In this document: one piece after another, positions 1 through 64,000 of the stretch | Numbering within the stretch: position 1 is the first letter of the stretch | Layout: each line of letters begins with the position of its first letter | Assembly: GCF_000374125.1 (NCBI RefSeq) | Contig: NZ_KB893625.1 | Span: 459,649-523,648 of the forward strand | Direction of reading: 5' to 3' | DNA from: Niabella aurantiaca DSM 17617 | GTDB taxonomy: Bacteria > Bacteroidota > Bacteroidia > Chitinophagales > Chitinophagaceae | DNA: 64,000 bases | Translations under genes and position numbers: made by a program | The notes under the pieces: model-generated | Databases searched by the model: none | What the model was told of the DNA's origin: nothing | The model's input: only the letters and a program-made list of their open reading frames with translations

Positions 1-291
1 GTCAAAGTATTGCTGCATTGTCATAATTGATGGATTTGTTTCCTGAATTTACCCATTATCTCAAAATATTACCGCGAAAATCTGAAATGCACCCCATGAT
101 GACAGCCGTGAAGTTTTAAAAAATAAAAGTTGTAATTTTGTACTGTACTCAGCAAATAAAGGCCCCAGGCTTTACCTGGCAAGCGTTTCTTGTTGAGTAT
201 TTTTTTATAGCTGCCTGCGCTGAGTTGCCGTGCGCCCGTTTTTGATTAAGATCCGGCCGGTAACTATCTTTATTCTCAAAAGATCAACTGT

Positions 292-1869
292 ATGCTGGAG
301 CATTTTCCATTTTACCTGGCACTGATCGTACTGATCGTTCTGCTGATCATGCTGGGCAACCGGATAAAAGTGGCCTATCCTATATTGCTGGTGGTAGCCG
401 GGTTATTGATCAGCTTTGTACCGGGTGTTCCGGCGCTGAAGATAGACCCGGAACTGATCTTTATTATTTTTCTGCCCCCATTGCTGTATGAAGCGGCCTG
501 GGCCATCTCCTGGAAGGAGCTTTGGCGCTGGCGCCGGGTGATCAGCAGTTTTGCCTTTGTAGTGGTCTTTCTTACCGCTATGTCGGTAGCTTTTGTGGCC
601 AATCATTTTATTCCCGGTTTCTCGCTGGCCCTGGGATTCCTGCTGGGAGGCATCGTTTCGCCGCCGGATGCCGTAAGTGCCGGTGCGATTGTAAAATTTG
701 TAAAAGTGCCCCGGAGGATCTCCTCGATACTGGAAGGCGAGAGTTTGCTGAACGACGCCTCATCCCTTATTATTTTGCGCTTTGCCTTGGTGGCCGTTGG
801 CACGGGGCAGTTCATCTGGCACGATGCGGCCCTGAGCTTTGTATGGATGATCATTGGCGGCGCGGGCATCGGGTTGCTGGTGGGCTTTGTTTTTATGAAG
901 ATGCACCAGCGTCTGCCTACCGATGTAAACATGGACATCATCCTTACCCTGGTTGCTCCTTACGTAATGTATATGGCTGCAGAGGAAGTGCACGGTTCCG
1001 GGGTATTGGCGGTAGTGAGCGGCGGGCTTTTTCTTTCGGCACAGCGGCACCGGTTTTTAAGCGTTTCCTCCCGCTTGCGGGGCGAAAATGTGTGGCAGAG
1101 CTTTGTATTTCTCCTGAACGGATTGGTGTTTATGCTCATCGGGCTGGATCTGCCGGAGATCATGGCCGGACTGCGGAAGGAGGGGATCGGTTTTTACGAA
1201 GCCTCCGGCTATGGCCTGCTCATTACCGGGGTGCTGATGATCGGTCGGATGCTGGCGGCTTTTGGGGCCGTGGTGGTTACGAAGATCGCCAGCCGGTTCA
1301 TTACCGTGGCCGATAAGAACCCGGGAATGAAAGCGCCATTGCTGTTGGGCTGGACGGGTATGCGGGGTGTGGTTTCCCTGGCTGCGGCCCTGTCGGTACC
1401 TGCCGTCCTGGACGATGGATCTCCTTTTCCGCAACGGAACCTGATCCTGTTCATCACTTTTGTGGTGATCCTGGTAACGCTGGTGCTGCAGGGCCTCACA
1501 CTGCCGGGGATCATAAAAAAACTGAAGCTTCCCGATTACCGGGACCACCTGCCGGAGGAGGAGATGGAAGGCTGTTTCCGGGCGGCACTTGCCCGGGAGG
1601 CGCTGAATCATATACAGGAACATTACCCCGGTGAGCTGAAAAACAGCCCGGTGCTGCGGCTGCTGGCAGATCAATGGCGGATCGATGTTGAAACGGAGGG
1701 GGCTGTGCATTACTCCGGGCCGGTACGCAGGATCTGCCGCGAAGTGCTGGAGCGGCAGCGCAGGTGGCTGCTGGACAAGAACAGGAGGGAGCAGCGGCTG
1801 GATGAGGAAACCGTCCGGAAATTCCTGCACTATATCGATATGGAAGAAGAGAAATTAAAAGCAACATAG
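292..1869 (+). CDS. Na+/H+ antiporter, CPA1/NhaP type
   Basis: A 525-residue inner-membrane monovalent cation/proton antiporter. About 12 hydrophobic segments fill residues 5-410. Family signatures are visible: LPPLLYEAAW near residue 62, SPPDAVSAGAI near 123, EGESLLNDASSLI near 148 (the acidic pair expected in the ion path) and GWTGMRGVVSLA near 354. A charged cytoplasmic tail of about 110 residues follows. The role is sodium or potassium extrusion and pH homeostasis; the ion is not deducible. A -7-like TAATTTTG lies at 133-140 in the 290-bp upstream region, which otherwise shows nothing. The gene ends two bases before an ATG at 1871 that probably began the next gene. Confidence 0.93.
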   Translation: MLEHFPFYLALIVLIVLLIMLGNRIKVAYPILLVVAGLLISFVPGVPALKIDPELIFIIFLPPLLYEAAWAISWKELWRWRRVISSFAFVVVFLTAMSVAFVANHFIPGFSLALGFLLGGIVSPPDAVSAGAIVKFVKVPRRISSILEGESLLNDASSLIILRFALVAVGTGQFIWHDAALSFVWMIIGGAGIGLLVGFVFMKMHQRLPTDVNMDIILTLVAPYVMYMAAEEVHGSGVLAVVSGGLFLSAQRHRFLSVSSRLRGENVWQSFVFLLNGLVFMLIGLDLPEIMAGLRKEGIGFYEASGYGLLITGVLMIGRMLAAFGAVVVTKIASRFITVADKNPGMKAPLLLGWTGMRGVVSLAAALSVPAVLDDGSPFPQRNLILFITFVVILVTLVLQGLTLPGIIKKLKLPDYRDHLPEEEMEGCFRAALAREALNHIQEHYPGELKNSPVLRLLADQWRIDVETEGAVHYSGPVRRICREVLERQRRWLLDKNRREQRLDEETVRKFLHYIDMEEEKLKAT

Positions 1870-1949
1870 TATGCAGGCAAAACCGGGTACCGTGGTTTGG
1901 CCGCAATCTTTATGAACCGGTATTTACAAACAGCGATAAGAAATGTACG

Positions 1950-3005
1950 ATGGAACTGATCAGACAATTGGGGCAATACCCCGGCCGCGAACGGAAAGGG
2001 TTGTTTTACCCGCTTTCCAATTATAAGAACGGGCGGTTTCAAAACCTGCTGCCCACACCGGCATTGGCCGAAGGAGAAAGCATGATGCGGATCTTCTGGA
2101 AATTCTTTCAAAAGATGCCGGATACTGTGCCCCGGTATCCCCTTCCTTTTGTACAAACGGATCTGCAGCATTTGAGGCCGGAGGAAAATGTACTGGTGTG
2201 GTTTGGACATAGTTCCTATTTTATACAGCTGGATGGCATGCGTTTTCTTGTAGATCCGGTATTCAGCAACAGTGCTTCGCCGCTGCCCGGTTCGGTAAAA
2301 GCATTTGCCGGTACCAATCATTACCAGGCCGCAGATATGCCGGATATCGATGTGCTGTTCATCTCGCACGATCATTGGGACCACCTCGATTACAAAACGG
2401 TGCGCCGGCTGGAACCTAAAGTGAAGACCGTGGTCTGCGGATTGGGCGTGGCGCAGCATTTTGAATACTGGGGCTGGGACAGGGAGCGGATCATTGAAAA
2501 GAACTGGTTCGACCATGCAGATCTCGGAAACGGATGTACGGTTACCCTTACGCCGGCAAGGCATTTTTCCGGCCGCCGCCTGTTTTCAAGGAACAATTCC
2601 CTCTGGACCTCTTTTGTACTGCAGACGCCCTCAAGGCGGATATTCCTCGGCGGCGATAGCGGCTATGGCCCGCATTTCAGTGATATTGGCGACCGGTTTG
2701 GCCCTTTTAGCCTGGCGATACTGGAATGCGGACAATACAATGAAAAATGGCCCTATATCCATTCCCTGCCCCAGGAGATCTTAACAGAGGCCCGGGCGCT
2801 GAAAGCGCAGCGGGTGCTGCCGGTGCACCACTCCAGATTCCGGCTGGCACAACATCCCTGGTACGAACCGCTGGAGCAGGTAACGGCATTTGGTGAAGCC
2901 GAAAACTATCCGGTCCTCACTCCGAAGATCGGTGAAAAAGTGAACCTGGACCATCCGGACCAGACATGGGAGAAATGGTGGGAGGAAGATGGGCTGCGGA
3001 ATTGA
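1950..3005 (+). CDS. Metallo-beta-lactamase-fold hydrolase (NAPE-PLD/UlaG-like), 5' end probably frameshifted
   Basis: A predicted cytoplasmic metallohydrolase of 351 residues from the first in-frame ATG. The metal-binding signature SHDHWDHLD (HxHxDH) is near residue 135 and GGDSGYG near 233, as in zinc enzymes related to NAPE-phospholipase D and UlaG; the substrate is unknown. The start is odd. The frame is open from 1806, and the codons just before 1950 read like protein (NRVPWFGRNLYEPVF) but contain no start codon. An ATG at 1871, two bases after the antiporter stop, would join this frame if one A of the AAAA run at 1879-1882 were absent, giving MQANRVPWFG. So either a real frameshift or a sequencing error seems to have removed about 26 residues. 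Confidence 0.85.
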   Translation: MELIRQLGQYPGRERKGLFYPLSNYKNGRFQNLLPTPALAEGESMMRIFWKFFQKMPDTVPRYPLPFVQTDLQHLRPEENVLVWFGHSSYFIQLDGMRFLVDPVFSNSASPLPGSVKAFAGTNHYQAADMPDIDVLFISHDHWDHLDYKTVRRLEPKVKTVVCGLGVAQHFEYWGWDRERIIEKNWFDHADLGNGCTVTLTPARHFSGRRLFSRNNSLWTSFVLQTPSRRIFLGGDSGYGPHFSDIGDRFGPFSLAILECGQYNEKWPYIHSLPQEILTEARALKAQRVLPVHHSRFRLAQHPWYEPLEQVTAFGEAENYPVLTPKIGEKVNLDHPDQTWEKWWEEDGLRN

Positions 3006-3017
3006 AGCGGTGCCCTT

Positions 3018-3452
3018 CTATCCGTTCCCGTGTATATAATCTTTCAAATGATTGATGGTTTCCTTTTGTTGTAAGATGGTTTCTTTGACCACATCGCTGA
3101 TGGAGATAATGCCTGCCAGCTGTGCATTGATGAACACGGGCAGGTACCGGATGTTTTTATCGCTCATCAGCTCCATACAGTGCTCTACGGAGTCTTCCGG
3201 GGAAATATGGGGCAGCTCGGTAGACATGATCTCTTCCACTGTCGTATCGGAGGAATGTTTTCCTTTCAGGATCACTTTCCGGGAGTAATCGCGTTCGGTA
3301 ATGATCCCCAGGTAATGCTCCCCGTTTTTGACAACGAGCGCTCCAATATTTTTATCGGCCATCAATTCCAGCGCCTGGTAAACAGACGTCGAGGGCACAA
3401 TGCTGATCGTATCATGCCCTTTACGGGCAAGAATGTTGGAGACCTTAGCCAT
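3018..3452 (-). CDS. CBS-domain pair protein
   Basis: A 144-residue cytoplasmic protein made almost entirely of two CBS domains (about residues 8-65 and 74-135). Each has the typical pattern of hydrophobic strands plus GALVVK / LAGIISISDV and ITERDYSRK motifs. Stand-alone CBS pairs bind adenosine nucleotides and act as energy or redox sensors; the partner is unknown. It converges with the metallo-hydrolase gene with 12 bp between the stop codons. Confidence 0.88.
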   Translation of the reverse strand: MAKVSNILARKGHDTISIVPSTSVYQALELMADKNIGALVVKNGEHYLGIITERDYSRKVILKGKHSSDTTVEEIMSTELPHISPEDSVEHCMELMSDKNIRYLPVFINAQLAGIISISDVVKETILQQKETINHLKDYIHGNG

Positions 3453-3538
3453 GATAGCGATGATTTAGATCAGCAATATATTAAAAAAAGCGGAGAATAC
3501 CTAATCGGGCATAAGCGATGAAACATCCTGTTCGCTGC

Positions 3539-3868
3539 TCGATGAACATTTCGTAATTCAGGGTTCAATGCTGAATACTGATAGCAAGTAGTTCCATGTT
3601 TCCACCTCATTGCCCGGTCTAATGTCTATTATCTATCGTCTATCGTCTATCGTCTATTGTCCAAAGTCCCAGGTTCCAGGTTGGTTTCCGTTCGTCGATC
3701 GATGAACATTTCGCAATTCAGGGTTCAATGCTGAATACTGATAGCAAGTGGTTCCATGTTTCCACCTCATTGCCCGGTCTAATGTCTATTATCTATCGTC
3801 TATCGTCTATCGTCCAAAGTCCCAGGTTCCAGGTTGGTTTCCGTTCGTCGATCGATGAACATTTTCGC
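3539..3868. repeat. Tandem direct repeat, about 160 bp, two copies plus a partial third
   Basis: Copy 1 starts at about 3541 (GATGAACATTTCG), copy 2 at 3701 and a third, broken copy at 3854. Copies 1 and 2 are almost identical. Copy 2 is 7 bp shorter because an internal heptamer series (TCTATCG/TCTATTG, near 3630-3660 and 3790-3815) has one unit fewer. The 508-bp gap between the CBS gene and mqnE contains nothing else recognisable. The repeat has no protein-coding capacity and lies between two minus-strand genes. Confidence 0.85.
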
Positions 3869-3960
3869 AATTCCATGAATGTGTTTCAATTGGTTGAAAA
3901 GGTCTAAAAGCTAAATACTAAACACCAGGTTTACGTAAAAAGCATCTCGATTCTCAATTC

Positions 3961-5109
3961 TCAAACCTCGCTTCCCAACTCCTCCCGGCTGTAATCTTTG
4001 ACCACATTATAAAGCGTGCCCCGCTCCACCGGCTTGCGTTTGGCCTGGCGGATCAGCACTACGAGGTCCTGTGTAGACATGGAAGGGGTCTGTTCCTCGG
4101 AGCCGGCCATGGAATAGATCTTCGTGGTATCATCAATGGTGCCGTCGAGATCGTTAACACCAAAAGCAAGTGACAGTTGCGCATTCTGCCGGCCAAGCAT
4201 GGGCCAGTAGGCTTTCATGTGCGGAAAATTATCCAGGTAGATGCGGGCGATGGCATAAAGACGCATATCCTCCACCAGCGTCGACTCCGGCACGTGGCTC
4301 ATATCGTTGTCCTTATTGCGGAATTTGAGTGGAATAAAAGTATTGAACCCGCCGGTTTTGTCCTGCAGTTCCCGCAGGCGGTGCATATGATCCACCCGGT
4401 CGGCAAAACTTTCAATATGTCCGTAAAGCATGGTGGCATTGGTATGCATGCCCAGACGGTGTGCCGTTTCGTGTATCTGCAGCCATCCGTCAGCATCCAC
4501 TTTGTCCGGGCAGATCTGCTTGCGGACTGCGTCAGCAAAGATCTCCGCACCGCCACCGGGCAGGCTTTCGAGTCCTGCTTCCTTTAGGTATGATAACCCT
4601 TCTTCCACGGTTTTCTTCGCCTTGCGGAACATATAATCCAGCTCCACCGCGGTAAAGCCTTTGATATGCAGCTCCGGGCGGTGCGCTTTGATCTTCCGGA
4701 GGAGCTCTGCAAAAAATTCCAGGTTCATTTTCGGGTGAACGCCCCCCACGATATGTACTTCGGTAACCGGCTCGGCATCGTATTTTTTCACGATATCCAT
4801 CATCTGGTCCAGCCCCAGCTCCCACGCTTCATCCCGGTGTGCATACAGCCTGCTGTAACTGCAGAAATTACAGGTGTAGATACAGGCATTGGTAGGCTCG
4901 ATATGGAAATTCCGGTTAAAGTAAGTGCGATCCCCATGTAATTTTTCACGCACAAAATTGGCCAGGGACCCCACAAAGCCCAGGCTGCCTTTTTCGAACA
5001 GGAGCAGCGCTTCTTCATTGGTGATGCGTTGGTCAGTGTAAACTTTTTGAGCGATATGTTTCAGATCGGTGTCTTCAGGTAAAATTGAGGTCTCTATCAC
5101 TTCCGTCAT
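3961..5109 (-). CDS. mqnE: Aminofutalosine synthase MqnE (radical SAM)
   Basis: A 382-residue cytoplasmic radical SAM enzyme. In the futalosine route to menaquinone, MqnE joins the enolpyruvyl side chain of 3-(1-carboxyvinyl)oxybenzoate to the adenosyl radical of SAM, giving 6-amino-6-deoxyfutalosine. The cluster motif CxxxCxxC is CIYTCNFC in IEPTNACIYTCNFCSYSR (about residues 72-89), the form typical of MqnE rather than MqnC. EVHIVGGVHP and LPGGGAEIF follow as in the CofH/MqnE family. Full length. The other mqn genes are not in the window. It is divergent from the NupG-like transporter across a 256-bp gap. Confidence 0.9.
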   Translation of the reverse strand: MTEVIETSILPEDTDLKHIAQKVYTDQRITNEEALLLFEKGSLGFVGSLANFVREKLHGDRTYFNRNFHIEPTNACIYTCNFCSYSRLYAHRDEAWELGLDQMMDIVKKYDAEPVTEVHIVGGVHPKMNLEFFAELLRKIKAHRPELHIKGFTAVELDYMFRKAKKTVEEGLSYLKEAGLESLPGGGAEIFADAVRKQICPDKVDADGWLQIHETAHRLGMHTNATMLYGHIESFADRVDHMHRLRELQDKTGGFNTFIPLKFRNKDNDMSHVPESTLVEDMRLYAIARIYLDNFPHMKAYWPMLGRQNAQLSLAFGVNDLDGTIDDTTKIYSMAGSEEQTPSMSTQDLVVLIRQAKRKPVERGTLYNVVKDYSREELGSEV

Positions 5110-5365
5110 GCTGCTGATTTTTTTGCAAATTTAGCATTTTATGGCCACTGAGCCACGGAATCACTCTGTATTGAACGGGAACCGCAACCTGCGCCAGGGA
5201 CGGGCAACGATCGCAATGGAGGGGGAAGCTGCTGTTGAACATCTTCGCGAACCTGCCGGGATCCCGGTTTCAACCTGACAAATTTGCCCGCCGGATTAGC
5301 GAAACTTCGGGGTAAATAATTATCTTCAATTGCTGTACGATGTATAAAGCAACTAAAGTTCGTCT

Positions 5366-6619
5366 ATGAGCATAAAACTAAGATTGACCATCATCAATTT
5401 TTTACAGTTTTTTATCTGGGGCGCCTATCTTACGTCTATTGGAGGGTATATGTACTCCACCCTCCACTTCAAAGGAGAGCAGATCGGGACCGTGTTCTTA
5501 ACATTGGGGATCGCGTCTATCTTTATGCCCCCGGTACTGGGCATTATCAGCGACCGGTGGGTGAATGCGGAACGGCTCCTGGGCCTGTCGCATATCGCAG
5601 GGGCCGGGGCGCTGTACTACACTGCTACCTTAACGGAACCGGCCGGAATGTTTTGGGGAATGTTGCTCGTCTGCATGGCCTATATGCCAACAATATCATT
5701 AAATAATGCCGTGGCCTATCATGTTTTAAAGAATAACGGGCTGGAACCGCAAAAGGATTTTCCTCCTATAAGAGTGTGGGGGACCATCGGGTTTATTGCA
5801 GCGATGTGGCTGACCGATCTGTTTCACTGGACGCTTACCAACGGGCAGCTGATCTTTGCGGCAGGGAGCGCGCTGGTAACCGGCTTTTATTGTTTTACCC
5901 TGCCTCCCTGTAAACCGGAGAGCCAGGGACCCCGGTCGCTTGCGGCGGCATTTGGCATAGATGCATTCCGCCTGTTTAAGATACCCAAGATGGCGATCTT
6001 TTTTATTTTCTCAATGTTCCTGGGAGCAGCGTTGCAGATCACCAATCAATGGGGTGTGCCTTTTATTGATCATTTTAAATTTGACCCGGCGTTTGCAGAT
6101 ACGATCGGGGTAAAGTATCCCAATATCCTCATTTCGATCTCCCAGATATCAGAAACCGCATTTATCGTAACCATCCCTTTTTTCTTAAGAAAATACGGGA
6201 TCAAAACGGTGATGTTGATGAGCATGTTTGCCTGGTTCCTGCGTTTTGGTTTGTTTGGGGTGGGCGATCCGGGCGGAGGACTGGTATTTCTGATCCTATC
6301 GATGATCGTATATGGGATGGCCTTTGATTTTTTTAACATTTCCGGTTCGCTTTTTATTGAAAAAGAGGCTCCTTCAAAAATACGGGGGAGCGCCCAGGGG
6401 TTGTTCATGATGATGACCAACGGCATCGGGGCCATGATGGGGAGCTTTGGAAGCGGGTGGCTGATACAGCACTATACCCGGAATGAGTTAACGGACTGGA
6501 GAACGGTCTGGTTTATCTTTGCGTTTTATGCCCTGGTGATCGGGATGCTTTTTGCGCTGGTATTCCGGTACCGGCACAACCCCGAAGTAGTGGCAAAAGA
6601 GGGAGTGAACAGCCGTTAG
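5366..6619 (+). CDS. MFS transporter, NupG-like nucleoside/H+ symporter family
   Basis: A 417-residue inner-membrane protein with about 12 transmembrane segments. The start (LTIINFLQFFIWGAYLTSIGGYM) and the loop RVWGTIGFIAAMW are characteristic of the nucleoside:H+ symporter branch of the major facilitator superfamily. Full length. Substrate by family: nucleosides, though many Bacteroidota members sit in sugar loci. Neighbours give no further hint: mqnE is divergent upstream and thioredoxin follows with its own promoter. Confidence 0.85.
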   Translation: MSIKLRLTIINFLQFFIWGAYLTSIGGYMYSTLHFKGEQIGTVFLTLGIASIFMPPVLGIISDRWVNAERLLGLSHIAGAGALYYTATLTEPAGMFWGMLLVCMAYMPTISLNNAVAYHVLKNNGLEPQKDFPPIRVWGTIGFIAAMWLTDLFHWTLTNGQLIFAAGSALVTGFYCFTLPPCKPESQGPRSLAAAFGIDAFRLFKIPKMAIFFIFSMFLGAALQITNQWGVPFIDHFKFDPAFADTIGVKYPNILISISQISETAFIVTIPFFLRKYGIKTVMLMSMFAWFLRFGLFGVGDPGGGLVFLILSMIVYGMAFDFFNISGSLFIEKEAPSKIRGSAQGLFMMMTNGIGAMMGSFGSGWLIQHYTRNELTDWRTVWFIFAFYALVIGMLFALVFRYRHNPEVVAKEGVNSR

Positions 6620-6677
6620 CGGTCTTTTGTCAGGCATTTTACCTGAATTGACATTTTCTGCACAACTTTTTGTCAAT

Positions 6678-6709
6678 ATTGCCTGTTATCTAAATGGGAA
6701 CTAAATTTG
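6678..6709 (+). promoter_or_regulatory. Bacteroidota-type promoter of thioredoxin
   Basis: ATTG at 6678-6681 and TAAATTTG at 6702-6709 are 20 bp apart. This matches the -33 TTTG / -7 TAnnTTTG pattern of the primary sigma factor of this phylum. The start codon is 40 bp downstream. Confidence 0.55.
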
Positions 6710-6749
6710 TTATTTGTTTCAAACAATTAATCAACTAAAATATTTGGAA

Positions 6750-7070
6750 ATGGCAAAAGAATTTAATGATTCCAACTTTCAGGCAGAGGTTCTGGACTCC
6801 GATAAATTAACGGTGGTGGATTTTTGGGCGGAATGGTGTGGCCCCTGCCGCGCGATCGGTCCGGTAATTGAAGAATTATCAAAAGAATATGAAGGAAAGG
6901 TGAATATCGGAAAAGTGAATGTGGATGTAAATCCCCAGGTTTCCATGAATTACGGGATCACTTCCATTCCGGCTATTTTGTTTATTAAGAACGGCCAGGT
7001 GGTAGACAAGCTGGTGGGCGCACAACCCAAGGGCAATTTTGTAAAGAAAATTGAATCGCATCTGAATTGA
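6750..7070 (+). CDS. trxA: Thioredoxin
   Basis: A cytoplasmic protein-disulfide reductase of 106 residues with the active site WCGPCR at about residues 28-33, the preceding VVDFWAEW strand and the conserved cis-proline in SIPAIL. The start at 6750 (MAKEFNDSNF) gives the standard thioredoxin length; an in-frame ATG at 6714 would add 12 non-conserved residues and overlap the promoter region. Monocistronic: own promoter upstream, own terminator downstream. Confidence 0.93.
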   Translation: MAKEFNDSNFQAEVLDSDKLTVVDFWAEWCGPCRAIGPVIEELSKEYEGKVNIGKVNVDVNPQVSMNYGITSIPAILFIKNGQVVDKLVGAQPKGNFVKKIESHLN

Positions 7071-7094
7071 TCCCAGCGGCTGGTACATAACTAA

Positions 7095-7126
7095 AGCTCC
7101 GTGATGGTTTTCACGGAGCTTTTTTA
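7095..7126 (+). terminator. Rho-independent terminator after thioredoxin
   Basis: A perfect 10-bp stem (AGCTCCGTGA / TCACGGAGCT) with a 6-nt loop, followed by TTTTTAT. It lies 24 bp after the trxA stop. Confidence 0.9.
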
Positions 7127-7178
7127 TTAATTTTACAGGGCAATGCCAAAACAACTCGCAAAACAGGAATACGGCAGT

Positions 7179-7437
7179 TTACAAAAATAAACACCGGGGA
7201 GAACGCGGCCCCGGAGCAGGCATGTCGAGGCTGTTCAATGCTGCATTATCAATGCTGATGGCAAGGCGTACGGGGTGGCCCATAGCATTTGCTTCATACA
7301 GGGTAGCTACCTTTCCTTTTTTAAAGGAAACAGCAGGCCCGTTGTAGACCCTGTCTTTTAATTTTGCCGTTGGCAATACCCGCGGCCGCTTTGGCGGAAG
7401 CTTTTTAAGTGTAAAGGTGATCCTATTTACCCGCTAA
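7179..7437 (-). pseudogene. Possible 3' remnant of a lost gene
   Basis: An open frame of about 85 codons on the minus strand has no ATG (the first candidate start is a TTG at 7376). Its translation reads like a real protein tail: ITFTLKKLPPK, then YNGPAVSFKKGKVATLYEA and GHPVRLAISIDNAALNSLD. I do not recognise the family. With no start and no partner upstream it looks like the decayed end of an enzyme gene. The rest of the 7127-7657 gap shows no gene. Confidence 0.3.
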
Positions 7438-7657
7438 CCAGGGTGGATTTGCTGTATGAACTGCTCAATTGGCCGTCTGAACTGTAATTTTGGTGTAGGG
7501 GGCTTGTATATATACGCTAAAGAATGAGGCCCTGCAACAGGGGAATACGCATTAAAAATTATAAACGGTGTGACAGTAAAGGGTAAAAACAACTAATTTT
7601 ATCTATTATGGGACCCTTGTGCGTATTTCAGAACATCGATTTTTTTGATCATCAATA

Positions 7658-8671
7658 GTGAAACATTTATCCATCAAAGATATTGCACGGCTTGCGGGTG
7701 TAGCGCCTTCTACCGTTTCATTTGTTGTTAACGGAAAGCACCAGGAAATGCGCATCAGCGAAGAAATGGTCCGGCATATCCAGTCTATTATCAAAAAGAC
7801 CGGCTATATACCCAACCGGGCGGCCGCAAGTCTTCGTACCGGGAAAACGCATGTGATCGGCCTGATCGTGGAAGACATTGCCAATTCCTTTTTTGCATCC
7901 CTGGCCAAATCGGTAGAAAAGGCCGCTGCAAAAGTGGGCTACCGGGTGGTGTACGGGAGCACCGAAAACAATGATGGCCGGGGAAATGACCTGATCCAGT
8001 TGCTGGCCAAGCAGGTCGACGGGTTTTTGATCGCCCCGTCCATTGGTATGAAAACCAGTGTGCAGGCCTTAAAAAAGAGCCGGAAGCCCCTGGTGCTGAT
8101 CGACCGTTATTTCCCGGGGGAGGAGATCCCTTTTGCGCTGGTCGATAACTATGCCGGCGTGCGTAAGGCCACTGAATGCCTGATAAAAAAACAAAAGAAA
8201 CAGATCGCCTTTGTAAATATCGCCACAGAGCAGGTGCAGATGCAGGAGCGTGAACGGGCCTATGTAGAGGCGCTGCAACAGAACGGGCTTTTTCAGAAAA
8301 AGCTGTTGCTGCGGCTTCCGTATTACCAGGATAAGGCGCAGTATGAGCCGCGGATCCACCAGTTCCTTCGGAAACACCCGGAGATCGATGCCATGATCTT
8401 CGCTACCAACTACCTGGGCATGTTTGGCATCAAAGCATTAAAGGACCTGGACATTGCCATTCCAAAGCAGGTTGCTGTTTTTAGCTTTGATGATACCGAT
8501 CTTTTCCGGTTTTCCTCACCCGCCATTTCCGTGATCAGTCAGCCGGTGCAGGAAATTGCCGGTCAGGCAATGCGGTTGTTGCTGGAACAAATGAACAGCG
8601 GGGCAAAGAAAACCGAATCCGGGGAAGGCGTCCTTGTTCCCCCGGAACTCATTTTGCGAAATTCCGTTTAA
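7658..8671 (+). CDS. LacI-family transcriptional regulator 1
   Basis: A 337-residue sugar-responsive repressor or activator. The N-terminal LacI helix-turn-helix is clear (SIKDIARLAGVAPSTVSFVVNG, residues 4-25), followed by the hinge and a periplasmic-binding-protein-like ligand domain starting at HVIGLIVEDIANSFFA. The start is a GTG at 7658; no ATG fits better. It is transcribed towards the first SusC gene. A promoter with an operator-like element begins 7 bp after its stop, so control of the 8971-17191 unit is the likely job. The ligand is unknown; an oligosaccharide or sugar from the nearby D-arabinan-type enzymes is plausible. Confidence 0.92.
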   Translation: MKHLSIKDIARLAGVAPSTVSFVVNGKHQEMRISEEMVRHIQSIIKKTGYIPNRAAASLRTGKTHVIGLIVEDIANSFFASLAKSVEKAAAKVGYRVVYGSTENNDGRGNDLIQLLAKQVDGFLIAPSIGMKTSVQALKKSRKPLVLIDRYFPGEEIPFALVDNYAGVRKATECLIKKQKKQIAFVNIATEQVQMQERERAYVEALQQNGLFQKKLLLRLPYYQDKAQYEPRIHQFLRKHPEIDAMIFATNYLGMFGIKALKDLDIAIPKQVAVFSFDDTDLFRFSSPAISVISQPVQEIAGQAMRLLLEQMNSGAKKTESGEGVLVPPELILRNSV

Positions 8672-8677
8672 AAAAAA

Positions 8678-8709
8678 TTTTGTTAATTGATGGTAACGGT
8701 TTAATTTTA
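8678..8709 (+). promoter_or_regulatory. Promoter of SusC unit 1 with embedded operator-like element
   Basis: TTTTG at 8678-8682 and TAATTTTA at 8702-8709 are exactly 19 bp apart, the phylum's -33/-7 spacing. Between them lies GGTAACGGTTTAAT (8691-8704), with the odd palindrome AAC-G-GTT; binding there would block the promoter. Two further CG-centred elements follow: AAAAACGATTTAG at 8716-8728 and GTAACGTTTTAG at 8764-8775, the second with the AACGTT palindrome. These differ from the TTAAACGATTAA sites further right, so a different LacI protein may bind. The leader to the SusC start is about 255 bp and otherwise empty. Confidence 0.55.
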
Positions 8710-8970
8710 GATTGCAAAAACGATTTAGCCCTCCCGATGTATGAAGAACCGAAGAATGAATGCGTAACGTTTTAGCCGGGGAGGTCTTGTTTCTTGTTAG
8801 GTTGTTTGACCAGGAAGGATCATTGCCGTTTTTTTCAGATAGCACGTTTGTTGGTTAAAGCGGAATCCTTTTGATCCGTCTTCGTTGCAGCAGGAGCAAT
8901 GATGACTGTCTGTTTGCCGTATGGCCTGCTGCATTTTTCGCATTAGTAAACCAAATATCAATCATTTTCT

Positions 8971-11900
8971 ATGAAGTATTTATTGTTGCTGTTAGCAATC
9001 TGTATTGCTATCTGTCAGGGGAAAGGATTTGCGCAACAGACGGATCCGTTAAAAAGGGTAAAGGGGATTGTACAGGACCAGCTGAATACACCCGTGCAAA
9101 ATGCAAGTGTACAGGTAAAAGGCGGCACCACAGGAACGCTTACGGATAAGGACGGCGCATTCAGTATCACGGTTTCCGGTGAACAGCCGGTGTTGTTATT
9201 CTCTGCCGTCGGCTACCAGGCACAGGAGATACAGGTAACGGGTGATTCGAGTTTGATCGTAACCCTGCTGCCGGCGGCGGCCAACGCCCTGGAAGAGGTG
9301 GTAGTGGTTGGATACGGTACTCAGAAGAAGTCATCGTTAACGGGAGCGGTGTCTTCCATCAAAGGAGAGGATATCCGGACCACCAAAAATGAAAATCCGC
9401 AGAATATGCTGACCGGTAAAGTACCGGGTGTGCGCATCGTTCAAAAAAGTGCGGAGCCCGGGGCCTTCAATAATGTGTTCGATATACGGGGCTTTGGATC
9501 TCCTTTGATTATCATTGATGGCGTTCCCCGCTCCAATGCCGATTTTCAGCGGATGAACGCGAACGATATTGAGGACATTTCGGTATTAAAAGATGCTTCT
9601 GCTGCAATATACGGTGTGCGTTCGGCAAACGGGGTCGTGCTGATCACTACAAAAAAAGGGCATAACAATGAAAGTGTACTTTCTTACGATGGAAACTTTA
9701 CCTGGCAGTTTCCCTCGGGGTTACCCAAGACGGTGGATATTTATCAGTACCTGACCTTGCGCAATGAAGCTGCGCGCCATGCGATCATCGGCGGACCGGG
9801 CAGCCTTGTGTACGGAGACGACGTATTTGAAGAATACCGGACGGGGAAACGAAAGAGCTATGAATGGTACCCGCTGGTTTTTGGAAAGTCTGCGCCCCAA
9901 TCCCAGCACAATTTAAGCGCAACCGGTGGCAATGAGAAGTTCCAGTATTATATCGGAGGCGGGTATCAGAACCAGGGAAGCTTTTTCCGGACCAATGATC
10001 TGAACTACAACCGGTATAATCTGCGAACAAGCATCACCGCAAAAATTGCCAAAAGGTTTACGCTGGATGCCGGTGTAAACCTGATCACAGAAACGATCAA
10101 CCAACCCTATCAGAGCGCCTGGTGGATCATACGCGGTTTCTGGAGGCAGGGCCCCCAGATCGCCCCTTATGCCAATGATGACCCTTCCAAACCCTATCAT
10201 GGACTGATCGAAGGCGATAACCCCATCTCTTTCATGAGCAAGGATATCAGCGGGTACCGGGTATATAAGAACAGCTGGGTGCAGCCCGTGCTGAGTTTGC
10301 GCTATGATATCCCCGCGGTAACCGGGCTCTATGCCAAAACGCTCTTCAGCTACGATTATTCCATCTCCAACCGGAACTATTTTCAAAAAGAATACAAACA
10401 ATACCGCTATGACGATGCCGCACAGGAATTTTTGCCTCCCTTTGTAAGACAATCCCCCGACCGGATAACGCGCGAAGCCTATTTTTATTCCCAACTCTTA
10501 AGCCAGACCTCTTTAAACTACAGCCGGCTTTTTAACAGCCTGCACAAGATAGACGGTGCGCTGATTTGGGAAACCCAAAAAAGGGAAGGGGATAATTTTA
10601 TCGCACAAAGGGACCTGGCGCTGCCGCTGCCCTATTTGTTTGCAGGTGTGCCGCTTAACCAGGAGGCAAAAATGAACACCGGTTCCGGGGATCTTTATGA
10701 GTTTACAAACCTGGGGCTGGCCGGCCGGATCAATTATGCGTTCAACAATAAATACCTGGCAGAATTCCTTTTCCGGTATGATGGGTCATCCAAGTTCAAC
10801 GGGGGATATCAATGGGGATTCTTTCCCGGGGGATCCATCGGCTGGCGGCTTTCGGAAGAAAATTTTATTAAGAATGCAACAGCACTGGCATTCATCAAAC
10901 AGTTAAAGCTGCGTGCTTCTTACGGGGTGATGGGTGATGACGGAGCGGCGGCCTATCAATGGGCAAGTGGCTATAACTACCCGTCGGGTACCGATGCCCG
11001 GAACTTTACCGGGGGGTATATTTTTGACGGCAACTTTATTGCCAGTGCCAGTAACAAGGGCATCCCCAATACGGAGATCACCTGGTACACCTCGCAATCG
11101 TTCGATGCCGGTGTTGATTTCCTCGGCTGGGATGGGTTGCTGGGTTTTACATTTGATTATTTTCAACGGAAAAGGGAAGGACTGCTGGCAAAAAGAAATG
11201 GCGGCATTCCAACCGTTGTAGGGGCGGCGCTCCCCGATGAAAACATCAACAGCGATCTCAGCTTCGGGTATGATTTTGAGGTAACGCATAACCACCATAT
11301 TGGCGATCTGGCGTATAGTTTAAAGGGGATCTTTTCCTTTACCCGGGTAAAAGCGCTTTATGTGGAACGGGGTCCCAATGGCAGCTCTTACTGGAACTGG
11401 CGGAACAATCAGAACGATCGCCTCCAAAACATCTGGTGGGGCTATACGGGCAACGGAAGGTTCGAATCCTGGGACGATATCTGGAACAGCCCGGTATATA
11501 TCGGGCGGGGCACATTGCCCGGCGACTACCGTTATGAGGACTGGAACGGTGATGGGGAGATCAACGATCTGGACCGGCATCCCTTCCAGCTGAGCTCAAC
11601 TCCCTGGATCAACTATGGCTTCTCCGCCAGCTTTTCCTATAAAGGCGTCGATTTGTTCTTCCTGCTTCAGGGATCGGCCCTTTCAACCGTGCAGTACGTA
11701 GAGCAGTTGTTTCAGCCGTTATGGGGCAATAACGAGTCCGGGGCCATGGTACAGTTCATGGACCGGTGGCACCCACAGGATCCCCAGGCCGACCCCTATG
11801 ATCCCGCCACGGTGTGGGTACCCGGTTACTACGGCTACACCGGCACGCTGCCGGATGGCGGTTCTTCGTATAACTCGGTCAATGGTGCGTATCTCCGTCT

Positions 11901-12105
11901 GAAAACGGTGGAGCTGGGGTATGCGCTTCCGGAAAGGTGGCTGAAAACGCTGGGCGTAAAAAATACCCGTTTTTATGTAAACGGGTACAACCTGCTTACA
12001 AAAACAAAAGTGAAGTATATAGACCCGGAACATCCCAGCGACACATATGGTTACCTGTATCCGCTGAATAAGACGGTATCTGCCGGCTTAAACGTAACAT
12101 TCTAA
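8971..12105 (+). CDS. SusC/RagA-type TonB-dependent outer-membrane receptor 1
   Basis: A 1044-residue outer-membrane transporter for oligosaccharides, energised by TonB. Order of parts: signal peptide (residues 1-21, ending FAQ), carboxypeptidase-regulatory-like domain (about 30-105, VKGIVQDQLNTPVQNASV), the SusC linker EEVVVVGYGTQKKSSLTGAVSSI, the plug (IRGFGSPLIIIDGVPR) and a beta barrel to the end, closing in NVTF. It works as a lidded pair with the SusD protein encoded 12 bp downstream. First gene of a SusC-SusD-DUF3823-hydrolase operon. Confidence 0.95.
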   Translation: MKYLLLLLAICIAICQGKGFAQQTDPLKRVKGIVQDQLNTPVQNASVQVKGGTTGTLTDKDGAFSITVSGEQPVLLFSAVGYQAQEIQVTGDSSLIVTLLPAAANALEEVVVVGYGTQKKSSLTGAVSSIKGEDIRTTKNENPQNMLTGKVPGVRIVQKSAEPGAFNNVFDIRGFGSPLIIIDGVPRSNADFQRMNANDIEDISVLKDASAAIYGVRSANGVVLITTKKGHNNESVLSYDGNFTWQFPSGLPKTVDIYQYLTLRNEAARHAIIGGPGSLVYGDDVFEEYRTGKRKSYEWYPLVFGKSAPQSQHNLSATGGNEKFQYYIGGGYQNQGSFFRTNDLNYNRYNLRTSITAKIAKRFTLDAGVNLITETINQPYQSAWWIIRGFWRQGPQIAPYANDDPSKPYHGLIEGDNPISFMSKDISGYRVYKNSWVQPVLSLRYDIPAVTGLYAKTLFSYDYSISNRNYFQKEYKQYRYDDAAQEFLPPFVRQSPDRITREAYFYSQLLSQTSLNYSRLFNSLHKIDGALIWETQKREGDNFIAQRDLALPLPYLFAGVPLNQEAKMNTGSGDLYEFTNLGLAGRINYAFNNKYLAEFLFRYDGSSKFNGGYQWGFFPGGSIGWRLSEENFIKNATALAFIKQLKLRASYGVMGDDGAAAYQWASGYNYPSGTDARNFTGGYIFDGNFIASASNKGIPNTEITWYTSQSFDAGVDFLGWDGLLGFTFDYFQRKREGLLAKRNGGIPTVVGAALPDENINSDLSFGYDFEVTHNHHIGDLAYSLKGIFSFTRVKALYVERGPNGSSYWNWRNNQNDRLQNIWWGYTGNGRFESWDDIWNSPVYIGRGTLPGDYRYEDWNGDGEINDLDRHPFQLSSTPWINYGFSASFSYKGVDLFFLLQGSALSTVQYVEQLFQPLWGNNESGAMVQFMDRWHPQDPQADPYDPATVWVPGYYGYTGTLPDGGSSYNSVNGAYLRLKTVELGYALPERWLKTLGVKNTRFYVNGYNLLTKTKVKYIDPEHPSDTYGYLYPLNKTVSAGLNVTF

Positions 12106-12117
12106 AAAGCACGCTAT

Positions 12118-14178
12118 ATGAAACTGAAATATTTTTTGTTCATACTATTGGGGATCGGCAGTATTACGATCTCGTGTAAAAGCTACCTGGATGTGCCTCC
12201 TAAAAATATTGTGAACGAATCGGATCTTTTCTCCAATTCGAAAGGAATGTCCTTATACCTGTCGCGTATGTACAGCCAGATGCCTTTTGAAGATTTTAAG
12301 TATTCACCGGCGCGGCAGTTCTTTGACGACTGGCTCGTTACGCCCGGTACCAACGAAGGGTCTTCCCTGGGAAGGGATGCAGGGGAAGCAATGACATCTG
12401 AAGGCTGGGCCCGCAATGGCGCTTATTGGGTACGGGCATTTAATTTGTTGAGGGATGCCAATACCCTTCTGGAGAATTTACCCGCCTTTAAAACGAATTT
12501 TACCGATGCTGAGTTGAATGAATATATGGGGGAGGCGCATTTCGCCAGGGCAATGGTCTTTTATGCATTGGCAAAAAGGTATGGCGGAGTACCCCTGGTG
12601 ACCAAAGTGCTGAAATACCCGGAGAACCCCGCTGCACAGTTAGAAATACCCCGGTCAACTGAAGAAGAAACGTGGAACCAGGTGCTGGCCGATTTTGACG
12701 AAGCTGTCGGGCTGCTGCCCGAAACCAGCCCGGTTAAAGGATATGCCAATAAGTATGTGGCGCTTGGGTTTAAATCGGAGGCCATGCTGTTTGCCGGGTC
12801 GGTGGCCAAATACAACCGGATCACGGGGTTTGGCCAGAAAACGAAAGTGCGGGTGATCGGGTTTGATCCGGCAACTGCCGCCGCTACCTCCAAAAAATAT
12901 TTTACGGAGGCCTATAAAGCGGCCGATGCCATTATCCAGTCCGGAAAATATTCCCTGTACAAAAAGAAATGGGCGGCCAATGATAAAGAAGCACAGTACC
13001 AGAATATGGTGGATATGTTTTTTGACGCTTCCAGTACCGAAAATATCTATACCAAAGATTACAAATACCCCGACCTGCCGCATGGGTATGATGCCTATAA
13101 CATTCCACGGCAGCTCATGGGGGGAAATGGTTATTCGGCAGGCAACTGCCCGACCCTGGATTTTGTAGAGCTGTTCGACGGGTTCCCGAAAAACCCGGAC
13201 GGTACGATTAAAGTGCTCGATGCCCAGGGAAAATATGTTTTATACGACAAGGTAACGGACCTCTTTGCAAATGCAGAGCCGCGGCTGCGGGCCAATGTTA
13301 TTTTGCCCGGCGATGTGTTCAAGCAAGAGGCAATAGAGATACGCCGGGGTATCTTTACCGGAAGTGTCGCCGGCGGGATCGCTCCGCTGCGGGTCGTGAA
13401 CGGTGCAACGGATTATTCATTTGGAGGACCACAAACCTACAACCAGGTGGATGCTTACACGGCAAAGGGCGCATTTTCCGGAAAGAAGTCCTTATTTCTT
13501 TCGCAAAACGGCACCTCCCATGAAGTGGTTACCTTGTTGGATGGATCGAAGATGAATGCCGGCGGTAAAAGCGGTCCGTTCGGAAATTCGGATATGACTG
13601 CAGCATTTACGGGGTTTGTTGTCCGGAAATGGTTAAACCCCAACATGCCGCAGGCCCTGGTGCTGGAAGCGAGGTCGGACCAGTCTTTTATCCTGATGCG
13701 CTATGCTGAAGTGTTGCTGAATGCAGCAGAAGCTGCATCGGAACTGATGCTGGCAGGCGAAACAACTTCAGAAGGCGATGATTTGCAAACGGTGGCCTAT
13801 AACGCCGTTAAAGAGATCCGGGAACGGGCGGGTGCCAACCCGCTTGCCGGAGCGGGAGATGTGCTGGGGATACCCGGCCGGAACCTGATCCGGAAAGAAC
13901 GCCGGAAAGAGCTGGCGTTTGAACACAAGATCCTTTGGGATATACGCAGGTGGCGCACGCAGCACTCCGATGTGCTGAATGGTTTTACTCAGGCAGACGG
14001 GGCCTATTACAGGGGGCTTTATCCGTTTTACGCTTCTGCGGTCAACAAATACTTTTTTGATGCGGGGTTTGAAGAAGCCCGGAAGCGTTTCCGCATCACG
14101 GAGCAGGAATATTACTTCATGATCCCTTCAGGCGAGGTAACAAAGAGCCCGGTTATTGATCAGCAACCCGGCAGATAA
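12118..14178 (+). CDS. SusD/RagB-type surface glycan-binding lipoprotein 1
   Basis: A 686-residue lipoprotein with signal and lipobox (ITISC, Cys at residue 20). It forms the extracellular lid over SusC and binds the glycan. The SusD N-terminus (KSYLDVPPKNIVNESDLF), the TPR-like helices (GEAHFARAMVFYALAKRYGGVPLV) and the C-terminal RKERRKELAFEHKILWDIRRW are typical. It is longer than average SusD proteins (about 500-600), with extra sequence around residues 350-500. Confidence 0.94.
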   Translation: MKLKYFLFILLGIGSITISCKSYLDVPPKNIVNESDLFSNSKGMSLYLSRMYSQMPFEDFKYSPARQFFDDWLVTPGTNEGSSLGRDAGEAMTSEGWARNGAYWVRAFNLLRDANTLLENLPAFKTNFTDAELNEYMGEAHFARAMVFYALAKRYGGVPLVTKVLKYPENPAAQLEIPRSTEEETWNQVLADFDEAVGLLPETSPVKGYANKYVALGFKSEAMLFAGSVAKYNRITGFGQKTKVRVIGFDPATAAATSKKYFTEAYKAADAIIQSGKYSLYKKKWAANDKEAQYQNMVDMFFDASSTENIYTKDYKYPDLPHGYDAYNIPRQLMGGNGYSAGNCPTLDFVELFDGFPKNPDGTIKVLDAQGKYVLYDKVTDLFANAEPRLRANVILPGDVFKQEAIEIRRGIFTGSVAGGIAPLRVVNGATDYSFGGPQTYNQVDAYTAKGAFSGKKSLFLSQNGTSHEVVTLLDGSKMNAGGKSGPFGNSDMTAAFTGFVVRKWLNPNMPQALVLEARSDQSFILMRYAEVLLNAAEAASELMLAGETTSEGDDLQTVAYNAVKEIRERAGANPLAGAGDVLGIPGRNLIRKERRKELAFEHKILWDIRRWRTQHSDVLNGFTQADGAYYRGLYPFYASAVNKYFFDAGFEEARKRFRITEQEYYFMIPSGEVTKSPVIDQQPGR

Positions 14179-14203
14179 CTGAAAATTATATAAAAGACAA
14201 AGT

Positions 14204-15022
14204 ATGAAAAGAACGCTTTATATCATAGGAGGACTTATCCTTTTGGCGGGGACGGATGCCTGCACCAAGCTGGATAATTACCCGGAGCCCAAAGAAACGC
14301 TGAAAGGAACGGTGGTAGATGTGGCTACCGGCGAGCCGGTGTTGACGGACCAGGGCAGTGAGGGTACAAGGGTACGCATGCGCGAGCTTACCTGGACCGC
14401 ATCCGAACCCGAGAATCTTGATTTTTTTTGTATGAAGGAGGGCATTTTCCAGAATACAAAAGTGTTCCAGGGCACGTATAATGTACGGGTGGACGGTGCA
14501 TTCATCCCATTGGTGCGCCTGAATGCCGACGGCGATACACTGGCCAATGAATCGAAGACCCTGGAGATCAAAGGGGTAACCGAGCTGGAGTTTAAGGTAC
14601 AGCCGTTTCTTAAGCTGGAATGGGTAGGTACGCCTTCCGTGGCGAACGGGAAGGTGACTGCCACAGTAAAAGTAACAAGAGCCGTAAGCCCGGCAGATTT
14701 TAAGGCAAAGATCGGCCCCATGGGTAATTACAGCGACGATGAACTGAACGAGATGCTGCAGGTTACCGACGTGCGGCTATTTGTGAGCCAGGTGCCCTAT
14801 GTGGGTTACCGTGAATGGGATAACCGGTATTCGACGATCGTTAATTACGCGGGCAATGCGTTTGAGGCGCTCCTGGGCCAGCCGGTAACCATTACAACAC
14901 AAGGTACGATCCCCGCGGGCAGGACCGTATTTATAAGGGCTGCCGCAAGGATTAATTATGCCACCGAAAATATCAAGCGACATAATTACAATGCTGCGGT
15001 AAGGGTCGATATTCCCCGATGA
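14204..15022 (+). CDS. DUF3823 lipoprotein of a SusCD operon
   Basis: A 272-residue predicted lipoprotein (signal to about residue 19, Cys20 in TDACTKLDNYPEPKETLKG). The start and the following carboxypeptidase-regulatory-like segment (LKGTVVDVATGEPVLTD) match the DUF3823 family, usually encoded directly after SusC and SusD. Probably an accessory surface glycan-binding or scaffold protein. Gap to susD is 25 bp, same operon. Confidence 0.82.
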   Translation: MKRTLYIIGGLILLAGTDACTKLDNYPEPKETLKGTVVDVATGEPVLTDQGSEGTRVRMRELTWTASEPENLDFFCMKEGIFQNTKVFQGTYNVRVDGAFIPLVRLNADGDTLANESKTLEIKGVTELEFKVQPFLKLEWVGTPSVANGKVTATVKVTRAVSPADFKAKIGPMGNYSDDELNEMLQVTDVRLFVSQVPYVGYREWDNRYSTIVNYAGNAFEALLGQPVTITTQGTIPAGRTVFIRAAARINYATENIKRHNYNAAVRVDIPR

Positions 15023-15055
15023 CCCGGCTGCAGATGATAAAAATATTTTAGCGTA

Positions 15056-17191
15056 ATGAAACGTATTTTGCTTTTTTGTTCTTTGTGCATCAACAGTATC
15101 TATGCACAGGAAAAGACCGCCTTCCAGATCGCTGCCCCCTGGAATGCGGCCTATGATGTACGGTCGGATGTTGCTATTGTATACGGGGTCAATGATGCCG
15201 GCGGCAACTTTGAGGAACGGGTAAAGGGATGGCGGGACAAAGGATACCGGGTACATTTTATGACGGGTATCGCCTGGGGGCAGTACCAGGATTATTTTAA
15301 AGGCCGCTTTGACGGGAAGTCGCATTTTGACGAAGGACAGGTGCAGCGGAACGGCGACACGATCTGGCACGGCAGGGACGTGCCTTACATTGTACCGTCG
15401 CAAAATTATCTGAACTATATTAAAACCCATTTGAAACGCGCCATTGATGCCGGCGTTACCGCCATTCACCTGGAAGAACCGGAGTTTTGGGCAAGGGCAG
15501 GCTACAGCGCGGCCTTTAAAAAGGAATGGCAGCAGTACTACGGCTCGGCGTGGCGCCCCCAGCATGAATCTCCGGAAGCCACTTACCTGTCTTCCAAACT
15601 CAAATATCACCTGTATCTGAATGCTCTGAAAGAGGCTTTTTCCTATGTAAAGAGCTATGCCAAAAGCCAGGGAAAAGTGGTGCGTTGCTATGTGCCTACC
15701 CATTCGCTGCTGAACTATTCTTCCTGGCGGATCGTAAGCCCGGAAGCAAGCCTGGCCTCCCTGAAAGATATGGATGGCTACATCGCACAGGTATGGACCG
15801 GCACCTCCCGGGAGCCGGTCTATTACAAGGGGGTAAAAAAAGAGCGGGTATTTGAGAACGCCTTCCTGGAATACGGCTCCATGGTTTCCATGACGGCGCC
15901 CACCGGAAAAAAGATGTTCTTCCTCACTGATCCCATAGAAGACTGGCCGCGTACCTGGGACGACTATAAAAAAAATTACCAGGCTACCTTTACCGCGCAG
16001 CTGCTGTATCCCACGGTAGCAGATTACGAGGTAATGCCCTGGCCCAACCGGATCTACCTCGGGCGGTTTAAGCTGGAAAACGATACCGTCCGGCATCCTA
16101 TTTCAAAAGCTTATGCCACGCAGATGCAGGTAATGGTGAATGCGTTAAATGAAATGCCATTGTCCTCCAATAAGATCAGCGGCAGTCATGGCATTGGCAT
16201 CCTGGTTTCGAATTCCATGATGTTCCAGCGTTTTCCCACGCATGCCGGGTATGAAGATCCCCAGCTTTCAAACTTTTATGGGATGGCCCTGCCTTTATTA
16301 AAGAATGGCATACCGGTTGAAACGGTGCATATGGAAAACCTGGAGAACAGCAATACCCTGAAGAACATCCGGGTGCTGGTAATGAGCTATGCCAACATGA
16401 AGCCGTTAAAGCAGCAGTATCATGAGGCGTTGGCCCGGTGGGTGCGGGCAGGGGGAATATTGATCTATTACGGGCGCGACAATGATCCTTTTCAGACGGT
16501 AAAGGAATGGTGGAACAGTAACGGGTTGCAGTATAAAGCGCCTTCGGAAGACCTGTTCCGGTTGTTAAATATCGGGGAAGGACAGCAGGGGTTTGTAAAA
16601 GCGGGTAAGGGTTGGGTGGCCGTGAACCGGATGGATCCGAAAGAGCTGGTATTGGAGGCGGGGCAGGACGAGGCATTCCTGCAGCTGGTAGCGCAGGCGT
16701 ACAGCCGGTACGCGCATGCGGGGGAGCTGGAAATGAAAAATCATTTCCTGTTAAAGCGGGGCCCTTATGTGATCGCAGCAACGCTGGATGAAAGCACCGG
16801 CCCGCAACCGTTGACCATTGACGGTCCGGTGGTGGATCTGTTTGATCCGGAGTTACCCGTTTTAGCGCGCAAGGAGGTTTTGCCCGGGCAGCAGGCCTTT
16901 TTATACGATCTGAAAACCATCAAAAAAGGCCGGCCAAAGATCCTGGCAGCTGCGGGGCGGGCCTATAATGAATCTTATCAGCGCGGGCAATACAGCTTCC
17001 TGTTGAAGAGTCCCACCGGTACGGTGAATGTGATGCGGATCTACCTGCCATCGGCCCCGGGTGCCGTTACCCTTACAAAGAATGGTGCAGCCACAGCGCT
17101 GTTGAAAAAGGACTGGGATGCCGGTTCCCATACGTTATTGCTTCAGTTTGATAATGACAGCGAGGGCATCCGGGTGGCCATACAGTTGTAG
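15056..17191 (+). CDS. Secreted glycosidase-like protein of unassigned family
   Basis: 711 residues with signal peptide (to about residue 18, NSIYAQ). I cannot assign a named family. Residues about 30-360 look like a (beta/alpha)8 barrel of GH42/GH-A style: AGVTAIHLEEPEFWARAGYS (about 138-157) puts a Glu at the end of a strand as a candidate acid/base, and later segments (VMPWPNRIYLGR, IGILVSNSMMFQRFP) resemble the barrel end and a GATase-like trimerisation domain as in GH42 enzymes (about 375-520, LARWVRAGGILIYYGRD). A beta-sandwich C-terminus follows. Last gene of the first SusCD operon, 33 bp after the DUF3823 gene, so it should act on the glycan imported by that system. Confidence 0.6.
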   Translation: MKRILLFCSLCINSIYAQEKTAFQIAAPWNAAYDVRSDVAIVYGVNDAGGNFEERVKGWRDKGYRVHFMTGIAWGQYQDYFKGRFDGKSHFDEGQVQRNGDTIWHGRDVPYIVPSQNYLNYIKTHLKRAIDAGVTAIHLEEPEFWARAGYSAAFKKEWQQYYGSAWRPQHESPEATYLSSKLKYHLYLNALKEAFSYVKSYAKSQGKVVRCYVPTHSLLNYSSWRIVSPEASLASLKDMDGYIAQVWTGTSREPVYYKGVKKERVFENAFLEYGSMVSMTAPTGKKMFFLTDPIEDWPRTWDDYKKNYQATFTAQLLYPTVADYEVMPWPNRIYLGRFKLENDTVRHPISKAYATQMQVMVNALNEMPLSSNKISGSHGIGILVSNSMMFQRFPTHAGYEDPQLSNFYGMALPLLKNGIPVETVHMENLENSNTLKNIRVLVMSYANMKPLKQQYHEALARWVRAGGILIYYGRDNDPFQTVKEWWNSNGLQYKAPSEDLFRLLNIGEGQQGFVKAGKGWVAVNRMDPKELVLEAGQDEAFLQLVAQAYSRYAHAGELEMKNHFLLKRGPYVIAATLDESTGPQPLTIDGPVVDLFDPELPVLARKEVLPGQQAFLYDLKTIKKGRPKILAAAGRAYNESYQRGQYSFLLKSPTGTVNVMRIYLPSAPGAVTLTKNGAATALLKKDWDAGSHTLLLQFDNDSEGIRVAIQL

Positions 17192-17487
17192 CTTTTTAAA
17201 AAATAATGTTACGGGGGATGCATGAAACGTCCTTTATACTTTCTCAATAATGTCCGGCCGGCCGTATTAAAAAAAAGTATTGTAGTGAAACTCTTAAAAG
17301 AGAATGGTTGACACCCGCTTCCGCCGGTGCCTGTGCAGTAAGAACTGATGCATAGACCCCTTCCCGCTTTCCCGTCTAAGGATAGATTCGCTGCTTTTGA
17401 GCCGGGTCTTTCCTGGATACTTTTCGAAGCTGCGCCGCTGCCGGACTGCTTTGAAGATGCAATGCGGCTGCTCTGATCCGAGAATTG

Positions 17488-17519
17488 TTTGGTACCTTCA
17501 AACATTGTCCATAAGTTTG
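17488..17519 (+). promoter_or_regulatory. Promoter of GH172-a
   Basis: TTTG at 17488-17491 and TAAGTTTG at 17512-17519, 20 bp apart, fit the phylum's promoter pattern. Transcription should start about 10-20 bp before the ATG at 17541. The rest of the 349-bp gap after the previous gene shows nothing recognisable. Confidence 0.6.
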
Positions 17520-17533
17520 CTTTAACGATTAAA
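17520..17533. promoter_or_regulatory. LacI-type operator CTTTAACGATTAAA
   Basis: A near-palindromic 14-mer (arms TTTAA/TTAAA around CG) begins right after the -7 element and covers the probable transcription start. The same motif is upstream of GH172-b, SusC-2 and the aquaporin. LacI regulator 2, encoded just downstream, is the obvious candidate to bind. Confidence 0.6.
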
Positions 17534-17540
17534 TTGGCAT

Positions 17541-19469
17541 ATGAAGCGCTTTGCTGCTATTTATTTACTGACTATGGTTTTGATGAGCACTGTAGATTTG
17601 CGTGCCCAGGTGCCGGTGAGTTTTGCTACCGAACTGGAACGCCTTTCCAATCTGCAGCTCCTGCCCCGGTATATGGAAGGCACAGTGGTAAAACAGGTTT
17701 CTTCCTACGATACTACCGGGGGAAATGACGATGGTTTTGGAGGAAAATATTCTTACCTGAGGAAGGAAGCCGGCGGCCTGGTTATTTTTGATCACGAGGG
17801 GCAGGGCGTGATCGAGCGCATCTGGACACCGACGCCCACCGATGATACCCTGGATTTTTATTTCGACGGAGATACCCGCCCTGGTCTGTCCATCCGTTTC
17901 AGAGATCTGTTCAATGGCACCGTGGCGCCCTTCCTGAAACCGCTGGCGGATCATAAAGTAGGCGGCTTCTACAGCTATATTCCCATTCCATATCAAAAAG
18001 GCTGTAAGATCGTGTTCCGGGGAAAAAAGATCCTGTTCCACCAGATCCAGTACCGCACCTATGACGGACTCTACAAGGTGCGCACCTTTAAAAAGGAGGA
18101 TGCAGGCAGGGAACGCCAACGATTGCAAAAGGCCGTCGCATTGTGGGCAGATCCCGACCGGGATGTCCGTAACTTTTATCCGGCAGCTCCGGCAGTGATC
18201 ACCAAAAAATTATTGCTCAGGCCCGGTAGCTCAGCCGTGGTGGCCGCGTTGCAGCAGGGCGGGCGCATCCTGGGGCTGGAGCTGAAGCCTGCTGCCGCTT
18301 TTAACGGCATCTGGAAGCAGCTGGATCTGAAGATCACCTGGGATGATGAGCCCGGCCCTGCGGTATGGGTTCCCGTTGCTGATTTCTTTGGGTTCGCTTA
18401 CGGGTCGCGTTCTATGGAAAGCCTGTTTTTGGGCGCTACCGGTGCAAAAGTGTATAGCTATATTCCTATGCCTTTTGACCGGAAAGCAAAAATTGAGCTG
18501 GTATACCGGAACGGCTATAAAGACCTGCAGCCGGTGGAGCTGTTTGCAACCGTTTCCTATACGTATGAAAAAAGGAACGCTGCAAAGGAAGGCCGGTTCT
18601 ATGCCCTCTGGAAAAACGAACATCCGCCGTTGGGAGCGCCCTATGTTTTTTTGGAAGGGCAGGGGAAGGGACATTATATCGGCACTTTATTGCAGGGGCA
18701 GGCAACCGATTTTACCAATTTTACCGAATTCTTTGAGGGCGATGATGCTACAACGATCGATGGCAGCATGACCCTGCACGGTACCGGTTCCGAAGATTAT
18801 TTCAACGGCGGCTGGTACGCGCAGCCCGGGGGATGGGTGGAGCGTTTGGGTGCGCCGCTGAGCGGTTGCCTGGATTATTCGTTGCCCCTGGGCAGAACGG
18901 GAGGCTACCGGTTCTTTTTGACCGATAAAATGCCGTTCCGTAAAAGCATCCTGCATACCATAGAACATGGTCCGGTCCGCAACAACCGGCTGGTGCAATA
19001 CACGTCCGTTGCGTTGTATTATGCAACAGGACCGATTGCACGTTCCGTTGCACCGGATAATGAGCGAACCCGGGTATGGGTACCGGACACGGTTACCTTT
19101 TATACACGGCTGATGCGGCACCTGACCTATAACGGTAACCTGCAGCTGCAGCAGGGTGCGGCCGCGCTTACCGGAAAGGACAATGCCGTTTTAAATATCA
19201 ATGTATCGGAAGTGCCCCGGGGAAAGTACCGGATCTTTTTACATCAGGTAAAGGCGGCAACCAACCAACTGGAAGTACGCATCGCGGACGCGGTGCGGGT
19301 ACAGGACTGGCGATCCGTAGCTGTTATCGGCGGTAACCAGCCGGTGAGCCTGCTGATCGGTGAGGTGGAAATAACCGATGCATCCATACCGGTGAGCGTG
19401 CTCTTCCGGAGCGGTGATCCGCAACCCGGGCTGGTATTTGACCGAGTAATGTTTGCAAAAGAAAAGTAA
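17541..19469 (+). CDS. GH172 (DUF2961) glycoside hydrolase a, probable exo-alpha-D-arabinofuranosidase
   Basis: 642 residues with signal peptide (to about residue 23, LRAQ). The DUF2961/GH172 core is about residues 30-480: WTPTPTDDTLDFYFDG near 92 and GTGSEDYF at 414-421. By analogy with the family, whose catalytic Glu pair is about 20 residues apart, E418 (in GTGSEDYF) and E396 or E399 are candidates. Known GH172 members are alpha-D-fructofuranosidase/difructose-anhydride enzymes and exo-alpha-D-arabinofuranosidases acting on mycobacterial D-arabinan. The two GH183 genes and the isomerase nearby favour D-arabinofuranose. A beta-sandwich of about 150 residues follows the core. Exported, probably periplasmic. 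Confidence 0.88.
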   Translation: MKRFAAIYLLTMVLMSTVDLRAQVPVSFATELERLSNLQLLPRYMEGTVVKQVSSYDTTGGNDDGFGGKYSYLRKEAGGLVIFDHEGQGVIERIWTPTPTDDTLDFYFDGDTRPGLSIRFRDLFNGTVAPFLKPLADHKVGGFYSYIPIPYQKGCKIVFRGKKILFHQIQYRTYDGLYKVRTFKKEDAGRERQRLQKAVALWADPDRDVRNFYPAAPAVITKKLLLRPGSSAVVAALQQGGRILGLELKPAAAFNGIWKQLDLKITWDDEPGPAVWVPVADFFGFAYGSRSMESLFLGATGAKVYSYIPMPFDRKAKIELVYRNGYKDLQPVELFATVSYTYEKRNAAKEGRFYALWKNEHPPLGAPYVFLEGQGKGHYIGTLLQGQATDFTNFTEFFEGDDATTIDGSMTLHGTGSEDYFNGGWYAQPGGWVERLGAPLSGCLDYSLPLGRTGGYRFFLTDKMPFRKSILHTIEHGPVRNNRLVQYTSVALYYATGPIARSVAPDNERTRVWVPDTVTFYTRLMRHLTYNGNLQLQQGAAALTGKDNAVLNINVSEVPRGKYRIFLHQVKAATNQLEVRIADAVRVQDWRSVAVIGGNQPVSLLIGEVEITDASIPVSVLFRSGDPQPGLVFDRVMFAKEK

Positions 19470-19614
19470 GCAACTTTAGATAAAAATAAACGGAGCGGGG
19501 AATATTTTATTCAGTCAATAATTCCAATTTTTGTAATTTGGATGATAATCGATTGTTCTTATGAAAAAGGAAAGAGCAGAACAACGGCAAACAATCATTG
19601 TTTAAAAGAGCTTC

Positions 19615-20661
19615 ATGATAAAAAAACGTGTATCGTTGAAGGATATCGCCCAAAAAGTAGGGGTGTCCACTGCATTGGTGTCCTATGTGCTGAATGGAAA
19701 AGAGAAAGAGGCCCGGGTGGGAGAGGCCGCAGCCCGGAAAATAAAAAAGGTGGCGGCGGAAATGAACTACCAGCCCAATTTGATTGCCCGGGGGCTGAAG
19801 TTCGGGAAAACGCATACCATCGGGCTCATTGTTGCGGATATCTCCAACCCGTTTTTTGCCATGCTGGCCCGCATTATAGAGCTGGAGGCGCAAAAGCGCG
19901 GGTACACGGTACTGTTTGGCAGCAGCGATGAGCAGCTTGAGAAATCCCAGAACCTGATCAATACATTCCTGAACCGCCAGGTAGACGGGCTGATCATTAC
20001 CCCGGTAGCGGGATCGCAATCCCAGATCGAAGAATTGCGCAACCGGGGGATTCCCTTTGTTTTGATGGACCGGGGGTTTAGCGAGATGGAGACCAATGTA
20101 GTAGTTACGGACAATCATGATGCCATGTACAATGCGGTTCATTTACTGATCCGGAACGGGTATAAGAAACCGGGGATCATAGCATATGATACGCCGCTGA
20201 CGCACATGACGGACCGGATTGCGGGCTATAAAGATGCGCTGAAAGATAACGGCATCCGGTTCAATACAAAATGGCTGGCAAAAGTGCCCTACGGAAATTA
20301 TAAAGAGCATGTGACCACTGCACTGGAGCGGTTGCTGGATGCAAAAGGACGGGTGGTGGACTCGCTGGTCTTTGCAACCAACAGCATCTCCGTACAGTCG
20401 CTGAAAGTGATCCATGCCCGGGGAATAAAAGTACCCCAGGACCTGGGAGTGATCAGCTTTGATGAAAGCGATGTATTTGATTTTTTCTATTCGCCCATTA
20501 CCTACATTAAACAGAACCTCCAGGCCATTAGCGAAAATACGGTCCAGTCGCTGATGCAGGCGATCGATACCCGGGCGCGCAAGTGCATCCGTGTTACCGT
20601 ACCATCGGTAATCGTAAAGGGTGAAAGCAGCAGCAGCCGGCGTGAAGGCCGTAACACATGA
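19615..20661 (+). CDS. LacI-family transcriptional regulator 2
   Basis: 348 residues: LacI helix-turn-helix (SLKDIAQKVGVSTALVSYVLNG, residues 6-27), hinge (NYQPNLIARGLKFGKTHTIGLIV) and a sugar-binding-protein-like domain (FVLMDRGF, GVISFDESDVFDFFYSPITYI). It lies between the two GH172 genes, each of which carries a TTAAACGATTAA-type operator at its promoter, so it is the best candidate for the local regulator. Its own upstream region (19470-19614) shows no copy of the operator. The ligand is unknown, possibly D-arabinose or a D-arabinofuranoside. Confidence 0.93.
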   Translation: MIKKRVSLKDIAQKVGVSTALVSYVLNGKEKEARVGEAAARKIKKVAAEMNYQPNLIARGLKFGKTHTIGLIVADISNPFFAMLARIIELEAQKRGYTVLFGSSDEQLEKSQNLINTFLNRQVDGLIITPVAGSQSQIEELRNRGIPFVLMDRGFSEMETNVVVTDNHDAMYNAVHLLIRNGYKKPGIIAYDTPLTHMTDRIAGYKDALKDNGIRFNTKWLAKVPYGNYKEHVTTALERLLDAKGRVVDSLVFATNSISVQSLKVIHARGIKVPQDLGVISFDESDVFDFFYSPITYIKQNLQAISENTVQSLMQAIDTRARKCIRVTVPSVIVKGESSSSRREGRNT

Positions 20662-20727
20662 TGCCGGCAGTCCTGCGCAGGAAGATATTTTACGAAGACA
20701 TGGTGTTCTGAACCGCTATAGAATAAA

Positions 20728-20759
20728 ATTGGTGGTTAAAAAGAAACCCATTATTTTTG
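20728..20759 (+). promoter_or_regulatory. Promoter of GH172-b
   Basis: ATTG at 20728-20731 and a perfect -7 element TATTTTTG at 20752-20759, 20 bp apart. The start codon at 20811 is about 50 bp downstream. Confidence 0.6.
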
Positions 20760-20773
20760 CTTAAACGTATAAG
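20760..20773. promoter_or_regulatory. LacI-type operator CTTAAACGTATAAG
   Basis: With its flanks it is a 16-bp near-perfect palindrome, GCTTAAACGTATAAGC (20759-20774), starting at the last base of the -7 element. The placement is the same as at 17520 and 27234. A weaker half-site TTTACGATTG follows at 20782-20791. Confidence 0.65.
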
Positions 20774-20810
20774 CTTTTCTGTTTACGATTGTTCATTAAA
20801 AAATGTCAGT

Positions 20811-21974
20811 ATGAAAAAAATTGGATTTTTGTTCCTGTCTTTTCTTTTTGTTTGCCAGGGTTTTTCCCAGGAGCAATTCAATGGTCTGGATATGAGTCTG
20901 GGGAATTTGTCGCGTCTGTCTGATGCAAAGACCCGTTCCATCAGTCCGGAAAATTTTACCGGTGAAAAAGGAAAAGGCGGCATGGCGGATCCGGCCAGGG
21001 ACAAGGGAAAACGTAATGTGGCCAACGCGGCCAATGAGGCACGCGAGCTGGGCAGGGGTTGGAAGGTGAACCCCTTCATCATCATCGAACCCGGTGAGAC
21101 CTTTACAATGGCAGATATTGCCGGTCCCGGAGCCATTCAGCACATCTGGATGACACCGACCGGAAATTTTAATTTTTCGATTTTCAGGATCTACTATGAT
21201 GGGGAATCGGATCCTTCCGTGGAAAGTCCCGTAGGACCCTTTTTCGGTATGGCATGGAACCAGTTCTCCCCGCTGAATTCGCTGGCGATGACGGTGAACC
21301 CGGGCAGCGCTTTTAACAGCTACTGGAAGATGCCGTTCCGGAAGAACTGCAAGATCACCATGCAGAACATCGATACGCAGCCGATGCGCTTATATTACCA
21401 GGTGGATTATACATTAACAGATGTGGGATCCGACGAAGGTTATTTTCATGCCCAGTACCGCCGCAGCAAACCGAATATGACCTCCCTGCATACCATCCTG
21501 GATGGGGTAAAAGGAAAAGGACAATACGTAGGCACGTATATGGGCGTAGGTGTTACCAATAACGGATGGTGGGGAGAAGGCGAAATAAAATTCTATATGG
21601 ACGGGGATGATGATTATGCAACGATCGTGGGAACCGGGACGGAAGATTATTTCTGCGGCTCCTATAATTTTGAAAATAAAAGGACGCATCAGTACCAGGA
21701 ATTTTCAACCGCCTATGCCGGGCTGCACCAGGTGCTTAAGCCGGACGGGCTGTACGGGTCACAAATGCGTTTTGGCATGTACCGCTGGCATATTATGGAT
21801 CCCATACGATTCGACAAAGAGCTGAAAGTGACCATACAGGATCTGGGCTGGAAATCGGGCGGCCGTTACCTGCCCCAGCATTCCGACATTATTACGGTAG
21901 CTTACTGGTATCAGACAGAACCGCATAAAAAATTTCCCAAATTGCCGGATGCCAATATACTGGAGGTGAATTAA
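20811..21974 (+). CDS. GH172 (DUF2961) glycoside hydrolase b, probable exo-alpha-D-arabinofuranosidase
   Basis: 387 residues from the ATG at 20811, which begins a clean signal peptide (MKKIGFLFLSFLF, cut after GFSQ); an upstream in-frame start at 20757 would place the operator inside the gene. This is the compact, single-domain form of the family: IQHIWMTPTGNFNFSIFRIYYDG near residue 105 and GTGTEDYF at 274-281. E278 and E258 (in GEIKF) match the spacing of the two catalytic glutamates known in GH172. It shares the regulator, and presumably the substrate class, with GH172-a; the differing architectures suggest different linkages or substituents. Confidence 0.9.
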   Translation: MKKIGFLFLSFLFVCQGFSQEQFNGLDMSLGNLSRLSDAKTRSISPENFTGEKGKGGMADPARDKGKRNVANAANEARELGRGWKVNPFIIIEPGETFTMADIAGPGAIQHIWMTPTGNFNFSIFRIYYDGESDPSVESPVGPFFGMAWNQFSPLNSLAMTVNPGSAFNSYWKMPFRKNCKITMQNIDTQPMRLYYQVDYTLTDVGSDEGYFHAQYRRSKPNMTSLHTILDGVKGKGQYVGTYMGVGVTNNGWWGEGEIKFYMDGDDDYATIVGTGTEDYFCGSYNFENKRTHQYQEFSTAYAGLHQVLKPDGLYGSQMRFGMYRWHIMDPIRFDKELKVTIQDLGWKSGGRYLPQHSDIITVAYWYQTEPHKKFPKLPDANILEVN

Positions 21975-21984
21975 GGAACGGCCG

Positions 21985-22075
21985 GCTTTATCCGGGGTTT
22001 GAGATCTGGGTTTTGAGATTTTTGAGGGTCTTGGGGTCTCAATTGATTGCTGAAGGCTCAGACCCGGGATTCCGC
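21985..22075. repeat. Degenerate intergenic word-repeat
   Basis: The gap between GH172-b and the DUF6786 gene carries reiterated words (GGTTTGAGATCTGGGTTTTGAGATTTTTGAGGG, then GATTGCTGAAGGCT). Closely related words occur at 25500-25560 and 55290-55350. Not coding. Confidence 0.4.
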
Positions 22076-22093
22076 ACAATAAAAAATGAACAT

Positions 22094-23356
22094 ATGGAAA
22101 TAAAGAATACACTTATTGCGATGGCTGCCGTAGCCGTATTGGCGTCCTGTAACGGCGATACAAAAACGCCCGGTGCCACATCTGATTCAAAAAAAACAAA
22201 TACCGGTATGGAAAACCACGGGCAGGGAAGCTTTGGATATGATGTGCAGTTTTTGCAGCAGAAGGACAGTGGGCTCATCGTGCTGAAAAGCAACGATGGC
22301 GCCAGCCAGGTACTTGTTTCCCCGCGTTATCAGGCAAAAGTGTTCACTTCATCGGCAGACGGGCTGGCCGGTAAAAGCTTCGGGTGGGTGAATTATAAGG
22401 CATTTGAAGGGCCGGAAGATGCGCATATGAATGCCTATGGCGGCGAAGACCGCCTGTGGCTGGGGCCGGAGGGTGGCATTTTTTCGTTGTACTTTAAGCC
22501 CGGTACAAAAATGGAATTTGAAAACTGGAAAACACCGGCGCCCATTGATACGGAATCCTGGACACTTGAAACGTCCGACGGATCTTCGGTTTCCATGAGC
22601 AAGGAAATGAACCTGCAGAATTATGCGGGTACGCAATTGCAGTTGAAAGCAATACGCCAGGTGGCACTGATTGGCCGGGAGGCCATTGCCTCCGATCTGG
22701 GAGTAGCGTTGGGAGCCGGCATCAAATCGGTGGCATTCAAAACGGTCAATAGCATTACCAACAGCGGGTCACAGGCCTGGGATGAAAAAACAGGTGCCCC
22801 CTGCATGTGGAACCTCGATATGTTTACCCCATCGGAGCAGTGCATCATCGTGATCCCCTATAAGAACGAAGCAACGGGGAAGGTGGCTACTACTGATTAT
22901 TTTGGAGAGATCCCCAGGGACCGCGTCCACTACAGTAATGGCCTGCTGTTCTTCAAAGCAGACGGGAAGTCGCGGAGCAAGCTGGGCATTCCCCCGGCGC
23001 GGGTAAAAGATGTTGCCGGCAGCTATGATGCAGCCGGTAATGTGCTCACCATTATTAAATACGATGTGGACCCTGCGGGAAAATATTTAAACCAGGAATG
23101 GCGAACGGACCGGGAGCCCTTTAGCGGGGATGCGATGAACGCTTATAATGACGGGCCACTGGAAGACGGCAAACAGATGGGACCGTTTTATGAAATGGAA
23201 AGCGTTTCTCCTGCAGCCTTTCTGAAACCCGGAGCCACACAAACGCACCGGCACAGCGTATATCATTTTACCGGCGACAAGGCCGTGTTGAGCGCGATCG
23301 CAAAGAAAGTGCTGGGCGTATCAGTGGAGGAAATAGAAAAAGCATTTAGCAAATGA
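22094..23356 (+). CDS. DUF6786 family lipoprotein
   Basis: 420 residues from the ATG at 22094, which starts a short lipoprotein signal (MEIKNTLIAMAAVAVLASC, Cys19); the longer frame from 22013 runs through an intergenic repeat and is unlikely. The body matches a family I know as DUF6786, without established function. Features: GPEDAHMNAYGGEDRLWLGPEGG near residue 102, beta-rich throughout, and TQTHRHSVYHF near the end. The beta-sandwich look and a His/Glu-rich centre recall aldose mutarotase-like folds, but this is a guess. It follows GH172-b by 119 bp and precedes the isomerase. Confidence 0.7.
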   Translation: MEIKNTLIAMAAVAVLASCNGDTKTPGATSDSKKTNTGMENHGQGSFGYDVQFLQQKDSGLIVLKSNDGASQVLVSPRYQAKVFTSSADGLAGKSFGWVNYKAFEGPEDAHMNAYGGEDRLWLGPEGGIFSLYFKPGTKMEFENWKTPAPIDTESWTLETSDGSSVSMSKEMNLQNYAGTQLQLKAIRQVALIGREAIASDLGVALGAGIKSVAFKTVNSITNSGSQAWDEKTGAPCMWNLDMFTPSEQCIIVIPYKNEATGKVATTDYFGEIPRDRVHYSNGLLFFKADGKSRSKLGIPPARVKDVAGSYDAAGNVLTIIKYDVDPAGKYLNQEWRTDREPFSGDAMNAYNDGPLEDGKQMGPFYEMESVSPAAFLKPGATQTHRHSVYHFTGDKAVLSAIAKKVLGVSVEEIEKAFSK

Positions 23357-23392
23357 CCACGGGTTAATGGGGTCAGGGCGTTTAACCGGAAC

Positions 23393-23600
23393 AATTTGAA
23401 AATGTAGGAATGTGAGAATTTAGGAATGTGGAAGTGTGGAGACCGATGGCTACCGGGAGCAGGCATAAAACCGGATCCCATCTCAAACAGAACAGGCTGT
23501 CTGCCATCCGGCGTCGATCATCCAGTGCCCCGCATCCAGTATTTAGTATGATAGTATCCAAAATCCAGTATCCAGCATCTAATATCTAAAGTCTAATAGC
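23393..23600. repeat. Degenerate intergenic word-repeats before fucI
   Basis: Two low-complexity blocks: GTAGGAATGTGAGAATTTAGGAATGTGG (about 23402-23430) and a run of CCAGTATCCAGCATC / CTAATATCTAAAGTCTAATAG words (about 23521-23600). They resemble the TCTATCG-type words at 3600-3820 in style. No promoter stands out in the 250-bp gap. Confidence 0.4.
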
Positions 23601-23606
23601 TATAAA

Positions 23607-25394
23607 ATGGCAGTAAAAAGAAAATTGCAAAAAAATAAATATCCCAAAATAGGGATCCGTCCCATTATTGACGGGCGTTTGGGGGGGATCAGGGAATCAT
23701 TGGAAGAAACAACGATGGGAATGGCCCGGGCAGTGGCTGCCTTGTATTCAAAAAAGCTGACCTATCCGGACGGCAGTCCCGTAGAGTGCGTTCTTGCGGA
23801 CAGCTGCATTGGCGGGGTAAAAGAGGCGGCCGCTTGTGCGACGAAGTTTGCCGCAAATAATGTTGGACTTTCTTTATCGGTAACGCCCTGCTGGTGCTAC
23901 GGCTCGGAAACCATGGATATGGATCCTTCCGTACCCAAGGCTATCTGGGGTTTTAACGGTACCGAACGCCCGGGAGCCGTGTACCTGGCCGCCACCCTGG
24001 CTGCGCACAATCAGAAAGGATTGCCCTGCTTTGGTATTTATGGCCGGGATGTGCAGGATATGGGAGACACATCGATACCGGGTGATGTGGAAGAAAAGCT
24101 GCTGCTTTTTGCAAAGGCCGGCATGGCCGTGGCGATCATGAAGGGCCAGTCTTATCTGGCCATCGGATCGGTATCAATGGGCATTGCCGGATCGATCGTT
24201 GATCCGCAGTTTTTTCAGGAGTATCTGGGAATGCGCAATGAATATGTGGATTCCTCCGAGATCCTGCGGCGCATCCAGCTGGGCATCTTTGACCCGGAAG
24301 AGTTTAAAAAAGCCATTGCCTGGGTAAAGAAGAACTGCAAGGAAGGAAAGGATCATAACCGCAGGGAAAAAATAAAATCAAGAAAAGAAAAGGACAGGGA
24401 CTGGGAATTTGTTACCAAAATGACCATGATCATGCGGGACCTGATGACCGGCAACCCCAGGCTGGAAGCGCTGGGATATGCCGAGGAAGCGCAGGGGCAC
24501 AATGCCCTGGTCTCCGGATTTCAGGGACAGCGGCAGTGGACCGATTTCCTGCCGGACGGCGATTTTTCAGAAGCGATACTGAACTCCTCCTTCGACTGGA
24601 ACGGCATCCGGAATCCTTATATGGTGGCTACCGAAAATGATTGCTATAACGGCGTATCCATGCTGTTCAATTACCTGCTGACGAACGCGGCACAGATCTT
24701 TGCCGATGTGCGCACTTACTGGAGTCCCGACGCTACGGAACGGGTATCGGGCTGGAGACCCGATGGCCTTGCGCAGGATGGATTCATCCATCTCATCAAT
24801 TCGGGCTCTGCCACCCTGGATGGCACCGGTCAGCAGTCGCGGAACGGTAAGCCCGCCATGAAGCCCTTCTGGGAGATCAAAGAGAAGGAGGCTGCAGCCT
24901 GCCTGGCAGCTACTACCTGGAGCCCCTCCAACAGGGATTATATGCGCGGGGGCGGCTATTCCTCCACCTTTCTTACCCGGGGCGGCATGCCGGTAACCAT
25001 GTGCCGCTTAAATCTGGTAAAAGGGCAGGGGCCGGTATTGCAGATCGCCGAGGGGCACACGATCGATCTGCCGGAAAAGGTACACCAGGTATTGAATGAA
25101 CGTACGGACCGGATCTGGCCTACTACCTGGTTTGTACCCAATCTTACCGGCAACGGCTTTTTCAGGGACGTTTATTCGGTAATGGCCAACTGGGGGGCAA
25201 ATCACGGAGCCATCAGTTACGGGCATATCGGGAACCAGCTGATCACGTTGGCTTCCATGCTCCGCATTCCCATAGCCATGCACAATGTTCCGGAAACGAA
25301 GATCTTCCGGCCATCTGCGTGGGGTGCGTTTGGAATGGATCCTGAGGGCGCCGATTACCGGGCCTGCAATGTTTATGGCCCGTTGTACGGATAA
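23607..25394 (+). CDS. fucI: L-fucose / D-arabinose isomerase
   Basis: A 595-residue cytoplasmic ketol-isomerase, full length for FucI. It converts L-fucose to L-fuculose and, by known activity of the family, D-arabinose to D-ribulose. Manganese ligands match the enzyme from enteric bacteria: E343 (ATENDCYNG), D367 (FADVRTYW) and H533 (NHGAISYGH), with the expected spacing of 24 between the first two. Signature [20 protein letters not shown] near residue 50. No fucosidase (GH29/GH95), fuculokinase or fuculose-P aldolase gene is in the window, while GH172 and GH183 genes flank it, so D-arabinose is the more likely substrate here. Confidence 0.93.
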
Positions 25395-25812
25395 AGCGTA
25401 TAGGGTTGTTAGCTTATGGTTTGAGATTCCTGGTTCAATGTTTGCCGCCGGATCTATTTCACTTTTTGCGGACCACCGGGGCGGCCTGTGATTGAAAATT
25501 GTTGAAGGCGGTTGAGGGTTGCAGATGCTGTTGGCTGAAGACTCATTGCTGTAAGCTGGGCCAGACTGTAAACAAAATTTACATTTTTGTAGTTTATATT
25601 AACCGGGGCGAACAGGATTCTGCAAAAAATATGTATTTTACCGCTTTGTATAGGATAGGTGCATAGGTGAATGGTCAATGGTTGCTATGTTTGGTGGAAG
25701 CCGGAACCCGCTGCGAAGCAGAACCAGGAACCTGGAATCCGGGCGCTGTATCCTGCAAACAACGATGAGTATATAACAACAAAGAATATTTTATCCAACT
25801 TACACAATCGAC
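25395..25812. other. Intergenic region fucI-fucP
   Basis: 418 bp without a supported gene. It contains degenerate words (GGTTGAGGGTTGCAGATGCTGTTGGCTGAAGACTCATTGCTG, about 25510-25552) related to those at 22046 and 55290. Possible promoter material (TTTACATTTTTG near 25578) does not fit the consensus spacing well. Confidence 0.4.
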
Positions 25813-27102
25813 ATGAGCGAAAAGAAATCACTTTTTATCAGGGATGGTATTAACTATGCGGCGCCGTTTGCCGCCATCAGCGCCTTGTTCTTTCTTTGGG
25901 GGGTGGCGCACGGGATGCTGGATACGCTGGACAAGAATTTCCAGGAAATGCTGCATTTAAAAAAATGGCAATCCAGCTTTATCCAGTTCTCATTATACGG
26001 CGCCTATTTTTGTATGGCCATGCCGGCCGCTATTTTTATGAAAAAGTACGGCTATAAAAGAGGGGTGATCTTCGGATTGCTGCTTTTCTCCGGTGGCGCA
26101 TTGCTGGCGGCTGCTACGGCCCCGCTGGAATCCTTTGTATGCTTCTTATGCTGTCTCCTCGTAATTGGTGCCGGCCTTACCACGCTGGAAACCGCGGCCA
26201 ATCCTTATACCACAAAATTGGGTCCGCCGGAAACTGCGGAGCGCCGGATCAACTTTTCTCAGTCGTTTAACGGATTGGCCTGGGTAGTAGGCCCGCTGAT
26301 CGCTTTATATGTGTACGGTAATCAAAGCCATGTAGAGGGCGAAAAAATGATTTCCATCGTATTGCCGTTTGCTATTATCGGCCTTGCCGTATTGTTGGTA
26401 GCGTTTATTTTTACGCGCCTGAAGTTGCCGGAAATAACCGAGGAAGATGAGCTGGCGGCGCACGGTCACGGAGCCTCTGCCACACCCGGCGATGATCCCG
26501 AAATTTTATCCGGAACTGAGCAGGTCACTACAGGATCTGTGTGGGACAAGCGGCATTTTAGATTGGGCGTGGTCGCGCAGGCCTGTTATGTAGCAGCCCA
26601 GACCGGTGTGTTCAGCTACCTGATCAATTTTGTTACAGATCATGATATGTCGCCCCGGTGGGATACAAAGTACGGGCCCTATTTTTTGTCGGTCGGTTTT
26701 GCTTTATTTATGCTGGGAAGGATCACCGGCAGTATGATGATGAAGTATTTTAAACCAACGAAGCTCCTGGCGCTTTACACGCTGGCCGTATGCGTTCTGC
26801 TGCCGGTGGTTTCAGCCGAAATGGGATGGCCGTCACTGATTGCTTTATACGGTGTTTTCTTCTTTATGTCTATTATGTTCCCCACCATATTTGCGCTGGC
26901 TATAAAAGGGATGGGGACGAGTACCAAACGGGCTGCGGCGTTCCTGGTAATGTCTGTTGCCGGTGGCGCCATATTCCCACCCATTATGGGGGCCATATCC
27001 GATACTTTTGGAATGGCAAAAGGGTTTCTGGTACCGATCCCCTTATTCCTGTTCATCCTGTATTATGCGGTAAACGGGTATAAGGTAAAAGCACAGTATT
27101 AG
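25813..27102 (+). CDS. FucP-family sugar/H+ symporter (MFS)
   Basis: A 429-residue inner-membrane protein with 12 predicted helices. The FucP-family signature is visible in helix 4-5 (TTLETAANPYTTKLGPPE) and NFSQSFNGLAWVVGP. Family members import L-fucose, and E. coli FucP also carries D-arabinose; others carry glucose/galactose or N-acetylglucosamine. Following the isomerase, it probably brings the released D-arabinose into the cytoplasm. The loop with HGHGASATPGDDPEI between helices 6 and 7 is longer than in the enteric protein. Ends at a good terminator. Confidence 0.88.
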   Translation: MSEKKSLFIRDGINYAAPFAAISALFFLWGVAHGMLDTLDKNFQEMLHLKKWQSSFIQFSLYGAYFCMAMPAAIFMKKYGYKRGVIFGLLLFSGGALLAAATAPLESFVCFLCCLLVIGAGLTTLETAANPYTTKLGPPETAERRINFSQSFNGLAWVVGPLIALYVYGNQSHVEGEKMISIVLPFAIIGLAVLLVAFIFTRLKLPEITEEDELAAHGHGASATPGDDPEILSGTEQVTTGSVWDKRHFRLGVVAQACYVAAQTGVFSYLINFVTDHDMSPRWDTKYGPYFLSVGFALFMLGRITGSMMMKYFKPTKLLALYTLAVCVLLPVVSAEMGWPSLIALYGVFFFMSIMFPTIFALAIKGMGTSTKRAAAFLVMSVAGGAIFPPIMGAISDTFGMAKGFLVPIPLFLFILYYAVNGYKVKAQY

Positions 27103-27128
27103 GAGCGGGTTAAAGACATTCGCATATA

Positions 27129-27158
27129 AAGGGCGCGGTTCCATCCGGCGCCCTTTTT
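27129..27158 (+). terminator. Rho-independent terminator after fucP
   Basis: Stem GGGCGC (27131-27136) with GCGCCC (27148-27153), an 11-nt loop, then TTTTT. It separates the isomerase/transporter genes from the second SusC unit. Confidence 0.85.
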
Positions 27159-27200
27159 CGTGGCCCCGCTGATCGTATATTTCACAAAACTTATATTATT

Positions 27201-27233
27201 TTTTTGTTGCGTATAAAAAAAACACTATTTTTA
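27201..27233 (+). promoter_or_regulatory. Promoter of SusC unit 2
   Basis: TTTTTG ending at 27206 and TATTTTTA at 27226-27233, exactly 19 bp apart. As in the SusC-1 promoter, the last base of the -7 element is A instead of G. The leader to the start codon is about 180 bp. Confidence 0.62.
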
Positions 27234-27247
27234 CTTAAACGATTAAG
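27234..27247. promoter_or_regulatory. LacI-type operator CTTAAACGATTAAG (first copy)
   Basis: Perfect arms CTTAA/TTAAG around ACGA, directly abutting the -7 element and covering the probable transcription start: the same geometry as at 17520 and 20760. Confidence 0.65.
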
Positions 27248-27343
27248 CTTTTGCGATTGTCTTGAAAGGTGCAGCAGGAAAAAGCCGGATTTAAGAAACT
27301 GTTTGGATGAGGTGTATCCTGTATTTGTCGTCGGGATATATAA

Positions 27344-27357
27344 TTTAAACGATTAAG
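27344..27357. promoter_or_regulatory. LacI-type operator TTTAAACGATTAAG (second copy)
   Basis: A second copy in the leader, 110 bp from the first and 66 bp before the SusC-2 start. A spacing of about ten helical turns would allow a DNA loop between two bound dimers; this is inference. Confidence 0.58.
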
Positions 27358-27422
27358 CAAAGAATCTTGAACATTTTATTCATAGCGGGCATGCCCGGTC
27401 ATCTTTTTAATCTTCTATAGTT

Positions 27423-30400
27423 ATGAGCCAAAAACGAAACCTTCCATTTGACCGCTCTTTACAGCGGGGCTGCTTAATGGTTTTATGGAGCGTTTGCCTG
27501 CTGATGCTTTACCGGCAGGCAAGCGGTAACGACCGAACCATAAGCAACAAAACGAGTGCGCTACAGGACACGGTGCCTTTAAGCAGCTGGGTGCTGCATG
27601 GTGTTGTTACCGATGAAAACAGCAAGCCCCTGCCGGGCGCATCCGTTAAGATTGCAGATGCGGAAAATAAAGGTACTTCAACAGATTTGAGCGGGCGGTT
27701 CATGCTCGAAATGGACAACGTTGCCGACAGTATTGAAATTTCTAACGTAGGGTACATTACCCAAAGGATGTTGCCGGGCGGGCAACGGAATGTGGCCATC
27801 ACCCTCTACGTTGATGAGGTAGCGCAAAAAATGAACGAAGTGGTAGTGGTAGGTTATGGAACGCAGAAGAAAATTACGGTTACCGGTGCCGTTTCATCCG
27901 TGTCGGCGAGCGATATGCAGCGCGCGGCGGTGCCTTCTTTGTCAAATGCCATTGGTGGCCGGCTGCCCGGTATTATTACGCGGCAGAGCAGCGGGGAACC
28001 GGGCTACGACCAGGCCTCGGTATTTATCAGAGGGCAGGCTTCGTTTTCAGGTGGCAACGACCCGTTGATACTGATTGACGGGGTAAGAGGCCGGGATATG
28101 AATAATATTACGGCGGAGGAGATAGAAAGTTTTACCATTTTAAAGGACGCGTCGGCCACCGCCGTGTATGGTGTGAGCGGTGCGAACGGCGTAATACTGA
28201 TCAATACCAAAAGAGGTAAAATAGGCAAACCAACTGTTAGTCTGCGTTCAGAAGCTGCACAGCTTACGGCATTAAGGATGCCGGAGTATATTGATGGTTA
28301 TGAATATGCCAGCCTGCTGAATGAAGCCCAGCGTCATATCGGCATGACGAATGTATCCTATACCGATGAGGACCTGCAAAAGTATGCGGATGGCAGCGAT
28401 CCTTATTTACATCCCAATGTGAACTGGACGGATATCATTCTTAAAAAACATACCTACCAGACCATTCACAACCTCAACATATCCGGCGGTTCGGAAATGG
28501 TGCGTTATTATACCAATGTGGGCTTTTTGATGCAATCGGGGCTTTATAAGGAAGACGGGCTGAATAAGTTTAACACGAATTCGAATGTGAAACGCTATAA
28601 TTTCAGGTCGAATATTGACGTAAAGTTTTCCCAAACGTTTAACCTTACGGTGGGCCTGGGCGCCATCATCCAGAACGGCCATTATCCCGGTACCCCCATG
28701 CCGGATATCTTCGGCGCCCTGGGGGTCATTTCCCCGATCCAGTACCCTGTAAAAAATCCGGACGGGTCCGTGGCCGGCGGCGCTTCGTATCTGGGCCGCA
28801 ATCCTTATGCACTGGTTACGCAAAGCGGCTATTCCGACCAGGCCCGGCATACCCTGCAAAGCACGCTGGCCGCCAAATGGGATCTGTCACGGTTGGTTAC
28901 CAAAGGACTGTCTCTTAATGGCCGGTTTGCTTATGACTATTACAATTTCAGCGGCATTGACCGGATTAAGGCCTACGAGATCAAGCAGTATATGGGCAAG
29001 GACCCTGTTTCGGAGGAAGACAAATATACGGTGGTGCGCGAAGGCGGTAACCTCGGTTATTCAAAATTTGTCGCTAATAATGACAAGGGCTCATACATAG
29101 AAGCCTCCCTGAACTACCAGCGTACCTTTAACGGTAAACATGACGTAAGCGGTTTATTATTGTTTAATCAGAAAGAAGATACATACCAGGCAGCTGCTTC
29201 GTCTATTCTGGCGTTGCCTTACAGGAGCAGGGGCTATGCCGGTCGTGCCACTTATGCTTATGACAACCGGTATATGATGGAATTGAACATGGGGATCAAC
29301 GGTTCCGAACAGTTTCCCCCGGATAAACGTTATGGCTTCTTTCCCTCTGTTTCCGCCGGCTGGATCGTTTCCAATGAAAAGTTCTGGAATGTAGACTGGA
29401 TGAACCAGCTAAAAATAAGAGGCTCTTATGGTAAGGTGGGTAATGACCGGATAACGCCGGCTAATAACATCCGTTTTTTATACCTGACAACAATAACCAA
29501 AGATGCCAATACTGCCTGGTTCGGCAGCAGCCAGCAGGGATATAGAGGCTATGACGAAGGTCAGATTGGGGTTACGGACGTTACCTGGGAATCTTCCTTC
29601 AAAAAAAATATAGGCTTTGATGCGGAGCTGTTCAATATGCTCACGTTGCAGGTGGATGCATTCAGCGAAAGGAGAAAGGGGATGCTGATACGAAGGGGAA
29701 CCATTCCTTATGTGGCGGGATATTTTTCATGGATTGTTCCTTTCGGTAACCTGGGGGAATCAAAGAACCACGGTATAGATGCCAGCCTGAAGTTTCAGAA
29801 CAAACCCGCCCCGAATCAGGTGTATTATTCGTTCATGGGCAATTTTACGTATGCGCATAATGAGGTTATAGAAGATGATAAGCCGCTAAGGGAAGGAGTA
29901 CCCTATCAATCTGCAAAGGGCCATTCCATAGGTGCGCCTTATGGTTTGCAGGCAATAGGGCTGTTTAAGGACCAGGAAGATATCGACCAAAGTCCGGCGC
30001 AGCGGTTTGGCCCGGTACGCCCCGGGGACATCAAGTTTAAAGACGTGAACGGCGATGGGCTTGTGAATGCTGACGATTACATATTTCTCGATGGCTATCC
30101 GCGCACGCCCGAAATCGTATATGGCTTTGGCGGGACCGTTGCCTGGAAAGGGGTGGATGTAAGCGTATTTTTTAACGGCGCGGCCAGAACGAGCATCTTT
30201 ATCGTTGGCCCGTCCATTTTCCCCTTCCAGAGAGGCCCGGGCAGCTATAATATACTAAAGGAATACTATGACAACAGGTGGACGCCGGATAACCTGGATG
30301 CCCGCTATCCTGCGGCCACGCCCGAAAATAACGCAAACAATTTCCAGAATTCCACCCAATATATGCGGGATGCTTCGTACCTGCGTTTGAAAAACGCTGA

Positions 30401-30611
30401 AATCGGTTACAGCCTGCCGGAGCTGGTTGTGAAAAGGTACAAGCTGAAAAGCCTCCGTTTCTTTATAAATGGTACCAACCTGTTAACGTTCGATCAGTTA
30501 AAGTTTCTTGATCCGGAGTCTAATAACGGTACCAATAGCGGGGATTACAGCAATATTAACCTGTACCCCCTGCAACGGTCTCTGAACTTTGGGTTACAGG
30601 TCAATTTTTAA
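27423..30611 (+). CDS. SusC/RagA-type TonB-dependent outer-membrane receptor 2
   Basis: A 1062-residue outer-membrane oligosaccharide importer. N-terminal signal-anchor-like segment (VLWSVCLLMLYRQASG), carboxypeptidase-regulatory-like domain (about residues 58-135, LHGVVTDENSKPLPGASVKI), linker NEVVVVGYGTQKKITVTGAVSSV, plug (FIRGQASFSGGNDPLILIDGVRG) and barrel ending in LQVNF. The signal peptide is preceded by about 18 residues of charged sequence, so an internal start is possible. It heads a long operon-like run to 38192, with operators at the promoter tying it to the GH172 genes. Predicted cargo: D-arabinan oligosaccharides. Confidence 0.94.
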   Translation: MSQKRNLPFDRSLQRGCLMVLWSVCLLMLYRQASGNDRTISNKTSALQDTVPLSSWVLHGVVTDENSKPLPGASVKIADAENKGTSTDLSGRFMLEMDNVADSIEISNVGYITQRMLPGGQRNVAITLYVDEVAQKMNEVVVVGYGTQKKITVTGAVSSVSASDMQRAAVPSLSNAIGGRLPGIITRQSSGEPGYDQASVFIRGQASFSGGNDPLILIDGVRGRDMNNITAEEIESFTILKDASATAVYGVSGANGVILINTKRGKIGKPTVSLRSEAAQLTALRMPEYIDGYEYASLLNEAQRHIGMTNVSYTDEDLQKYADGSDPYLHPNVNWTDIILKKHTYQTIHNLNISGGSEMVRYYTNVGFLMQSGLYKEDGLNKFNTNSNVKRYNFRSNIDVKFSQTFNLTVGLGAIIQNGHYPGTPMPDIFGALGVISPIQYPVKNPDGSVAGGASYLGRNPYALVTQSGYSDQARHTLQSTLAAKWDLSRLVTKGLSLNGRFAYDYYNFSGIDRIKAYEIKQYMGKDPVSEEDKYTVVREGGNLGYSKFVANNDKGSYIEASLNYQRTFNGKHDVSGLLLFNQKEDTYQAAASSILALPYRSRGYAGRATYAYDNRYMMELNMGINGSEQFPPDKRYGFFPSVSAGWIVSNEKFWNVDWMNQLKIRGSYGKVGNDRITPANNIRFLYLTTITKDANTAWFGSSQQGYRGYDEGQIGVTDVTWESSFKKNIGFDAELFNMLTLQVDAFSERRKGMLIRRGTIPYVAGYFSWIVPFGNLGESKNHGIDASLKFQNKPAPNQVYYSFMGNFTYAHNEVIEDDKPLREGVPYQSAKGHSIGAPYGLQAIGLFKDQEDIDQSPAQRFGPVRPGDIKFKDVNGDGLVNADDYIFLDGYPRTPEIVYGFGGTVAWKGVDVSVFFNGAARTSIFIVGPSIFPFQRGPGSYNILKEYYDNRWTPDNLDARYPAATPENNANNFQNSTQYMRDASYLRLKNAEIGYSLPELVVKRYKLKSLRFFINGTNLLTFDQLKFLDPESNNGTNSGDYSNINLYPLQRSLNFGLQVNF

Positions 30612-30638
30612 TTAATGAATATATTTAAAAATATACTG

Positions 30639-32423
30639 ATGAAAACAAAACTATTTATACCGGGGCTGCTCCTGATCATCTTAAGCTCATGTTCAAAGTT
30701 CCTGGACAAGACACCTGATGAAGATCTTACGCTCAAAGATGTTTTTGTGAGCAGGCTGCATACCGAGGCCTTCCTTACCTCCATGTATGCCGGCCAGGAA
30801 TGGGATATTAACCCCGTAGACCCTGGGAACAGGGCGCCCTGGACCGGATCTTCCGATGAAATGGAAATCACTTTCCCGGGCAGCTATGTGCATTATTTGA
30901 ACAATGGCGGATGGAACTCCCAGAATATTTTAGACAACTGGCAGTTTGCTTATCAAACCATCCGCAAGGCCAACCTGTTCCTCGAAAATATAGACCTGCT
31001 GCCTTTTCAGGATGGCTATACGCAGGAGAACAAGAACTCCTGGCTGGGGGAAACGTATTTTCTCAGGGCCTATGATCATTTTATGCTGTTCAGGCTCTAT
31101 GGCGCCTTTCCCATAATGGACAGGGCATGGAACACCAGTGATGACTTTACAACCATTAAAAGATCGCCGGTAGAGGCCTGCGTGGATTTTATTGTGAAAG
31201 ACTGTGAGAAGGCCATAGAGCTATTGCCCATTACCGTATCCAGCGACAAGCTGGGCCGGGCCACCAAAGCTGCTGCGCTGGCACTAAAGGCAAGAGTGCT
31301 GCTTTATGCCGCCAGCCCTTTATTCAATGGCAATAATGACTTCAAAAACTTTAAAGATCCGGACGGTGTCAACCTGTTCCCGCAAAGCTATGATGCCAAT
31401 AAATGGAAGATAGCAGCCGATGCGGCAAAAGCATGTATTGATGCCTGTGAAGCCGGAGGCTATGGTCTTTATACGGCTACCGGTAATGATCCCTTACAGA
31501 ACTATACAAATATATTCCTGCAAAACCATAACAAGGAAGTGCTGTGGGCGACCAATTACCAGGCTTTTCAGCACCTTGAACGCTGCTCCAACCCATTGAG
31601 TTATGGTGGTTATTCGATCATGTCCGTATCCCAGCAACTGGTTGACGCCTACAGGGATACCCAGGGTCGCGACGTGATCACTGGGTATAATGCAGATGGT
31701 TCTCCGATTATCAATAGCCAGACCGGGTACACGGAAACCGGGTTTACGGCTGCTGCAGGAAAATACTGGCCTGCCGGTGTAAGCAATATGTATATAAACC
31801 GGGAACCCCGTTTTTATGCAAGTGTTCACTTTTCAGGGCAAACCTGGAAAAATACGACGATACAGATGTGGTATTCCGGCAAAGACGGGGCTTCTAAAAA
31901 TGCTTCGGACTTTTCTAAGACCGGGTATGTATTGCGGAAGTTCTCCAACCCGCTGATCAATATTGTAACCAATACCGGGTGGGATCTCAAAACGTTTATT
32001 TATTTCCGCCTGGGCGAACAGTACCTGAATTATGCTGAAGCGTTGAACGAAAGCCAGGGACCGGTGGAAGACGTGTACACGTATGTAAATGCCATTCGTA
32101 ACCGTTCGGGGCTTCCCGATCTGCCGGCAGGGCTTTCAAAGGAGGATATGCGCACCCGGATCTGGCAGGAGCGTAGGATAGAGCTGGCTTTTGAAGGGCA
32201 TCGTTATTTTGATACAAGAAGATGGAAGATTGCTGCAACCACTAATAGCGGCAATTTATACGGGTTAAATATAACCGCTGGTAGTTCGGCAACCGACGCG
32301 TCTTTTTATAAAAGAACGGTTGTGGAGAAGAGGGTTTTCCTGGCACCCCGGGATTATTTCTGGCCGGTGCCGCAGTCTGAGCTGGACAAAGACCGCAATT
32401 TGCAGCAGAGTATGTACTGGTAA
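30639..32423 (+). CDS. SusD/RagB-type surface glycan-binding lipoprotein 2
   Basis: 594 residues from the ATG at 30639, which starts a textbook lipoprotein signal (MKTKLFIPGLLLIILSSC, Cys18); an ATG at 30615, 3 bp after the SusC stop, would add eight residues. SusD core: WLGETYFLRAYDHFMLFRLYGAFPIM in the TPR-like part and IWQERRIELAFEGHRYFDTRRWK near the C-terminus. Partner of SusC-2. Confidence 0.94.
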   Translation: MKTKLFIPGLLLIILSSCSKFLDKTPDEDLTLKDVFVSRLHTEAFLTSMYAGQEWDINPVDPGNRAPWTGSSDEMEITFPGSYVHYLNNGGWNSQNILDNWQFAYQTIRKANLFLENIDLLPFQDGYTQENKNSWLGETYFLRAYDHFMLFRLYGAFPIMDRAWNTSDDFTTIKRSPVEACVDFIVKDCEKAIELLPITVSSDKLGRATKAAALALKARVLLYAASPLFNGNNDFKNFKDPDGVNLFPQSYDANKWKIAADAAKACIDACEAGGYGLYTATGNDPLQNYTNIFLQNHNKEVLWATNYQAFQHLERCSNPLSYGGYSIMSVSQQLVDAYRDTQGRDVITGYNADGSPIINSQTGYTETGFTAAAGKYWPAGVSNMYINREPRFYASVHFSGQTWKNTTIQMWYSGKDGASKNASDFSKTGYVLRKFSNPLINIVTNTGWDLKTFIYFRLGEQYLNYAEALNESQGPVEDVYTYVNAIRNRSGLPDLPAGLSKEDMRTRIWQERRIELAFEGHRYFDTRRWKIAATTNSGNLYGLNITAGSSATDASFYKRTVVEKRVFLAPRDYFWPVPQSELDKDRNLQQSMYW

Positions 32424-32468
32424 TAAAACGAGCCGGTTGAATACTTCCATCACTATAAAACTATAAAA

Positions 32469-33692
32469 ATGAAAAATAAAATAATTTTTATCATAGCCTG
32501 TATTTCAATGGCCCTCGTCTCCTGTGATAAATATTACAGCGGTATTGAAGACCCGGAAATATACAAGAACGTGTATATGCCGCGTGCTGCTAATGATTCT
32601 ACCGTAGTAGCCGTTACAAGGGATGAGGCCGTCTTTGAATTAGCTTATAGCGCCTACCTGGGTGGCGTTGAAAATGCAGCGGGCGATATCAATGTATCAT
32701 TTAAAGTGGATGAAGCTGAAGTAACGGCTTTTAATGACAGGCATGGAACAAATTATCCGTTATTGCCTGCCGCCAATTACTCGCTAAGCGCCGCTTCTGC
32801 CGTTATACGTACCGGGGACCGCAGCACGGATAAGTTGACGCTGACCGTTAAGTCGAATGAATCCCTGGCATTATTTAAAACCTATATATTGCCCATAAGC
32901 ATACAATCCGTAGATGGCGGCGGAAGCAGGATTTTGCCGGAATATGCCACTACCTATTACCTGGTAAAAGTAGGGCAGCCGGAAATACTGAACCTGGGCA
33001 GCAACTGGGGAGGGATCCTCAGCATCGGGCCTAAGAATACGGTGATTTCCAATGATAAGAATAACCTGGATATCCTGATGTATCTGCCCAATGCCGAAGG
33101 TATATATAATCAGCCGCCACTGCACATCGGCGTCAACTGGAAAGACTCGGAATCTTTTTACTATGTGAGTGAAAATTCAATGGTTGTAAGAAACTATCCG
33201 TACTGGGCAGGTTTGTTCCGTTTTAATATGTATCCTGAAAATATAGTACAAAACAATCCCAAGCCAACCGAGAATATCATCGTATCGATAGCGGACTGGA
33301 ATACGTTTTGGCAGGGAGATTTCTGGGATAAGTACCTCATTACTCCCTTTGGCGATTACCTTTTTACCAGGGATAATGGCGGCAGTTTGTGGCGGCAGCC
33401 GATATTCTCCAAAATAGATGTGAACAGGACGCAGGTAGCCACAGGGTTTAATTATACACAAATAGCGGCGTATCCTTCCACCAACCCCAATGCATTGATT
33501 TGTGTGAATGCGGCCGGTGATTTATGGTATTATCCTGTGAACGGAGGTGTGCCGGGCGCCGGAAAGAAAGTAGGAACGGGCTGGAATGTGTTCAAGAAAA
33601 TTATCGTGAGAGGGAACGAAATACTGGCGCTTGGACAAACGAATGGTGTATATGCGATTGCTTTTGATCCGGATAAAACATACTTTTTCTAG
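32469..33692 (+). CDS. DUF1735-type surface glycan-binding lipoprotein with beta-propeller-like C-terminus
   Basis: 407 residues. Lipoprotein signal MKNKIIFIIACISMALVSC (Cys19). Residues about 25-170 match the DUF1735 (BT_3987-like) N-terminal domain common in SusCD operons (VYMPRAANDSTVVAVTRDEAVFEL). The C-terminal half has repeated blade-like segments with LWRQPIFSKIDVN and LWYYPVNGGVPGAGKKVGTGW, reminiscent of tachylectin-2-type lectin propellers. It is likely the extra surface glycan-binding protein of the second unit. 45 bp after SusD-2. Confidence 0.72.
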   Translation: MKNKIIFIIACISMALVSCDKYYSGIEDPEIYKNVYMPRAANDSTVVAVTRDEAVFELAYSAYLGGVENAAGDINVSFKVDEAEVTAFNDRHGTNYPLLPAANYSLSAASAVIRTGDRSTDKLTLTVKSNESLALFKTYILPISIQSVDGGGSRILPEYATTYYLVKVGQPEILNLGSNWGGILSIGPKNTVISNDKNNLDILMYLPNAEGIYNQPPLHIGVNWKDSESFYYVSENSMVVRNYPYWAGLFRFNMYPENIVQNNPKPTENIIVSIADWNTFWQGDFWDKYLITPFGDYLFTRDNGGSLWRQPIFSKIDVNRTQVATGFNYTQIAAYPSTNPNALICVNAAGDLWYYPVNGGVPGAGKKVGTGWNVFKKIIVRGNEILALGQTNGVYAIAFDPDKTYFF

Positions 33693-34033
33693 AAAACTGC
33701 CTGAAAAGGGGCCGCAAAAAGTAGTAATGATGATTATTTCCCGCAGATTGGAGGATATTAAAATAAAAACGCCGCCACTAACAGCCGGCTATATGTAAAT
33801 ATGTAAAAGAGGCTTACGGATGGCACAGACTTAAAACGATCCCATACAAATATGTGAAAACCGGTGCCATCAGTGAGCATAAAAAACGCAAAACTGGATT
33901 GTTAGATGGAATGGCGCAGACCAACCACAGAAAAGAATTCATTAGCGGGGATCTGCGAAGAAAATTAGCGAAGATCAGCGGGAAAAATAACCGACTGTAT
34001 CAGAAAGATCTATTTCTAAACAGCTTCTGAAAT
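33693..34033. other. Intergenic region before the GH43 gene
   Basis: 341 bp without a gene or clear promoter. Two degenerate blocks (GGATGGCACAGAC near 33819; ATTAGCGGGGATCTGCGAAGAAAATTAGCGAAGATCAGCGGG at about 33940-33983) resemble the GCAGATCCGCTCAGATT...TATCTGCG words near 50927. A transcript from SusC-2 may read through. Confidence 0.4.
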
Positions 34034-35038
34034 ATGATACAACAATTTAAAATATCCATGCTGTCGGGCTATTGTATATTAGGGATCCTTTTCTACTCCT
34101 GTAGTAAGGGATCCGCTCAAAAAGATCCCGTGCCGGATCCGCCTGCCGCAACCGCTCAGCCCATTTACCAGGCAGATCCCACTATTTTTCTTTACCAGGG
34201 GAAATATTACCTGTATGGCACGGATGGAAGTACACCGGATAAAGGAATCAGGGCATATGTATCGCCTGACAAAAAGAAATGGGAACCTTCAGCGCGGCCC
34301 GGGGGAGGATTTGTGCTGACGGTGGGTGAATCCTTTGGCACCAAAGGCTTTTGGGCACCGCAGGTATGGTATCGGAATAGTAAATTTTATATGGCCTATG
34401 TGGCCAATGAGCAAATTGCCATAGCTATCTCGGACAGCCCGGAAGGCCCGTTTTCTGTAAATGACCCCATTGCCTTCGATCAGAAAAATATAGATCCTTA
34501 TGTTTTTTTTGATGATGACGGGAAAAAATATCTTTATCATGTAGACATTACCAACGGCAATAAAATTTATGTAGCGGCGATTAATGATGATTTTACCGCC
34601 ATTGATAAGAGTACCCGCGCCTTGTGTATAACAGCAACAGCGCCGTGGGAAACGATACAGGCAAGGGTTACGGAAGGGCCTACCGTCTTAAAGCATAAAG
34701 GGGTCTACTACCTGGTGTATTCTGCCAATCATTTTGAGAACCAGCAATATGCAGTTGGTTACGCTACGGCTTCCAACCCGATGGGCCCCTGGACAAAAGC
34801 GGCCGAAAACCCGATATTGAGCATGGGCAATACGGGCAAACCCGGTATCGGGCACGGCGATATATTTGCGGATGCTGATGGATCTATGTATTATGTATGC
34901 CATACTCATAATGCCATGGATAAAGTGTCACCCCGCCGTACGGCAATGGTCAAAGCAAAATTTGTGGCCAGCTCCGGTGGCGCAGATAAATTAGTAATGG
35001 ATACGGACAGTTTTACCTTTTTGAAAACCGGGAAGTAG
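34034..35038 (+). CDS. GH43 glycoside hydrolase lipoprotein
   Basis: 334 residues with lipobox (LFYSC, Cys23), so probably anchored on the cell surface or in the periplasm. The five-bladed GH43 propeller is clear, with all three acidic residues: D48 (YQADPTIF, general base), D154 (NIDPYVFFDDDG, pKa modulator) and E214 (VTEGPTV, acid). FWAPQVW near residue 111 is also typical. Known GH43 activities are alpha-L-arabinofuranosidase, beta-xylosidase, galactanase and others. In this locus it may remove a furanoside side group or cap; the substrate is not deducible. Confidence 0.9.
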   Translation: MIQQFKISMLSGYCILGILFYSCSKGSAQKDPVPDPPAATAQPIYQADPTIFLYQGKYYLYGTDGSTPDKGIRAYVSPDKKKWEPSARPGGGFVLTVGESFGTKGFWAPQVWYRNSKFYMAYVANEQIAIAISDSPEGPFSVNDPIAFDQKNIDPYVFFDDDGKKYLYHVDITNGNKIYVAAINDDFTAIDKSTRALCITATAPWETIQARVTEGPTVLKHKGVYYLVYSANHFENQQYAVGYATASNPMGPWTKAAENPILSMGNTGKPGIGHGDIFADADGSMYYVCHTHNAMDKVSPRRTAMVKAKFVASSGGADKLVMDTDSFTFLKTGK

Positions 35039-35146
35039 CAGCGCACATAAATACAAGGGAGGATGATAAGCCCCGGTGGCGGTGATGCATACTATTGCTG
35101 ATGGTGCCCGGGCTCATGTGAAGCAACCCATAAAAGAAACAGGATA

Positions 35147-36526
35147 ATGAGATATCTACAGTTTGTGAAATGCTCAGGCGGTATTTTGGCAGGGATACTT
35201 TTGCTGCTGCAGGCATGTCGTAAAACGGAAGCCGGCGGGCAGCCATCCATAACAATTGCAGAAGATACGGTGTATGCAGGTAAAAGAGCCGCGGTATCTG
35301 CTCTTATCCAGCTGCAAAATGTTCACCTTATCAAAGAGCTGAAAATTCAGTTAGAAACGACTCCCGGTAAATTCTCGGAATACGTTCGGATACCGGCTGC
35401 ACAGTTATCGGATCGGTACGATTTCAGGTTTGAGATCCCTGCTGATAAACGGGATGTCTACGTTTTTTTAATTGTGGTGATTGACCAGGGCGGGAAGCCT
35501 ATTGATACCAAAAGACTTTATATAAACACGCAAACCGGCCTGCTTCCGGTTAAGTTGACCCGGATCTCCCGGTTAACGGGTGTCCCCCTGGCAGGCGAAA
35601 AAATGGCCAATCCTGCTCCAACAGCGCAATGGAACATCGGAGGAACAGACCTGGGGATCCTGTGGGATATGGAGAACGGCCAGACGGGTATTTTCTTTGG
35701 AGACACCTATGGAAATGATTTCAAGCCGGTGGGCGGAGGCCCCGGGGGTGCCGGTCAATGGAGATACAATACATTGGGTTTTTCAACCGATGCTGATCTG
35801 GAAGATGGTTTATCTATCGATTATATGGCTGCTGAACCAGGGAATGATAACTTTGCCCGGCAAATTATTTCCAGGTCGTCCAATGGCTATACCGCCATTC
35901 CTTCCGGAGCAATTCATGTGAAGGGGGTAGATTATGTGCACTACTGGGATTTAAAATCATGGGATGGGTTTGTTACCAATTTTGCTTCGTTATATCAGTC
36001 TGTGGATCATGGTAGAAACTGGACCCGGTGTACATCCGTTTATTATCCCGGGGGCAGTAAGTTTACTTGTGCAGCTTATGCCAAAAAAGATGGCTATGTT
36101 TATATAGTAGGTACCAAAGTGTTAAGAGGAGCGCTTCCATATCTGGCCCGGTGCCGGGAGCAGGATATGCTGAACCAGCCGGCCTACGAATACTGGAACG
36201 GAACACAATGGATATTGAATAATGAAGCGGCGGCAACACCGCTCTTCAATGGCGCTATGGGGGAGGCATCGCTGACATTTAACCGGTATTATAAAGTATG
36301 GATGTTAACCTACCTGGGAGATCGCGATCTGGAGATCCGTTATGCTCATGATGTCAGTGGCCCCTGGTCCGGACCCAATGTACTGGTCAGCACTTCGCTG
36401 TACCCGGCCTTATATGGTGCATTTGTGCATCCCTTAAGCACGGGAAAGGAAATCTATTTTAATATGTCACAATGGGTGCCGTATAATGTTTTTTTTATGA
36501 AAGCCGAACTGGCCTTTATAGAGTAA
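35147..36526 (+). CDS. GH183 (DUF4185) lipoprotein a, probable endo-D-arabinofuranase
   Basis: 459 residues: lipoprotein signal (LLLLQAC, Cys24), an Ig-like N-terminal domain (about residues 30-125) and a DUF4185 propeller (about 130-459). DUF4185 signatures: WNIGGTDLGILW (D168) and GIFFGDTYGNDF (D186), then GKEIYFNMSQWVPYNVFFMKAEL at the end. DUF4185 members were shown to be endo-D-arabinofuranases cutting mycobacterial arabinogalactan and lipoarabinomannan and form GH183. As a surface lipoprotein in a SusCD operon it would make the first cuts outside the cell. The two Asp are spaced 18 apart exactly as in the second copy (45275-46393). Confidence 0.85.
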   Translation: MRYLQFVKCSGGILAGILLLLQACRKTEAGGQPSITIAEDTVYAGKRAAVSALIQLQNVHLIKELKIQLETTPGKFSEYVRIPAAQLSDRYDFRFEIPADKRDVYVFLIVVIDQGGKPIDTKRLYINTQTGLLPVKLTRISRLTGVPLAGEKMANPAPTAQWNIGGTDLGILWDMENGQTGIFFGDTYGNDFKPVGGGPGGAGQWRYNTLGFSTDADLEDGLSIDYMAAEPGNDNFARQIISRSSNGYTAIPSGAIHVKGVDYVHYWDLKSWDGFVTNFASLYQSVDHGRNWTRCTSVYYPGGSKFTCAAYAKKDGYVYIVGTKVLRGALPYLARCREQDMLNQPAYEYWNGTQWILNNEAAATPLFNGAMGEASLTFNRYYKVWMLTYLGDRDLEIRYAHDVSGPWSGPNVLVSTSLYPALYGAFVHPLSTGKEIYFNMSQWVPYNVFFMKAELAFIE

Positions 36527-36578
36527 AGGCCATCCCTGAAAGAACAGGATATTTTATAATTAAATAAGCAGATGAAAA

Positions 36579-38192
36579 ATGCGGTTGTTCTGGATTTTTA
36601 TTTTTATGTGCCTTTATTCGTGTATCCATGTGAAGGAACAGCGGAGTTTCTTTGCAGCGGCTGCAGTGGAGCCGGTTGGAACAGATACGCAGAGTGACGG
36701 CGACCTGTGGCCTGCTGCCTGGTCCGATGATGACCAGCTTTATGCCGCCAATGGAGATGGAAAGGGGTTTGACCTGGACGGGGAATGGGACGATATTGTG
36801 GTGAATCGGATCTCGGGGATGATCGCAGACAATAGCCTGTCCGGCATCCGGCTGGCCTCGGGTAACCAGGTGGCGGATCTGTTTTTGGATACGGCTCAAT
36901 ATAACCGGAAGCCTACCGGGATGATCTCCGTAAATGGCATTTTGTACCTGGCCGTGCAGCACTTAAATAAAAAAGGGGAACGCACATTTAATGAGGTCCC
37001 GGTTGCCAGTATTTACGCTTCAGCTGATAAAGGAACGACCTGGAAAGGCGCCGGTCATCCTATGTTCATCAATCATGGGTTCACCACGATCATGTTCCTG
37101 GATTATGGGAAAGATAACCGGGATAATGTTTTTGATCACTATGTATACGCATATGGGTTAGATAGTAACTGGCGGGATTCTTATCATGATATTGTACCGG
37201 ACCCTCAACGGCTGTACCTGGCCCGCGTTCCCGGGGATAAGATACTGGACCGGTCTGCCTGGGAGTTTTTTTCAGGCACCCGGGGCAAGCGCGTGCAATG
37301 GTCGCCGGATATTTCCGATAAAAAGCCGGTATTGGAGGATCTGCGCAGGCGCTATCCGGCCAACAGTGTACAACCCGGATTGAGTAAGGATTTCAGTGTG
37401 ATCTCCCAGGGATCGGTTGTGTATAACAAGCCGCTGCAGCGGTATATTTATACTTCATGGACAGAATTCACTTTTGAATTTTATGAATCACCACGCCCCT
37501 GGGGTCCATGGAAATTGTTTTTTTCTTATGATTTTGGTCCGTATCCGTGGACAGAAAAACAGTATGGCGGATATGCCGTCGTAGCGCCCTCCAAATTCAT
37601 TAGTGAAGATGGGCGGATGATGGGACTGGTCAGCAGTACGTTTTCGGGCGGTGTAAAGCACTATGATTTTGCATACAGGAAATTATGGCTGGTTCCCTAT
37701 CTAAAAAATCAAAAGACCCGTGCAGGGCGTTCTGACAGCAATATCGTAGCGAATCTTCCTTGGGATATCGTTACACCACTCTTGGGCGGAAGTCTCCGGA
37801 AGGGTTACTTGTCTTTTTTAAATGATACCGGCCTGGAGCAGGAGGCAAGCCTGAACTGGCCCCGCCTGGAAAAGGGACAGGAATATTATTGGGGATACAG
37901 CTTCAGCAGACCCTGTCGTATGAATGAGCTGGTGTATTATTCCGGAACGGCGGATACGGCGGTTAAAGGAACGGCGGACGATGTACGGGTGCAGGTCCGG
38001 AAAAATTTCAGGTGGAAAAATGTAAAGGCAAAGATCAGGCGTATCCCTTACGTGGATGTGCATCCATCCGCGGGGAGTAAATATATTATAACCTTTAAAA
38101 GAATTTCAGGAGACGGTATCAGGATCGTTGGCCGGCCGGGTAAGAACAGCTTGCTTACGACGATCCGCGAGTTAGCGGTTTTTAACCGGTGA
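36579..38192 (+). CDS. Divergent DUF4185-like propeller lipoprotein with discoidin-like C-terminus
   Basis: 537 residues. Lipoprotein signal (MCLYSC, Cys15). Residues about 30-375 look like a five-bladed hydrolase propeller: DGDLWPAAWSDDDQLYAANGDGKGF near 40, a form seen in one branch of DUF4185-like/sialidase-like proteins, then VASIYASADKGTTW with an Asp-box-like element. Residues about 400-537 resemble an F5/8-type (discoidin, CBM32-like) domain. The GGTDLG motif of the two clear GH183 proteins is absent, so its activity may differ. 52 bp after GH183-a, same operon. Confidence 0.6.
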   Translation: MRLFWIFIFMCLYSCIHVKEQRSFFAAAAVEPVGTDTQSDGDLWPAAWSDDDQLYAANGDGKGFDLDGEWDDIVVNRISGMIADNSLSGIRLASGNQVADLFLDTAQYNRKPTGMISVNGILYLAVQHLNKKGERTFNEVPVASIYASADKGTTWKGAGHPMFINHGFTTIMFLDYGKDNRDNVFDHYVYAYGLDSNWRDSYHDIVPDPQRLYLARVPGDKILDRSAWEFFSGTRGKRVQWSPDISDKKPVLEDLRRRYPANSVQPGLSKDFSVISQGSVVYNKPLQRYIYTSWTEFTFEFYESPRPWGPWKLFFSYDFGPYPWTEKQYGGYAVVAPSKFISEDGRMMGLVSSTFSGGVKHYDFAYRKLWLVPYLKNQKTRAGRSDSNIVANLPWDIVTPLLGGSLRKGYLSFLNDTGLEQEASLNWPRLEKGQEYYWGYSFSRPCRMNELVYYSGTADTAVKGTADDVRVQVRKNFRWKNVKAKIRRIPYVDVHPSAGSKYIITFKRISGDGIRIVGRPGKNSLLTTIRELAVFNR

Positions 38193-38222
38193 TATTTTTA
38201 TTTTTAACTAAATAGTTGGCGT

Positions 38223-40316
38223 ATGTTAGGAAGAGCGGGTATGAAATATTGGATATGGGTACTTTTTTTTCTGGTGAATCATTGTTGCTCAGCCCTTGCG
38301 CAAGGCAATATGCCGGTGGGGTTAAAGCGGTATATCAGCAATATCCGTTCTTCAGGGTTGGACACAGCGGCGTTGGATATTGTTTACAGCAAAATTGAAA
38401 AAAACATATATAAAGTTCAGGTATCGTTGTATCTGAAAGAAGATGTACAAACAGATCACTGGGAATTCTCCATCCGGCCTGCGTTCCGGCCCCGTTTTAA
38501 CTGGGCGCCGCACCTGACTCCTGATAGCAATCATGTAATTGCCCAGCATGTATTCCGGGCGCCGGCACTTATTGTTACGGACGCTTCGCAAATGCTCACC
38601 GTTATACCCGATCTTGACCTGCTGCAAAAAGGCAGCGCAGTACCCTGGTATATGGATATGGATGCCCGGGAAAACCGGTTGGTGCTGGGTATGGGCGAAA
38701 CGGCTATAAAGGAGCATGTGCTTTTTACAAGGAAGCCGGGAGCAGTGTTCCCAAAGGGCCGGGTTTCGATCGGTTTTTATTGCATTGTTTCGGATCAGCA
38801 GGAAGCCATCCGGAATCCGTTTCAGCAAGCCGTTTCCTTTTTATGGAAAAAATGGGGCAGCCCGTTGTTCCGGAAAGGAGAACCGCTGCAGCATGCAGGG
38901 CTGGAACCGTATGTAAAGCAAACCTACGAATGGGCATTTAAGAACTGGCGGCCTGCGGTGTGGCAGGAATTTGAGCTGGACGGTAAAAAACTGGGTGCGC
39001 CGGTATTCATCGTTAATACGACCCAAAGCCCGAATTATAAAGGGATCCCCAATCAGCGGGAATTTCTTTCCATATGGAACCAGGCCTGGTTTAATTCCCT
39101 GCGCTCTGCACAGGGGCTGTACCGGTACGCCGGAAGAACCGGCAACGATTCGCTGATGCGCTACGCATTGCAGACAAAAGAGCTGGCGCTTTCTTTTCCA
39201 CAGCATGATGGCATTTTCCCATCGGTAATAGCTACAGAAATGGAAGAGGTTACGGTAGATGGAAAAAAATACAGGGGTTCCAAAGGCTGGGGCACCCGTT
39301 ATTGGGGAAACTCGAACCGCAATCCCTATACCTGGGACGCCCGCAAGGCGCCTTATCATATTGCGGATATGAGCTTCACAGCCTACTGGATGTTGGTTTG
39401 GTATGATGAGCTGGAAAAAGATAAGAGATTATTGCAATATGCCCAACGCTATGCCGATGCGCTGATCGGGTTACAGGATGCCAGGGGCTTTTTCCCGGCC
39501 TGGCTGGGGCTGGATGATCTGAAACCGCTGCAGCACCTGAATCAATCGCCGGAAACCAGTATTTCGATAACCTTCCTGTTAAAGTTGTATGTCCTTACGG
39601 GTGACCCGCGGTACCGGAGCAGTGCTGTAAAGGCCATGCATGCGGTGATGGAGGATATTGTGCCCGAAGGCCGGTGGGAAGATTTCGAAACCTACTGGTC
39701 CTGCAGCCGCATCGGCGCTGCTGATTGGGTGGGACGTAAAATACCGCGCAACAATATGTACAAGCAGAATAGTTTTTCCATATTCTGGACAGCACAGGCG
39801 TTGCTGGAAATGTTTCAGATTACCAAAGAAAAAAACTATCTTGTTGCGGGTCAGCGGGTACTGGACGAATTGCTCCTGTGGCAGGCGGTATGGCAGCCCC
39901 CGTATATGGCCGTGCGCACCCTGGGCGGCTTTGGAGTGATGAACGGAGATGCAGAATGGAATGATTCACGGCAGAGTCTTTTTGCAGAACTGATCATCCG
40001 GTACGGAACATTGCTCCGCCGTCCGGACTACCGCCAGCGGGGCATTGCCGCCCTCAATGCTTCCTTTGTGATGATGTACACCCCTCTGAACCCGGGTACC
40101 ATGCAGCAGTGGCAGGCCCGGTGGCCTTTTTTCAACAGAAAGGATTATGGGTTTATGATGGAGAACTACGGCCACAATGGGAGTACCAACGCGCAGGGGC
40201 TGGGGATCGGCGAGTTTACGATATATGATTGGGGCAATGGCGCGGCAGCGGAGGCCTATAACCGGATCCTCGATCATTACGGACCGGGCCTGTTCAAAAG
40301 CGGGCATGCAAAGTGA
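38223..40316 (+). CDS. Exported (alpha/alpha)-barrel protein, candidate glycosidase of unassigned family
   Basis: 697 residues; the signal peptide begins at the second in-frame ATG (38241, MKYWIWVLFFLVNHCCSALAQ). I do not recognise the family. Residues about 25-200 are beta-rich. From about 215 to the end there are repeated helix pairs with aromatic and acidic loops typical of an (alpha/alpha)6 toroid: FLSIWNQAWFNSLRSAQGLYRYAG, YHIADMSFTAYWMLVWYDEL, NSFSIFWTAQALLEMFQITKEKNYL, FAELIIRYGTLL. Candidate catalytic acids lie in WEDFETYWSC, GDAEWND and GEFTIYDWGNG. It follows the DUF4185-like gene by 30 bp and should belong to the same glycan pathway. Confidence 0.55.
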   Translation: MLGRAGMKYWIWVLFFLVNHCCSALAQGNMPVGLKRYISNIRSSGLDTAALDIVYSKIEKNIYKVQVSLYLKEDVQTDHWEFSIRPAFRPRFNWAPHLTPDSNHVIAQHVFRAPALIVTDASQMLTVIPDLDLLQKGSAVPWYMDMDARENRLVLGMGETAIKEHVLFTRKPGAVFPKGRVSIGFYCIVSDQQEAIRNPFQQAVSFLWKKWGSPLFRKGEPLQHAGLEPYVKQTYEWAFKNWRPAVWQEFELDGKKLGAPVFIVNTTQSPNYKGIPNQREFLSIWNQAWFNSLRSAQGLYRYAGRTGNDSLMRYALQTKELALSFPQHDGIFPSVIATEMEEVTVDGKKYRGSKGWGTRYWGNSNRNPYTWDARKAPYHIADMSFTAYWMLVWYDELEKDKRLLQYAQRYADALIGLQDARGFFPAWLGLDDLKPLQHLNQSPETSISITFLLKLYVLTGDPRYRSSAVKAMHAVMEDIVPEGRWEDFETYWSCSRIGAADWVGRKIPRNNMYKQNSFSIFWTAQALLEMFQITKEKNYLVAGQRVLDELLLWQAVWQPPYMAVRTLGGFGVMNGDAEWNDSRQSLFAELIIRYGTLLRRPDYRQRGIAALNASFVMMYTPLNPGTMQQWQARWPFFNRKDYGFMMENYGHNGSTNAQGLGIGEFTIYDWGNGAAAEAYNRILDHYGPGLFKSGHAK

Positions 40317-40386
40317 CCCGGCATCCGGAACAGGTAGTGTGATGAGCAGCGGTTTTGTTGTTCCGGAAGTGATCCGGAATGCCATG

Positions 40387-40400
40387 TTTAAACGATTAAA
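40387..40400. promoter_or_regulatory. LacI-type operator TTTAAACGATTAAA
   Basis: A near-palindromic 14-mer with perfect arms TTTAA/TTAAA, 15 bp before the aquaporin start codon. A matching -33/-7 pair is not convincing here (TTG at 40358-40360, CATGTTTA at 40383-40390, 22 bp apart), but a site so close to the ATG could block initiation or read-through. Confidence 0.58.
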
Positions 40401-40415
40401 TAAGGCATTGATAGT

Positions 40416-41216
40416 ATGCACAGTTCGCTTAAGGAGTTTTTGGGAGAAGCCGCGGGCACCTTTATCCTGGTGTTTTTAGGTTGCGGGGCTGTTGCCGTTT
40501 CGATTTTATTCGATTGGCTGCCGCATATCGCCGCCATTGCTGCGGTTTGGGGTGTCGCGGTCGTGATGGCCATTTATGCCGTGCGACCGGTATGTGGTGC
40601 GCATTTTAATCCCGCTGTAAGCATTGCCATGACCATTGCCGGCCGGTTTCAAAAGCGCAAACTGCTGTTGTATTTTATAGCGCAGCTCTTTGGGGCAATG
40701 GCAGCTGCGCTCGTTCTGTATGCGGTCCTGAATGATCCGATAAGGGGTTATGAAGCGGCGCATCATATTTTCAGAGGAACGCCGGCGTCGGTAACCACTG
40801 CCCGGATGTTTGGGGAATTTTATGCGCCCTACCCGGCCTTGCCTGCCATGCTTGCAGAAGGTACGGGCACTTTTTTATTAACGGCTGGTATTTTTATGGC
40901 TACCCATGAGCAACCTGGTAAAAAGAACAGGTCAAAATGGGCGCCGGTAGCTATTGGCGCTGTGCTGACACTGCTTATTGTTCTTTTTGCCTCCATTACC
41001 CAGGCGGGCTTTAACCCGGCGCGGGACTTTGGCCCCCGGCTGGTTGCTTATTTCGCCGGATGGCGGGGAGCCGCATTTCCTGTTCCGGCAGGTGGCTTTT
41101 GCTGGGTATATATACTGGCCCCGTTTGCGGGTGCCACGCTGGCTGCGTTGCTGTACAATTATTATTTAAAACGGTCTCCGCGTGCGGAGCTAAAGATAAG
41201 ATATGAAAACGAATAG
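40416..41216 (+). CDS. Aquaglyceroporin (MIP family, GlpF-like)
   Basis: A 266-residue inner-membrane channel with six helices and two half-helices carrying the NPA motifs: HFNPAVS (about residue 68) and GFNPARDFGPR (about 195). The Asp after the second NPAR marks the glycerol/polyol-conducting branch rather than strict water channels. It carries an operator of the sugar regulon and lies between a glycosidase-like gene and a GTPase gene with which it overlaps, so it may pass a small polyol or sugar set free by the locus, or relieve osmotic load. The solute is inference. Confidence 0.9.
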   Translation: MHSSLKEFLGEAAGTFILVFLGCGAVAVSILFDWLPHIAAIAAVWGVAVVMAIYAVRPVCGAHFNPAVSIAMTIAGRFQKRKLLLYFIAQLFGAMAAALVLYAVLNDPIRGYEAAHHIFRGTPASVTTARMFGEFYAPYPALPAMLAEGTGTFLLTAGIFMATHEQPGKKNRSKWAPVAIGAVLTLLIVLFASITQAGFNPARDFGPRLVAYFAGWRGAAFPVPAGGFCWVYILAPFAGATLAALLYNYYLKRSPRAELKIRYENE

Positions 41217-42306
41217 AGTAAAACTGATCTTCGTGGGGGGCTTTCTGGGTGCGGGTAAAACAACGCTTTTGCAGCAGGCTTCCGCATTGCTTGCCGCCGG
41301 CGGACGATCCGTGGGCCTCATCACCAATGACCAGGCAGATGCGCTGGTAGATACCCATCTTTTAACGAAGCAGAACAGCATGACCCGGGAGATCAGCGGC
41401 AGTTGTTTCTGCTGCAACTATGAGGGGTTTGCCGGGGTGCTGAGCGAGCTTGCGGGTCGCCATACGGCGCCGGATGTGATCATTGCCGAGCCGGTGGGCA
41501 GTTGTACCGACATCTCCGCCACACTTTTACAGCCACTGAAAAGCCAGATGCAGGCAGTAATAGAGCTGGCGCCCTTTACTGTACTTGCCGATCCGGAAAA
41601 ACTGGAGCGCATTCTTGACGGGGACCCGGCAGATCTGCACCCGTCTGCGGCCTATATATATCGCAAGCAACTGGAAGAAAGCGATAGGATCCTCATTTCA
41701 AAAACAGACACTATAAGGCCCGAACGGTTGCAGGTATTGACGGAGAAAGTAAAGCTGGCCTTTCCGGACCACGAAGTGGGGACCATAAGTGCCCGCAGGG
41801 GAACCGGCGTGAAGGAATGGCTGGATCAGGTACTGCAAGGCACGGTTTCCGGAAGCCGGATAGCGGCGATAGATTATGATGTTTATGCAGAAGGTGAAGC
41901 GGTGCTGGGATGGCTCAATGCATCCGTTTTGCTGCAGGGAACGGCGGTAGATTGGGACCGGTTCCTGGAAAACTATTTTCACCGCCTGAATGCGCTGCTG
42001 GGAAGCCCGGCAGGGATCGGGCATATCAAGATCCTGATCGAAGGTATGGGAGACCGGTACTGCATCGGGAACCAGACCGGCGCCGGGCATACATTGCAGT
42101 TCAGGAATTCGGCGGGGATCAGCAATATTGCACAGATGACCATCAATGCACGGGTAGAGGCTGACCCCGCAGCGCTGGAGCAGATGGTTTTTGCGGCATT
42201 GGCGCAATCTGCAGAAGGCGGACTGTTTTACGAGATCCGCCAGTGCCGGTCGCTGCGCCCCGGCTATCCCCGGCCCACACACCGGTACAGCCATGTGGTA
42301 TCCTGA
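41203..42306 (+). CDS. CobW/COG0523-type GTPase, putative metallochaperone
   Basis: A 367-residue cytoplasmic G3E-family P-loop GTPase: Walker A GFLGAGKTT (residues 12-20), metal-binding CxCC in SGSCFCCNYEG (about 66-76), Walker B-like VIIAEPVGSCTD and guanine motif SKTD (near 165). COG0523 proteins deliver metals, often zinc, to client enzymes. It overlaps the aquaporin gene by 14 bp and ends 33 bp before GH116, so it is co-transcribed with them. The C-terminal domain (about 220-330) is larger than a minimal CobW_C. The neighbouring Cys/His-rich GH116 is a candidate client. Confidence 0.86.
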   Translation: MKTNRVKLIFVGGFLGAGKTTLLQQASALLAAGGRSVGLITNDQADALVDTHLLTKQNSMTREISGSCFCCNYEGFAGVLSELAGRHTAPDVIIAEPVGSCTDISATLLQPLKSQMQAVIELAPFTVLADPEKLERILDGDPADLHPSAAYIYRKQLEESDRILISKTDTIRPERLQVLTEKVKLAFPDHEVGTISARRGTGVKEWLDQVLQGTVSGSRIAAIDYDVYAEGEAVLGWLNASVLLQGTAVDWDRFLENYFHRLNALLGSPAGIGHIKILIEGMGDRYCIGNQTGAGHTLQFRNSAGISNIAQMTINARVEADPAALEQMVFAALAQSAEGGLFYEIRQCRSLRPGYPRPTHRYSHVVS

Positions 42307-42339
42307 ATGACACCGATCGTTTGACATAAAAAGAACCAT

Positions 42340-44955
42340 ATGAATAAGGAAACAGGAAGAAGATCGTTTATTAAAAAGCTGGGCGTTGGCGGATTGGCTG
42401 CTGCGTCCGGCATCACGGTGGGCGCCGTTTTACCGGGAAAAAATGCTGGTGCCGCCGGTGTCGGTGCCGCAAAGAGGCTGCCCGCTGCGGCCAGGGCATA
42501 CAATGCTGATTATGAGGAGGAGCACCTCAACCGGGTAGCATTCCCGGTCGGCGGGCTGGGCGCCGGTATGTTTTGCCTGGAGGGTACCGGTGCTGTTTCG
42601 CATATGTCGATCAATCATAAGCCGGAGGTTTTTTTTGAGCCCCAGGTATTTGCCGCCCTGTCTGTAAAAGGAGCAACGCCTGTGGCCAGGGTGCTGGAAG
42701 GCCCGGTGCCGGAGTGGAAGATCTTTGGTCAGCGGGGAACAGGGAACGGCGCGGGGGGCACCAGCTACGGGCTGCCCCGTTTTAGCAAGGCGTCCTTCCG
42801 GGCGCGGTTCCCGTTCGGCACGGTCGCATTGGAAGATGAAGAAGTGCCGGTTACCGTAAAGATCAATGGCTGGAGCCCTTTTATCCCGGGCGATGAAGAC
42901 CACTCCGGTCTGCCGGCGGGCGCGCTGGAATATACTTTCGTAAACCGGTCACCAAAAAAAATAGAGGCGGTGTTCTCGTATAATGCGAAGAATTTTGTGG
43001 CCCGGGGTGAACGGGGGCGCATCCGGAAAATGGACAATGGCTTTATCCTTTCCCAGGAGCCGGGTAAGGACAAACCGTTTACCCAAACCGATTTTGCCAT
43101 CTTTACTACCGCGGAAGAGCGGCCGGTGATCGATTATTGCTGGTTCAGGGGCGGCTGGTTTGACCCGGTGACAATGATCTGGAATGTCATTGAAGCAGGA
43201 GCCACAAAGGACAATCCGCCCGCAGCATGGGACGCTCCGGGTGCATCGCTGTTTGTTCCGTTTACATTGGCGCCAGGCGCACAAAAAACGGTCCGCGTCC
43301 TGATGGCCTGGTATGTACCGGAATCGGACCTGCGGATACAGGATAAAGGCCCCGACGGGAAAGAGCATTGCAACAGCGCAGCATGTTGCATCAGCCCGGA
43401 AGTATCGGGGCTGGATACATTTGTAAAGTTTACCGGCGAAAAATACAAGCCCTGGTATGCATCCAGGTTCGCAGATATACAGGCCGTGGCCGGGTACTGG
43501 CTGCAGCAATATGAAACCCTGAAAAAAAAGTCCGCTTTATTTAAAGACGCATTTTACAGCAGCACCCTGCCACCCGAGGTGATGGAAGCGGTTGCCGCCA
43601 ATCTTACCATCTTGAAATCGCCCACCGTATTGCGCCAGTACGACGGGCGGATGTGGGCCTGGGAGGGGTGCAGTGATGAGAACGGGTGCTGTCACGGAAC
43701 CTGCACACACGTTTGGAATTATGCACAGGCGATCTGTCACCTGTTTCCCAGACTGGAAATCGGGCTGCGGAATACGGAGTTCTGCGAGGACCAGAGCGCC
43801 GGAGGGCATCAGACCTTTCGCGCCAACATGCCCATCAGCCCCGTAAAGCACGATTTTCATGCTGCGGCCGACGGGCAGCTGGGCGGGATCATGAAAGTGT
43901 ACCGGGAATGGCGCATCAGCGGGAACCAGGCCTGGTTAGAAAAAATATATCCGCTTGTAAAATGCAGCCTTGATTATTGTATTGAAACCTGGGACCCGAT
44001 GCATAAAGGCGTGCTGGAAGAACCCCATCACAACACGTATGATATCGAATTCTGGGGGGCCGATGCCATGTGCACCACCTTTTACCTCGGGGCGCTGCAA
44101 TCCATGATCAAAATGGGACGTTTTCTTAAAGCAGACATTTCGGTCTATGAGTCGTTGCTGGAAAAAGGAAAGACCTTCCTGGAAAGCCAGCTGTACAATG
44201 GCGAATTCTTTTTTCAAAAGATCCGGTGGGAGGGATTAAAAGCCCGGAACCCGGCTGAGGCACAATCCTTCGGAGGCGCCTATTCCAAAGAGGCGGTTGA
44301 AATCCTGAAAAAAGAAGGCCCGAAATATCAATATGGCAAGGGCTGTTTGTCGGATGGCGTCCTGGGAAGCTGGATCGCGGCCGTTTGCGGGCTGGAAGAC
44401 CCGGTTGACCGCAATAAGATAACCAGTCATCTTCTTTCGGTACACCGGTACAATTTAAAAAAGAGCCTCAAAGGGCACGTGAACCCGCAGCGGCCGGCGT
44501 ATGCGCTGGGAAATGAAGGCGGGCTGCTGCTGTGCACCTGGCCCAGGGGTGGAAAACTGTCCCTGCCCTTTGTGTACAGCAATGAAGTATGGACGGGGAT
44601 CGAGTACCAGGTGGCTGCGCATTTAATGATGATGGGAAAAGTGGAGGAAGGCCTGGAGATCGTACGGACCTGCCGCAACCGGTATGACGGAAAGATCCGG
44701 AACCCCTTTAACGAGTATGAATGCGGGCACTGGTATGCAAGGGCAATGTCGAGCTATGGCATGTTGCAGGGGCTTACAGGGCTGCGGTACGATGCCGTTG
44801 ATAAAACGGTATACATCGATTCAAAGATCGGTGACTTTACCTGCTTTATTGCGGCCGCTACGGGGTTTGGGACGGTGACCTATAAGAATCAGAAAGCCCG
44901 GCTGACAACCGTGCACGGCAAGATCGATGTAAAAGAGATCAGGATCGCAGGATAA
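42340..44955 (+). CDS. GH116 glycoside hydrolase with Tat signal, candidate exo-beta-D-arabinofuranosidase
   Basis: 871 residues. Twin-arginine signal GRRSFIKKLGVGG (residues 6-18), so it is exported folded. GH116 architecture: N-terminal beta-sandwich (about 50-380, FPVGGLGAGMFCLEGTG) and a catalytic (alpha/alpha)6 domain. Aligned from memory with human GBA2, the nucleophile is E442 in WAWEGCSD and the acid/base D568 in HNTYDIEFWG. Directly after the nucleophile is a Cys/His cluster (C444, C450, C451, H452, C455, H457) that looks able to bind a metal. Family activities: beta-glucosidase, beta-xylosidase, glucosylceramidase and exo-beta-D-arabinofuranosidase; the last fits the GH183/GH172 context and would remove terminal beta-D-Araf. 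Confidence 0.85.
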   Translation: MNKETGRRSFIKKLGVGGLAAASGITVGAVLPGKNAGAAGVGAAKRLPAAARAYNADYEEEHLNRVAFPVGGLGAGMFCLEGTGAVSHMSINHKPEVFFEPQVFAALSVKGATPVARVLEGPVPEWKIFGQRGTGNGAGGTSYGLPRFSKASFRARFPFGTVALEDEEVPVTVKINGWSPFIPGDEDHSGLPAGALEYTFVNRSPKKIEAVFSYNAKNFVARGERGRIRKMDNGFILSQEPGKDKPFTQTDFAIFTTAEERPVIDYCWFRGGWFDPVTMIWNVIEAGATKDNPPAAWDAPGASLFVPFTLAPGAQKTVRVLMAWYVPESDLRIQDKGPDGKEHCNSAACCISPEVSGLDTFVKFTGEKYKPWYASRFADIQAVAGYWLQQYETLKKKSALFKDAFYSSTLPPEVMEAVAANLTILKSPTVLRQYDGRMWAWEGCSDENGCCHGTCTHVWNYAQAICHLFPRLEIGLRNTEFCEDQSAGGHQTFRANMPISPVKHDFHAAADGQLGGIMKVYREWRISGNQAWLEKIYPLVKCSLDYCIETWDPMHKGVLEEPHHNTYDIEFWGADAMCTTFYLGALQSMIKMGRFLKADISVYESLLEKGKTFLESQLYNGEFFFQKIRWEGLKARNPAEAQSFGGAYSKEAVEILKKEGPKYQYGKGCLSDGVLGSWIAAVCGLEDPVDRNKITSHLLSVHRYNLKKSLKGHVNPQRPAYALGNEGGLLLCTWPRGGKLSLPFVYSNEVWTGIEYQVAAHLMMMGKVEEGLEIVRTCRNRYDGKIRNPFNEYECGHWYARAMSSYGMLQGLTGLRYDAVDKTVYIDSKIGDFTCFIAAATGFGTVTYKNQKARLTTVHGKIDVKEIRIAG

Positions 44956-45274
44956 CCATTTTTTAAAATGTCCCGGTCTGTCAGGTTAATTTTTATGAAT
45001 TTAATGGTCAAAGGCAAAGCAGCAGTGCACCGGTAATATAAGGCTGCTCCAAAAAGATTCCCCCTGTGCTGCGGCTAATACGAAATTGAATTATAATTTA
45101 GGTCGATATTTTCCCGTATAATGCGGATGTAATAGCCGTTTAGACCAACAGAATGGGTCTTTTACGGATATCCGATCGGTATAAGAGCAGGTCCCCGGGA
45201 GTTACGTCTTTTGATCATCAACAGAAGGTATCGGCTGTGGTAAAAATGCTGCGGGGATAAAATCATTAGCTACA
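44956..45274. other. Intergenic region GH116-GH183-b
   Basis: 319 bp with no supported gene and no copy of the CTTAAACGATTAAG operator. AT-rich stretches (ATTATAATTTAGG near 45089-45102) could be promoter material but do not fit the consensus. Confidence 0.4.
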
Positions 45275-46393
45275 ATGCAGGGATTGAAATTTATTTTATT
45301 GCTGCCGGCCATCGCGGGTGCTATGGAATTGGCCGGGAGCAGGGCGATGACGGTACCGCAGCAACGGGATCTGCTGCCTATTAATGTCAAAAGGATCGCT
45401 CGTGTTACCGGTTCGGGCGACGCTGGAGCGCTATTGCCGGATCCGAACAGGACCGCTCTTGCTTATAACGTAGGCGGTACCGATTTGGGCATCGCATGGA
45501 AAATGGGTAATGGATCTGTGGGGCTGTTTTTTGGCGATACCTATGGCAGCGATTTCAGACCTGGTGGCGGAGGGCCGGGAAACGCGGGCGGCTGGCGTTC
45601 GAATGTGCTGGCTTTCTCAAACGATAAAGATCTGTCGGACGGGCTCGCTTTCGACCGGATGCTTACGGATGCGGGGAAAACGGAAGCAAAAGAAGTTATC
45701 GCCAGCCGTCATGATCCGGATTGCAAAGGCGAGCATACCATGATCCCAACGGCAGCCATTCATGCCGGCAATGCCGATTATGTACACTGTATGAACATTC
45801 ATTGCTGGGAGGTGCCCGGCCGCTGGAAAACGAACTATTCCGGGCTGTTCCGGTCTGCGGATCTTGGAAGAACCTGGAGCCGTTGCCACAGCGTGCGGTT
45901 CCCCGGCGGAAGTAAATTTGCCCAGGCGGCTTTTGCAAAGCGTAATGGGTTCGTTTATATGCTGGGAACGCCCACAGGCCGGCACGGGGCCATTTATCTT
46001 TTACGGGCAGGGGAAAAGGATCTTGCTTTTCAGTACCGGTATGCTTACTGGAATGCAGACCGGGGCTGGGTAAAGAACAACGAGGCCATGGCAACACCCG
46101 TCATCGAAGCTCCGGCAGGGGAGATGTCGGTGATTTATAATGAAACATGGCAGCGATGGATCATTACCTACCTGGATGTGAGCAGGAAAGCGCTGGTACT
46201 GCGCGATTCAAAGGAGCTTCAGAAGGGATGGAGCAGCCCCAAGATACTGGTGCCGGCTTCCGACTACCCGGGTTTGTACGGATCATTTATCTATCCCACA
46301 GCAACCGGTGAAACACTTTATTTCCTGATGTCCGTATGGAAGGACTACAATGTATTTTTAATGCGCGCAGACCTGAAGCTGGCAGACGGCTGA
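45275..46393 (+). CDS. GH183 (DUF4185) protein b, probable endo-D-arabinofuranase
   Basis: 372 residues; the N-terminus is a weak signal peptide (FILLLPAIAGAMELAGS), no lipobox. Single DUF4185 propeller: NVGGTDLGIAW (D70) and GLFFGDTYGSDF (D88), then YVHCMNIHCWEVPGRWKTNYSGLFRSADLGRTW and a C-terminus (ETLYFLMSVWKDYNVFLMRADL) closely parallel to GH183-a. It lacks the Ig-like domain and lipid anchor of that copy, so it probably works in the periplasm on imported oligosaccharides. Last gene of the carbohydrate region. Confidence 0.85.
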   Translation: MQGLKFILLLPAIAGAMELAGSRAMTVPQQRDLLPINVKRIARVTGSGDAGALLPDPNRTALAYNVGGTDLGIAWKMGNGSVGLFFGDTYGSDFRPGGGGPGNAGGWRSNVLAFSNDKDLSDGLAFDRMLTDAGKTEAKEVIASRHDPDCKGEHTMIPTAAIHAGNADYVHCMNIHCWEVPGRWKTNYSGLFRSADLGRTWSRCHSVRFPGGSKFAQAAFAKRNGFVYMLGTPTGRHGAIYLLRAGEKDLAFQYRYAYWNADRGWVKNNEAMATPVIEAPAGEMSVIYNETWQRWIITYLDVSRKALVLRDSKELQKGWSSPKILVPASDYPGLYGSFIYPTATGETLYFLMSVWKDYNVFLMRADLKLADG

Positions 46394-46584
46394 ATGAACG
46401 GGCCTTCGTCTCTGGCCCGGCACATTTCCGGATCCCATGGCATTTTCTGTTGCCTTTTTTGAGGAACTGCCTGCGGAGCGGCGGGGTGAAGACAACACCC
46501 GCCGTGGCGCCGGCTGTGATGCATGGTTGTAACTCGTTTACGGACAATTAGCTACATTTGCAGACTGAACTGATTATTATTTTT

Positions 46585-48258
46585 ATGACGGAAGAGAATA
46601 AAGCGGAAGAAAAAAAGAGCCTGAATTTCCTGGAGGAGATCGTGGAAGCGGATCTGGCTGCAGGGAAATATAAGACGATCATGACCCGGTTTCCCCCGGA
46701 ACCCAATGGCTATTTACATATTGGCCACGCAAGCAGTATTTGCCTCAATTTTGGGCTGTCCCTGAAATACGGAGGCGGCACGAACCTCCGGTTTGACGAC
46801 ACCAATCCCGTAACGGAGGAAACGGAATATGTGGAGGGCATAAAAAAGGATATCCGGTGGCTGGGCTTTGACTGGGCAAACGAATTCTATGCTTCGGATT
46901 ATTTTGAGCAGCTGTATGCTTATGCAGTAAAGCTGATCAAAAAAGGACGGGCCTATGTAGACGATAGCAGCAGTGAAGAAATTGCTGAGCAAAAGGGAAC
47001 GCCCACCCAGCCGGGTCACAGAAACCGGTATGCAGAGCGCACCGTGGAAGAAAATCTGCAGCTGTTTGAAGAAATGCGGAATGGCAAATACGCCGATGGC
47101 GAAAAGGTATTGCGTGCAAAGATCGACATGAGCGCTCCGAACATGATCATGCGTGATCCCATTCTGTACCGCATCAAAAAGGCGCATCACCACCGCACCG
47201 GCGATCAATGGGCCATTTATCCCATGTACGATTTTGCCCACGGACAAAGCGATTCCATCGAGCAGATCACCCATTCGATCTGTACCATGGAATTTGTGCC
47301 ACACCGTGAGGTGTACGACTGGCTGATCCGGGAACTGGAAATTTATCCGTCACACCAGTACGAGTTTGCCCGCCGTAACCTGAGCCATACGCTGACCAGC
47401 AAACGGAAATTGCTGCAGCTCGTGACCGAAAAATATGTTTCCGGCTGGGATGACCCCCGTATGCCTACCATTGCGGGGCTGCGGAGGAGAGGCTATACAC
47501 CGGAAAGCATCCGGGATTATTGCGAGCGTATCGGAGTAGGCAAAAGAGATAACCTGGTGGATGCCGGAGTGCTGGAGTTTTGTGCCCGTGAACATTTGAA
47601 CAAAATTGCCTTGCGCCGGATGGTGGTGTTCGATCCGTTGAAGGTGGTGATCACCAACTATGCCGGAACAGGAGAACAATTGCATTCGGAAAACAACCCG
47701 GAAGATCCGGCGGGTGGCAGCCGTACGATAACGTTCAGTAATGAGCTGTATATAGAGCGGGACGATTTTATGGAGGACGCTCCAAAGAAATATTTCCGCC
47801 TGGCGCCAGGGAAACAGGTACGTTTGAAAAGCGCTTATATCATTCAATGCGATGAAGTGATAAAAAATGCTGAAGGTGACATCGTGCAATTGAACTGCTC
47901 TTATTTTGCAAACAGCAAAAGCGGGGAAGATACTTCGGGCATATCGGTAAAGGGAACCCTGCATTGGGTAAATGCCAGGGACTGTTTTTCCATACAGGTA
48001 AATGAATATGACCGCCTGTTCACCGCGGAGGATCCGGCAAATGCAGAAGGGGAATTTACGGATTACATCAATGAACATTCCCTGCGGGTGGTGGCAAACG
48101 CGCTGGCAGAACCGGCATTAAAAAAAGCAGGCCCTGAGGAACGCTTTCAGTTTTTACGGAAAGGATATTTTACGCTGGATCCGGGCAGCACGCCGGAGCA
48201 GATGATCTTTAACCGCACGGTTACTTTGAAAGACAGCTGGGCCCGGGCGGGAAAATAA
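46585..48258 (+). CDS. glnS: Glutaminyl-tRNA synthetase
   Basis: 557 residues from the ATG at 46585 (MTEENKAEEKK); the longer frame starts at a TTG inside the probable promoter (TACATTTG, 46553-46560). Class I synthetase charging tRNA-Gln. HIGH motif PEPNGYLHIGHASS near residue 38, TLTSKRKLL as the KMSKS-type loop, GWDDPRMPTIAGLRRRGY as in all GlnRS, then the two anticodon-binding beta barrels. Its presence implies direct glutaminylation. Housekeeping; unrelated to the neighbours. Confidence 0.95.
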   Translation: MTEENKAEEKKSLNFLEEIVEADLAAGKYKTIMTRFPPEPNGYLHIGHASSICLNFGLSLKYGGGTNLRFDDTNPVTEETEYVEGIKKDIRWLGFDWANEFYASDYFEQLYAYAVKLIKKGRAYVDDSSSEEIAEQKGTPTQPGHRNRYAERTVEENLQLFEEMRNGKYADGEKVLRAKIDMSAPNMIMRDPILYRIKKAHHHRTGDQWAIYPMYDFAHGQSDSIEQITHSICTMEFVPHREVYDWLIRELEIYPSHQYEFARRNLSHTLTSKRKLLQLVTEKYVSGWDDPRMPTIAGLRRRGYTPESIRDYCERIGVGKRDNLVDAGVLEFCAREHLNKIALRRMVVFDPLKVVITNYAGTGEQLHSENNPEDPAGGSRTITFSNELYIERDDFMEDAPKKYFRLAPGKQVRLKSAYIIQCDEVIKNAEGDIVQLNCSYFANSKSGEDTSGISVKGTLHWVNARDCFSIQVNEYDRLFTAEDPANAEGEFTDYINEHSLRVVANALAEPALKKAGPEERFQFLRKGYFTLDPGSTPEQMIFNRTVTLKDSWARAGK

Positions 48259-48439
48259 CAGTCATAATTACTAAATAACAAATTACAGATCACAGATCTC
48301 CTTGCGGATTGGAAAAACAGGATACGTCCGGCCGGTCGTTTTATAACGATCTATTAAATTTACCGGCGAAACGGGTGGTTTAAAAAAAATTGATTAACTT
48401 ACTTTAGTAAACTATTTCTAAACTCCTTAAACTTTGATT

Positions 48440-48649
48440 ATGGAACTAAATGAACTCTTGTTAAATGAAGATGAGTTTCAGGTAACGCGCGTTACGGAAA
48501 ATGAATATTCAGAAATGGATGGTGACGGCGCAGACGGTGACGGCAGTGATGGCGATGGGTCCGATGCTTCCGACGGAGATGGAGGAGCAGACGGCGATGG
48601 CGGCGCGGACGGCGACGGAAGTGATACCGACGGATCGGACAATGCCTGA
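48440..48649 (+). CDS. Small Asp/Gly-rich peptide with leader-like N-terminus (putative modified-peptide precursor)
   Basis: 69 residues from ATG 48440. Residues 1-26 (MELNELLLNEDEFQVTRVTE and the next six) are an ordinary, amphipathic, acidic leader-like segment. Residues 27-69 are made only of Asp, Gly, Ser, Ala, one Thr and one Asn, with DGDG, DGDGS and DGDGGA units repeated. No Cys, no Lys or Arg after residue 17. I know no matching family. A terminator hairpin and then an oxygenase gene follow in the same direction, the layout of a precursor peptide and its modifying enzyme. Alternatives: an acidic calcium-binding peptide, or a spurious reading frame; the clean leader and the codon pattern argue for a gene. 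Confidence 0.6.
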   Translation: MELNELLLNEDEFQVTRVTENEYSEMDGDGADGDGSDGDGSDASDGDGGADGDGGADGDGSDTDGSDNA

Positions 48650-48668
48650 TAAAAATGAATTTCGTGAA

Positions 48669-48702
48669 AAGCTGCGGCATCCTGTATGCTGCGGCTTTTT
48701 TA
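48669..48702 (+). terminator. Hairpin terminator between the Asp/Gly peptide and the oxygenase
   Basis: AAGCTGCGGCAT pairs with ATGCTGCGGCTT (12 bp with two G-U pairs) across a 5-nt loop, followed by TTTTAT. It lies 20 bp after the peptide stop. Partial read-through would give far more peptide than enzyme transcript. Confidence 0.72.
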
Positions 48703-48731
48703 TTATCTTGTAGCATAAATCTTTCCCGGCT

Positions 48732-49925
48732 ATGACCACATTTTTTGATAACATCATTGCTCCCTGTTCCGTCGAATCTTTTTTTTATACCTACCATGAA
48801 AAAAAGATCCTGCATGTTCCGCGGAATGATGATGCCTATTACCGGTCTGTGTTAACGGCTTCGGAAATATCGGCTTTCCTCGACCGGCAGGATATTTTTT
48901 ATCCGTCGCTGCGCGTGGTGAAGGATGGGAAGGAAGTGCCTTCTGCATCCTATACGCTGAAGGGAGTGCCCATCGGGCATCACAAACGCGATGGGATCAT
49001 TCATACGGAAAAAGCGTTCGCGTTGTTCAATGAAGGCGCCACCCTGGTGATCCAGGCTGGCCAGCGGTATTTTGACCATTTGTCGGGTTGTTGTATGGAA
49101 CTGTCCGGAAAATTTAATGCGCCGGTCCAGGCAAATTTATACATCACGCCCAACCGGTCGCAGGGCTTTAACCCTCATTGGGATACGCACGATGTATTTG
49201 TGCTGCAGATCTCCGGAACCAAGACCTGGCACCTGTATGGTTTTGAAAAGGAACTGCCCACAAAGAACCAGGGGTTTGTGAGCAAAGGGTACAATAAAGA
49301 ACCGGAGCAGACCCTGCAACTGAGCCCCGGTGATTTTTTATATATTCCGAGGGGATACGTGCATGATGCCGTGGCAGACGACGGCATTTCCGCCCATATT
49401 ACCATCGGGATCCTTTCCTTTACCTGGATCCGGTATTTTTCCGAGCTGTTAACGCAGCTTGAAAATGAAAAAGCGTTCCGGGAGGCGGTTCCTTTCTGGC
49501 GCAACGACCTGGACATACTCATCGGGGAAAAGACAGAACTGCTGAAGGAAACGATTGGCCGGCTGGCCCGGGCGGAGGCGTTGCAGCAGCTGGATAACCA
49601 GTACCGGAAAATGCAGCCCCAGAAGATCCACGGCTATTTTGACAACCTGTTGCAGGTAAAAAAGCTCCGGAAGGATACGGTATTGCAGGTGAACAGGAAT
49701 GTGTTCTATGAGCGTGGTGAAGCGGATGGACAGTGCTTTGTGAAATGCTTTGGTAAGACCATTTCATTTTCCCGTTCTTTAAAGCAGGCGATTGATCATA
49801 TATTTGAGGCCGAAAAATTTACCGTGGCGGAGCTGCCGGGTGAGCAACCGGAAGACACCCGGATGGCCGCTGTGACGCAGCTGATCCGGGAGGGCGTGGT
49901 TTACGGCGAGGATTATCATTCATAA
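48732..49925 (+). CDS. JmjC/cupin-type 2-oxoglutarate Fe(II) oxygenase
   Basis: A 397-residue cytoplasmic enzyme of the cupin-4/JmjC group that includes ribosomal-protein hydroxylases (YcfD/RoxA, NO66, MINA53). The iron triad is visible: H149 and D151 in NPHWDTHD, H211 in GYVHDA. The core DVFVLQISGTKTWHLYG and LSPGDFLYIPRGYVHDAVAD is typical. A helical part and a winged-helix-like C-terminus follow, as in protein hydroxylases. These enzymes hydroxylate Arg, His or Asp/Asn side chains. The Asp-rich peptide encoded 83 bp upstream is the likely substrate; a ribosomal protein remains an alternative. Confidence 0.85.
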   Translation: MTTFFDNIIAPCSVESFFYTYHEKKILHVPRNDDAYYRSVLTASEISAFLDRQDIFYPSLRVVKDGKEVPSASYTLKGVPIGHHKRDGIIHTEKAFALFNEGATLVIQAGQRYFDHLSGCCMELSGKFNAPVQANLYITPNRSQGFNPHWDTHDVFVLQISGTKTWHLYGFEKELPTKNQGFVSKGYNKEPEQTLQLSPGDFLYIPRGYVHDAVADDGISAHITIGILSFTWIRYFSELLTQLENEKAFREAVPFWRNDLDILIGEKTELLKETIGRLARAEALQQLDNQYRKMQPQKIHGYFDNLLQVKKLRKDTVLQVNRNVFYERGEADGQCFVKCFGKTISFSRSLKQAIDHIFEAEKFTVAELPGEQPEDTRMAAVTQLIREGVVYGEDYHS

Positions 49926-49944
49926 ACAAAAATAAATACGATCA

Positions 49945-50859
49945 TTGAATAAGACAGGCACCCGGCACGTTTTCTTTTGCAGCGCAGCATCCAGGTATTA
50001 TAAAGAGGATATCCATGGCTCAGCTGCCAACTATAACGGGTTCATATTGCTGGAGCACAGCGATCCGTTTCCGGAGAAAATGGACCAGGCGCATTTTGAT
50101 CCCAATTTTATAGCCGGTCTTCAGGTCCTGGCAAAACAGAAAAAAGCAAAGCTCCTGCTGATCCGCAACCGGAAGACGGACTTTAAGAGCTGCCGGCTGA
50201 TCTATGTGGATTGCCTCCGCCAACGCTACCTGACCCTGCACTCCACGCTGGCAGATGTGGCCGCCATCCGGCTGGAGTATTATGTGAACAGCCCGGATAC
50301 GATCTGGGAAACTGATCCCTTTTTTGTGGTGTGCACCAACGGGAAAAAAGATAAATGCTGCGCGAAGTTCGGCTTCCCGGTATTTAAGTTTATCGAAAAT
50401 CATGACCGGCGTGTTACTGTTTTTGAAAGCACCCATGTAGGAGGCGACCGTTTTGCCGCCAATGCTGTATGCATGCCTGCAGGGATCTATTATGGGCGGG
50501 TGATGGTGGAGGATGTGGATGCCATCCTGGAGGCCACCGAGCGGCAGCGCATCCATTATCCCAATTACCGGGGACTTGCCACACGCTCTTTCCTGTACCA
50601 GTCGGTGGAGTGTTATCTGCGGGAGCAGCTGCAGGACTTCTCCACTTCTTTTGATTTTACCATTGATGTACAGGAGGAGGAAGAGGAGCGTTTCTATTTC
50701 CGGGTTACGGCAAATGGTGTACATTATGAGCTTCGCCTTTTAAAGAAAGTGATCCCCTATCCGTATTACCTCACCTGCAAGTCGCAAAAGCCGGGAAATA
50801 TTACCAAGTATTTATTAGAGACCTTCGCTGAAGCAACCGGCTCTTCCGCGACTCGTTGA
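49945..50859 (+). CDS. Sucrase/ferredoxin-like protein (thioredoxin-fold ferredoxin)
   Basis: 304 residues, starting at a TTG (49945); the next in-frame ATG would cut into the conserved N-terminal part (FFCSAASRYYKEDIHGSA). Family signatures: VCTNGKKDKCCAKFGFPVFKF (about residues 130-150, cysteines expected to hold a 2Fe-2S cluster) and THVGGDRFAANAVCMPAGIYYGR (about 161-183). Proteins of this family (Suc_Fer-like) are thought to be electron carriers; functions are poorly known. 19 bp after the oxygenase, so probably co-expressed, perhaps supplying electrons or acting on the same peptide. Confidence 0.78.
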   Translation: MNKTGTRHVFFCSAASRYYKEDIHGSAANYNGFILLEHSDPFPEKMDQAHFDPNFIAGLQVLAKQKKAKLLLIRNRKTDFKSCRLIYVDCLRQRYLTLHSTLADVAAIRLEYYVNSPDTIWETDPFFVVCTNGKKDKCCAKFGFPVFKFIENHDRRVTVFESTHVGGDRFAANAVCMPAGIYYGRVMVEDVDAILEATERQRIHYPNYRGLATRSFLYQSVECYLREQLQDFSTSFDFTIDVQEEEEERFYFRVTANGVHYELRLLKKVIPYPYYLTCKSQKPGNITKYLLETFAEATGSSATR

Positions 50860-51678
50860 GGATCCGCTCTTTCCTTCGCCGGTACGCTGCCAGCAGGTTC
50901 TAAGTGTTAACGTATATCACGAACGCAGATCCGCTCAGATTCATGCGCGTTTATCTGCGATGCCATCAGGGCCCATCCTGCCAGCCTGCCCGGATGACCT
51001 GGACGGGCTGCGCGGTGGTCATTTGATACTCCGGACCGTATAAATCGTCGGGAAATAATTAAACCCATCTGTAAAAAAAACGGGGTTCTGCAATCATTTT
51101 AACGAAAGAAGCACGGCCTCGAAAGATCCGGCAAGAACGGGGTTTCAACCCGTTTATAAGTCCAAAAGAACAACAGAGCGCCAGGGGCCCGGGGCATGAT
51201 GAACCGTGTCCATGACACTTATGAAATTACGGCCTCGTTAAAGAGATTGTATTAAAAGTTACTTTATAGCATGTTGTCATTCTGAACGGCCGCAGATGTT
51301 CATTGGCCGACAGTTATTGCCTTTTGAGCCATTCATGAGCGCAAGCTACACCGGGCAGCGCTATCTTTACCGGGTTGTTGTTTTTATCCGTTCCGGTGTT
51401 CCCGGGCTTTCGATGCAGAGGGGGAAGAGAGATCAGGGAGCACCGTTCATTGGGACTCGATAAATAAACATAAGACTATAGGCAAACACTTGGAGGCAAA
51501 AAGGGCGTTCCGGTTTATACGGGAACGCTTTTTCGTTTCAGCTCCTTCCTGCGCGGCATCCGGGCGCATTACATTTCTAATGTGTCGGGATGGGTGCGGA
51601 TCCGGGTGGCCGCTTCGGGAATAAAAATGCAATGCACTCCCTTTAATCATTATCAGGATATTTAGTACATTTAGCGGG
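50860..51678. other. Long intergenic region
   Basis: 819 bp without a supported gene. It contains degenerate words (AACGCAGATCCGCTCAGATTCATGCGCGTTTATCTGCGATGCC, about 50921-50963) of the type seen near 33940, and a strong hairpin at 51504-51535. No tRNA or known RNA was recognised. A short transcript ending at the hairpin is possible but not shown. Confidence 0.4.
51504..51535. terminator. Bidirectional hairpin terminator
   Basis: Stem GCGTTCC / GGGAACGC with a loop of about 9 nt, flanked by TTTTT on the plus strand and by a T-run (complement of GGCAAAAAG) on the minus strand. No gene ends just before it on either strand, which hints at a small transcript. Confidence 0.7.
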
Positions 51679-52722
51679 ATGAATGGTCCGGTGATCAAAA
51701 AACTCAGGATTGTAGCGATTATACAGGAAACGGCAGATGCAAAAACATTTGTTGTGGAGCCATTGGAAGGATGGCAACCGGTTTACAAACCGGGGCAGTT
51801 CCTGACACTGGTCTTTCAAAACCATCTCGGCGAGCAACGGCGTTCCTTTTCCATTTCTTCAAGCCCGGTCCTGGGCGAAGCCCTTGCATTTACCGTAAAA
51901 AAACTGGACAATGGCGAGTTTAGCAGGTATCTGATCTATAAGGCCAGGACCGGTGACCTGTTGAAAACCTCCGGCATCAGTGGTTTTTTTGTGCTGCCGG
52001 AAGATGTCCGGGGAAAGCAATTTTGTTTTCTTGCGGCGGGAAGCGGCATTACACCCTGTTTCTCCCTGATCAAAACACTGTTGGCTACCACGGGCGAAAA
52101 GGTCATGCTGCTCTACAGCAACCGCTCCCCGGCGGATGTCATTTTTTATGAGGCATTGAAGCAATTAAAAGAACGATATTCCGACCGGCTGCTGATCCAC
52201 TTTATGTTCAGCAACCACCCCCAGATCTTACAGAAGCGGCTCAGTCATTGGGTATTGACACACCTTGTGAAGCAACACCTGCCGGAGCAGATCCTTAGGA
52301 ATAGCCTGTTCTATATCTGCGGCCCTTATGATTATATGCTTATGGCCGGCATTTCGTTAAAGAGCAACGGTGTAACAGGAAAGCAGATCATTAAGGAGGA
52401 TTTTTATCCGATGCCCCGGCTGGTGAAGCCCAAGCCGCCGGACCTGGGTGCGCACCGGGTTACCATCCGGATCGGTGGGGTTCTGCATCAGCTGGTCGTG
52501 CAATACCCGCATACGATTACGGCCTCGGGCAAAAGGGCGGGGCTTGAGCTGCCGTACAGTTGTGAATCGGGGCAATGCGGCAGCTGTGTGGCCACCTGTA
52601 CTTCCGGAACCATCTGGATGGCGTACAATGAAGTACTGACGGATGAAGAAATTGCAAAAGGGCGGGTGCTTACCTGTCAGGGATATCCCGTGGGAGGAGA
52701 CGCCACCATTGTTTTTGAATAA
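51679..52722 (+). CDS. Ferredoxin-NAD(P)H reductase with C-terminal 2Fe-2S domain
   Basis: 347 residues, PaaE/Hmp-like electron-transfer protein. FAD domain (about residues 5-105; RRSFSISS is the RxYS-type FAD motif), NAD(P)H domain (about 110-235; FLAAGSGITPCFSLI and FYICGPYDYM), and a plant-type ferredoxin domain (about 260-347) with CESGQCGSCVATC plus a later Cys in VLTCQGYP. It passes electrons from NAD(P)H to a monooxygenase, desaturase or similar partner; none is adjacent. Confidence 0.92.
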   Translation: MNGPVIKKLRIVAIIQETADAKTFVVEPLEGWQPVYKPGQFLTLVFQNHLGEQRRSFSISSSPVLGEALAFTVKKLDNGEFSRYLIYKARTGDLLKTSGISGFFVLPEDVRGKQFCFLAAGSGITPCFSLIKTLLATTGEKVMLLYSNRSPADVIFYEALKQLKERYSDRLLIHFMFSNHPQILQKRLSHWVLTHLVKQHLPEQILRNSLFYICGPYDYMLMAGISLKSNGVTGKQIIKEDFYPMPRLVKPKPPDLGAHRVTIRIGGVLHQLVVQYPHTITASGKRAGLELPYSCESGQCGSCVATCTSGTIWMAYNEVLTDEEIAKGRVLTCQGYPVGGDATIVFE

Positions 52723-53029
52723 TGCGGGTATCCGGCGAAGAAAAACCGGATTTCGTCTTATGATTTCAGGGAGTTTATCGAATAGTTGCCCTTAACTTTT
52801 TTTTAAGGATTAACTTCACCCTATGCTAGGGAGAAACATTGACTATTTCTAAAATGCTAAAAGCGACCACGGCTAACTGCTTTTGTTTCCTTGCTTTTCA
52901 ATTCCCGACCAGTTTTTACAATAATGAACCATGTTGTTACCCATGTGCAGGGTGACTCAGCGATCAGCTTTCAGCCTTTAGCATTTGAAGTGCTGCGCTC
53001 GCTGCACTTTGGTTGCTGCGGAAGCAGGA
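52723..53029. other. Intergenic region between convergent genes
   Basis: 307 bp. A possible weak hairpin ATCCGG-N10-CCGGATTT (52733-52756) follows the reductase gene. Nothing else recognised. Confidence 0.4.
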
Positions 53030-53929
53030 TTACAGCTTTGCCTGGGAGGAGCTCCAGACGATAGAGTCTCTTTGTTGCTGCTTTTTCAGGACCTCCGGAA
53101 GCCAGGAGGCGAGGTGGCTTTTCAGGCTGTCGGGAGAAATGGTCAGCGCTGCCGGATCTTCAGCAAGTTGGAACCAGGGCCTTGCCTGTCCGAACGGGTA
53201 CTGCCCAAAAGCAATGACCGGGGTTCCGGCGGCTATCTGCTGATTGTTTTTCAGGATCCATTGCTCCGCCCAGCCATACAGGAACCGGGCATCCCGCTCC
53301 TGCAGCCGCATACAGCTATGCGACGCCGGGTAGCCCGGAAGCGCATATTCGTGAAAACCGATCCCCCAGGTATTGTGCACATTAAAATTCCATTGGAGCA
53401 CCCACTCGTCGTCGATGGTACTGGTCGTTTTCCGGGCTTTCCAGTTGGCAAAGTATAAATGCTCCGGTGTTGGTTTGGTTTTGCGACCCGTATTGGTTTG
53501 ACCGGTTAAAACCAGCCTGCCGTTCTCATACGCAGCAAAGGTTTGTGTGCGGAGGGAAAAGAGCAGGATCTTATGGACCCCTTTTAAGAAGGCCGCTTCT
53601 TCCGGGAAAGGAAGGTAGGCCGTGCGGGGCAATGAAAAATCGCTGGGTACCAGGATGCTGTCCAGCCGACGGATATGAACGGAGTCGGTGCGATTGATCG
53701 CAATTAAAAGGTCAAGATGCCGGGCGCCTTCAAAACTGTCCTTGAGGGTTTGCCACTCCTTTTTTTTCATAAAACGGTAGGTGAGGCGGGGGCGCTCCGG
53801 TACCGGCTGTTTTTTGATAACGGTGTCTTTTTGTTCAGGCAGCAGTTCGGCGGTCCGTTGTTTCTCCATTTGCTTGCATGCCACGGCGAACAGGCAGGCG
53901 ATGGAAGCAGTTATTATCCTGAGGTTCAT
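53030..53929 (-). CDS. L,D-transpeptidase (YkuD)-like lipoprotein
   Basis: 299 residues from the ATG at 53929 (MNLRIITASIACLFAVAC, lipobox with Cys18); a longer frame to 53968 only adds residues before the signal. The catalytic YkuD signature is HEYALPGYPASHSCMRL (about residues 212-228), with the Cys nucleophile and preceding His. L,D-transpeptidases link peptidoglycan stems or attach lipoproteins; the lipid anchor places it in the periplasm facing the wall. Divergent from the Gfo/Idh gene. Confidence 0.88.
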   Translation of the reverse strand: MNLRIITASIACLFAVACKQMEKQRTAELLPEQKDTVIKKQPVPERPRLTYRFMKKKEWQTLKDSFEGARHLDLLIAINRTDSVHIRRLDSILVPSDFSLPRTAYLPFPEEAAFLKGVHKILLFSLRTQTFAAYENGRLVLTGQTNTGRKTKPTPEHLYFANWKARKTTSTIDDEWVLQWNFNVHNTWGIGFHEYALPGYPASHSCMRLQERDARFLYGWAEQWILKNNQQIAAGTPVIAFGQYPFGQARPWFQLAEDPAALTISPDSLKSHLASWLPEVLKKQQQRDSIVWSSSQAKL

Positions 53930-54113
53930 TTTTGAATTATTGCAACGCAATATCGTGAAAAAAATCATAGGTAAAGGATCGGGGCGGTTAATTCTTCCTC
54001 ACCAATTGTAGGGATGAAATCAGAAATCTGTATATTCGTAACGCATGCATACCATTTTTTTTGCAGTATGCACTGCACCCTTATAATCATTCACATTAAA
54101 TAAAGATTACTAT

Positions 54114-55274
54114 ATGAAAAGAGAGAAATTGCGTGTCGGTATGATCGGCGGGGGCAAGGATGCCTTTATCGGGGCTGTTCACCGTCTGGCGTTCAATATG
54201 GATGGATTGATCGAATTGAGCTGCGGAGCACTCAGTGTTCATCCGGAGGTTGCCCGTGAATCCGGCGAGCTGCTTTTTCTGCCGGAAGACCGTATTTATA
54301 TGAGCTACGAAGAAATGATCCGGAAGGAAAGCCAGCTGCCGGCAGATAAGCGCATTCATTTTGTGTCGATCGTAACACCCAATTTTGTGCATTTTGCCCC
54401 GGCAATGATGGCATTGGAGCATGGTTTTAATGTGGTCATCGAAAAGCCGATGGTGTTTAGCCTGGATGAGGCAAAGCAGCTGCAGCAGAAAGTGCGCGAA
54501 ACCGGGCTGATGCTCTGTCTGACCCATACCTATACCGGCTACCCAATGGTAAAACAGGCCCGGCAGATGGTGGCGGAGGGTGCTTTTGGTAAGATCCGGA
54601 AAGTGTATGTGGAATATCCCCAGGGCTGGCTGAGCCGCCTGTCTGAACGTGAAGGAAACGCGCAGGCCGCCTGGCGTACAGATCCGAAGAAGAGCGGGAA
54701 GAGCGGTTGTATGGGCGACATTGGTACGCATGCGGCAAACCTGGCAGAGTACATCACCGGTCAGAACATATCAAAGCTATGCGCTGATCTGAACACGATC
54801 GTGGAAGGGCGTAACCTGGATGATGACGGTGCGGTGTTGCTGAAATTTGATCAGGGTGCTTCCGGTGTGCTCATTGCCAGCCAGGTAGCTGCAGGCGAGG
54901 AAAATGCGCTCAGGATCAAGGTTTATGGTGAAAAGGGAGGGCTGGAATGGCACCAGCAGGAACCGAATACCCTGTTGGTAAAATGGCTGGATGCCCCCAC
55001 CCAGGTATATCGCGCCGGCAGCGGATATCTTGGCGACTATGCTAAGCACAATTGCCGCACTCCCGGCGGGCACCCCGAGGGCTACCTGGAAGCCTTTGCC
55101 AATCATTACCGGAATTTTGCAACAGCCTTGCAGGCCAAACTGAATAATGAAACACCCTCAAAAGAAAGTCTTGATTTCCCTTCGGTAGATGATGGGGTGC
55201 GGGGAATGGCATTTATCGACAATGTGGTGGCTTCCTCCCAGTCGGATCAGAAATGGTGGGATTTTAAAGTTTAA
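54114..55274 (+). CDS. Gfo/Idh/MocA-family NAD(P)-dependent oxidoreductase
   Basis: 386 residues. Rossmann start RVGMIGGGKDAFIGAVHR (residues 7-24), EKP motif (VVIEKPMVF, near 108) and the alpha/beta C-terminal domain with GDIGTHAANLAEYITG. It oxidises or reduces a sugar or cyclitol; the substrate cannot be told. No signal peptide, so cytoplasmic. Single gene with its own upstream gap; not obviously part of the D-arabinan locus. Confidence 0.9.
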   Translation: MKREKLRVGMIGGGKDAFIGAVHRLAFNMDGLIELSCGALSVHPEVARESGELLFLPEDRIYMSYEEMIRKESQLPADKRIHFVSIVTPNFVHFAPAMMALEHGFNVVIEKPMVFSLDEAKQLQQKVRETGLMLCLTHTYTGYPMVKQARQMVAEGAFGKIRKVYVEYPQGWLSRLSEREGNAQAAWRTDPKKSGKSGCMGDIGTHAANLAEYITGQNISKLCADLNTIVEGRNLDDDGAVLLKFDQGASGVLIASQVAAGEENALRIKVYGEKGGLEWHQQEPNTLLVKWLDAPTQVYRAGSGYLGDYAKHNCRTPGGHPEGYLEAFANHYRNFATALQAKLNNETPSKESLDFPSVDDGVRGMAFIDNVVASSQSDQKWWDFKV

Positions 55275-55968
55275 GATATTGCGATCTGAGTTTTCAGCCT
55301 TCGGTCTTCAGCAATTGTTGCTGGGCTGAAGGCTGATTGCTGAAATCTTGTTTCGCGCGGCGAAGCCAGGGAACAGCGAACGCAGGCCGTTTTTGATCAC
55401 CGTACTAAGGTATTTCCCGGGTTATAGATCGTACTTGCATTCCGGGTGGCAGTGTTGTTTAAAAAACTGTAGTTGGTGATTGTGGTCGCATGCTGCCCCG
55501 GCGATTGGTTAAAAAGGCGCCGGTATCAGCGCCATCTTATGACCGGGCATCATTTCGTAAAGGTCAGGCACACGGTATAGGATCATCGGATTCCCGTTTG
55601 CCCCGCCCGGTTTTTTGCAATCCATTCATTTATAATACCCGCAGTGTTAAAAGATCCTGTGATGCAACAGGCAGTGCCGGATCATCGAAAATTACCCGCA
55701 AATTTTTAACGGCCTCGAAAATGTTTCCGTAATTTTGGGTCCATCTGATTTTGTAACTTTTGCTTTCAGACGGATTATGCAGAGGAGAGTTCATGGTCTG
55801 TTTCTGTTAAACGATTGAGATCCGGTCCCGGCATTTTTATTGCTTTGGGGTATTGCAGATGCTCATTGTTTTATTGATCAGATCGTTCGGTCATTGGTAA
55901 TGTATAAGCCCAGCATAGAAAACGGAACGGGATCTTTTTGGAGTTGCTGAGCCATCTTCCATTTGAGT
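55275..55968. other. Intergenic region before the ECF sigma gene
   Basis: 694 bp without a supported gene. At 55290-55347 an imperfect inverted repeat of TTTCAGCCTTC / GAAGGCTGATTGCTGAAA words belongs to the degenerate repeat class seen at 22046 and 25530. At 55806-55819 GTTAAACGATTGAG resembles the LacI-type operator but has one broken arm. Confidence 0.4.
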
Positions 55969-56544
55969 ATGTATAACGAGGACAAAAAATTATTAACAGA
56001 AATTGCAGCAGGGAGAGAGCAGGCGTTCCGGCACTTATTCAATAAGTACCACCAGCGGGTAGGAAGCTATATCGTACAGATCACCGGTTCCCGGGAACTG
56101 GCGGAAGAGGTGGTACAGGATGTTTTTTTGAAATTGTGGATGAACCGCAGCACGCTGGAAACGGTAAACAATATCGACGCCTATTTATTTGTTCTGGCTA
56201 AAAATCATGCGTTAAACTACCTGAGAAAACTGGCCCGGGAATTAAAGCAACAGGAAAAATGGAAGAAAGACCCGTCGGCAGCGCCTGCCGCGGACGACCT
56301 GCCGGAAAACGCTTACTACCGTCAGCTGGATGAGGCCATTGACCAGCTGCCGCCCCAGCAAAAGAAAGTGTACCTGTTAAGCCGGCATCAACGGCTGAAA
56401 TATGCCGAAATAGCGCAGGAGCTCAATCTCTCGCGGGAAACCGTAAAAAGCTACCTGCGCATCGCCACTGCTTCAATAACGGCTTATATGACGCAAAACT
56501 CAGATGTAATTGTATTGTTCCTTGTTTTTCTTATCTTTTTTTAA
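55969..56544 (+). CDS. ECF-type RNA polymerase sigma factor
   Basis: 191 residues from ATG 55969 (a TTG at 55963 would add two). Sigma region 2 (FRHLFNKYHQRVGSYIVQITGSRELAEEVVQDVFLKLW, about 17-56) and region 4 (AIDQLPPQQKKVYLLSRHQRLKYAEIAQELNLSRETVKSYL, about 121-162) are clear. The C-terminal end (IVLFLVFLIFF) is unusually hydrophobic. With the FecR and STN-SusC genes downstream it forms a cell-surface signalling set and should switch on the receptor operon. Confidence 0.92.
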   Translation: MYNEDKKLLTEIAAGREQAFRHLFNKYHQRVGSYIVQITGSRELAEEVVQDVFLKLWMNRSTLETVNNIDAYLFVLAKNHALNYLRKLARELKQQEKWKKDPSAAPAADDLPENAYYRQLDEAIDQLPPQQKKVYLLSRHQRLKYAEIAQELNLSRETVKSYLRIATASITAYMTQNSDVIVLFLVFLIFF

Positions 56545-56619
56545 AGGAGGTACCCCCGTTTTGGGGTTACGGAATGTCTTATAGATGTAGCTGTGGGAAA
56601 ATTTATTAAATCAGATTCA

Positions 56620-57810
56620 ATGGATGTGTCAAAGTCAAGATTTGCGTACCTTCTTAACAGTTATCATACAAAAACGGCTACCGACGCTGAGTTGCAGGAA
56701 CTTTTTTATTTATTGGATGAAAAGAAAGAGAAGGATCTGACCCGTTTGCTGCTTGATGAATGGAAAAACCAGCCGGCTACGGCAGCGTTTGAGCCGGCAG
56801 AGAGTGCACGGCTATTGGATGCGGTACTGGAAAAACAGCGGCAGGAACCATTGGTCCGCAATGCAGGCATGGAGAGGAGGGTACTGCTCCGGCGACTGGC
56901 CGTGGCGGCGATACTCCTCATTGTGGCAGGCCTGGGCGCTTATTTTATGATGCGGCCGGCCCCGGGAAAGCCCGCACAGAATATTGCGCGACAGCCGGTA
57001 AAGGAAGATGCCCCTCCCGGTGGCAACAGGGCAACACTGACGCTTGCCGGCGGAAAGACCGTTGTGCTTACGGAAATGAAAAGCGGCGCGGCGGTGGTTC
57101 AGGGTAGCTGCCGCATTACCAAAACAAAGGACGGTCAGCTGATCTACGAGTCGTTGGGAGCCGCCGGTCCGGAAGTTGCAGTAAATACCCTCACGACCCC
57201 GCGTGGCGGCCAGTACCAGGTAGTGCTGCCGGATGGCAGCAGGGTATGGCTGAATGCAGCTTCTTCCTTACAATACCCCACTGCGTTTACTGGCACGGAA
57301 CGTGTGGTAACACTGACGGGGGAAGCGTATTTTGAAGTGGCAAAGAACCGGGCAATGCCCTTTAAGGTAAGATCGGGGGGCGCTGATGTGGAAGTGCTGG
57401 GAACGCATTTCAATATTATGGCATACCCGGAGGAAGGATCAAAAAAAGTGACCCTGCTGGAGGGCGCTGTTAAGATAAGAGCAGCGCAGGCCAGCCAGGT
57501 GCTCCGGCCCGGCGAGCAGGCTGTTTTGGACGACAGGGGCGGAGCCAAACTGATCCGGAATGCAAATACGGAGGAGGCGGTCGCCTGGAAAAGCGGGCTG
57601 TTCCAATTTGATAATGCCGATATTCCCACCATCATGCGGGCGATCGCCCGGTGGTATGACCTGGAGATCCGTTTTGACGGTCCCGTTCCTTCCAAACGGT
57701 TCACGGGCAGGATCTCGCGGAATGTAAAGGCTTCGGAATTGTTGACCATTCTTAAATACAGCGGTATCGATCTTAAAATTAAAGGGAAGACGATTGTTGT
57801 AATGAGCTGA
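56620..57810 (+). CDS. FecR-type anti-sigma factor
   Basis: 396 residues from ATG 56620; a GTG at 56593 is an alternative. Cytoplasmic sigma-binding part (about 1-85), one membrane helix (LLRRLAVAAILLIVAGLGAYFMM, about 90-112), then periplasmic FecR domain (TPRGGQYQVVLPDGSRVWLNAASSLQYPT near 200) and a DUF4974-like C-terminus (PTIMRAIARWYDLEIRF). It holds the ECF sigma factor until the STN domain of the receptor signals substrate uptake. Confidence 0.93.
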   Translation: MDVSKSRFAYLLNSYHTKTATDAELQELFYLLDEKKEKDLTRLLLDEWKNQPATAAFEPAESARLLDAVLEKQRQEPLVRNAGMERRVLLRRLAVAAILLIVAGLGAYFMMRPAPGKPAQNIARQPVKEDAPPGGNRATLTLAGGKTVVLTEMKSGAAVVQGSCRITKTKDGQLIYESLGAAGPEVAVNTLTTPRGGQYQVVLPDGSRVWLNAASSLQYPTAFTGTERVVTLTGEAYFEVAKNRAMPFKVRSGGADVEVLGTHFNIMAYPEEGSKKVTLLEGAVKIRAAQASQVLRPGEQAVLDDRGGAKLIRNANTEEAVAWKSGLFQFDNADIPTIMRAIARWYDLEIRFDGPVPSKRFTGRISRNVKASELLTILKYSGIDLKIKGKTIVVMS

Positions 57811-57836
57811 TAGCCGGTTTAAAGTTTTTTTTATCC

Positions 57837-60800
57837 ATGAAATTAACTTGTGTCATCTCTATTCTGTTAGTCACTTCTATATATTCCAGATCCTATGGTC
57901 AGACGATAACGCTTTCGGCAAAAAAGATCTCAATAGAACGGGTCCTGCTGGCTATAGAAAAGCAAACCGGGTATCATTTTTTTTACAATAAACAGGAAAT
58001 TGAACGGTCAGGCCCCGTATCCATTAACGTGCGCAATGCTTCCATCGAAGCAGCGCTCGATGAATGTTTGCGAAACCTGCCGTTGACCTATAAGATCATC
58101 AATAAAACGATTGTTATAAAAGCCAGGCCGGTATCAAAGCCGGAAGCGGTGCCTTCTTTAAAAGTGGAAGGGCTGGTGACCGATGAACAGGGTAATGTGC
58201 TCCGGGGCGTAAATATAAGGGTGAAAGATACCGCCGTGGGAGCGGTTACGGATGAAAAGGGCCGTTACGCCATTCTCATACCGGACAAACAGGGCATACT
58301 GGTATTTACGCATATCGGGTTTAAAGAACGCGAAGTGCCGGTAGCTTCCCGGGCGGTGATCGATGTTTCCCTGGTCCGGGAAGTGCAGAGGCTCAACGAA
58401 ATTGTTACTATCGGCTACGGCGGTGTCCGGCGCCGGGACCTCACCGGATCGGTAGCTTCTGTGAGCATGGTCGACCTGGAGAAGGCGCCCGTGCGCTCGT
58501 TTGAAGAAGCATTGGCCGGCCGGGTGGCAGGGCTGACGGCCCGGGTGGCGGATGGGCAGCCGGGTGCTCCTGTAGCCGTCACGATCCGCGGCAATAATTC
58601 CATTACGCAGGACAATTCGCCGTTGTATGTGGTGGATGGCTTTCCCATGGAAAACCCCGACAACAATGCGATCAACCCCGCGGAGATCGAATCGATAGAA
58701 GTGCTCAAGGATGCTTCCTCCACGGCTATTTATGGCGCCCGGGGAGCCAATGGGGTGATACTGATCACCACCAAAAAGGGGAAGTACGGGAAACCGGTGG
58801 TGGTGTTCAATACCTATTATGGTTTTCAGGAAAACAAAAAAAAAATGGCGCTGATGAGCCCCTATGAGTTTGTAAAATATATACAGGAGCGGAACCCGGC
58901 CTATGCCGATTCTACCTATTTAACGGAAGGAAGGGACCTGGACTATTTTCGCAATATAAAAGGAACGGATCTTCAGGATACGCTCCTGGGCGCCCGCCCG
59001 TTCCGGAATTATTTCCTGTCATTAAGCGGCGGCTCGGCAGATACCCGGTACAGCATTTCCGGTTCCCTGTTTAACCAGGATGGGATCATCATCAACTCGG
59101 GTTATAAGCGTTACCAGGGACGCATCCGGATCGATCAAAAAGTGCGCGAAGGACTGACAGTGAGTGTCAATGCCAATTACAGCCACCTGGATCAGTATGG
59201 CACCAGCCCCACGCTGGACGGGAACGGGTTCTTCTCGGGCAGCCTGCTCTACAATGTGTGGGCTTTCCGGCCTGTTCCGGGAAGCGGGATCGGTGAAGAA
59301 GACGATGCGGGGCTAAACGACGAGGATTTTATTTACACCTTAAATGGCTTTAACCCGGTAAAGACCGCAAAGAACGAGCTCCGGCGGAAGGTATCAAATA
59401 TATGGACGGCGAATGGGGAGGTGACGTATTCGTTTGCAAAATATTTCCGGTTGAAGATGACAGGCGGGATCACCCGGACGGTGGGCCGGAGCGAAGCGTT
59501 CAATAACAGCCAGACGCCGCAGGGCAGCCCCCTCACCAAGTCGGGCAAAGACAATGGGGTCAGCGGTTCCGTGCTGTACCAGGAACGGCTCAGCGGGGTC
59601 AATGAGAACACGCTGTCGTTCGACCGGAAGATCAGCACGGCCCATCAGCTGAATGTGTTGGGTGGGTTTACCCTGCAGGGCACAAACACTTCCGGCTACG
59701 GGGCTGCGGCCAATCATATACCCAATGAAGCGCTGGGCATTGCCGGTATCGACGAGGGGATCCCCGTATCCATTGATGCAACATCGTCCGCTTATACACT
59801 GGCCTCTTTTTTGGGTCGGGTCAATTATGCGTATCGATCCAGGTACCTGTTTACGGCGTCGCTCCGGGCGGATGGCTCTTCAAAATTTGCACCGCAGAAT
59901 AAATGGAGTTATTTCCCTTCAGGCGCCATTGCCTGGCAGCTTGGCGAGGAGGATTTTATCAGGCCCTTATCTTTTATTTCCAATGCAAAGCTGCGTTTTA
60001 GCTACGGTGCCACGGGCAATAACCGGGTGTCGGACTTTGCCTATCTTTCGAGGATCGGCGTTCCCGCTTCCGGCGGGTACAGTTATGGCGATGCGCCCGT
60101 TCCCGCTGCCCGGCTGGAAGAGCTGGGTAACCGGAACCTGAAATGGGAAACAACGGTACAGGCGGACCTGGGACTGGACCTCTGGCTGTTTGATGAACGG
60201 GTTTCGCTGGTGGCGGATGTATATAAAAAAACAACCTCCAACCTGCTGCTGGATGCTGCGGTGCCCGGTTCTATCGGGTTTACTTCGGTGTTTAAAAACA
60301 TTGGCAAGGTGGCCAACAGCGGTTTTGAGCTGACGCTGAATACGGTCAATATTTTGAACCGGCATTTTAGCTGGAACACCAACTTCAACATCGCTTTTAA
60401 CCGGAACCGGATATTGGCGCTTTCGGAGGGCGAGGATTTCCGGCTTACTACAGCTTCCTGGAATACATTGACATCCAATGTGCCTTTATATATAGCAGCG
60501 GTAGGACGGCCGATCGCCTTATTTTATGGTTATATCTGGGACGGGAATTACCAGTATGCCGATTTTGATGAAACGGCCCCTGGTGTTTATAGCTTAAAAG
60601 AAGGAGTGCCTGGTTATAGTGAAGCCATACAGCCGGGCTTTATCAGGTACAGGGATCTCAACGGGGACGGAACGGTCAACCGTGAAGATGCCACCATAAT
60701 CGGCGACCCGAACCCCGGCTTTACGGGCGGGCTCTCGAATAACTTTTCTTACCGGCACTTTGACCTGAACCTGTTCGTTAATTTTTCGTACGGAGGGGAT

Positions 60801-61217
60801 GTCTTCAACGCAAACCGCATCATCTTTGAAGGAGGGGGGTACAATAACGGGCAGAATATGTTTACAGCTTATACAGACCGGTGGACCCCGGAAAACCAGA
60901 ATAACCGGTATTTCCGCAGCAACGGCGCAGGCCCTGATAATCTTTTGTATTCCACACGCGTCGTTGAGGATGGTTCTTATTTGAAACTGAGAACGGTACA
61001 GCTGGGGTACCGGCTTCCGGAAAAAATAACGGGCCGGATGGGGTTGCGCAGCCTGCGGTTCTATGTATCGGGGCAAAACCTGTACACCTGGTCAAAGTAT
61101 GAGGGCTTTGATCCCGAGGTTTCAAAATTCGGCAATTCCGCATTAAGGCCGGCCTTTGACTATTCGGTATATCCATATGCCCGGACGATAACGTTTGGCC
61201 TCAATGTTTCGTTCTGA
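57837..61217 (+). CDS. SusC/RagA-type receptor 3 with STN signalling domain
   Basis: 1126 residues. Signal peptide (to SYGQ, about 22), STN domain (about 23-100, ISIERVLLAIEKQTGYHFFYN), carboxypeptidase-regulatory-like domain (about 113-190), linker NEIVTIGYGGVRRRDLTGSVASV, plug (IRGNNSITQDNSPLYVVDGFPM), barrel ending GLNVSF. The STN domain contacts FecR, encoded 26 bp upstream. Unusually, no SusD gene follows; an FAD-dependent oxidoreductase gene does. Confidence 0.94.
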   Translation: MKLTCVISILLVTSIYSRSYGQTITLSAKKISIERVLLAIEKQTGYHFFYNKQEIERSGPVSINVRNASIEAALDECLRNLPLTYKIINKTIVIKARPVSKPEAVPSLKVEGLVTDEQGNVLRGVNIRVKDTAVGAVTDEKGRYAILIPDKQGILVFTHIGFKEREVPVASRAVIDVSLVREVQRLNEIVTIGYGGVRRRDLTGSVASVSMVDLEKAPVRSFEEALAGRVAGLTARVADGQPGAPVAVTIRGNNSITQDNSPLYVVDGFPMENPDNNAINPAEIESIEVLKDASSTAIYGARGANGVILITTKKGKYGKPVVVFNTYYGFQENKKKMALMSPYEFVKYIQERNPAYADSTYLTEGRDLDYFRNIKGTDLQDTLLGARPFRNYFLSLSGGSADTRYSISGSLFNQDGIIINSGYKRYQGRIRIDQKVREGLTVSVNANYSHLDQYGTSPTLDGNGFFSGSLLYNVWAFRPVPGSGIGEEDDAGLNDEDFIYTLNGFNPVKTAKNELRRKVSNIWTANGEVTYSFAKYFRLKMTGGITRTVGRSEAFNNSQTPQGSPLTKSGKDNGVSGSVLYQERLSGVNENTLSFDRKISTAHQLNVLGGFTLQGTNTSGYGAAANHIPNEALGIAGIDEGIPVSIDATSSAYTLASFLGRVNYAYRSRYLFTASLRADGSSKFAPQNKWSYFPSGAIAWQLGEEDFIRPLSFISNAKLRFSYGATGNNRVSDFAYLSRIGVPASGGYSYGDAPVPAARLEELGNRNLKWETTVQADLGLDLWLFDERVSLVADVYKKTTSNLLLDAAVPGSIGFTSVFKNIGKVANSGFELTLNTVNILNRHFSWNTNFNIAFNRNRILALSEGEDFRLTTASWNTLTSNVPLYIAAVGRPIALFYGYIWDGNYQYADFDETAPGVYSLKEGVPGYSEAIQPGFIRYRDLNGDGTVNREDATIIGDPNPGFTGGLSNNFSYRHFDLNLFVNFSYGGDVFNANRIIFEGGGYNNGQNMFTAYTDRWTPENQNNRYFRSNGAGPDNLLYSTRVVEDGSYLKLRTVQLGYRLPEKITGRMGLRSLRFYVSGQNLYTWSKYEGFDPEVSKFGNSALRPAFDYSVYPYARTITFGLNVSF

Positions 61218-61290
61218 ATGGGGTACGGGCCTCGGGTTTCGCGGCCGTTTTTTATTTTACCGGTCCTGCGGCAGCGCAGGGTGACCGGGT

Positions 61291-63321
61291 ATGAATTTGA
61301 ATTTTTTGAAAATGAATGAGGATAAAAAATTGCGTGTAAAAAAATGGGTGCTAATGGTGCTCATCGGCAATATGCTGCCGATGAGTCCGGTCGTTGCGCA
61401 GCACCGGAAGGTATTGGAAAGCGATGTATGTATTTATGGCGGAACCTCCGCAGGGGTCATTGCAGCCTATACGGCGATGAAGATGGGAAAAACGGCGGTT
61501 CTGATAGAACCGGGCAGGCATTTAGGAGGATTGACCTCGGGTGGGCTGGGTTATACGGATATCGGTAACAAGTACGTGGTAACCGGTCTGGCGCGGGATT
61601 TCTACCGCCGCATCGGTGCGCATTACGGAAAACTGGAGCAGTGGATATTTGAGCCGAAAGTTGCGGAAAGTATTTTTAATGATTATGTGCGGCGGGCGGG
61701 TTTCCCGGTGTTATTTGAACGCAGGATCATCCGTGCCGGCAAAAAAGGGAACCGCATCCATACCATTACGCTCGAAAGTACCAGGCGGGATTCCGGTCAG
61801 CTGACCGTTCGTGCAAAAGTATTTATAGACTGTAGCTATGAGGGCGATCTGATGGCTGCTGCCGGCGTTTCCTATGCGGTTGGGAGGGAAGCGAACAGCA
61901 GGTATCAGGAAACGATCAATGGTGTTCAATTGATGGAGGGCCACCAGTTTCCGGATGGGATTGATCCTTACAAAATACCGGGAGACCCCGGAAGCGGCCT
62001 CCTTTGGGGCATCAGCACCGGCTCGGTAGCGGTCCCGGGTGCCGGCGATAAAAAAGTACAGGCATATAACTATCGCATTACATTGACGAATGTACCAGAG
62101 AACAGGCTCCCCATCGGCAAACCGGATCGTTATGACCCAGCCAGGTATGCATTGCTGCTCCGTTTAAAAGAACGCCAGCCCTGGAAGTCGCTGAAAGATA
62201 TTTTTATCTGGAGCCGGATGCCCAACGGAAAAACCGATATCAATAACAGGGGTGGCTTTTCTACGGACCTGATTGGGATGAACTGGGCATATCCGGAGGC
62301 GGGTTATGATGAGCGCGCCAGGATCCAGCAGCTGCATGAAGATTATACCCGGGGGCTTCTGTATTTTGTGGGGCATGATCCCCGGGTTCCGGATTTTATC
62401 CGTGAAGAAATGAAACAATGGGGCTACCCTAAAGATGAATATATGGATAATGATAACTGGACACCGCAGCTCTACATCCGCGAGGCCCGCAGGATGGTTG
62501 GAGCGCTGGTAATAACCCAGCATCATTGTACCGGCGAGCAGGTGGTTACCGATGGTGTGGGCATGGCAGCCTATACGATGGATTCGCATAACTGCGACCG
62601 GCAGGTGGTGAACGGGATGGTGAAGAATGAAGGGAACGTGGAAGTGGGCGGTTTTGATCCTTACCCCGTCTCTTACCGGGCCATTACACCCAAACAAAAA
62701 GAAGCTTCCAATTTACTGGTGCCTGTTTGCCTTTCCGCATCGCATATCGCTTTTGGCTCCATACGGATGGAGCCGGTCTTTATGGTGCTTGGGCAGTCGG
62801 CTGCGGTGGCTGCCTGCCTGGCGATCGATCAGCGTGTTCCGGTACAGCAGGTAGATGTAACGGGCATACAAAAAGAACTGAAGCAGAACCCGCTTGCGGA
62901 TGGCAGCGCCGCTGAAATACTGATCGACAATGAGGACAGCACCCAGGTGGTGATCCGGGGCGATTGGGAAAGAAAAAAACGGGGCGGTTACGGGCCATCC
63001 TACCTCCTGGGCCGTTCAAAAGCAGGAGTACCGCCGTCCGTCCGGTTTATACCAGGTGTTAAAAAACAAGGCCCTTATCAGATCTATGCTTATTTTCCAA
63101 AACTGAAGAACACCGCCATCCAGACCGTTGCCCGGATCCATGATGGGAAAAGCGAAACAAGAAAAACCGTCGGCGCATCCGATGTACAGGTGCAGGGCCA
63201 GACCTCCGGCGAATGGGTGGCCCTGGGAACCTATGTGCTTACACCCGGGCAAAAAGCGTTTGTTGAATTGTCCGGCAGCACCCCGGTTGCCGATGCCATC
63301 CTTTTTGTGCCCGGCAAATAA
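61291..63321 (+). CDS. Exported FAD-dependent oxidoreductase with golvesin-like C-terminus
   Basis: 676 residues (an internal ATG at 61312 gives a cleaner signal peptide ending MSPVVAQ). FAD-binding Rossmann motif DVCIYGGTSAGVIAAYTAMKMGKTAVLIE (about 45-73) and the GRHLGGLTSGGLGYTD extension put it in the PF12831-type group. The C-terminal 120 residues (QVVIRGDWERKKRGGYGPSYLLG to the end) resemble the golvesin/xanthan-lyase-associated carbohydrate-binding domain. Such proteins are common in Bacteroidota sugar loci and are thought to oxidise sugars; the substrate is unknown. Confidence 0.82.
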   Translation: MNLNFLKMNEDKKLRVKKWVLMVLIGNMLPMSPVVAQHRKVLESDVCIYGGTSAGVIAAYTAMKMGKTAVLIEPGRHLGGLTSGGLGYTDIGNKYVVTGLARDFYRRIGAHYGKLEQWIFEPKVAESIFNDYVRRAGFPVLFERRIIRAGKKGNRIHTITLESTRRDSGQLTVRAKVFIDCSYEGDLMAAAGVSYAVGREANSRYQETINGVQLMEGHQFPDGIDPYKIPGDPGSGLLWGISTGSVAVPGAGDKKVQAYNYRITLTNVPENRLPIGKPDRYDPARYALLLRLKERQPWKSLKDIFIWSRMPNGKTDINNRGGFSTDLIGMNWAYPEAGYDERARIQQLHEDYTRGLLYFVGHDPRVPDFIREEMKQWGYPKDEYMDNDNWTPQLYIREARRMVGALVITQHHCTGEQVVTDGVGMAAYTMDSHNCDRQVVNGMVKNEGNVEVGGFDPYPVSYRAITPKQKEASNLLVPVCLSASHIAFGSIRMEPVFMVLGQSAAVAACLAIDQRVPVQQVDVTGIQKELKQNPLADGSAAEILIDNEDSTQVVIRGDWERKKRGGYGPSYLLGRSKAGVPPSVRFIPGVKKQGPYQIYAYFPKLKNTAIQTVARIHDGKSETRKTVGASDVQVQGQTSGEWVALGTYVLTPGQKAFVELSGSTPVADAILFVPGK

Positions 63322-63492
63322 ATATGCTGATTTTTTTTAAAGGCCGATACCCCCTTTTTAACAACCGGAGTTGTCTATTAAATATCAGCTGGTTTTTGCA
63401 GCAGGCAAAGCCTTAAGGGATTTGCTGTTGCGAAAGCAGGGACCCGCTGTATTTCAAGATTAGATAATTCCGAATCAATTAAGCCAGGGAGT

Positions 63493-64000
63493 ATGATCAG
63501 ACGGTTGTTTGGAAAACAAAAAAATAAAAGGAGCCGGCGCGCGCTCCCGTTGCAAAAGGCAATTTTTCTTTTTTATACGGTAGTCTTTTTGAGCGTATCG
63601 GCCATGGCCCAGAACGGGGCTTTCCGTGTCAGCGGAAAAGTGACCGACAGTACCAGCCAGCCGGTTGCGGGGGCAAGCATCGTGGAGAAAGACGGGAAAG
63701 CTGCGGCCACAGCGGATGCCGGCGGCGCGTACAGCATTACGGTTTCTTCGCCGGCCGCAACATTGGTATTCAGCAACGTGGGGTATAAGACCCTCGAAAT
63801 TGCAGTAGATAAACATGCCACCATTGATGTGTTGTTGGAGAAGGATGTGGTCAATATGAATGAAGTGGTGGTTACGGCGCTGGGTATTTCAAGGAAGGCA
63901 AAAAGCCTTACCTATTCCACGCAGGTCGTCTCCGGGGAGAGGCTCACCCATACAAAAGATGTAAATGTGATGAACAATCTTGTCGGAAAAGTATCCGGGG
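63493..64000 (+). CDS. SusC/RagA-type receptor 4, N-terminal part (cut by window end)
   Basis: The first 169 codons of a gene running off the window. It starts MIRRLFGKQKNKRSRR, then a hydrophobic signal (AIFLFYTVVFLSVSAMAQ), carboxypeptidase-regulatory-like domain (FRVSGKVTDSTSQPVAGASIVEK), and NEVVVTALGISRKAKSLTYSTQVVSGE, the opening of the plug. The linker VVVTALGI is the variant common in Chitinophagaceae receptors. The 171-bp gap before it shows nothing. Confidence 0.9.
   Translation, partial: MIRRLFGKQKNKRSRRALPLQKAIFLFYTVVFLSVSAMAQNGAFRVSGKVTDSTSQPVAGASIVEKDGKAAATADAGGAYSITVSSPAATLVFSNVGYKTLEIAVDKHATIDVLLEKDVVNMNEVVVTALGISRKAKSLTYSTQVVSGERLTHTKDVNVMNNLVGKVSG

Follow-up and report, generated by a model that had tools for sequence, protein, structure and literature searches.

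A predicted utilization locus (PUL) for D-arabinofuranose polymers in Niabella aurantiaca

Results

Gene content and extent of the locus

The window, a 64,000-nucleotide stretch of DNA from Niabella aurantiaca DSM 17617, carries between positions 7658 and 46393 a run of genes that all lie on the + strand:

7658..8671, +, LacI-type regulator 1 (Pfam LacI and Peripla_BP; same place in the Niabella loci G658 and G618)
8971..12105 and 12118..14178, +, SusC-1 and SusD-1 (Pfam; in G658 also upstream of GH172-a)
14204..15022, +, DUF3823 protein, probable surface glycan-binding partner of SusC/D-1 (Pfam DUF3823, 31.6 bits)
15056..17191, +, 711-aa protein outside any Pfam or NCBIfam family (also in the G658 and G618 loci)
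17541..19469, +, GH172-a, long type, DUF2961 (PF11175, 196 bits)
19615..20661, +, LacI-type regulator 2 (Pfam)
20757..21974, +, GH172-b, predicted exo-alpha-D-arabinofuranosidase (DUF2961/GH172, 292 bits)
22013..23356, +, DUF6786 protein (PF20583, 553 bits)
23607..25394, +, FucI, predicted D-arabinose isomerase (fucose isomerase Pfam domains; two NCBIfam equivalog cut-offs passed)
25813..27102, +, FucP-type sugar:H+ symporter (Pfam MFS)
27423..30611 and 30615..32423, +, SusC-2 and SusD-2 (Pfam)
32469..33692, +, probable surface glycan-binding protein, SGBP (BT_3987-like_N, 83.5 bits)
34034..35038, +, GH43 (PF04616)
35147..36526, +, GH183-a, predicted surface endo-D-arabinanase (PF13810, 277 bits; catalytic residues kept)
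36579..38192, +, divergent DUF4185 protein (48.5 bits, cut-off 39.5)
38223..40316, +, 697-aa protein, from which an unnamed family is defined here
40416..41216, +, MIP-family channel (Pfam; below the cut-off of the NCBIfam aquaporin Z model)
41203..42306, +, CobW-type GTPase (PF02492)
42340..44955, +, GH116, predicted exo-beta-D-arabinofuranosidase (Pfam)
45275..46393, +, GH183-b, predicted periplasmic endo-D-arabinanase (PF13810, 335 bits; 184 bits to EndoMA1)

All the proteins named in the original prediction are present (GH172 and full GH183, two of each, a divergent DUF4185, GH116, GH43, FucI and a FucP-type protein), and the open reading frames at these coordinates are real. The bounds first given for the locus, 17541..46393, have to be redrawn from a true start at 7658: LacI-1 (7658..8671) and SusC/SusD-1 (8971..14178) belong to it because the gene order is kept in the Niabella genome G658. 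The plural SusC/SusD pairs and LacI regulators described earlier hold for the locus as a whole, which has two of each, but inside 17541..46393 there is just one pair (27423..32423) and one LacI gene (19615..20661). The upstream half, the 697-aa protein, DUF6786 and the lack of a kinase had gone unremarked.

The 711-aa protein occurs in two of 296 genomes of the phylum, both Niabella, and its single PDB match, to an RNA methyltransferase (E 0.033), was taken as chance. The CobW-type GTPase precedes GH116 in 8 of the 10 other Niabella loci that have GH116. Contig C11 of the same genome carries another GH116 (66%), with an FGGY kinase and a MIP-like gene (28%) nearby; this contig has no GH172 or GH183 and was rejected as a second complete D-arabinan locus.

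The locus thus brings together a SusC/SusD pair, GH172, GH183 and a predicted D-arabinose isomerase, the combination by which a Bacteroidota D-arabinan locus is recognized. The gene set is not common in the family Chitinophagaceae: DUF4185 matches above 140 bits were found in 5 of 294 family genomes, four of them Niabella, including the window's own. D-arabinan is a polymer of mirror-image arabinose and a hallmark of mycobacterial-type walls. We read the region 7658..46393 as a PUL for D-arabinofuranose polymers (D-arabinan) with a probability of roughly 0.86, on the basis of gene content, synteny, family membership and active-site assignment, from which the activities, locations and sugar flow given below are predicted.

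Enzymes related to a characterized D-arabinan set

GH172-b shares 52% identity with ExoMA1, an exo-alpha-D-arabinofuranosidase (377 bits, as against 110 bits to the fructofuranosidase alphaFFase1), and keeps both active-site glutamates and Asn253 of ExoMA1 (as E274, E296 and N304), an asparagine described in an excerpt of PMC10509167 as blocking fructofuranosides. We therefore predict that GH172-b is an exo-alpha-D-arabinofuranosidase of the ExoMA1 type. GH172-a has a DUF2961 domain with both glutamates (E399 and E418); an equivalent of Asn253 is absent from the alignment and tree rows, which show GGWY at the Asn region, and the protein sits on a long branch and scores weakly against every solved GH172 protein. 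The original prediction had named grouping of GH172 with fructofuranosidases as the result that would speak against it. In a quick tree, built with no bootstrap, carrying long-branch warnings that include GH172-a and leaving 24 of 86 inner branches open, GH172-b and ExoMA1 share a 31-row clade (SH-aLRT 99) separate from alphaFFase1, while GH172-a groups with long GH172 proteins from two Dysgonomonas loci in a clade of 25 rows (support 100), likewise apart from alphaFFase1.

The GH183 nucleophile, acid/base and third carboxylate (D33, D51 and E243) are present in GH183-a as D168, D186 and E373 and in GH183-b as D70, D88 and E283. The third DUF4185 relative had been rightly noted as divergent: its domain scores just above the cut-off, but the conserved glutamate is lost, Gln277 replacing E243 in a pairwise alignment, and it has an Asp pair 18 residues apart whose alignment to the GH183 carboxylates is unsure. 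A PDB search returned no match for it, and enzymatic activity appears doubtful.

GH116 scores 363 bits to ExoMA2, as against at most 40 bits to glucosidases, and E431, H446, R483 and D557 of ExoMA2 are kept as E442, H457, R494 and D568; judged on scores and residues it is closer to ExoMA2 than to the glucosidases with which it might have grouped. For GH172-b, GH116 and both full GH183 proteins the nearest solved structures are those of the four-enzyme Microbacterium D-arabinan set. Together the GH172 tree, the GH116 scores and the active-site residues lend good support to the idea of D-arabinan utilization.

D-arabinan loci are already known, the published precedents being PUL42 of Dysgonomonas gadei and a locus of Microbacterium. 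As far as the excerpts of PMC10115798 describe it, PUL42 resembles the window in having short and long GH172, two GH183, GH116 and a predicted fucose isomerase in a member of the Bacteroidota; its GH116 gene is also noted in an excerpt of PMC10509167. Compared on a partial gene list, PUL42 has three GH172 whereas the window has two, together with MIP, CobW, GH43, the divergent DUF4185 and the 711-aa protein. In two other Dysgonomonas loci the interval from GH116 to the long GH172 contains DUF6786 and the 697-aa protein. By synteny, the PUL42 genes between HMPREF9455_02468 and HMPREF9455_02471 are predicted to encode these two proteins as well. The Microbacterium arabinogalactanolyticum cluster (EndoMA1/2, ExoMA1 and ExoMA2), in the portion of PMC10509167 that describes it, has GH183, GH172 and GH116 in common with the window, and their active-site residues are the same. 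According to the same portion it differs in having an ABC transporter and cytoplasmic exo-enzymes, where the window has SusC/SusD and exo-enzymes that, by eye, are exported, and in having both an isomerase and a kinase, where the locus has an isomerase only.

The 697-aa protein family and other D-arabinofuranose glycans

The 697-aa protein has no Pfam match above cut-off and no NCBIfam or PDB match, and a scan confirmed 235 relatives. Among the best 80 of these 235 loci, a sample that leans to close relatives, many of them Dysgonomonadaceae, and with each neighbour labelled by its best blast hit (over 60 bits) to a window protein, GH172 is found in 52, DUF6786 in 28 and GH183 in 14, so that a tie of the 697-aa protein to GH183 was rejected. 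Full-length stretches make up 52 of the 80, with GH172 in 36 of these 52; judged from 8 copies in one 5.93-Mb genome, a 22-kb stretch would hold a GH172 by chance with a probability of about 0.03. For three of the 80 loci (L139, L145 and L148) no long frame of the 697-aa protein survived the ORF rule.

Profile comparison relates the 697-aa protein to (alpha/alpha)-barrel sequences of GH127 type (probability 87–93% over about 200 columns) and of GH88 type (56–60%), but the GH127 and GH88 profiles match each other at 96%, better than either matches the 697-aa protein, so the similarity indicates a fold class only, and assignment to GH127 or GH88 is read in that sense. GH127 enzymes are known to need a conserved Cys cluster with a Glu. 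Against GH127, the Pfam score is 16.5 bits (cut-off 24.9) and there is no Cys cluster; Cys494 is the sole near-invariant cysteine of the family, in 55 of 56 rows. Membership of GH116 was rejected (hhalign probability at most 0.1%). Across 15 diverse members D487, E489, D548, D576, E578, D581 and E647 are invariant, as are D130 and D145 nearer the N-terminus. The DUF6786 profile found no relative in the PDB at E up to 5. We regard the 697-aa protein as a candidate for a new D-arabinofuranoside-active family. The broader proposal, to which we would give even odds, is that it founds a new (alpha/alpha)-barrel GH family acting on D-arabinofuranosides (e.g. branches or beta-linked ends) and, with GH172, DUF6786, FucI/FucP and ribulokinase, marks a D-arabinose-glycan economy that extends far beyond mycobacterial arabinan (Bacteroidota, Bacillota, Acidobacteriota and perhaps further).

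These distributions bear on what the locus degrades. Conceivably it serves other D-Araf glycans, such as pilin glycans, O-antigens or soil glycans yet to be described, at least as much as mycobacterial-type arabinan, through a general D-arabinofuranoside module (LacI-2, GH172-b, DUF6786, the 697-aa protein, FucI and FucP) that some species supplement with GH183 and GH116. Within about 10 kb, 36 of the best 80 of 235 loci have GH172 but neither GH183 nor GH116; the genome G269 has the module, yet neither GH183-b nor GH116 finds a match there, a partial DUF4185 hit (62.7 bits) apart; in the 40 kb of G002 that were read, the module is accompanied by SusC/D but by neither GH183 nor GH116. D-Araf is found in Pseudomonas aeruginosa pilins and the Stenotrophomonas maltophilia O-antigen (excerpt of PMC8605356). 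The window itself, however, has two full GH183 proteins and GH116 with conserved active sites, fitting a branched, beta-capped arabinan, and we hold this alternative to be possible but somewhat doubtful.

Conservation and exchange across Niabella

GH183-b finds a match in 14 of 17 Niabella genomes and GH116 one above 1,200 bits in 11 of 17; of the three genomes with no GH183-b match one, G684, keeps the rest of the core and GH116. The loci were compared at a cut-off of 150 bits; for G678, G683, G675, G681, G676 and G684, whose stretches start or stop within the locus, upstream absence means not seen. GH43 was not seen in the G676, G684, G658, G618 and G502 loci as read, and for this reason it is not counted as core.

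The SusC-2/SusD-2/SGBP/GH43 block is swapped between Niabella species around a constant core, as would be expected if it were a separate module, acquired for a glycan of plants or of galactofuranose, beside the D-arabinan core. The closest solved relatives of GH43 (3kst, 248 bits; 4qqs, 154 bits) are named xylanase, xylosidase or arabinofuranosidase, and GH43_31 of Bacteroides finegoldii acts on mycobacterial galactan (excerpt of PMC10115798), so that a galactofuranosidase role for the window GH43 may also be considered. The block carries GH183-a too, however, both in the window and in N. drilacis, and we consider its separate purpose unlikely.

Sugar uptake, isomerase and kinase

The symporter scores 271.2 bits to TIGR00885, short of the 280.4 bits required for FucP, which makes 'FucP-type' the appropriate name. 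There is no kinase in the locus, none of the eight FGGY matches lying inside the window; an araB-araD-araA cluster lies about 286 kb away. In three related loci the kinases beside FucP-like genes score 665–680 bits as ribulokinase against 26–44 as fuculokinase, and araB of the window's genome is 51.5% identical to one of them. AraB acts on D-ribulose (excerpt of PMC6452873), and the distant ribulokinase is the likely partner of FucI. D-arabinose use is listed for N. beijingensis, with L-fucose weak, in an excerpt of PMC9558575.

The FucI and FucP family matches would suit L-fucose glycans, with both proteins acting on L-fucose, but none of the locus proteins scanned with Pfam is a fucosidase and the related kinases are of the ribulokinase type, on which ground we reject this very improbable reading. 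That the GH172 enzymes act on alpha-D-fructofuranosides, in a locus for fructans or difructose anhydrides, is scarcely credible, even though the founding GH172 member alphaFFase1 cleaves both sugars (excerpt of PMC8605356), and is rejected on the GH172 tree and Asn253, which with the scores put GH172-b with ExoMA1. Nor is a GH116 of the ExoMA2 type, GH183 or FucI known to have a role in fructan use.

Discussion

Returning to D-arabinan, N-termini read by eye are lipoprotein-like in GH183-a, GH43, SusD-2 and SGBP, plain signals in GH172-a, GH172-b and GH183-b, and twin-arginine-like in GH116. They fit the proposed division between the surface (GH183-a and GH43) and the periplasm (GH183-b, GH172-a/b and GH116). 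By eye, an inner ATG near 20811 gives GH172-b its signal peptide. Degradation would begin with internal cuts in alpha-1,5-D-arabinan by GH183-a at the cell surface, and the SusC/SusD pairs and binding proteins would bring the oligosaccharides into the periplasm, where GH183-b would shorten them, beta-D-Araf ends would be taken off by GH116 and alpha-D-Araf ends by GH172-b, the latter with the aid of GH172-a and probably of the 697-aa protein. D-arabinose would be taken up by the FucP-type symporter and converted by FucI to D-ribulose, which the ribulokinase of the araB-araD-araA cluster would turn into D-ribulose 5-phosphate, while the LacI regulators probably sense a breakdown product.

Enzymes that cut D-arabinan are tools for the study of mycobacterial-type walls, and the locus yields a list of candidates: the 697-aa family, DUF6786, the 711-aa protein and GH43. 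That the 697-aa protein has spread together with GH172 but without GH183 raises the question of which natural D-Araf glycans are so common, and the Niabella locus points to a widespread, unnamed, enzyme-like family that travels with D-arabinose genes. Most sampled Niabella genomes retain the locus, which indicates that D-arabinan genes in Bacteroidota extend beyond the gut species investigated to date.

Results

The window is positions 459649-523648 of contig C1 in genome G000, which measures 5.93 Mb, and every gene named in the original prediction of a D-arabinan utilisation locus is present where it had been placed. The proposed extent of 17541-46393 holds for these genes but begins too late, the run on the + strand starting at 7658 with genes that precede GH172-a:

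7658-17191, + strand: LacI-1, SusC-1, SusD-1, DUF3823 and a 711-aa protein

The same order from LacI-1 to the 711-aa gene is found in another Niabella genome (G658), again ahead of GH172-a and GH172-b, except that an extra GH183 (279 bits) lies there between DUF3823 and the 711-aa protein. This protein matches no Pfam or NCBIfam family, is confined to Niabella among 296 genomes of the phylum, and lies near GH172-a or LacI-2 in G658, G618 and G269. Downstream of the locus stands GlnRS (46558), as in eight of the ten other GH116-holding loci of the genus (not G685 or G502), in five of those eight separated from the locus by a few inserted genes. The region at 55963-63321, with an ECF sigma factor, FecR, a SusC-type receptor and an FAD-dependent oxidoreductase bearing a Golvesin-C domain, appears to open another, distinct uptake locus further downstream.

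The GH183-b query has matches in 14 of the 17 genus genomes, and GH116 exceeds 1,200 bits in 11 of them, with broken pieces in two more; in the family sample of 294 genomes, DUF4185 matches above 140 bits extend to a single genome outside the genus, and matches of any strength are found in 55. The more stable part of the genus loci comprises LacI-2, GH172-b, DUF6786, FucI and FucP, mostly with CobW, GH116 and GH183-b as well, and a middle part containing SusC/SusD, SGBP, GH43, GH183-a, a divergent DUF4185 and a 697-aa protein (38223-40316) is swapped among species. G676 carries both GH116 and GH183-b; G684 has GH116 and no match to the GH183-b query; G269 contains LacI-2, GH172-b, DUF6786, FucI, FucP and the 697-aa protein, its genome giving no match to the GH116 and GH183-b queries and just a partial DUF4185 match (62.7 bits). 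Immediately ahead of the window's GH116 stand two genes (40416-42306) that share 14 bases, one for a channel of the MIP family and the other for a GTPase of the CobW type; CobW adjoins GH116 in eight of the ten other GH116-holding Niabella loci; at a guess, some enzyme of the locus requires a metal.

The original prediction was exposed to the possibility that GH172 and GH116 group with fructofuranosidases and glucosidases, and the opposite was found, for GH172 in a tree and for GH116 in scores and residues. GH172-b scores 377 bits against the D-arabinan enzyme ExoMA1 and 138, 131 and 110 bits against DgGH172c, 4kq7 and the fructofuranosidase alphaFFase1; its alignment to ExoMA1 has 179 of 347 residues identical and retains both Glu residues and Asn253, the residue that excludes fructofuranosides according to passages of PMC10509167. 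In a quick tree of 89 rows, which has a long branch on GH172-a, GH172-b grouped with ExoMA1 (support 99), away from alphaFFase1. GH172-a matches all four solved GH172 structures weakly and similarly (63-86 bits) and falls in a 25-row clade (support 100) with long GH172 proteins of two Dysgonomonas loci; this long type would correspond to that of D. gadei, which parts of PMC10115798 describe as weakly active. Six further DUF2961 genes lie outside the window on contig C13 of G000. GH116 scores 363 bits against ExoMA2 vs at most 40 bits against glucosidases, and retains the nucleophile, the acid/base and two sugar-recognising residues of ExoMA2. A second GH116 (L168, G000:C11:26825-29407), 66% identical to that of the window, lies on a contig that bears no GH172 or GH183.

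Over the aligned stretch GH183-a and GH183-b are 39% and 38% identical to EndoMA1, and both retain its D33, D51, W138, R198, E243, L292 and Y293; P141 is retained in GH183-b and unaligned in GH183-a. The third DUF4185 (36579-38192) lies above the Pfam cut-off and is probably not a working GH183, judging from its residues: Gln replaces E243, and an Asp pair 18 apart aligns uncertainly with the catalytic pair. The best matches of GH43 among solved structures are 3kst and 4qqs; together with the 711-aa protein it may widen the substrate of the locus.

FucI exceeds the equivalog cut-off, and the transporter, scoring slightly below the FucP cut-off, is aptly termed FucP-type. The locus contains no kinase, none of the eight FGGY matches of the genome falling inside the window. 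A cluster of ~550-aa proteins, whose representative has a kinase-like start, occurs in 28 of the best 80 (of 235) loci of the 697-aa family. Three ~550-aa kinase-like proteins, from two such loci (L100, L107) and from L057 of genome G002, scored 665-680 bits as ribulokinase vs 26-44 as L-fuculokinase. The window's genome encodes a kinase 51.5% identical to that of L107 at C1:791984, preceding araD and araA, ~286 kb from the locus.

The 697-aa protein is found in 12 of 395 phylum genomes, in three at 56% identity or more, its own included; its closest named relatives are those of N. drilacis (77%) and Niabella pedocola (74%). It has nothing above the curated Pfam cut-offs, no NCBIfam match and no solved relative. 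Scanning 84,980 species genomes turned up 285 matches to the pattern, and 235 relatives were confirmed; the best 80 of these, by record title, are mostly from Bacteroidota, with others from Bacillota, Acidobacteriota and single Aminicenantes and Lokiarchaeia metagenome contigs, whose taxon labels may be wrong. The contig binned as Lokiarchaeia (L153, JAHQWS010000262.1) holds a 57% relative, an identity that suggests mis-binning or recent transfer.

Within ~10 kb either side of these best 80 of 235, GH172 was found in 52 loci, FucP-like transporters in 34, DUF6786 in 28, GH116 in 19, FucI in 17 and GH183 in 14, and 20 lack all of GH172, GH183 and GH116. When the same loci were clustered all against all, the families represented in more than 10 of them were GH172, FucP, the kinase-like cluster, DUF6786, SusC/SusD, LacI, GH116, FucI and GH183. 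The G002 locus, which has no GH183, carries a phosphodiester glycosidase (NAGPA domain, L057:678-1562) between the 697-aa protein and SGBP/SusD/SusC. Distant relatives (25-41% identical at most between compared stretches) adjoin DUF6786 in G352, G207, G376 and G258, with no GH172 match in the 20 kb examined for the first two and the ~4 kb for the others; in G004, G014 and G243 neither DUF6786 nor GH172 occurs in the stretches examined. The link to GH172 is thus demonstrated for the closer branch only.

Family members match models of GH127 (22 of 56), C5-epimerase (17 of 56) and GH88 (13 of 56) at E ≤0.01. Profile comparison gave probabilities of 87-93% for GH127-type, 56-60% for GH88-type and at most 0.1% for GH116, and since the GH127- and GH88-type profiles match each other at 96%, we take these matches to indicate only an (alpha/alpha)-barrel fold.

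Discussion

With ribulokinase-type relatives in related loci and araB in the genome, and with both AraB activity on D-ribulose and a D-arabinose route via D-ribulose 5-phosphate described (in passages of PMC6452873), FucI and AraB together would complete a D-arabinose pathway. D-arabinose is presumably among the substrates used by N. beijingensis, as part of PMC9558575 places it in the list preceding 'Weak utilization of l-fucose'.

In the D-arabinan locus PUL42 of D. gadei, GH172, GH116 and a long GH172 are genes 02467, 02468 and 02471 (in parts of PMC10115798 and PMC10509167). The two Dysgonomonas loci have the order GH116, DUF6786, 697-aa protein, long GH172, FucI, and these positions and this order predict DUF6786 and the 697-aa protein as the products of 02469 and 02470. 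Among the papers listed by word searches of the open literature, which covers neither subscription papers nor preprints, two were primary reports of D-arabinan-degrading enzymes like these, none linked Niabella or other Chitinophagaceae to D-arabinan, and none gave a name for the 697-aa family, searched by words and not by sequence. It is a sound prediction from sequence that the window holds a known kind of D-arabinan locus, in a genus new to it in the literature searched; the one new lead from the locus is the 697-aa family.
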